Source of the DNA: Thermomucor indicae-seudaticae
Taxonomy: Eukaryota; Mucoromycota; Mucoromycetes; Mucorales; Lichtheimiaceae
Assembly (NCBI GenBank): GCA_000787465.1
Contig: JSYX01000058.1
Location: 1 to 30,882, forward strand
DNA length: 30,882 bases
Direction: 5' to 3'
The notes below the pieces were generated by a model. The model did not search any database. It was not told the DNA's origin and was given only the letters and a program-made list of their open reading frames with translations. The position numbers were made by a program, and so were the translations under genes. Shown in pieces: positions 1 through 30,882 of this stretch; the stretch's first letter is position 1, and each line of letters starts with the position of its first letter.

Positions 1-247
1 ATCAGGATCTGATCTGATCCAGCCAATAATACCTCTTTAAGCTGTGCTTCATTTAGAATCCAGACGTATTGCTCGATGTCAGACACGACACGTATTGTCT
101 TCGTTCACTTTGTAATTTTCTCTGACTCCAGCTTTTAGACCTTTCTTATGAATGACATTTGAAGTACCTGCTTGAAAAAATGGCCTACATTTGCGAGGCA
201 AGCTATGCAAAAGGTTATGACTTCCTGATAATTAACTTTGTCCTTTC
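1..247. other. left-edge intergenic DNA
   Basis: No reading frame with coding character, RNA gene or clear repeat was recognised here. The stretch runs up to the left end of the inverted-repeat insertion that begins at 248. Confidence 0.5.
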
Positions 248-385
248 TAGGGTTCCGAGTATACCGACCGAACCTCATACCGAAAACTTCTACCGCCATC
301 AGTCGGTAGGAAATTTATACCGACCGAATCCTTATACCGAATTTTATACCGAAAATACCGACCGACCCTTTGGTTAGGAGCCCTA
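248..385. mobile_element. short hAT-like TIR insertion, core of TACCGA repeats
   Basis: The left end reads TAGGGTTCC and the right end GGAGCCCTA, so the termini are inverted with one mismatch. The 138-bp interior is a degenerate reiteration of TACCGACCGA / TCGGTA. It shares its termini with the elements at 1084, 1429, 28299 and 29789. No convincing 8-bp target duplication flanks this copy (GTCCTTTC left, TCATCCAA right), so family membership rests on termini and core style alone. It is probably an old, non-autonomous insertion. Confidence 0.55.
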
Positions 386-790
386 TCATCCAATAAAGTC
401 GAAAAATCCATTATCTGAAAGCAAATTTTCATCCAATCGGAACCCAAATTATCTGATATGTGAGAACAATGTTGACCAACCTGAGTGCGTGTAACGAAAG
501 GTAGCATCACTGCTCTAATAGACAGTCCTAAGGTTTTCAAGCCAATGAAGCCTTTCAGTGAAAGCATAGATTATGATGCATATCAGTAGGAAGCCTGCTT
601 ATGAAGCATTTCAGTGTGAAGCAGAGGTTACGAAGCCTAGCTTTAGGCATCAAAGGCTAGGAAACCTTCGTGCGGATTTTGAAGCCTTTTCGAAAGCTTA
701 AAAGTTATTTGTGCCTCTGAGCGGCGGCAGGTTTCCTTTTTTGCCTATGGAGACCTTTCTAGGGTTTGCGTGGCCTATTTAACCTTTCTG
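386..790. repeat. degenerate GAAGCC-rich low-complexity stretch
   Basis: About 527-700 reiterates GAAGCC and TTTCAGTG words. The clearest pair is 546-566 and 602-623, which differ at only a few positions. No terminal inverted repeats or coding potential could be defined. It resembles the word-repeat cores of the neighbouring insertions and may be an eroded one, but that is inference. 386-526 holds nothing recognised. Confidence 0.35.
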
Positions 791-905
791 TAGGGCTCCG
801 AGTTGGGCCGGGGCGCCCCATCGGGCATCGGGCCAAGATTTTGGCCCAGCAACTACGGCCCATCGGGCCAGGCCCACTGAGCCTTTGGGCCGCCCATGGG
901 CCAAG
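791..905. mobile_element. truncated TIR insertion, GGGCC core
   Basis: Begins TAGGGCTCCGAGTTGGGCC and is packed with GGGCC/GGCCC words. A segment of about 30 bp, with the sub-motif CCAAGATTTTGGCCCAGCAA, is shared with the element at 1084-1190. No matching right terminus is visible, so this copy is truncated or rearranged. Confidence 0.45.
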
Positions 906-1083
906 ATGTAAACTACCTGGGAAAAGTTGGTAAAGCAAAGAATGATAACCATCGTGTCATATCGACTTTTGCTCAGCGTCTCTTTAACACCCGTTTGTCT
1001 TATTGTCTTTCTCCCTTTGATTTCATATTCTCTTTCCATTGGATTTGCAGTTAGAATTGGAAGAAACAAATCGACGATGCAGT

Positions 1084-1190
1084 TAAGGCTCCGACTTGGG
1101 CCTGGCCCGTCCGGCATTGGGCCAAGATTCTGGCCCAGCAAATTCAGCCCAATGGGCATCTGGCCCAGGCCCGGCCCATCCGGAGCCCTA
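1084..1190. mobile_element. short hAT-like TIR insertion, GGGCC core
   Basis: Left terminus TAAGGCTCCGA and right terminus CCGGAGCCCTA are near-perfect inverted repeats. The 107-bp core reiterates TGGGCC/GGCCCA. It is a sibling of the 791-905 copy: both carry GGGCCAAGATT followed by TGGCCCAGCAA. The 8-bp flanks (GATGCAGT and GTCGTCAG) do not match, so no target duplication is claimed. Confidence 0.5.
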
Positions 1191-1323
1191 GTCGTCAGCA
1201 TCAGAGACTTCTTAAGCCCACTGATGCCAGATTCTTGCGATATCGGTTCCTTAGCAGCAGCTCCTGGAAAATGCGTTCCAGTGCTTAGGTCCATTTTGGA
1301 AGATTATCACAGGGAATACGAAG

Positions 1324-1841
1324 TAGTGTTCCTCACGGGTCGGGTTACGGGTTTGTTAACGGGTTGGTCGATCAAGTTCGTCTGCATTCGTCGATCAGAC
1401 AGAAATTGCGAAGGAACTGTGTCAGACTTAGGGCTCCGAGTCGGTCGGGTGGGCTCGGTATGGGTAGAAAATGTCGGTATGAAATCAGGACGGTACAAGG
1501 TCGGGTCGGAATGAAAAGTCATACCGACATGGAGTCGGTAGAGATGCCGGTATAAAGTCGGGTCGTTATACCGACGTCGGTATCACGGAGCCCTACTTAC
1601 AATCACGCAGATAGAAACAACGGATCTAAGATAGAGTTATAATATTTTCAACTATGAGCTTTGTAATTGCGAAACTGGGGAAATGCATATGCATGAGGTT
1701 TAACGGGTCATTGCGGGTTAACGGGTTGGGTCGAAAGTTAAACCGGTTTGGCCGGGTTGGGTTTGGTCTCGACCCGAACCCGTTCTTAACGGGTTGGGTA
1801 CGGGTTGGGTCACGGGTTACCTGACCTAATAGGGAACACTA
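1324..1841. mobile_element. hAT-like non-autonomous element, ACCCG core, interrupted
   Basis: Termini TAGTGTTCC and GGAACACTA are inverted. The element is flanked by a perfect 8-bp direct repeat ATACGAAG (1316-1323 and 1842-1849), the target-duplication length of the hAT superfamily. The ends are built of GGGTT/ACCCG words (CGGGTTACGGGT, CGGGTTGGGT). A second, unrelated TIR element (1429-1595) lies inside it, so this one is older. No transposase is encoded. Confidence 0.8.
1429..1595. mobile_element. nested TIR insertion, TCGGTAT core
   Basis: Termini TAGGGCTCCGAG and CACGGAGCCCTA are inverted repeats. The 167-bp interior reiterates TCGGTATG / ATACCGAC on both strands, like the 248-385 copy. 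It sits within the element at 1324-1841. The flanking octamers GTCAGACT and CTTACAAT agree at only half their positions, so the target duplication is eroded or absent. Only ACTTA recurs, overlapping both ends. Confidence 0.6.
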
Positions 1842-1849
1842 ATACGAAG

Positions 1850-2581
1850 AATATCAAGATGGAAAAGGCACTGGTACATTGCCTCGTTTATTCTCGCTAA
1901 CGCCGCAGCCCTCGCTGCACTGGCGGTTCAAGTCCGCAGCGTTGTACTCATGGGATCGTAACTCATGTGCCGAAGCGCGTGGAATGTACGGACTCATCCC
2001 GCAAAGATCGACTTTGGATACAACATTCTTATTCTCGTCGAATGCTCATACAAGACACCAAGCGAACACAACCTTATTACTCCTATTGCCTTTTATAAGG
2101 GGCAATCAATCTTACGATGATATACTGTTCCGATAAAGCACTCAGGCATCGGCAAGGCGGTTTGCGAATTATGACTACCCAGTCTTGGCTGAAACGGAGC
2201 ATGACATATATTGTTTTACCTTTTAATTGTAGAATGCTGCTCTCTTCATTTTCAATTCTTTTTCACTACATCATGTTGGCAATATCAGCCTTTTTCATCG
2301 GCGCGGTAGGCAAACAGGTGGCGACTTTGCACGTATTGAAGGTACAAAGCCTAACAATGCCTGACAGAGAAGTCGCTTACCGTCGCGCGCAGACCCCACT
2401 CCCCTCCTTTGATCTGCAACAGTTGCTTTTTCTTTCTTGGTCCTCTTGCTCTTTTGCTCAAGAAAAAGAAGTCGCCGTAACAAAGACGGTTTGACGATTA
2501 CATAGATTCGCTCTGGTAAGACGTCGATCCATTTTTGGGTTTGATCCGTTACTTATGCAGAGGCAAATGTTTGTGCTACCG
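1850..2581. other. intergenic DNA without recognised gene
   Basis: Two open frames occur on the + strand (1879-2136 and 2117-2494). Neither has a recognisable domain, and neither joins into a spliced model. I see no RNA gene or repeat. The stretch may contain decayed coding sequence. Confidence 0.4.
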
Positions 2582-2767
2582 GGAATGCTTGCTTGCATCA
2601 ACTAAATCAAGTTTTACTGTAGAGTAAGTATGAAAAACAAAACTACTACGCAAACTTTGAATCCTAACAGCGTTAATTTCTTTCTTCTACAGCGCAAACT
2701 CGGTTCCTTAGTTGATGCAAACTAGCATTCCTAGCTAATGCAACTGTTTTTTCAAAATACAGTAAAA
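2582..2767. repeat. two interleaved inverted repeats (MITE-like remnant)
   Basis: GGAATGCTTGCTTGCATCAA at 2582 recurs inverted at 2708-2731 with about three mismatches in 24. A second pair, GTTTTACTGTA near 2611 and TACAGTAAAAC near 2758, is also inverted. TA followed by CAGTAAAACCCC resembles the edge of a TA-inserting Tc1/mariner-type element, but no single element with both ends could be delimited. 2768-3424 shows no gene. Confidence 0.4.
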
Positions 2768-3424
2768 CCCCAGAGGAAGCGGTCCTCAAACGGCGACTCC
2801 GTCAATTTTTGCAACTTTTCAACGGCAAGTTCACTTCATTCATTAATTAATGGTAAAAGAGTTGCTTACGCATTTCGAAGAATTTAGCCTCAATCTCGCT
2901 ACTTTCATGTAGGATCGCTTCAACATTAACAGTCAGATCGAGCACTGTATGCATTGATTGCAGTGATTGCTTGACAACAGGTTGGACTAATGTGTTGCTT
3001 TTGCTTTCTCTAGTGCAGTCCAAATACGTCGGAACGGGTCACGCTGACACCATCAAATAGTAAGGCACTCTCACATTTCTGTGCAGGAGAAAAAGGAATA
3101 CTCAATGCTACTTTATCGTTTTTTTTCTTTTCAAGCGAGTGGTTGACGAACCAACACAGGGACAGTTATGCATCGTACATTGGCCATACGTCCTTACTGT
3201 CATATTTCGCTGTAGCAGAAAATGAATGTAAAGCAAGAGTCAAGTTTAACCTGATGGAGGTTGGTGCCATATATGTATATGACAACTGGAATATATGTAA
3301 GGTTGATACTAATGACATATTTCGTTGCAGAAAATGTTGCAACCTTGCGGTCTTCCGCCTGTTCGGGAAGAACATTAATGGCTGGTACAGCTCGTCAAAT
3401 GGTTCTGTTTGCTTCGAATAATGT

Positions 3425-4121
3425 TTATACTTCTTCTTCTGATGACGATGAAGATGACGATGATTTCTCTTCTTTGTCGGATATAGCCTTGTCCTCCTCT
3501 GTCGAATGACTGGGAAGCTCTTCGATGGTGGGGTTTTCAATGGATGGTTTGCTGCTTGAAGCTGGTATTATAATATCATTTTCGTCTTCGTCATTCTCGT
3601 TGTCGCTCTCAGACGAATCATTGCCATCCTTTTGTTCGAAAACACCGAGACCGAGGTTCTTCATTTGCCCTTTAGTGAGTTCTGTTTTCGCAAAGTAGCC
3701 GATCCAACATTTAGCCATGTTACCATCTCAATATATTGTTCGTTGTCTTCAACATTTTCAATATCGAGCTCTGATGGATCCTTTTCTTTCAGACGTTCGT
3801 TTGCAGCATGTAGCTGAGGTAGAAACGCTTGTACTCTGGAAAGAACTGAAATACTTGTGTTTAATATATTGTTCAGGTGCAATTTTAATTTTTTTCTTCT
3901 CTTACGTTCTGTTGGCGGGGACACTTTAAAGGTTTTTGGTCTCTTTGGCGCTGTCCCGGTGTTAACTTCCTCGCTGTTTTCCGAAAGTAACTTGGCTTGC
4001 AAAAAGTCCAAATTAGTGGAACGATCGTCTGCTGTATTCTCAGTGTCATTTCCGTACCTATAGTCTTTTTCTTTCCTGGAATGTTTAACAGATCTTTCGA
4101 TCGGTCAGGTTGTGAACTCAT
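3425..4121 (-). CDS. NOPCHAP1: NOPCHAP1-like (C12orf45 / DUF4598) nucleolar protein chaperone
   Basis: Four exons on the minus strand: 4121-4058, 3995-3906, 3845-3724 and 3658-3425, giving 169 residues. Introns are 62, 60 and 65 nt. The first has a CACTAAT branch site and GCAAG acceptor, and the middle one would otherwise read through in frame. The family signature is visible: an early SKDLL, then the conserved block SRVQAFLPQLHAANERL, then IENVED, and IEMNLGLGVFEQ across the last junction, followed by a Ser/Glu/Asp-rich acidic tail ending SSSSSSSSEEEV. In animals NOPCHAP1 links NOP58 to the R2TP/HSP90 machinery during box C/D snoRNP assembly. Function here is inferred from family resemblance. 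It is divergent from RRP45. Confidence 0.75.
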
Positions 4122-4740
4122 TTCGCTGCAAAGAAGAAAGATGTCCTATCTGCTGAGTGCGAAATAACGCATTTTCCTCGAGTCTTCAGCAGCAAATGTC
4201 GTTGCCCTTTGAGTTAGCCAAACGTTTGTCTTAGAGCGGCAATGATCCTGTGTGTCGTGTGAAGTGTAAAGCAGTAGTTTGTCGCTTTACCCACTGCTTA
4301 AGAATAGGTTTATACACAGTTTATACACATGAGAATAAACGGTCTATTTGACCCGGTTTCGTAAGCAGAGACCGCTTTTATACGGGCTGACGCTCTGCCA
4401 GTGCCCATAAGGAAGAACGAGTGGATGTTCTGTAAAAGATGCCACGAGCTGATCGCTCCAGAGCAGGATTATAGTCTGCTAAGCGTCGCCACAATATTCA
4501 CATGTTAAAGTGATAAGCATTTGCAAAGTTGCAAAACTTGAATAGAAACAAGCTAATTACTCTTAGCGCAATCGAAAGTATTCGCACTGACATTGCCTTT
4601 ATTAAAGAGCTGCTGTATTGGTAGCTCTTGACTAAGCACCATGCAGGCAAGTGAAATGCCGCCAAATTCAAGCAGCTGGCGTGGCTTGGATTGGCACCCT
4701 CTTCCTGCAGAATCCACCACAGTACACAAATCCAATCGCC
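4122..4740. promoter_or_regulatory. divergent spacer between NOPCHAP1-like and RRP45
   Basis: This 619-bp gap must hold both promoters. A pyrimidine-rich CTTTCTTCTTTGCAG just upstream of the minus-strand start could be a 5'UTR intron acceptor. A small hairpin AAGAGCT (4605-4611) / AGCTCTT (4623-4629) lies about 110 bp before the RRP45 start. I found no clear TATA box or known ribosome-biogenesis motif. Confidence 0.4.
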
Positions 4741-5995
4741 ATGGTCAAAGATCTAGATCCAAGCATCAACGAAAGTCAATTCCTGCTAGCTGCACTTCGA
4801 GAGAAACGGCGCGTTGACGGACGTGGCATTTACGATGTACGATCCATCCAAATAACGTTTGGTGCCGACTATGGCCAGGTACAAGTAGAACTGGGGCGAA
4901 CAAAGTAAGCACCTCTTATAGCCATCTGGCAAGGGAGGCGGTACACCTTTGATTGAAAGCTGCACTCATATGTAACTACGTGCATAGGGTAGCAGCACGA
5001 GTAACAGCCGAAGTGATGCGACCGAGACCAGAAAAACCTACAGAAGGTATGCTCTTTTTCAATGCAGAAATATCGCCCATGGCGAGCCCAACGTTCGAAG
5101 CTGGAAGGTATGTATGCTCAGATACTATTATCATTATTGTTCTTTAAGTATAATAATTGCTATCTTCCTATCGCTAATACTCTGAGTTCATGGTAGTCGA
5201 TCAGAAGAAGAAGTCTTGATTAGTCGAATCATTGAAAAGTCGCTGCGTCGTAGTCGAGCCATTGATACGGAAGGATTGTGTATTGTTGCAGGAGAAAAAG
5301 TAAGCTTTTTATACATACAAGCCAGACCATGTCTCATATTGGAAATGAATGAAAGGTTTGGTCGATACGCGTGGACTTGCATTTCTTGGACCACGACGGC
5401 AACCTGATCGACTGTGCTGGTATCGCAGCCATCACAGCCCTCTTACATTTTCGAAGACCAGACGTCACTGTTGTCGGTGAAGAAGTGACAATAGTACGTA
5501 TTATAGAACGGAATGATCTTGGTATTGACACTGACTTGTGGTTGGCAGCATCCTGTAGACCAGCGCAATCCCGTTCCATTAAGCGTTCATCACATTCCAA
5601 TTTGCGTTACGTTTGCTTTCTTTGACAATGGGTAAATATGCTACTGCTATCTCTATACGCGTTTAATCAACGCCTAATAAATGCATAGTGAACTATTGGT
5701 TGTCGACCCAAACTATCTGGAGGAAAAGGTCAAGGAAGGTGATATGACGATTACAATGAATATCCACAAGGAAATCTGCGCCCTTTCCAAAGCAGGCGGA
5801 ATCCCGCTAGAAATGGATCAAGTCTTACGATGTTCTCAGATTGCTTTAGTGAAAGTCAATGATGCAACTGAATGCATCCAAAAGGCATTGGAGCAGGATA
5901 GGCAAGCAAGGTGAAGAAAAGAAAATTGTTCCGCTAAAGTGGGAAAACTGATCGGTCTTTTCGTTTTCAGGTCGTCAGCTGGAAAGAGTCAGTAA
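4741..5995 (+). CDS. RRP45: exosome complex component RRP45 (EXOSC9)
   Basis: Seven exons: 4741-4904, 4988-5107, 5197-5299, 5356-5493, 5549-5631, 5689-5910 and 5971-5995. They join in frame to 284 residues. The RNase PH fold of the family is clear from EKRRVDGRGIYDVRSIQITFG through GMLFFNAEISPM, IDTEGLCIVAGEKVW, RVDLHFLDHDGNLID, LHFRRPDV and GGIPLEMDQVLRCSQIA. RRP45 is a structural subunit of the hexameric ring of the RNA exosome, which processes and degrades rRNA, snoRNA and mRNA 3' ends in nucleus and cytoplasm. It lacks the long C-terminal extension of the human protein and is near yeast length. The last exon encodes only RSSAGKSQ and a stop; AATAAA follows directly. DBT starts 110 bp downstream on the same strand. 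Confidence 0.93.
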
Positions 5996-6105
5996 ATAAA
6001 AATTTTCCCACGCATAAAGCGCGTACTTGAAAAGAATTTCCTACGATCTTGTTTCATGTTTTTGTTGTCTTTTGCTGCCATTAGTCAGCGCTCAACCGTA
6101 CGTAG

Positions 6106-7803
6106 ATGTCGTCCTACAGACTATTTAATTACCGTCAACTGTCAAGGGTATCCTCCATAACAGCTACGGCTGTCAAACGCTATGCTCGACCATCCACCTT
6201 TCGCACGGTGTGTGTCTGTTGCGTGCACAGGGCACGTTCTCGGGGGGGGGGGAATATCAGTGTTTTTCTGACTATTCAACTGTAGACCGGACCCAAGCCA
6301 TCAGCGAGATCTTCCTGTGCAGCAAAGTGGCTATCAAGACGTTCTTTGGTCATTTCACACTGTTCTATCCGACACTTGCATTCTTCACCACATTGTTTAG
6401 CAGTCAAGCCTTTCTTGTTGGCAGATATCGGTGAAGGTATTACGGAATGTGAAGTGATCCAATGGTAAAGCATAACAATGATAAGAAAAAACAAATGATG
6501 GGCTTACATGGTCGATTTGTTGCAAGGTTCGTCGAGCCTGGCTCAGTTGTGTCTGAGTTCGACAAGATCTGCGAAGTTCAATCGGATAAGGCATCCGTCG
6601 AAATCACTTCTCGGTTTGCCGGCAAGATCAAGACTTTGCACTATAAAGTAAACGAGATTGCGAAGGTTGGTCAACCGTTAGTGGATATTGAAGTGGAGGA
6701 CGACGTGGTAGCTGGGTCTCCTACTGCTGAAAACGACAAACCATCGTCCACTCCTGAACCTGAACAAAAGAAAGTAAAACAAGAACCCACACAGAGTGGA
6801 CGCCCCTTGAAGGATCCGTCTATCTTGAGTCTCGCTACGCCGGCCGTGCGACGCATTGCAAAGGAAAACAATGTCGATATTACTCAAATCAAAGGAACAG
6901 GCAAAGATGGAAGGGTGCTAAAGGAAGATGTGATGGCGTATATCTCCGGTAAGTGTACTACTACAGTGCCCCTTTCTTGCATTGTCTTGGTGCAAGTCAT
7001 TGAATAATGTGCGCCTATTAGGCCGATCGCGACCATCTGAAATTACCACTGCCTCTGTAGTAGAAGAAGAAAAATTAGAGCCGCTGACGCCTATCCAAAA
7101 AGCCATGTTCAAGTCAATGACCAAGTCTCTATCGATTCCTCAGCTGGGATACAAGGACGAAATCGAGCTGAATGCCACGACTCAGTATCGGAATGCTTTA
7201 AACCAGCACATCGCTAATAATGCAGCTCTTTACCCCTTCAAGAAGATGTCCTATATGCCGATCCTGATCAAATGTCTCTCGGTTGCTCTGCTGCGTTACC
7301 CTATTCTGAATGCATCGCTGGTTGTCGGTGACGATCCTGACGACGTGAACTCGATCCGGTTGGCGTATCGCAAATCTCACAATATTGGTATTGCCATGGA
7401 CACTCCTCAAGGTTTGATCGTCCCAAACATAAAGAACGTACAAGACAAATCAATCTTTGACGTGGCCGCTGAGATCCATCGACTCACGGAACTCGGTGCC
7501 AGGAATAGTATCCCCCCAGCCGATTTGCAAGGAGGTACGATTACGGTCTCCAATATCGGCACGCTTGGCGGAACCTATGCCAACCCTGTTATTGTCTCGT
7601 CTGAGCTTGCCATTGTTGCTCTTGGTCGCATGCAGACTTTGCCTCGATTTGACGAAAAAGGCGCAGTGGTCGCTAAGCAAATCCTACCCATCAGTTGGTC
7701 GGCTGATCATCGCGTTATCGACGGCGCAACCATTGCACGCTTCGGCAATTATTGGAAAAGTCTGGTAGAAAATCCCGTACTCCTTGCCAGTGAACTACGC
7801 TAA
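6106..7803 (+). CDS. DBT: dihydrolipoamide branched-chain acyltransferase, E2 of BCKDH, mitochondrial
   Basis: Best model: 6106-6207, 6409-6464, 6527-6948 and 7022-7803, 453 residues. Residues 1-34 are Arg/Ser/Thr-rich with no acidic residue, a typical mitochondrial presequence. A lipoyl domain follows (LADIGEGITECEVIQW, with lipoyl lysine K74 in CEVQSDKAS). Next come a Pro/Lys linker, the E3/E1-binding domain (ATPAVRRIAKENNVDI, about 152-190) and the catalytic domain with SWSADHRVIDG (His423, Asp427). It transfers branched acyl groups from lipoate to CoA in valine, leucine and isoleucine breakdown. FGYKDE-like and SHNIGIAMDTPQGLIVPN segments favour the branched-chain over the pyruvate E2. 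Intron 1 (201 nt with an 11-G run) is longer than the others and its acceptor is the least certain boundary. Confidence 0.9.
6242..6252 (+). repeat. G11 homopolymer in DBT intron 1
   Basis: A run of 11 guanines lies inside the long first intron of DBT. It is likely to be length-polymorphic and a sequencing trouble spot. Confidence 0.85.
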
Positions 7804-9273
7804 TAATAATAGAAGTTTGGACTTTTGGTTATTAAACTTTCAGCCATGTAATGTTCCAGATGGTTACAGAGTACACAGTGGCTACCGCGAGTAATCATGC
7901 CTGTCTTTTGGATCAGCCAGGATTCTTTGTCTGTCTTGCGACCAGGAATATGGCTTGGTCTGCTCTGCGTCCTTGGTCAGGATCTTGCGGGACGGGGTAA
8001 CGTCTTGCAAGTTGCACTGTGAACTTGAAAGAGTGAATCTTGTTGATCAGATGAACCGATGCTTCATATAGCGCTTGGAAAAGTATTCCGATGAAGATGA
8101 TTTGCAGCTTTGAAGGGAGAGAAAAGCGAAGTATACGAACTACAGAGTGATTCCTCTGCTTAGATATCTACCTCGGCTGAAACAGCTCATGTGACATGAT
8201 TCAGCACTTGCAGAAAACCCTGAGAAAAAGATCCATGATAGTTCACTTATGCGTTCTTCATCATATTAACAGAGTCACTGAATATTGTCCATACTTGGTG
8301 CAAACCACCTTCGTCAAGGCTAATTGGGAAATGGATTCAGGCTTTTTCCATAAGCGCAAATCAGAAGGAAAAAACCTAGTAGCATGGTGTATAGTGTCGA
8401 TACCATGGACGGGAAGACACTTGATCGAATCATGTCAGATCTGCCAACGAAATAAACAACATGAATAAAGCTAAAAAGCATACTGTAGTTACGATTAGCT
8501 AAGCGTAACTTATGCTTAGTGGACATGCTATGAGCTAAGAACGCCCGAGGCGACCACTACATGAACTAAACACTTAGTGAAAGCATATCTAGTATGTCAC
8601 TTCTTCACATATTCCTTACTTCCTTCAGGAACAAATAGTGGCAACCTTGCTTTATCTGTCTACATGTGACAACGGCTCTCTTGCTTCCACTGGATAATTT
8701 CCGAGTGTCAAATAACGCGTTTACAATTGTTTACCCAAAGGACACTCGATTATAATCAATTAAGAGATCCGTCGGCTGCAAATGATGGTTTTCAGTAGAT
8801 CCCATATTCATTTAAACTTCTGTTATGACAAAAGGGCGATGTCCAGAAAGTGGAATGTCTATCCGTAACGTAACGCTTTTCGTTGCCATGGCATCCATTT
8901 GCATTCGTGCTTACACTTTCTTTCACGGAAAATGAAGGACGCGATCGTATTCCAAATCAAATTTGACAACACGTTTTTGAGTTCCCAAGTGGACGTTCCT
9001 TTATGCGAGTAGCCACCACTACCTCTGATATCTGCGAAAAATGTCTTTGTTTCTGTTACGTTTTTGTTTTATTCCTGACACATTGGTTTCACTGCCCAAT
9101 TTTTTAAATTCAGGTCTTGGAAAAGAGTTCGATTTTGCCTTTCTCTTTCTCATCCTTGCCGCGCTTCTGGGCAGTGTAAAAAAGAACGAACTACATTTTT
9201 TGATCCCTAATTGATTCGGTGAAGCTTGATATACCCTTCTGCTTTTCCTCCCTCTCGATTTGAATCGGGAGAA
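7804..9273. other. intergenic DNA between DBT and MED25
   Basis: About 1.47 kb with no complete gene. It holds the retroelement-integrase-like relic listed separately. Just after the relic are two overlapping, mutually exclusive small hairpins: AGTTACG 8487-8493 with CGTAACT 8504-8510, and CTAAGC 8499-8504 with GCTTAG 8514-8519. The last few hundred bases presumably carry the MED25 promoter; no motif stands out. Confidence 0.45.
8196..8468 (+). pseudogene. possible retroelement integrase zinc-finger relic
   Basis: A 90-codon open frame ends with IPWTGRHLIESCQICQRNK. This resembles the end of the HHCC zinc-binding domain of Ty3/gypsy-type integrases (pattern W-P/T-x(n)-SCxxCQRxK). The histidine half is not in a recognisable arrangement, and no reverse transcriptase, RNase H, LTR or catalytic core is nearby. 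If real it is a small decayed fragment; a chance resemblance is possible. Confidence 0.35.
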
Positions 9274-12200
9274 ATGTTGAGTACAGTAATGTCTACTCCT
9301 GCAGCTCCCAACGGTGCTTCCTTCACCAATTTGACACCAAACTCTCATACGTCGCCGACACCTACTGTGCGTCCGTCACCTCAAGGGCTCACGACATACC
9401 AACGAAGAGAAGTTGCTTGTGTCTTTGTTGTGGAGGGCACCGCTCGCATGCAGCCGCACCTGCACACTATTTTTGAAGCTTACGTGGATCCCATCTTGAG
9501 GTAGTACATCTCCTTGCCTGATCTGGCCTAATCCTGAAGGAATTGACAGATAATTGTTTCTTTCAGGCAACTCCGTGCGCCTACCGTCATCGAAAATGAG
9601 GACAAACAGATCAAGACCAAAATTACGGTTTGTTCAAAAAGAAGCTTGTTTTTCTTTTGTGGACGTTGCTGACGTTATGCTTTTTGATGACGACTGAAAG
9701 CCGATTTTAAAGTGTGGCATGGCGATATTTGGTGACTATGAGCCGTCGTCTATGGTTGCTGTCGACCGGAAATACTTTACGTCCGAACTCAACTTATTTC
9801 GAGACGTGTTCAAGTCCATCCCCTGTGTGAACGGTGGTATCGTGAAGAACGCAACAGTCGAGGGCCTAGTCGCAGCTTTGGAGGTACTTTTCAGTTGGCA
9901 TCTTACAAGTTTTTTTGCTCATCATTCATTTCGGCCCAGTTGTTTGATGCTTACAAGGAAGAAATTGACGCTACCGCGCCAAACGACACCGTTTTTCATT
10001 GCATTCTGATAACAAACAGTCTACCTCATACATCTGGAGCGCGCCGAAACTTGCTCGATAAGTATGATAACTTTTCACTAGACGATGTTACCGAGGAAAT
10101 GAAAAAGGTAGCAAGAAAGAAGAAACAGAAAACCCATGTTTATTGCTCAGACACCCTCTGATAGAACAATATCCGGTTGTCCTTGATCACGCCAACTAAA
10201 GGATTTACCGACTATGAGAGAATCGTAGATACGGTATGAGGGGATCCATGACGTATATAATGAAAAAAGGCTAACATTGTATGTGCACGAGTAGGTGAAT
10301 GAGAAAGAAACAGAGTTGCACACGGTTAGCAACGTTGCATTACCAACGCATGTTGTGAAACTAGCAGGATTCCAGCTTCCTGCTCCCCCACAAGCATCAT
10401 TACCTGCCGCCAGTGTTCCCCCAGATGCTGCAAACTCGGATGCGGCTGGTAATGGCGCTACGAAGCGAACGCGAACGTTTGACTCTGGAACAAGTGAATC
10501 GTCTCCACCATCTGTATCGTCAGCAGACTCCAGTAAACGTCGCAAACGAGACAATGTACCTGGACAAATAAACCTTCCGAAAGCTACGCTGGACCCAGAG
10601 AAGTTCTCCCAGTTTGCACAGAAGCAAAATAGCAGCACCGTGGCAACCGCAGGAACAACGTCGACCGCCAAAAAGGAGCATAACATAGCCACAACTGCTG
10701 TCGACAAACAAGCGTCCGTCAACGTACCTCAGCATCTAACTGTATCTCAACCTGTGCAAAAACCATCTGCCGTGACAACACAGCAGCAACCACAACCTGC
10801 ACGGCCTCAAATTCAACAAACACCTGCACAACAGCCGTCGCTGCTTCCTCAACCACCACCGCAACCACAACCCCAACCACACGTACAGCAACAGCCACCG
10901 CAACAACAAACACCGCAACACGCAGCGTCTTTGGCGCATTTACAGCAACCATTACAACAACTATCGGCTGCACAATTACCCAGTCGTTTCCCTGGAAACC
11001 CAATAACCATACAACAACTGCTGCAGCAGCGTAACTTCCTGATATCTCAAAGTCAATTATCACCAGTTCAGCAGCAGCAACTTCATACCATCAATGCTAC
11101 GTTGGAACGACTAGCAAAAATGAAACCATCCGAAGCATCTCAACAAGGGAACATGATGAGCGCAGCAGGTGGTGCCCGCGGTACTCCTATGATTCCAGCT
11201 TCCACCACAACTGCGTCTTCTCCGATGGCCTTCGCGGGCATGCAGGCTCGACCGGTCGCGGTGACTGATAACAATAACCAAATGCCGATGGGTCAACCTG
11301 CTTCCGCCCAAATTCCACAACGAAATATTAACGCTCCTAACACTCAAATCCCTGCTGCATTGCAACAACGCGTGCTTATGGCGGCTCGAATGAACATGCA
11401 GCAGCAACACCAACAACAGAACCAACAATCCCCGCAACCATCCGCGGTACTAGCGAATACTAGTCCTGCACAGACGATGCAAGGGCAACCAGGCGCAATG
11501 CTTCAGCAACGCCCACCGCAAGCGCCAGCCCAGACAGCACCGTCTGCACAACAACAGCAAGAACTACAGCCGATATGGACTGGTCAAATTGTCTGGCATA
11601 TCAGGTCTGCCACTGACGGGATTGCTCAAGAATATACATGTTACTGTGGTGCATACGCTGTTGCGCCACGGGGCCGAACAGTCAGCCTTAATGAATAGTA
11701 AGTACATATGCGGGTGATATATCCAGGAACAAATCAACTGAGGTTCCTTTAGCCGACCTGAGATATGGCCACAGCGTATCCAGATTGCACAACGGTCACC
11801 GCTTAATGTTGCTCAACCGATATTAAGGCAGCTGAGTGCCGAGCGTGGTGTGCCATTCTGTCAGTTCCGACTATTGGAAAACAGTAGTCAGCAAGACCAG
11901 ACCAACTTTAATCTTCTGCTTCGGAATTTGGAGCAGAAGAGATATGTAGGTGAAGCATCCTGGAAATGATGGAATCATGTCCTGCTTAAACATTTGGGTG
12001 GTGCATAGGTTACAACTGTATTATTTAACCCAGGCCAAGCTGAGCCGCACGGTGTTGTTCTAATGTTCTCGACAAACAAGCTCATTGGTATTGTTTTTGC
12101 GCGTGTACCTGTCCCAGACTTGAACGGCGTCCCTCCAAACATGAACATGGGTGGTGCCAACAATATCCAAGCACCTATGATGGCAGGTATTCCTAACAAC

Positions 12201-12700
12201 ACCGCTGCCTCGGTGAATGCTGCAATGATGGCTGCCAATAACCAAAATATGCAAATGTTGCGAAACTTGCAACAACAAGCTCAGCAACCACAGCCGCAGC
12301 AGCCGCAGCAGCAGCAGCAACAACAACAGCAGCAGCAGCAGGTACAACAGCAACCAATGATGAATGCTTCGGTTGGTGGGGTGTCTATGGCAAGCATGAA
12401 TGGTAATCCAGAAATGGATCAAGCCTCAGGGTCGAGCGGTAGCTAACCTCAATGGCTGTGCTAGGGTTGAATCCGAACAGCCTACTATTGTCAAACATAA
12501 GTGTTGGCAGTCCGGCAGTTGCTGGCTTAAACATGGGCGTCGGTAACAATAACCTTATAGGTATGAATATGGCAGCTGCAGCCATGGGCATGAACCCGAA
12601 TCTGGCAAATTTACCGCCCCAAACATTACGGGAACTTCAGCAGCGCTTACTGTTGTCTCAACAACAGAGACAACAACAGGGAGAGCAACATCATCCCTAA
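9274..12700 (+). CDS. MED25: Mediator of RNA polymerase II transcription subunit 25
   Basis: Nine exons: 9274-9500, 9567-9627, 9701-9883, 9940-10107, 10165-10233, 10295-11697, 11753-11945, 12009-12402 and 12465-12700. They are in frame throughout, 977 residues. Residues about 45-235 form the MED25 von Willebrand A domain (VACVFVVEGTARMQPHL, KCGMAIFGDYEPSS, NGGIVKNATVEGLVAALELF, NNIRLSLITPTKGF), which tethers the subunit to Mediator. A long Gln/Pro-rich linker of CAA/CAG codons follows. The ACID/PTOV activator-binding domain is at about 661-805 (PIWTGQIVWHI, EIWPQRIQIAQ, PFCQFRLLE, TTVLFNPGQAEPHGVVLMFS). The tail is Met/Asn/Gln-rich with a 12-Gln run. An in-frame ATG at 9289 is an alternative start. 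The last intron (62 nt, CTAAC branch site) removes an in-frame stop. Confidence 0.88.
12238..12360 (+). repeat. CAG/CAA glutamine microsatellite in MED25
   Basis: Near-pure CAG/CAA codons encode glutamine-rich runs, including 12 consecutive Gln, in the C-terminal part of exon 8. A second Gln/Pro-rich stretch lies at about 10770-10960 in exon 6. Mixed CAA and CAG codons limit slippage, but length variation between strains is likely. Confidence 0.85.
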
Positions 12701-12886
12701 ATCTTCTAATAAACATCGCGTTACAGTTATATCTCCCAAATTTGGAAAATGGGCAGACAAACATCCTCTCTCTTTAATCATCGTTTTTTGTAGGTTTCGA
12801 GCGAATCAGCGGAAGACGTTCAGTCATCTCATTTTGAACGATGCTACTTGTGCCTCCCACGGCATAACGGCCTCATCTTATATAGT
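12701..12886. terminator. convergent 3' region of MED25 and POL1
   Basis: The two genes converge with 186 bp between stop codons. AATAAA lies within 15 bp after the MED25 stop on the + strand. The two 3'UTRs must abut or overlap, so natural antisense transcripts are possible. Confidence 0.5.
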
Positions 12887-15800
12887 TTATTGCAATGATA
12901 TTTCGGCCATCAATCTGCCAATGTCTACATGACGATAACCTGATCGCTGTAGATACTTTTCTGCGACGGCCCTTAATTCAGAATATGCATGACGATGCTT
13001 GTTTATGAGTGATTCCACTTGAACTAGAGAAGAAGAAAACATTAACATATTGCTTTCTTTCATGGTTCGCGAATGAAAAGCTTACCCATGGTATCGCTTT
13101 CGGAAGCTTTTAGCATAGCCTTCTCAGTATTTAGAATGTTTGTATAATACAACAGCTGAGTATACAGACTCTTATCGGTGTACTATCATCGAAGAGAGAA
13201 AACTTCAATTTCCACAATTCTCGTGGATCAGACATCACCCGAAAAAGCATTCTCACCTCTCGTTTCATAGCGCCATGGCAACCGGGCCGAAGGCACCGAC
13301 GTCCAAAGACAGACATCATTCGCGTTCGCATTTCGCATGTCGTATCATCACATATCAACCATGCGTCATAATACCGTCTGATATGGGACCGGATCGCGCG
13401 AACCATTTGGTTCGCTATGCTGCTGGACTTCATAATGTTGCCACATGACGAGCATTCAAGGCCGGATACAATCTCATGGTCAGTCACCTTGCGGGTAATG
13501 CCACGAAACTCTTGTTCAGTTTTGCAAAAGCTGCAAACCACCATCAACTTTTCTACATGCTTGAATCGTTCCGCATCCGAAATTTGCGAGTCCAACGTAA
13601 GGAACTCTTCGCTCTGGTCATCTTCAGTACTGCTCTGGCCAATATTATATTTTCGCGCGTCAAGGCCTTTTTAAGCATACGTAGACCATCAGTACATAAC
13701 CGATTTCCAGCAGCAAACCGCTTTTCCAGTAACGTTACCCAAGCATTCGGCGAGACGAGCTGCATCCGTGCCTTCGATAGGTGAACACAAGCGTGCAACG
13801 GGTGGATGGACTTGTTGATTCAAGTACCATTCAATATCTAAGGGAAAGGATTAGACGCCTGCATTATTACATTCATACGTAAAGCCCTTACCCAACTGCA
13901 TTTCACCACGCATAACGTCGTCCGGATGATATGCTTTTTCAGCAAAACCGGTTTTTACACCATTGGCGATATGTGGGACTTGACAGATAACGTATGGTAC
14001 AGTATCACCTGCTTTGACGTTGACGCCCCTTTGTCGCATACGCAATGCGACCTGGACATGAGGCTGACTTTTCGCGTCCGCATATTCCTCCGGATTTTTT
14101 GTCAGTTGCTAAAAGGATGATGCGGTCAGCCCAAGTGAACAGCTAGACAAGCGTTATGCGTTCAATGATACCTTGTTAATAATATATTTGTCCAGAGTTA
14201 TACCGCCGTTCCTAATCTTTTCGCCCACTTCTTGTAGATAAGAGTGAATGTCGTTTACAACGTCTTCTCGATCTCTGTCCGACAAGATGTAGGAAAGGAC
14301 ATGCCTGCAAGAAAAAGAAAAATGAGTAACTCTTCAGACAATGGCAGTCTTCATAAAACTCACGAAGACACATCATGTGACAAGTCGCACCAATCTCTTC
14401 TCACAAGATCAAGACCTTTTGTCTCCACGCTTTCTGTCACTGTGCCATCCGGTTTCTCTTCGACCAACAAAGCAGCATACTTTTTCTTTTTCAACAACAG
14501 CATATGTTTGAAGAAACCATCGATGTCGATTTCCAGCAGATTATACCGCTCGTTGACACGTCTCTTTAACATGTTGCCAATCTCTTTCACTTTACTCAGG
14601 TCGTTTTCGTTGGTGTACACCATGATAGAATCCGTATCACCGTAAATGACATTCAGATCCATTGTACCGGCAAGGTCGACCGTATTTTGAAGAATTCGGC
14701 GACCCATATGAGTGATCAGCATAGCGAGAGGCTTGGCGTAGAACCGAGAATGTGAGAAACCAAGACAGCCGTACATACTATTAGCCGTCAGTTTTAGAGC
14801 TTTTTGACGAATATCAAGCTAAAAAAATCAACGTTAACAAAGGGAAATATTTCTGCAGTATAGGCTAACAGTTGGTTACCTGCATCATTTCGGCTTCAGA
14901 CAGTTTGGGATCTTTCATGATCTTTTTAACTTGGCGACGGCGATCAACCAGTGTTTTAATGATGCGAGGCAGTACTCCTTGGGGTATAGACTGGTCGGGC
15001 ACATCTGGGATTCGATCCTCGACACTCTCCTAAAACCAAGCTCTGGTAAGTTTTTCTTCGTTTTTATTATACCGGCCCCTTTACCTCTTCAGCTTTTGGC
15101 GCTTGATGTCGGTTTACAGTTGTAAAGCACACATTGTATTCTTGAATAATGGACGGATACAAACTGTTGAAATCCAGAAGCAGCACGTATTTGTCGTAAA
15201 AGCCTCTTTTGGGTTCCAGAACGAGACCACCTGTGTATGCAGGTTTCCGTCGTGAAGCTCGGGCTTTTTTCGATTGTAGCTCTTCGAGTTCTAAGGCAAC
15301 AAACAAGAATTCAGCTTTCGTTATCCTTTGTATATCTGTTATTTTCTTACCTTCGTCTTGCTCATTATCCAACAAATCCATAATTGCTGATGACGCCTTT
15401 TGATTGAAGACCTTGTCTGGACAGATATACTTTTGGCGGTGGAATTCATGCAGCAAAAGATATTCATTTCTTTCGGCTCTAGCACCCGTCATAGTTCGGG
15501 ACCAAAGATTGCCAGCCAGGTTTGTCAACTGCTTGGTGAGAGGTAAAATCTGTAGCTTGAACATGAGTGCTGTGGCAAGGAAGGCGTCAAAGGAGCAGTG
15601 CTTCACAAGATATATCAGAGATTTCGCATCTTCGAAATACGACGCCGTCCTGTCAAACTCAATGTCTTCTCGGGCAATCTTGAGTTGAGATTGAACCAGA
15701 TCCGTCAGGCGGTACGACTTGCTGCGAATCAGGTCTTTTGCTGCAAGATATGTGTCGCAGACAAGACGCCCACTCATGATCATTCGTTCTTGAAAAGTGG

Positions 15801-18457
15801 CTTCACCGGAACCACCAGGACCGCTTTGGAGCTTGGGCCAACTAATGGTTTAGAGTTAGCGTGATACGGGAGACAGAAACTTGTATAGATTAACACTTAC
15901 TGTTTGCGACGAAGTCGTCCAAGTTTATGCCAATGCTGTGTGTAACATGCCTTCATTCGATGAAGAAGAACGTCCAGATCGAAGCCTGCAAAGTTGTGAC
16001 CGACAACAACATCCGGATCAAAAACATGGATCTTGGCTTCACACAAGTGAATATTAGTAGAGAGCAAGGTTATACATTCATCGCGAAGACAACCGGAAAT
16101 CAAATACCTAAAAGGCAGTTTAGAAGTGAGTTTTCATTGCGCTCTACTTGAATCGCCAAGCCATTTTGCTGTTTTTCTCTGGCCACCAGATCACTGAAGC
16201 CTGCTGGGTACGGCGTGTTGTTTAATTGACGGACAATAGCGAATCTTGCTTTTGGCTGGGCTTCGATAGGCGTTGGCTCATCGATTTGGACTATCAGGAC
16301 AAAGGCTAAGTATTAGACGTTTTTGCAGAACGTTATATGGCTTACTAACCTTGGGTACAAACCAATCCACTAGCGGCGACGATCTCGTTACATTTCTTTT
16401 GATGGTTCATGACTGTCCGTATGCTGAGGGCCAGTACGACCAGCGGCGGAATATGACTTGGAGGATTCCCGTTGGCATCGCGCAGTGGATTCACGCTTTT
16501 TGGATCATCCACCACAACTTCTGCTTTACACCAAGACACCTGTTAAAAAGTCGTTAACACAAGATATATATCGTCTTCGTTGAATTTGTATTATACATTT
16601 TCCCCAGCAAGCCGTGGATTTTCAATTTTGAGCCAGCACGGCCCCATGATATCGCGCTTAACCAGGAAATGCTCCAGAGGACTTGTATTCGCGCCGAATA
16701 CGTGACTGAATGTCGTACCATTGAGATCAGTTGGCAAGGAAGGTTCTGTAAGCCCGCACAGTGCGCTTTTCAGTCAGACACGCAGGTCTCTTTCATTCCG
16801 ACACAGAACCACTTACGGTTGTAGCTGTAGATTACTTTCATATATTGCGCCTCGGCAGGCACTTCAGGAATTTCGAATGCGTACTTTCGCTCAACAGGCT
16901 TGGACATCCATTTTGATATCTTGTATTTGGAAAATATCTCTGACAGTTCAGCGTGTACATCGGCCATACCGACTTCTTCGTCTGTGGTATTTCCCGCTTC
17001 TAATTCACAAACAGTAAGATCAGACTGTCATATAGTGTTTCGACAAAGCACGTACCATCCAGGCGATATTCCCTTGGTAATACGAAAATATTGCGCTCAA
17101 TATTTTTAACCGTGAGACAGCAGCTGACATAGCGGTTCATGCTTTTATTATATATCTGACAAAAAAACGGCATTGTGAGCGAAAGAACTCTTTTTTTTAT
17201 CAGATACACTATCTGCATACCTTGCCAAACAGATACACGATACCTCTTTCACGAACTTCAGCTGCATCATACCACCACATGTGTACGCTACCATCATCCT
17301 CAAGAATTTCCATGTTTGGTGCTACATCATCCTGAACACTTTCTGAACTAGTCACGTTTTTGGACATCATGTCTTTCTCTGCATTCTCCCAAGCTTGTAG
17401 ATCAGGTCGCTCTTCTCTGTATTTCATTGGTTTTTTTGGTGCAGGGTCGCGGGTATTGTCCTTGACCTGACTCACACGGAGTCTCTCGACGTCTTGTTTT
17501 TTAACGGATGTAGTAGTAGTGTGCTGCTTTTCGTATTCCATGAGCATATCGACATCGCCCTGCACGGCATCAAAGAATTCATCTTGACTACCGATAGGAT
17601 CATTGGAAGAAGCTGCTGTTACTGCGTCGTTAGTAGCTGCGCTAGATTTGATTACTAGTTGTGCGGGTTCAACGTCATCTAATCGATATTTCTTTTGGGG
17701 CCTAGTAGATCCCAGCAGCGTAGGTTCAAGCGATCGCGGTGCTGGGTTCGTGCGAGCAATTCGTGACGAAAGCCTTGGTCTCTCATTTGGGATTTCTGGT
17801 GCTTCAATCGAAGAGAGAATGCTGGTCATAAAGTCGTCTGAAGCGTCATCCTATACAATAGAAACTGCGTCACCCAAGCGCTGTCTATATATTTAGAGTA
17901 TCGTCGTCGTGAGGCTGACCTTTACAGATTGGGTTTGTGGTTTGGCAGCCTTGGACCGTTTGGCTGATTGGGAGAACATGGTTTCGATAGTTTTGGACTT
18001 CACCTTGTCCTTTGGTGGTAGGGACGTTGTGTCCTTGCGTTTTCTCTTATCTACAGGAAGGCGTTTTTTGCCTTCAGCTCGTACCCTGCGGACAAGGCTG
18101 GCTTGGCTAATACGATCTACGTACTTGGCTTTTTACTACTGCCTTCCACGTCACCGTCGTCAGAGTAAGCTTCGTACTCCTCGTCGTCGAAGCCGTCGTC
18201 AATGTAGCCAGCTTGGTCATCGTCTTCCACAAAATCCTCGTCGTTTGGCATGAAGCGAACATCGTCCTCTTCAACATTATCGTAAATGTCGTCGTCCTGA
18301 AAGGGAAAAAAGGCGTTCCTGGAATGAGTGACAAAGGGCGCCCAACATGGACAATCAACAAAAAAGGACTTGATACCAAATCTCGTTTTTTGTTCTTGTT
18401 TGTCTTTCTTGCTGCCAAAGCAGCCAGTTTCTGCTTCCTCTGCAGCGAGCTTGACAT
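12887..18457 (-). CDS. POL1: DNA polymerase alpha catalytic subunit
   Basis: Twenty exons, 1462 residues. From 5' to 3': 18457-18377, 18296-18121, 18085-17920, 17850-17221, 17155-17056, 16999-16817, 16745-16597, 16539-16350, 16290-16108, 16036-15901, 15841-15351, 15290-15085, 15029-14880, 14818-14364, 14304-14172, 14108-13892, 13837-13739, 13666-13257, 13182-13086, 13023-12887. All phases agree. The acidic N-terminus ([20 protein letters not shown]) is followed by the exonuclease-like fold ([15 protein letters not shown]) and family-B polymerase motif A ([11 protein letters not shown], Asp868). Motif B is KLTANSMYG and motif C is YGDTDSIMV (Asp1008, Asp1010). The C-terminus has CysA (CSFC...CSSC) and CysB (CDDTTC...CLRPGC) zinc modules that bind the B subunit. 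With primase this enzyme starts leading strands and Okazaki fragments. It is divergent from ASNSD1. Intron 2 is only 35 nt in this model and is the weakest junction. Confidence 0.95.
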
Positions 18458-18581
18458 CGAAAGTATATGATATGAAAGAAGAAAAAGCAAAAGAACTTCG
18501 ACGCGCTTGCCCAAATTTCCCGCACTGTAAATTTTCGGTTGTACGCGAAAAGGTCGCGCGTCCACTACGCGACGGGTGAGA
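18458..18581. promoter_or_regulatory. bidirectional POL1-ASNSD1 promoter with E2F- and MBF-type sites
   Basis: The two start codons are 124 bp apart. Seen directly: TTTCCCGC at 18516-18523 (canonical E2F/DP site), ACGCGC at 18501-18506, ACGCGAAAA at 18543-18551 (MCB/SCB-like), GCGCGT at 18556-18561 (ACGCGC on the other strand) and ACGCGA at 18567-18572. ACGCG is the known core of the fungal MBF factor that drives G1/S genes, including DNA polymerase alpha in yeasts. Use of the sites here is inference. Confidence 0.65.
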
Positions 18582-20972
18582 ATGTGTGGAATCCTGTTTT
18601 CATTGACGACCACGGACAAGCTCGTCAGTGTTTGGAGCACTTTGCTGCAGCTCAATACAAATCGAGGTGAGAGCCCCGTTGTTCGTGGATGTAATCCATG
18701 TGGGTGAATCGCTTCCTATTCTCTCGCGATGCAGGGCCCGATGCGCAAGACGTCTATGCGCTGCAATTGGCAGATCGATCAATCTACTTGCGTTTTTTCT
18801 CTTCTGTACTTCATTTACGCGGTCCAGAAACGATGCGGCAGCCCATTGTAAGCGAAAACGTGTTATGCTGGAACGGTGAAGTCTTTGGCGGTCTTCCGGT
18901 AAGCGCGAAGGCCAATATTTAGTGCGTCGGCCACCATATGACGTATGCAAAATCAAGGTTGGGTTCGGCGAAAACGACACGAAAGTGGTAATGGAAGCGT
19001 TTAAGCGCGCGGCAACGGTAGAGGAGCTACTGGCCACGATATCTCTTATAGAGGGACCCTTTGCATTTGTGTATTTCGAGGTATGCCTGACACGTTTATT
19101 GGCGTTGACTTTGTTTCCTTTACCAACAGCACATGGGACATGCAGAAAGAAAAGGAACGGTTGTGGTTTGGGCGCGATTGCCTCGGACGGCGTTCTTTGC
19201 TCTGGCGACGGTCAAAAGGCGAAGGCGAGGACGAATCATTCATACTCAGCTCAGTGGGGACTCCAGAAGGAGGCAGCGATGCGATTTGGGAAGAGGTACC
19301 GGCAGACGCTGTGTTTTGCATCCAGTTTGGCAGAAGTACGATACCAGAGAATGTTGCATTCAAAGTGTGTGGCTACCCGGTCGAACGATACGCTTGGGCG
19401 CATGAAAGCGGTGTACCTCCTGTAATAGAGAAAGATGGATAATCAAGTTTGGGAACTCTTTCTTTTCACTGATAGTCTGCTTCCTCTATTAAGGTCCTTC
19501 CGTTTCCGCGCGTGAACCAAGAGCTGCCGAGCACTGAATTCGATGCTCCTGTACAGAACGTGGCAGTGGATCCTTTGACAGACCATCGAGCTCAAAAGAT
19601 CGTTAATGACTTTATGAATGTTCTTGACGACGCGGTTAAAAGGCGAGTCGCGGATGTTCCGTTTTTAGAGTAAGCTTTGAGGCAAGTTTATGCAAGTAAA
19701 GTTCGCTGACAAAATTCCCAAAGTAATGGACACTCGGCCGCACGCATTGCTATCCTGTTTTCAGGTGGCCTGGACTGTGTATGTCTGGCCGCGCTGGCGC
19801 ACCGACATCTTCCTCTCTCGGAACCGATTGATTTACTCAACGTTGCTTTTGAGAATCCTCGCTCAGAGCAAGCAAAAAGCAAGCTAAAGGTGGTCGCTGA
19901 AGACGCAAATAGCAAGTACGACACCCCAGACAGATTGACTGGAAGAGCTAGTGTAGCCGAATTGAGGTGAGTTATGAATAAATTTTCCCGATAAGTATAC
20001 GCTACGGGTTTTCTGATCTCATTTTTCCCGCACTAAAGACAAATAACACCAGGTAGAACATGGAACTTTGTCGAAATTAATGTCCCGTATGGGGAAGCTA
20101 TGATGTATCAGCGGGAAATCATTGACCGTATGCATCCGCTGGACACTGTCATGGACTTGGTAGGTATATTCTCTATTCGGGTTTTCAATTTATTTACAGA
20201 TCATAGAGCATAGCTATGGCTCTGTGGTTTGCAGCCCGAGGGAAAGGTATTTTCTTAAGCAAAAGGTAGTGGACCCGAATGGGCTTAATGTATACCTTGT
20301 GATTAGGCGTCATATGTACAGAGCAAGGCCAGGAAGTAAGGCAAAGCAAACCTTAGATAAAGGACAAGCTAGAACGTTTCGTTTTATAGTCATATGTCAG
20401 TCGAGCCAGAGTGCTTCTTTCAGGTCTGGGCGCTGACGAACAACTTGGTGGATATTCAAGACACAGAGAAGCGTTTCGGCACGGTGGATGGGATCACTTG
20501 ATTAAAGAGGTTCTATAGCCACCACGGTAGCATTACGTTATATATGCTCACGAGGGCTGATTAGATTCAATTGGATGTCGATCGGATATGGAAACGAAAC
20601 CTAGGTCCGTTCAGACTGCATGAGCTGTCGATAACTGATTTATTTTGACATTCCTGGTTATATAAAACAGGACGAGATGACAGGATCATATCGGACCATG
20701 GCAAAGAAGCACGATTTCCGTACCTTAGTACCGAGGTTGTGAATCACCTGTGTCGTCTTCCGATCCATGTCAAAATGGACCTCAGATACGGTCGCGGTGT
20801 TGGTGAAAAGCTACTTCTACGGCAGCTGGCTATACATTTAGGACTCAAGCAAGCAAGCTGTAATTGGAAGCGAGCGATTCAGTTCGGTGCGAAAACAGCA
20901 AAGATGACGGGCGAGACGCGTGCAGAAAAGGGGCAGCATAAGATAAGCTTTCGCAGAGACACAGACAATTAG
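18582..20972 (+). CDS. ASNSD1: asparagine synthetase domain-containing protein 1 (ASNSD1-like)
   Basis: Exons: 18582-18666, 18735-18898, 18958-19080, 19146-19421, 19494-19669, 19724-19966, 20039-20159, 20207 to about 20265, 20307-20335, 20410-20509, 20565-20604 and 20671-20972, about 572 residues. The protein begins [10 protein letters not shown] with Cys2 as the class II glutamine-amidotransferase nucleophile. [13 protein letters not shown] and [14 protein letters not shown] follow. The synthetase half has the PP-loop [10 protein letters not shown], then [42 protein letters not shown] and [13 protein letters not shown]. The pattern matches ASNSD1 rather than true asparagine synthetase; its biochemical role in fungi is not settled. 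One junction (20265 to 20307) cannot be joined in frame with canonical sites, so an indel or unusual splice is possible there. Intron 7 is only 47 nt. Confidence 0.85.
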
Positions 20973-21427
20973 GACCGGGGCGACCTGCTATTAGATCTTG
21001 TACATACAGTAAGTTGATTAATGTTACGAATCCTTCATAAAATACGGTGTCATGACTAGTACATGTATCAAAAGGTGATTTAACACATTGAGCAAATGAC
21101 GGTTCTCTTTTACGAAGAAAGCTTGCCGTCAGTATAATGAACATAAGCTTACTGTCAGTTAATGAATAAATCCATGATTCCTTTATGCAAAGGCCGCTGG
21201 TCACATTCAACAGGATACTCTTAAATCCATGCCTTGTATCGCGCACAGGTCATCCTATGTTGTCTGCAACGGCACCATGAACAGAAGACTTAGATACAGT
21301 ACATATCCATATACCGCTTTTCTCTCTAGCACGCGGCATTAAAAAGCTTGGGGGATCGAAAAAAGTCCGCTTTTCCTTTCTGTCTTCTGCGTTCGCGATC
21401 GATCGATCGATTAAACGTAAACGAATC
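20973..21427. promoter_or_regulatory. ASNSD1-PPIH spacer with CGAT tandem repeat
   Basis: A 455-bp intergenic stretch. A perfect CGAT x4 tandem (21396-21411) ends 16 bp before the PPIH start codon, so it lies in the 5' leader or core promoter. No TATA box or other named motif was recognised. Confidence 0.5.
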
Positions 21428-22408
21428 ATGAGCAATCCAGTACAGGAACGACCAATTGTTTTCATGGACATTTCCATTGGCGACGTACCAGTGGGTCGCT
21501 TAAAGATGGAGCTTTACTCGGATATTGTTCCAAAGACTGCAGAAAATTTCAGGTAAGTATAAAATGTCTAAAGAGCGCGTACGGGATTGGATGGATTGCT
21601 TGACTGACTAAATGATCATCTTTTTGTTGACAGACAACTATGCACAGGTGAATTCAAGTGCGTATAGATAGACAACACTTTTGCAAGAACCGCTATTAGG
21701 GATGTAACTCACGCGATTGTTATGCTGTATACAGGAGAAATGGTGTTCCGCAAGGTTACAAAAACAGCCTGTTCCACAGGTAACGAAACGAACCTAGTCA
21801 GTTCCTGCTAAAAATATGTTGATCTTATGACCGTTTACTGGTAGAGTTATCAAGGACTTTATGGTGCAAGGTGGTGATTTTGTCAAGGTAAATGTGTTGT
21901 ATTGTTTACCGATGCACAGCTTTTAATCGTAACATCTATTTGCATAGGGCGACGGCACAGGGTCTATGAGCATTTACGGCGAAAAATTCGAAGACGAAAA
22001 CTTTATAGCGAAGCATTCTCAAGCAGGCCTACTCTCAATGGTAAATAGAAGTCCACGTAATAGCATACAAGTAGATTCGGTAGTGAACACATTTTTTGCT
22101 TGCTTTTCTATTAGGCAAACTCGGGACCAAACACCAACGGATGCCAGTTCTTTATCACTTGCGACAAGTGCGAATTCTTGGATGGCAAACACGTTGTCTT
22201 CGGTCACCTCGTTGATGGATTGCTTACCCTGCGCAAAATCGGTATGGAAAAGGCGCATTTTCGCAAAGCCTTATTGTTACCAGTAGCGTAGACTGATGTT
22301 ACCTTATTTCATGCGTTGTAGAAAACGTAGCGACGGGGCAAAACAATCGCCCTAAATTACCGGTTCGCATTACAGGTAATCCGCGTTTATTCCTGCATTA
22401 TAGAATGA
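21428..22408 (+). CDS. PPIH: peptidyl-prolyl cis-trans isomerase H (U4/U6 snRNP cyclophilin)
   Basis: Exons: 21428-21552, 21634-21657, 21735-21779, 21845-21887, 21948-22040, 22115-22241, 22322-22375 and 22404-22408, 171 residues. It is a single cyclophilin domain: [31 protein letters not shown] (catalytic Arg65, Phe70, Gln73), [16 protein letters not shown] and [23 protein letters not shown]. It matches the PPIH subfamily (short N-terminus, [13 protein letters not shown] insert, [15 protein letters not shown]), which binds PRP4/PRP3 of the U4/U6-U5 tri-snRNP. The tryptophan that contacts cyclosporin in CypA and PPIH is Phe131 here (CEFLDGKH). The final five-base coding exon (Glu, stop) is uncertain. 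A read-through of the last donor would instead add about 17 unrelated residues. Confidence 0.92.
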
Positions 22409-23237
22409 TGAATGCAGTGCTGATATAATGGTGTCCAGAATGTGGGCAGATGTAGATAGACAGACTCCAGCAGCCCGATTGAATTAAGAAGCAGTTGTGG
22501 CAATAAAACAATTGTACATTTACCCTGTAGCACCAATCACTTCCTAACTTCCGCATATCGAATACTTCTGAATATATGCACCAGACTGCTGCATAAGCTA
22601 GCATGTTTTACCATCATTTGGCCTATGGTTGTCGTGGATTGATCTTAGATACACATATATAGAGTATTCAAGGACAAGAAGCGCTCTGACGAGGCCTTTT
22701 CGACACGGGAACAGCAGAGATGAACATGGATCTATCGCCAAAATGAGCACATCCTGTGCAATATTTTTGTCTCGTTTTGGTGGGAAGGATCAAGTACTTG
22801 TACAAGGTGAGAGTGCCGCTCGTCAATCTCATAGGTGGCAAAACAGGGAGTTCTGGTCTAGCCTCTTAATATCCTCCAAAAAAAGCGTTCTTTGTCACCC
22901 TCTTGCCGGGAGCGTCTGGCTGTGACAAGGCTGCTGATTCTCTTCATGCCATTTCCTTACGTCTTCCACACGCCACGGACCAGTGAGAAGCGAATTCGTC
23001 TTGCGGGTGTAGTACCCAGCGCTAGTGTTTCTTAGGGAGCCTGAGCTCGATAAGGATTTTCGGGCTCGGCTCGGTAATCTCGATAATGCTCACTGTATAA
23101 AGGAAGTTTCAGCGAAGTTCCAGCAGTGGAAACGTCACGTTCCGCTGTTACTCTCTTGCATTTTCCGCGAATTTTCGAAGTATAGGGCTGATGTATGCGC
23201 AACCAGCAGACCTCTAAGACGCGCTTGAGATGCCGTG
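22409..23237. other. intergenic DNA, no recognised gene
   Basis: The start of the transposon-rich region. A 98-codon open frame at 22629-22925 has no recognisable motif and reads like decayed sequence in several frames. I see no repeat or RNA gene. Confidence 0.4.
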
Positions 23238-24419
23238 CACTGCAAAAAATTAGACATTCCTCCCAAAATTCCACGGGCGGAACTTGTTGTACCACGTGGG
23301 CGTTCCGCACACGTTCTTCTTAACTTCCCACGGGAGGAACGTGAGCATCATAGCTGCTCAGTGAGTCAGCCAGGAATACTTTTAGTTACATAGACTCCCT
23401 ATACTCCTACATATTAACGACTATTACCAATATGCGCAAATACGCTCATCGGCACCCGAATTGCAAGTACGAAGGAAAACACTTTATTCTGCTATGTAAA
23501 GTTTCATGCTGTTTGCATATTGTATGACTAATAATAAATCAGACAACATCTTGATTTGAGCATAGTGCAACCGGAGTTACCAAAATAAAAAGGCAGTCCA
23601 CACGCTCACTGCACCGTGCACTTACATAATATGAAATCTCATGTGTAAATCAACATCAACGTGTAGGGAACATAGAATTCCTGCAGGGAGGAACGTGGGC
23701 GGAACGTGTAGGGAATAGGCGTCGCAATCTGACGCGCGGGTCGACCCGGGTCGATTTTTCTGACCCGTCGATCCGTCTATGAGCCGCCTATGGGAAAGGA
23801 CTACCTCTCCTATTAGCACAACTTGAGAGTCGACATCTCTGAATGGCAATGAGCAGATGCATAATACGACACTAACTGTCCATTCCAACTGGTGTCGAAA
23901 CAAAACGGTAGGAGATACATGGCATAAAGGCAGAATACACAGCAATTTCTGCTTCCAGACGTCCCAAATATTGAAACGGCGACAGCATTGACAACTTTTT
24001 CCACGGACCAAATTTTGAAAGAGGTGTTGGGAGAGCACTGAGATCTTTTCCCGTGGACTAAATTTTGAGACGGGATTGATCAGAAAAAAGTCTCGAATTT
24101 TGGGGCCATATTGAGATGTCACATTTTTGCGATGTCCGTAGCGGCAAGCAGCGCCACTGCAAAACATCCATTGAATTAGTGCTTTCTCTTATCATTTCAT
24201 CTCATCACAAAACATGAACATCCTGTAAAGCACTTGAAACTCTCTGTTTCTTACAGTATGCACCATGAAATTCCGCCAATTGTGGCATTGGCATCTAATC
24301 GCCTATTGCAATCTCATAAAGAGCTGGCCCGTCTGACCAGACCCGACCCGTCAAATTGCGACCCCTAGTAGGGAACATACAATTACTGCCGGGAGGAACG
24401 TCTAATTTTTTTTGCAGTG
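23238..24419. mobile_element. CACTA-like non-autonomous element, interrupted by a hAT-like element
   Basis: Long terminal inverted repeats: CACTGCAAAAAATTAGAC, then RTTCCTCCC, at the left; the same with two extra A at the right (about 28 bp, one substitution). CACTG/CACTA ends are typical of the CACTA (EnSpm) superfamily. The 3-bp flanks are GTG and GTA, so the expected 3-bp duplication is imperfect. Inside, a unit of about 45 bp beginning GTGTAGGGAACATA is repeated in tandem (from 23661 and 23706). GGAACGTG / GGGAGGAAC words recur throughout. Without the nested 652-bp element it is about 520 bp and encodes no transposase. Confidence 0.7.
23716..24367. mobile_element. hAT-like non-autonomous element nested in the CACTA-like element
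   Basis: Left terminus TAGGCGTCGCAATCTGACG; right terminus inverted, TAGGGGTCGCAATTTGACG (17 of 19 identical). It is flanked by a perfect 8-bp target duplication GTAGGGAA (23708-23715 and 24368-24375). Subterminal regions reiterate GACCCG/CGGGTC, including the palindrome GGGTCGACCC. No transposase was recognised in the 652 bp. It interrupts the second copy of the host element's tandem unit, so it is the younger insertion. Confidence 0.85.
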
Positions 24420-24775
24420 GTAGTGCTGCTGTGCAGAGGGAAACTGTTGGGATGTTGCCAGCCAAAATGTCGAGAGACGCAACTTGTGGAATATCTCTGC
24501 TATTTTGAGGTATTACATGTGCCCAGGGTATGTCCGATTCAGTATGCCGTACACAGATTGCACGCGGTATGTGTCTGCGTCCGACACATACTCTCGTACA
24601 GTCTTCCTCCGATTTTTCACCCCCGGTTTTTTTCCGTCCTCGAATCTTTCAGCTTTCATTGAAGATCAATCTGCTTTTTTCATTTTTCCGTCAGGAAAAT
24701 GACCCGTAAAAAATCGGGGTTAACGTATATATAGGCTTTATTGCTTTTTATTTAAGGCAATTTGCACCCTTTATT

Positions 24776-24991
24776 TTATTTTTTCGACGTGCCAGTTTGA
24801 GCATTTTCTTCATACTTGCGTTTGAACATTTTCGATATCGACGTCTCGTTTGGTGCTTTTGGGATATTGAATTCTGTCTTTGAGCACTAGACTAGTTGTA
24901 CGTCTGTCAAATGGGGCTCCTTCACTGTTCGCTGGACCGATAATTCTCGCTGACCCTCGTTGCACTTAACATATTTCTTTGGCGTAGTCAT
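24776..24991 (-). CDS. possible small spliced gene inside the pogo-like element
   Basis: An ATG at 24991 opens MTTPKKYVKCNEGQRELSVQ and continues to 24902 without a stop. Another frame downstream reads EFNIPKAPNETSISKMFKRK and ends GTSKK and stop at 24776. A TATATAAATAAA box (25042-25053, minus strand) lies about 50 bp upstream of the ATG. Joining the two parts needs an intron whose donor I cannot fix; candidates give 39-84 nt. I do not recognise the roughly 55-70 residue product. It may be a leftover of the element's own protein. Confidence 0.3.
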
Positions 24992-25041
24992 TTCAATGAA
25001 GTGTTCAAAGAAAGCAGTTCACGTCAATGGAACAAAGCAGC

Positions 25042-25053
25042 TTTATTTATATA
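25042..25053 (-). promoter_or_regulatory. TATA-box-like sequence for the small element gene
   Basis: TATATAAATAAA on the minus strand, about 50 bp upstream of the ATG at 24991. The motif is seen directly; promoter use is inferred. Confidence 0.35.
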
Positions 25054-25524
25054 TTTGACCAATTGCTCAAAAGAACTTCGGCGTACTTTCCATATTATTC
25101 CTAGCGATCTTTGCGGCAGATAGCAGCAATATACTAGAAGTGCTTTTGTTATCTGGAAGGCGCTGGAATGCCACTTATTGCGATCGCCGCTTAAATGTTC
25201 TTCCAGGTTCCTGATTCTCGATTTTTTTCAGCCCTCAGATTTTTCTGCTCTGGCCGAGAAAAATCCGCGGCGGAAAAAAGCGGGGGATGACTGTATGCGG
25301 TACGGATATGACACATTTTCCAAGTTGAAGGGACATAGAAGACATCAACAGATAACTCGTGCCACTGATTAAAACTGTGCTGTCAGGAAACGCATGGGTG
25401 GCCATTCTTGCGTAAGTTCATACCTGACCGAGGACTTTCTTCTCTTGCTCAGCTGGACTCTCAGTTCATTTAGAATACTCTGGATCGCCGACAGATATGC
25501 CGAGCTTGAAAATTCGATTTAATG

Positions 25525-26556
25525 ATAGAGATCTGGCCAAAAAGAACCATTCCTTACTTTTTGCTTCCTGCTGCTTCACACAGAGCTTCCAGCGACATTC
25601 TGACTTGATAAACTATAAGAATACACTTCCGGAAACACGATTCTGTCTTTTTCTGATGGTCTTCACTTATTATTTTTGATTGATGAAGGAACAAAAAGGT
25701 GGTAGAAAAATGGCCAGGATTACGGAGCTTGAAACTTAAGTTTTATTCTAGATCGTCCATGTCCATGGCGTCCACTGCATTTGCATCTTCGCTTTCACTC
25801 TCTGAAATTTCGTCGTCGCCGGCTGATCCTTGCTCTAAATCCTGAAGATACTATCTACGGTACTCTTGATTCTCTTTGAGGGACTTGTTCCATAAGAGAT
25901 CAGCTGGATCGGCTTAAGTTCAGCGAATAGCTGAAATCTAGGTCGCGAAGATATCCACAAAGAGTCCTGCCAGCAACAACGAAACCCAAGTTGAAAGCTC
26001 CATTCCGATGATACGTGAGTTTAGGGTCACGCCGTTTTGGTTGACTTTCATAATAACTTTCGCCAACGGCTGTGACGAACTTTGGGTTGAGCTGCTTTTT
26101 CTGACGCTCAATCTTCTTCAACTGATCGCGCATTTTGTCCTCATTGCTGCAACGTATTGCCTCCTGCGCGACCGTCTCAGATAAGCCGGTAGCCTCAGCA
26201 AGGCGCTTGCGCTTCGAGAATCTCCCTCGACTTTGGTCTCACGTTATGAGCCTCCAAGTACCGGTGAACCCTGACGACCATCTTGAATTCATTTTCAGTC
26301 AGAGGAGCTCCATCACGTATAAATGGGTCGCGAGTCATAATAGAGAGTTAATATTTTACAAGAAGGCGTATTAAAGAGAGAGGAACGTTTTTCACTTAAA
26401 AGCCAGAAGGCACTTTCTGATAAGAATAACGAGTTGTCTTAAGAGCCAAAAACAACCGTCAAATTGCGGAATGGATCTTTTTGACCAGATCTCTATTTCG
26501 ATTTAGTGATCACTTTTCGGATGAGCACCCCCGACCGTTAAATCGAGCGCCTACTG
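25525..26556. mobile_element. decayed TA-inserting transposon with subterminal inverted repeats
   Basis: A 29-bp sequence, ATAGAGATCTGG-Y-CAAAAAG-followed by CCATTCC, occurs at 25525-25553 and inverted at 26468-26496 (27 of 29 identical). The right terminus reads inward CAGTAGGCGCTCGATTTAAC next to TA (26557-26558), like a Tc1/mariner or pogo end. A matching left terminus was not found, so the left end is lost or diverged. It encloses a broken transposase-like reading frame. Confidence 0.5.
25743..26318 (-). pseudogene. broken transposase-like gene with helix-turn-helix relic
   Basis: Reading the minus strand across frame changes gives LTENEFKMVVRVHRYLEAHN, then KRKRLAEATGLSETVAQEAI, then a basic/charged stretch. 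After a further break there is an acidic C-terminus ending VDAMDMDDLE and stop at 25743. The RLAEATGLSETV segment resembles the helix-turn-helix of IS630/Tc1-type transposases. At least two frame shifts and internal stops mark it as dead. No DDE catalytic motif was seen. Confidence 0.45.
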
Positions 26557-27106
26557 TAACTGGTTTTCTCCACATGCAATAGGAACAAAGACGGAAGACA
26601 TTCAAATTGCCCATTTTACTGACTAGGCTTCTGTTTGGGCCACACAAGGACGGAAATTCTTTCTGCACAGTTAGAGAAGACACGCATCAAAGCCGCTAAA
26701 ATGGTTAATAAGTACAAGGACAATCTGCAGCAACGCTCAGATGGTAAAGCTAGTACCATTTCCGTTCTTTATCACGCTCGGATTATGCACCCATGGGCAA
26801 CGCAAACAACTCAGAGTTCCCAAAGTAATTTCAATCTGTTATTTGCGGTGCGATGTGATCTAGGCTAAGATCATAACTTCTGTTATGAGCTTAACTTTTA
26901 TGTCTGTTCTCATCCCAGTTGACAACAGCGACGATGCCTGTGATTAGAAGTCTTCAGAGCAGTATAAATAGAGTAGATATGTTACTTTAATAACCGATAC
27001 ATTTTGTCTCATCTGCTCTTTGGGTTTTATCCTTACTTTTTATCGCGATATCTGATAACTGTCATATAATCATGTCTTCCGAAAATTTTTTCAAAGAAAA
27101 ACACGG
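26557..27106. other. intergenic DNA with decayed coding remnant
   Basis: An open frame at 26635-26868 (QLEKTRIKAAKMVNKYKDNL) is basic and helical, vaguely like the C-terminal part of retroelement integrases, but too short to assign. A hairpin lies at 26866-26892: TAAGATCATAAC / GTTATGAGCTTA, 11 of 12 paired, 4-nt loop. Confidence 0.35.
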
Positions 27107-27108
27107 TA

Positions 27109-28219
27109 CAGTGTGACCCCGCCTAATGAAACGGCTCAATTCCTAGAAATTTGTTGCAATAGCCGAGGGTTGCAATGGAGTGAAGTTGCCGCTGTTTTAG
27201 TTTCCGATTTTGTATCCATCAACTATTCCACAAGCCCATTCTTTATTTGAGCATCGTCGAAGAAGCAGACATGTCCAGATATCCTCGGACCTCATTTTCC
27301 ATGAAGGCATTCATATAGTCAGATGCTGATAACCATTTCCTAAAACGATATGCTATTAACAATAATAGAACAACAATGAAACCCAAAGGAAAGACCATCC
27401 CGCCATGCAAACAAATCTTGCTTATAGTTGTACTCGAAGGTTCATCTGAGCCCCCTATTTGAGAATTGAAAGACCGCAAATTTCTTTTCATCTCGAACTT
27501 TGCCCTTTTCTGACCACATCCTTCTTTCCACTTTTTTCTCTTTGCCAGAGGACATTACGTGTTCACTTTCAGTTACAGAGTCTCGCAACTTCGTCACAAA
27601 CTTCCACACAACATTTGTACGCTAGCGGTGCGAATGGCGCAACTTGATGCTGCTGAATTGCAAAAAGCGAGATCATGTTGACAGACATTGTGATGAATCG
27701 TTTTGCCATTCCGGCAACATACGTTCGCAGCAGCACCACAAATATGTTTTATACCTATGGATGCTCTTGGCGAAAAATCTTCGTGCTTCTTCTCGGGAGG
27801 AAAGGCGTCCATTGTCCGGGTGGTCAGATTTGCGCAGATGAACAATTACGTCATGGCGTTGCGCCTCTCCGAAATGAAATTTTGGGTATGTGGGTCACAT
27901 GTGTACTTAGGAAGGACTGGCTCTAGACTAATGCTGGTCAGGTGGGCGGAAGACTGGACACAAGGGAAAGTGGACGGTCTTTAATTTGTTAATTGAATAT
28001 GGTAGATAAGGGCTGTCGCTGTTTTCGGCCAGTATGAAAGCAGTAGAACGATAAGTATGGCGTGTACCTCTGAAACGGCGTACGGAGCTATTCCAACATG
28101 GAGCCAACGGTGTTGCAAATTGCGGAAGGCTGGGAAGTTGCATTGGCTTTATACATTTCCAGGGATTCCTGAAACTCGGTTGCAATAGGCCGGGTGTTGC
28201 AATAGGTGGGGTACCACTG
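27109..28219. mobile_element. pogo/Tc1-mariner-like element next to the orphan gene
   Basis: Left terminus CAGTGTGACCCCGCCTAATG; right terminus inverted, CAGTGGTACCCCACCTATTG (about 75% identical over 24 bp). It is flanked by TA at 27107-27108 and 28220-28221. Subterminal TTGCAATAG-type motifs recur near both ends. No DDE transposase is recognised in the 1111 bp. The interior open frames include a minus-strand one (27491-27243) with a clear hydrophobic segment, MVFPLGFIVVLLLLIAYRF, which could be a membrane-spanning exon of unknown origin. The right end stops 46 bp before the ATG of the gene at 28267. Confidence 0.6.
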
Positions 28220-28266
28220 TAAGGCCGTTAGTTGTGCAACTTGTGTACTGCAGATGGACTAAAGAA

Positions 28267-29536
28267 ATGGCAGAGCTTGAAGAATACGTTGTAGGCACTA
28301 GGGCTGCGGGATTTCCGACCGACCGACTTGGCCAAGTCGGAACCCTAGTAGGCACAGCTGAACCCATGCTATCAGACTTCGTCCAGGCTTTTCAGTCCAA
28401 GATTGTAGAATGGACAACCATATACCAGGACTGGACAGGAGTGGCCTCCTAATGGGGTAGAAATTTCAAGGCAGTATTAGAGGAATTGCGACCAGATATC
28501 AAGCCAAAGCATGTTCCCAATGTCTACCGACATTACCCAAATGCTAATACTTCACGTATTTTCGTCATAGCCTTATGTGCCCAAAGTTGGTTTGGGATGG
28601 TATTTTCGAGACTGTAAGTTGATTAGTTCCACAGCTTTGATGCTTTTCATTGGCGTCAACTCTTGGACGCACAAAGATTGTGTCCGATCGAACCTACGCC
28701 ACGAAGAGCCAGCAGGTTTTAGCAGCTTATGCAACGCGCAGTGCCGATACGTTGATCTCGCTTGCTACGACATCTACAGACGAATAGCATTCCTGTAGAT
28801 CCTGCAAGCCCGGCGTCAACTGCTTCAAGCCTTGATGAGCACCCTCAGAGGAGGATTACAAGAGATCACGGGCGTCTTGAGCCATGTGAGGCTGTTGAGG
28901 ACCAGGTCGACAAGGTACGCAAGTAGAAATAATCCTAGTTCCACTATAGCATGCTAAATCATTCATAGTGGATCGAAAACGGCCGAGATATGAGCGCGTT
29001 CCTTTTTGGCTACAGGAACTCGTCAATTGCCGAAAACAAAAAGACATACAAATGCCTTTCCTCGTGCCGTGCTATGTAAGACCATCTGCTTTTCTGTCCT
29101 TGCCATTGTTCTCATAATTGACGGGACATCGTGTATAGATCGCTGATGCACGTTTATATATTTCCGCTGAACGTGGTCAACAGCGTTGCGGGCTTCCAGA
29201 ACGAGTTACGACTGGACCGTAACGACTCCTTCCCAGGTCTGCGGTCGCAGGCGGCCGACTGGTGCCAGGAAATCTACTCGGTAAAGATAATATGTCACAT
29301 TTTTTATGGTTACGTATACCAGGTTTTTTAACGCCACTTTATAGGCCCTGATGGCAGAGGACTTCAACTGCTGGCAGTTTGAGACCCTCCTTGCGAATTT
29401 CCGTCTTGAAGCGATCCGATGCCAGGACATCGAACTCTTGAGCATCGCAAGCATTATACAAGATATAGGACGTCCCCAGCATTTCGAAAACAGTGAAAGG
29501 ATGACCGAAGACACGTTTACAGAGGAACCTGGTTAA
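28267..29536 (+). CDS. unrecognised eight-exon gene reshaped by transposons
   Basis: Exons: 28267-28404, 28481-28512, 28571-28613, 28677-28715, 28780-28914, 28969-29075, 29139-29280 and 29345-29536. All are in phase, 275 residues. The seven introns are 54-76 nt with GT-AG ends, and intron 2 has a GCTAATAC branch site. Segments include LMCPKLVWDGIFET, DQVDKWIENGRDMSAFLFGY, NELRLDRNDSFPGLRSQAAD and LMAEDFNCWQFETLLANFRL. I recognise no domain, signal peptide or membrane segment and assign no function. Exon 1 contains a 49-bp hAT-like insertion (28299-28347) that with its duplication adds exactly 19 codons and no stop. The final codons TEEPG and the stop lie in the left terminus of a pogo-like element; without it the frame would end SMAIC. 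First-exon boundaries are the least certain, and the gene could be a long-lived pseudogene with intact splice sites. Confidence 0.55.
28299..28347. mobile_element. 49-bp hAT-like mini-insertion in an exon
   Basis: Termini TAGGGCTGCGG and AACCCTA are inverted. The core is CCGACCGACCGAC then TTGGCCAAGTCGG. A perfect 8-bp target duplication GTAGGCAC flanks it (28291-28298 and 28348-28355). It is among the shortest credible TIR insertions imaginable and cannot encode anything itself. It keeps the surrounding reading frame open. Confidence 0.8.
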
Positions 29537-30317
29537 TTTCAAGGCCAGTATTTTCGTTGAGACCTTGAAATTAACGGAGGCTGAAAATTACCGGGGTCCG
29601 TGCTTTGGATTCGAATGTGCAACTTCTGGCTGGTGCATTTGCCACATTGTTGGAACAATGACCTATTCCGCTTTTCTAAGCATGTTATGATAACAGACTG
29701 ATACTGCTGCGCTGCATCCGTTGAGTCTGTACGATGATACAATCAGAATAAAAACCATAGCGTTTCGGGAACCATCACAAAGCAGCTCTAGGGCTCTTAA
29801 CTGGGACTGGTCGTCCCGGGTACCGTCCCATTTATCGTCCCGTCGCGTCCCGCCCCATTAAGAGCCCTAAGCAGCTCTATAGGTGCAACGGGATAAGCAT
29901 TGGGAAAGAGGTTTTTTTCTGAAGTCGAGCTATATATGTTCCCTGTACAATCCGTAATGATGAAAATTGTCTCCGATTAATATAGCCTCTAGTACTTGTC
30001 ATTGGTAACAGTGAGAAAGCTCCTTTATCTGACCAGGAGAAAGTCTTTGACTATACATAGACTCAGATCAAGACGTCCAACAAAGTAAGACTTGCTGACG
30101 AACTTTTTGTCTGAACAAGAAATTTTTAGTTCTGCTTCTCAATCGGATTTCATTGGCTCATGCACCCCGGTTAAGGTTTTCAACCCCTTCAAGTCCCTTG
30201 AAAGTGAAATATAGAGGGAATGAAAATTCGCACTATGTTTTCTGGATATTTTGCAGAAAAACGTGAAAATAACGAGGGTCGAAAGCTGACGAGGGTGAAA
30301 TTAACGGGGTTCCTCTG
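29520..30317. mobile_element. pogo/Tc1-mariner-like element, interrupted by a hAT-like mini-insertion
   Basis: Left terminus CAGAGGAACCTGGTTAATTTC; right terminus inverted, CAGAGGAACCCCGTTAATTTC. It is flanked by TA (29518-29519 and 30318-30319). Near the right end three imperfect tandem motifs (GAAAATAACGAGGGT, CGAAAGCTGACGAGGGT, GAAATTAACGGGGT) look like subterminal transposase-binding repeats, and related motifs occur near the left end. No transposase is encoded. Length is 798 bp, including the 81-bp insertion at 29789. It inserted at the 3' end of the gene at 28267-29536. Confidence 0.7.
29789..29869. mobile_element. 81-bp hAT-like mini-insertion, GTCCC core
   Basis: Termini TAGGGCTCTTAA and TTAAGAGCCCTA are perfect inverted repeats. 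A perfect 8-bp target duplication AGCAGCTC flanks it (29781-29788 and 29870-29877). The core reiterates GTCCCG (TCGTCCCGGGTACCGTCCC). It is nested in the pogo-like element and therefore younger. Confidence 0.88.
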
Positions 30318-30319
30318 TA

Positions 30320-30882
30320 GCATGGCGATATGTTAGTCCGTAACGCGGTAAATTTGTTATGTGTTACCATGTAACATTCTGCTAATATAGCACATGTTAT
30401 CGGAATTTTACCATGGTACACTGCAAGGAAAGTAAAATGTTAACCGAATTTTCGCCGGTGAAAATCAGGCTAAAATGCTTTGTCAAGTAAATGTTAACCG
30501 GCGAAAACACGGCTGACATTTGGCAGACATTTTCGAGAAATGTCTACTGGCCAACATGCGGCAGAAATTCGTCCTAACGGCTAAATTTTGCCCGAATTTC
30601 TGCCGCTAAAGTTCGACCAAAATTTCCACTTTTTTGTAGTGGTAACACGCCGCCTTTTTCGCAGTGTTTGGAAGGGACTTGATACCCAATTCTGGAAGCA
30701 CCACCCAGAGCTTACGGCAGAAGTGCCTTGAGAGCTCGGTGTTGCCTCCTTTGGTTAGCCACCAGAGAAGGTAGAACTCCTTTGTGGTGTTGGTTGTGGT
30801 TGTTGCTGTTGTAGATGATGAGAGATGAGCGAGACAGTAAGTACTGCGAGGCTCTTGTCTATTCTTCGAAGAAGAGAGGGTT
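30320..30882 (-). pseudogene. right-edge partial open frame split by a CACTA-like insertion
   Basis: Reading the minus strand inward from the window edge, one frame stays open from 30882 to the insertion at 30641 (including TKEFYLLWWLTKGGNTELSR). If the 223-bp element and one GTA are ignored, it continues in frame (HGKIPITCAILAECYMVTHN) to about 30320, where it would have met a stop at the pogo-like element's target site. The insertion itself introduces a stop after a few codons. An alternative model splices a 62-nt GT-AG intron within the first part, so the frame is not certain. Product unrecognised; the 5' end is outside the window. Confidence 0.3.
30419..30641. mobile_element. CACTA-like mini-element with perfect 3-bp duplication
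   Basis: Left terminus CACTGCAAGGAAAGT; right terminus inverted, CACTACAAAAAAGTGG. GTA flanks it on both sides (30416-30418 and 30642-30644), the 3-bp duplication expected of CACTA elements. Length is 223 bp and it is non-coding. Inside is a perfect 14-bp hairpin GCGGCAGAAATTCG (30558-30571) / CGAATTTCTGCCGC (30593-30606), plus reiterated GTTAACCG and GCCGGTGAAAA words. Confidence 0.8.

Follow-up and report, generated by a model that had tools for sequence, protein, structure and literature searches.

Families of hAT-type miniature elements, each with its own short word in the arms, in a 30,882-nucleotide fungal DNA window

The Mar elements of Drosophila are flanked by 8-bp duplications, and the SIMPLEHAT elements of Arabidopsis are nonautonomous hAT elements with a simple-repeat-like interior. 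The elements described here resemble SIMPLEHAT in being nonautonomous hAT elements with a repeat-like interior, a likeness of description. The available part of PMC10368747 states that a hAT BED domain binds short subterminal repeats, that repeats of this kind are present near the ends of most hAT elements, and that Hermes needs about 220 bp at each end. The elements studied here share with Hermes a short repeated motif near hAT ends; unlike the BED-bound repeats of Hermes, the words here are putative sites, and some whole elements are far below 220 bp (PMC10368747, available part). In the accessible portion of PMC4763223, Kat1 of Kluyveromyces has a six-base subterminal repeat near its hAT ends, thus being similar to the present case in a fungus, but Kat1 is a domesticated transposase at one locus, while a set of MITE families is found here. 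Mar comprises nonautonomous hAT MITEs thought to be internal-deletion products of a transposase-bearing copy, whereas many word-arm families coexist here and some elements measure only 43–57 bp (PMC3517528, as far as the consulted part goes). A search of one open-access library for hAT MITEs in fungi gave no match, and we do not claim absence from print.

The window, that is, the whole stretch of 30,882 nucleotides, contains the following features.

90-385, plus strand: left-truncated copy of a TACCGA-word hAT MITE (blastn of 1-420 against relatives)
791-1190, plus strand: GGGCC-word hAT MITE of 400 bp (end-to-end alignment with the C40 element)
1316-1323, no strand: left target duplication ATACGAAG, perfect over 8 bp, with the right copy at 1842-1849
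1324-1841, plus strand: ACCCG-word hAT MITE with ends TAGTGTTCC/GGAACACTA (perfect 8-bp duplication ATACGAAG)
1429-1595, plus strand: nested CCGAC-word element of 167 bp inside 1324-1841 (same site in three other outer copies)
23716-24367, plus strand: hAT MITE of 652 bp (duplication GTAGGGAA at 23708-23715 and 24368-24375)
28299-28347, no strand: CCGAC-word element of 49 bp (duplication GTAGGCAC at 28291-28298 and 28348-28355)
29789-29869, no strand: GTCCC-word element of 81 bp (duplication AGCAGCTC at 29781-29788 and 29870-29877)

The initial annotation listed seven insertions in the window. Four of them (1324-1841, 23716-24367, 28299-28347 and 29789-29869) have inverted termini and perfect 8-bp duplications as it described, and no 8-bp duplication was found for 1429-1595. 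An open search of 221 kb for exact 8-bp duplications with 9-bp inverted ends (≤1 mismatch) produced 10 matches, three of which are window elements, vs. 0, 2, and 0 matches in three shuffles. Further, TAG[GT][GC] end pairs with 0–3 mismatches in 11 bp carried a duplication (≤1 mismatch) in 17/124 cases against 0.05 expected, while pairs with 4–7 mismatches did so in 0/1294; as much of the scanned DNA was centered on known ends and the 0–3 mismatch split was fixed after inspection, 17/124 is not a genome rate. The loose end TAGKGYTCNNA (1 mismatch allowed) was not enriched in the window, where it occurred 25 times vs. a shuffle mean of 19.5 (11/100 shuffles reach 25).

The hAT target consensus is nTnnnnAn, and hAT terminal inverted repeats are short, their second base being A and their fifth G. 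Among 13 perfect duplications, A occupied position 7 in 12 (p 1.5e-6) and T position 2 in 9 (p 0.002); among three later ones, GTATAAAG fits the consensus, while GATCGAGC and GATCCATG do not. The TAGGG/TAGTG ends agree with the A2/G5 pattern, partly by selection, because the pair finder required TAG[GT][GC]; the left end at 23716 reads TAGGC. The target duplication was absent in three of the four copies of the 1324-1841 family, and in C505 and C572. The 8-bp duplications with their T2/A7 bias, the TAGGG/TAGTG ends, and the presence of hAT transposase domains in this genome indicated that the insertions are real and of hAT type, as had been proposed.

Two of the listed insertions turned out to be parts of larger elements. 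Segment 248-385 was rejected as a separate insertion, being the right arm of a truncated element of about 90-385; it begins with an internal end-like sequence, and 90-247 is a unique core common to the relatives. By blastn of window 1-420, these relatives are C588 (88% over 90-341), C608 (84% over 90-352) and C444 (94.5% over 90-271), and longer copies of the TACCGA-word family measure 708, 723, and 1065 bp. Likewise, 1084-1190 was rejected as an insertion of its own and is the right word arm of 791-1190, in which a left word arm runs from 791 to about 905 and a unique core to about 1083. The element 791-1190 aligns over its full length with the 432-bp C40 element, which is flanked by GCATTCGC/GCGTTCTC with 2 mismatches. 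No target duplication was detected for 90-385 or 791-1190, nor an 8-bp duplication for the listed portions 248-385 and 1084-1190.

In the whole-genome search, which used queries of 60 bases or more and so left 28299-28347 outside, each of five window queries matched 6 to 11 other contigs, these counts being lower bounds. The element 1324-1841 has copies at C282, C283, and C644. The 652-bp element carries GTCGA/ACCCG word arms at its ends with a unique homologous core between, and is related to C505 (85% over 6-651) and C572 (84% over 1-652). The element 29789-29869 matched 9 other contigs, with perfect duplications in relatives at C373 (122 bp) and C560 (54 bp), and the ends of the GTCCC-word family gave 23 matches on 17 contigs vs. 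0 for the reversed pattern. As is typical of MITE families, the interiors of several copies were homologous, coding capacity being judged by element size and window open frames and not copy by copy. The initial annotation had regarded the interiors as non-homologous, copy-specific cores; this is true between different window elements but not within families genome-wide, and copy specificity is refuted by the homologous copies of all five searched queries and by long cores common to copies. Its proposal that only the ends are inherited and the cores made afresh fails by the same finding, the one it had itself named as refuting.

The words go with the families. In long copies they lie in the arms adjoining the tips, and, since Tandem Repeats Finder detected no more than two short arrays within the listed insertions (323-353 and 1789-1818), they are degenerate. 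By the shuffle test, word enrichment was strong in many elements or arms, though not in all: the interiors of C560 (p 0.69), C515 (0.33), C605 (0.12), C271 (0.06) and L038 33-159 (1.0) were not significantly enriched alone, while random genome stretches reached p 0.01 in 0.5–5%. For 10 cores tested, p was above 0.1 in 6, and the remaining four (p 0.000–0.044) belong to the 1324-1841 family, with the nested word element inside the core. Contrary to the initial description, 23716-24367 has no word-repeat core; its words are at the ends, and its unique core is shared with C505 and C572.

Length differed between copies at the same site. The nested element measured 167, 182, 102, and 73 bp at one common site in four copies of the outer element. 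The 49-bp element 28299-28347 was collinear with relatives of 57, 82, 111, and 118 bp in a comparison of 22 hand-picked elements, which included the nested copies other than that of C644 (three of four), although the smallest pairs, those with 28299-28347 among them, aligned no better than k=4 word-preserving shuffles.

The hAT transposase domain PF05699 had 6 matches in the genome, one of them at C28, all over the cut-off, of which those at C652 and C166 contain a stop; a first-exon piece at C664 scored 19.3 bits against zf-BED, just under the cut-off of 20.6. The 3′ sides of these domains were then compared, as 150-bp stretches, with 1254 background windows from 19 stretches (four of them picked for holding such elements), the words being chosen after reading those ends. 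The C652 stretch held 12 GAGTC (background mean 0.20, maximum 5), and the C549 and C680 stretches 5 and 6 TTACG (background maximum 3). Two stretches at C664 held 3 and 4 AGATC, levels reached by 12 and 3 background windows, which is weaker than GAGTC and TTACG; a distance of 1.3 kb separates the C664 end from the transposase gene, so that this end could be an independent insertion. With 2 GGGTT in 150 bp (27/1254 background windows as high), the end at C166 was poor in words, so 1324-1841, whose 3′ part is common to the hAT transposase locus C166, is linked to it by homology only. A complete autonomous element, having two ends and a target duplication, was not found, and no 5′ ends were recognized by eye at C166, C549, and C664. 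C449:3453-6006 was rejected as an autonomous element for having only short open frames, despite TCAGATC-rich arms and a 7-of-8 duplication. The 184-residue transposase frame of C664, which may include intron letters, gave no solved-structure relative, and none of 41 protein candidates was scored.

Starting from the target duplications, the homology within families, the differing word arrays at the transposase loci and the length change at the common nested site, we consider it highly probable that each word is a subterminal repeat specific to its family, probably a docking site of the transposase, and that the number of words in a core falls or rises after insertion. This Mucorales-like fungus harbors several nonautonomous hAT families (MITEs), each marked by a short word of its own that recurs in both orientations beside the terminal inverted repeat and is putatively held by the BED zinc finger of a hAT transposase. 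Long copies are built as arm, unique core, and arm; short copies would have lost the core, so that the arms meet and the whole element resembles a word repeat. As the arms are built of repeated words, units are probably gained and lost after insertion with the ends kept, presumably through slippage or deletion between words; gap repair, replication slippage, and end joining are candidate routes. A strict pairing of one transposase with each word would not alone predict that several word families have the 11-bp end TAGGGCTCCGA in common, which was found at 38 sites vs. 5 for the reversed pattern (36/38 in retrieved DNA, the C695 and C712 sites outside; word classes assigned by eye).

That shared end can be read otherwise. 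If the arrays were simple-sequence expansions of the usual kind and irrelevant to transposition, one transposase recognizing the tips could move all families, and both the common TAGGGCTCCGA end and the expansion and contraction of the arrays would follow; we judge this rather improbable, as the words of long copies stand in arms by the tips, 6/10 cores have p above 0.1, and arrays also occur downstream of transposase genes, where binding sites belong. One 11-bp end paired with several different words also suits the model of the initial annotation, in which each core arises anew, through templated or slipped synthesis, in the course of transposition or gap repair, as do the chimeric left end of C505 and core lengths that vary at a single site between unchanged ends. 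Nevertheless, homologous copies for all five queries refute this model as a general rule, and with unique cores common to copies at 84–85% and collinear small elements, it is hardly credible. What survives of it is slippage-type change of the core, supported by the four lengths at the nested site and the collinear small elements, but not cores made afresh.

Further, 14 elements of 43–65 bp were collected, 7 of them with duplications (two of 43 bp perfect), compared with 0/182 crossed flank pairs. Seven GAGTC elements of 43–55 bp, whose word, and a similar end, also occur at the C652 transposase locus, lie at seven sites, align over their full length, and differ mainly in word number; six share the left junction, three are flanked by perfect duplications that differ from each other, and a fourth by a duplication with 1 mismatch. 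These observations speak for transposition of the tiny elements (43–57 bp) at that size instead of shrinkage after insertion; such movement is possible but somewhat doubtful, since characterized hAT elements need about 100–220 bp per end (PMC10368747, available part) and the duplications of C344, C418, and C621 have 2, 6, and 6 mismatches. Moreover, the search used fixed ends and nothing over 66 bp, so that longer GAGTC copies would be missed, and a deletion within a word array leaves no unique junction, which makes repeated shrinkage to a similar size indistinguishable from amplification. That some families consist of hAT elements reduced to the two tips plus a handful of docking words, 43–55 bp in all and moving at that size, is in our opinion unlikely, the case for it resting on the two length classes given below; if true, words and tips would suffice for a hAT transposase, and the zinc finger of each transposase would have a word to itself.

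In one genome, several hAT families that resemble each other in their tips but differ in their words occur alongside transposase genes followed by different words. They form a natural series for examining which short words a BED zinc finger selects and what length of hAT end is required for movement. The elements of 43–57 bp that carry perfect duplications fall far short of the end lengths given for Hermes, Tol2, Ac, and Tag1 (PMC10368747, available part), showing either the extent of shrinkage in place or hAT elements much smaller than thought.

The sizes of the GAGTC elements fell into two classes, 43 bp (three copies) and 53–55 bp (four copies), with none near 48, a difference of one helical turn or two words. 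Exact GAGTC/GACTC counts in the seven elements were 4, 3, 4, 3, 3, 5, and 2, and a three-or-five word count is obtained when GACTT and GAACTC are also taken as words.

Whole-genome searches with five window queries showed that the cores of the small hAT elements, which the initial annotation had regarded as copy-specific and perhaps made afresh, are family-specific and homologous within families. Every query matched other contigs, although some matches covered only part of it.

Matches of the window queries on other contigs of the genome
248-385, in the TACCGA family: 7 contigs
1084-1190, in the GGGCC family: 6 contigs
1429-1841, ACCCG element with nested CCGAC element: 11 contigs
23716-24367, 652-bp family: 7 contigs
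29789-29869, GTCCC family: 9 contigs

The 49-bp element at 28299-28347, too short for such a search, was compared with its relatives by alignment; it was collinear with those of 57, 82, 111 and 118 bp, and 24 of 25 aligned core bases were identical to the 57-bp relative. In the 652-bp family, words occupy the ends only, and the remainder is unique sequence common to three copies. The two ends of the GTCCC family can be distinguished; they yielded 23 end matches on 17 contigs vs. 0 for the reversed pattern. Alignment scores of the smallest pairs were not above those of k=4 shuffles, because almost nothing besides words remains in them. The left end of the 652-bp family copy on contig C505 (L062, reverse strand from 53) is chimeric, a GAGTC-type TAGGGTTCACCACGAGTCGA being fused to the family's own GTCGCAATC. 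Families may exchange ends and words.

Perfect 8-bp target duplications at four of the seven listed elements confirmed these as true insertions. The bounds of two others, 248-385 and 1084-1190, were wrong. Window 90-247, which falls outside 248-385, is part of a longer repeat, as 90-341, 90-352 and 90-271 matched contigs C588, C608 and C444 at 88%, 84% and 94.5%, respectively. In these relatives of 90-385 (723, 708 and 1065 bp), a TAGGGCTCCGAG end is followed by a word arm, then by unique core and another arm; the window copy is without the left part. A perfect duplication, TGCTTAAC, flanks the C444 copy, and those of the C608 and C588 copies carry 2 and 3 mismatches. Similarly, window 791-1190 aligned along its full length with the whole of a 432-bp element on contig C40, 1084-1190 being its right arm. 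In both families the right arm opens with end-like sequence, which accounts for the bounds chosen and for the missing duplications. One arm bounded by such internal sequence (window 248-258 and 1083-1094; fetched stretches L030 240-329, L046 245-327 and L039 476-565) occurs in several families and resembles a small complete element. These internal bounds may record DNA captured between two small elements.

The hAT reading of the insertions was borne out. Among all TAG[GT][GC] end pairs with a spacing of 40-1500 bp in the DNA retrieved up to that point, a duplication with ≤1 mismatch flanked 17/124 pairs with 0-3 mismatches in the 11-bp ends vs. 0/1294 with 4-7, and an open duplication search of 221 kb gave 10 matches vs. 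0, 2 and 0 in shuffles. hAT target sites are biased to T at position 2 and A at position 7. Of the 13 perfect duplications, 12 carried this A and nine this T; of three found later, one fits this bias and two do not. The loose end pattern alone was not enriched within the window. The window looks rich in such elements, since 150 kb fetched irrespective of them held one, this sample being contig starts and not random.

A genome-wide pattern that set 20-50 bases between TAGGGNTC and its complement, and allowed nothing >66 bp, found 14 elements of 43-65 bp, and 0 when reversed. Duplications with ≤1 mismatch flanked seven, five of them perfectly; the other seven had 2, 2, 2, 3, 6, 6 and 6 mismatches. 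When the left flank of one element was paired with the right flank of another, 0/182 pairs had such a duplication.

Tiny elements with a perfect duplication
C27: 53 bp
C160: 43 bp
C271: 57 bp
C376: 43 bp
C560: 54 bp

These and the window's 49-bp element are very small compared with the end lengths that PMC10368747 gives as required, about 220 bp at each end for Hermes, at least 200 for Ac, 200 and 150 for Tol2 and about 100 bp for Tag1. Seven GAGTC elements, three of 43 bp and four of 53-55 bp, aligned along their whole length, with an identical left junction in six. They could have been amplified at that size or repeatedly shrunk to it, both being possible on a small sample from which the search pattern excluded longer elements.

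Length change was seen at the nested element 1429-1595, whose site is common to three other host-element copies with nearly identical flanks. Its lengths across the four hosts are 167, 182, 102 and 73 bp, and by eye the copies differ by gain or loss of word-rich stretches with the ends retained. Collinear change of a similar kind occurs in CCGAC, GTCCC and TACCGA small elements. After insertion, deletion or slippage between words would alter the length and keep the ends, with gap repair following excision, replication slippage or end joining each a possible route.

Six hAT transposase domains were found in the genome, two with an internal stop, and downstream DNA was read at five. Words were counted in 150-bp stretches against 1254 background windows; they were picked after reading the ends, so the counts are a description and not a blind test.

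Words downstream of transposase domains, per 150 bp
C652: 12 GAGTC (background mean 0.20, maximum 5)
C549: 5 TTACG (background maximum 3)
C680: 6 TTACG (background maximum 3)
C664, two stretches: 3 and 4 AGATC (12 and 3 background windows as high)
C166: only 2 GGGTT (27 background windows as high)

The C166 3′ part is homologous to window 1324-1841 (78% over query bases 167-325, also by alignment), and GAGTC is the word both of C652 and of the seven tiny elements, which came from a pattern specifying ends alone. PMC10368747 reports that short subterminal repeats are bound by the BED domain of Hermes and that most hAT elements possess such repeats. Based on these arrays, the C166 homology, the shared GAGTC and the published binding, docking sites specific to each family are the most likely role of the words. 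A complete autonomous copy having both ends was not found. The observation in the initial annotation was partly right, its claim of copy-specific cores being wrong. Of interest are that the families differ in their words, as do the arrays behind the genome's transposase genes, and that elements of 43-57 bp still bear perfect insertion scars.

The genome comprises 735 contigs (24.77 Mb), and the window covers all of one of them, C54. The best named matches of one window protein are Mucorales fungi (Apophysomyces, 76%), some other matches being closer, up to 85%, so the host is Mucorales-like; further genes resemble DNA polymerase alpha and an E2 acyltransferase. Window 545-636 holds 3.2 diverged copies of a 28-bp unit in tandem, with no obvious relation to the word arms.

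At L016 986-1242 lies a 257-bp element flanked by a perfect duplication, ATACTTAC; its ends are TAGGGATCTAAA, and it contains ATCCG words and long inverted arms. A similar ATCCG end starts L052, adjoining a hAT transposase domain. From about 630 in that stretch (C652), directly beyond the GAGTC end, a possible retrotransposon with an endonuclease region was seen by eye. C449:3453-6006 (L042, L049, L043) is a 2554-bp element with TCAGATC-rich arms, a 7-of-8 duplication and no long open frame.
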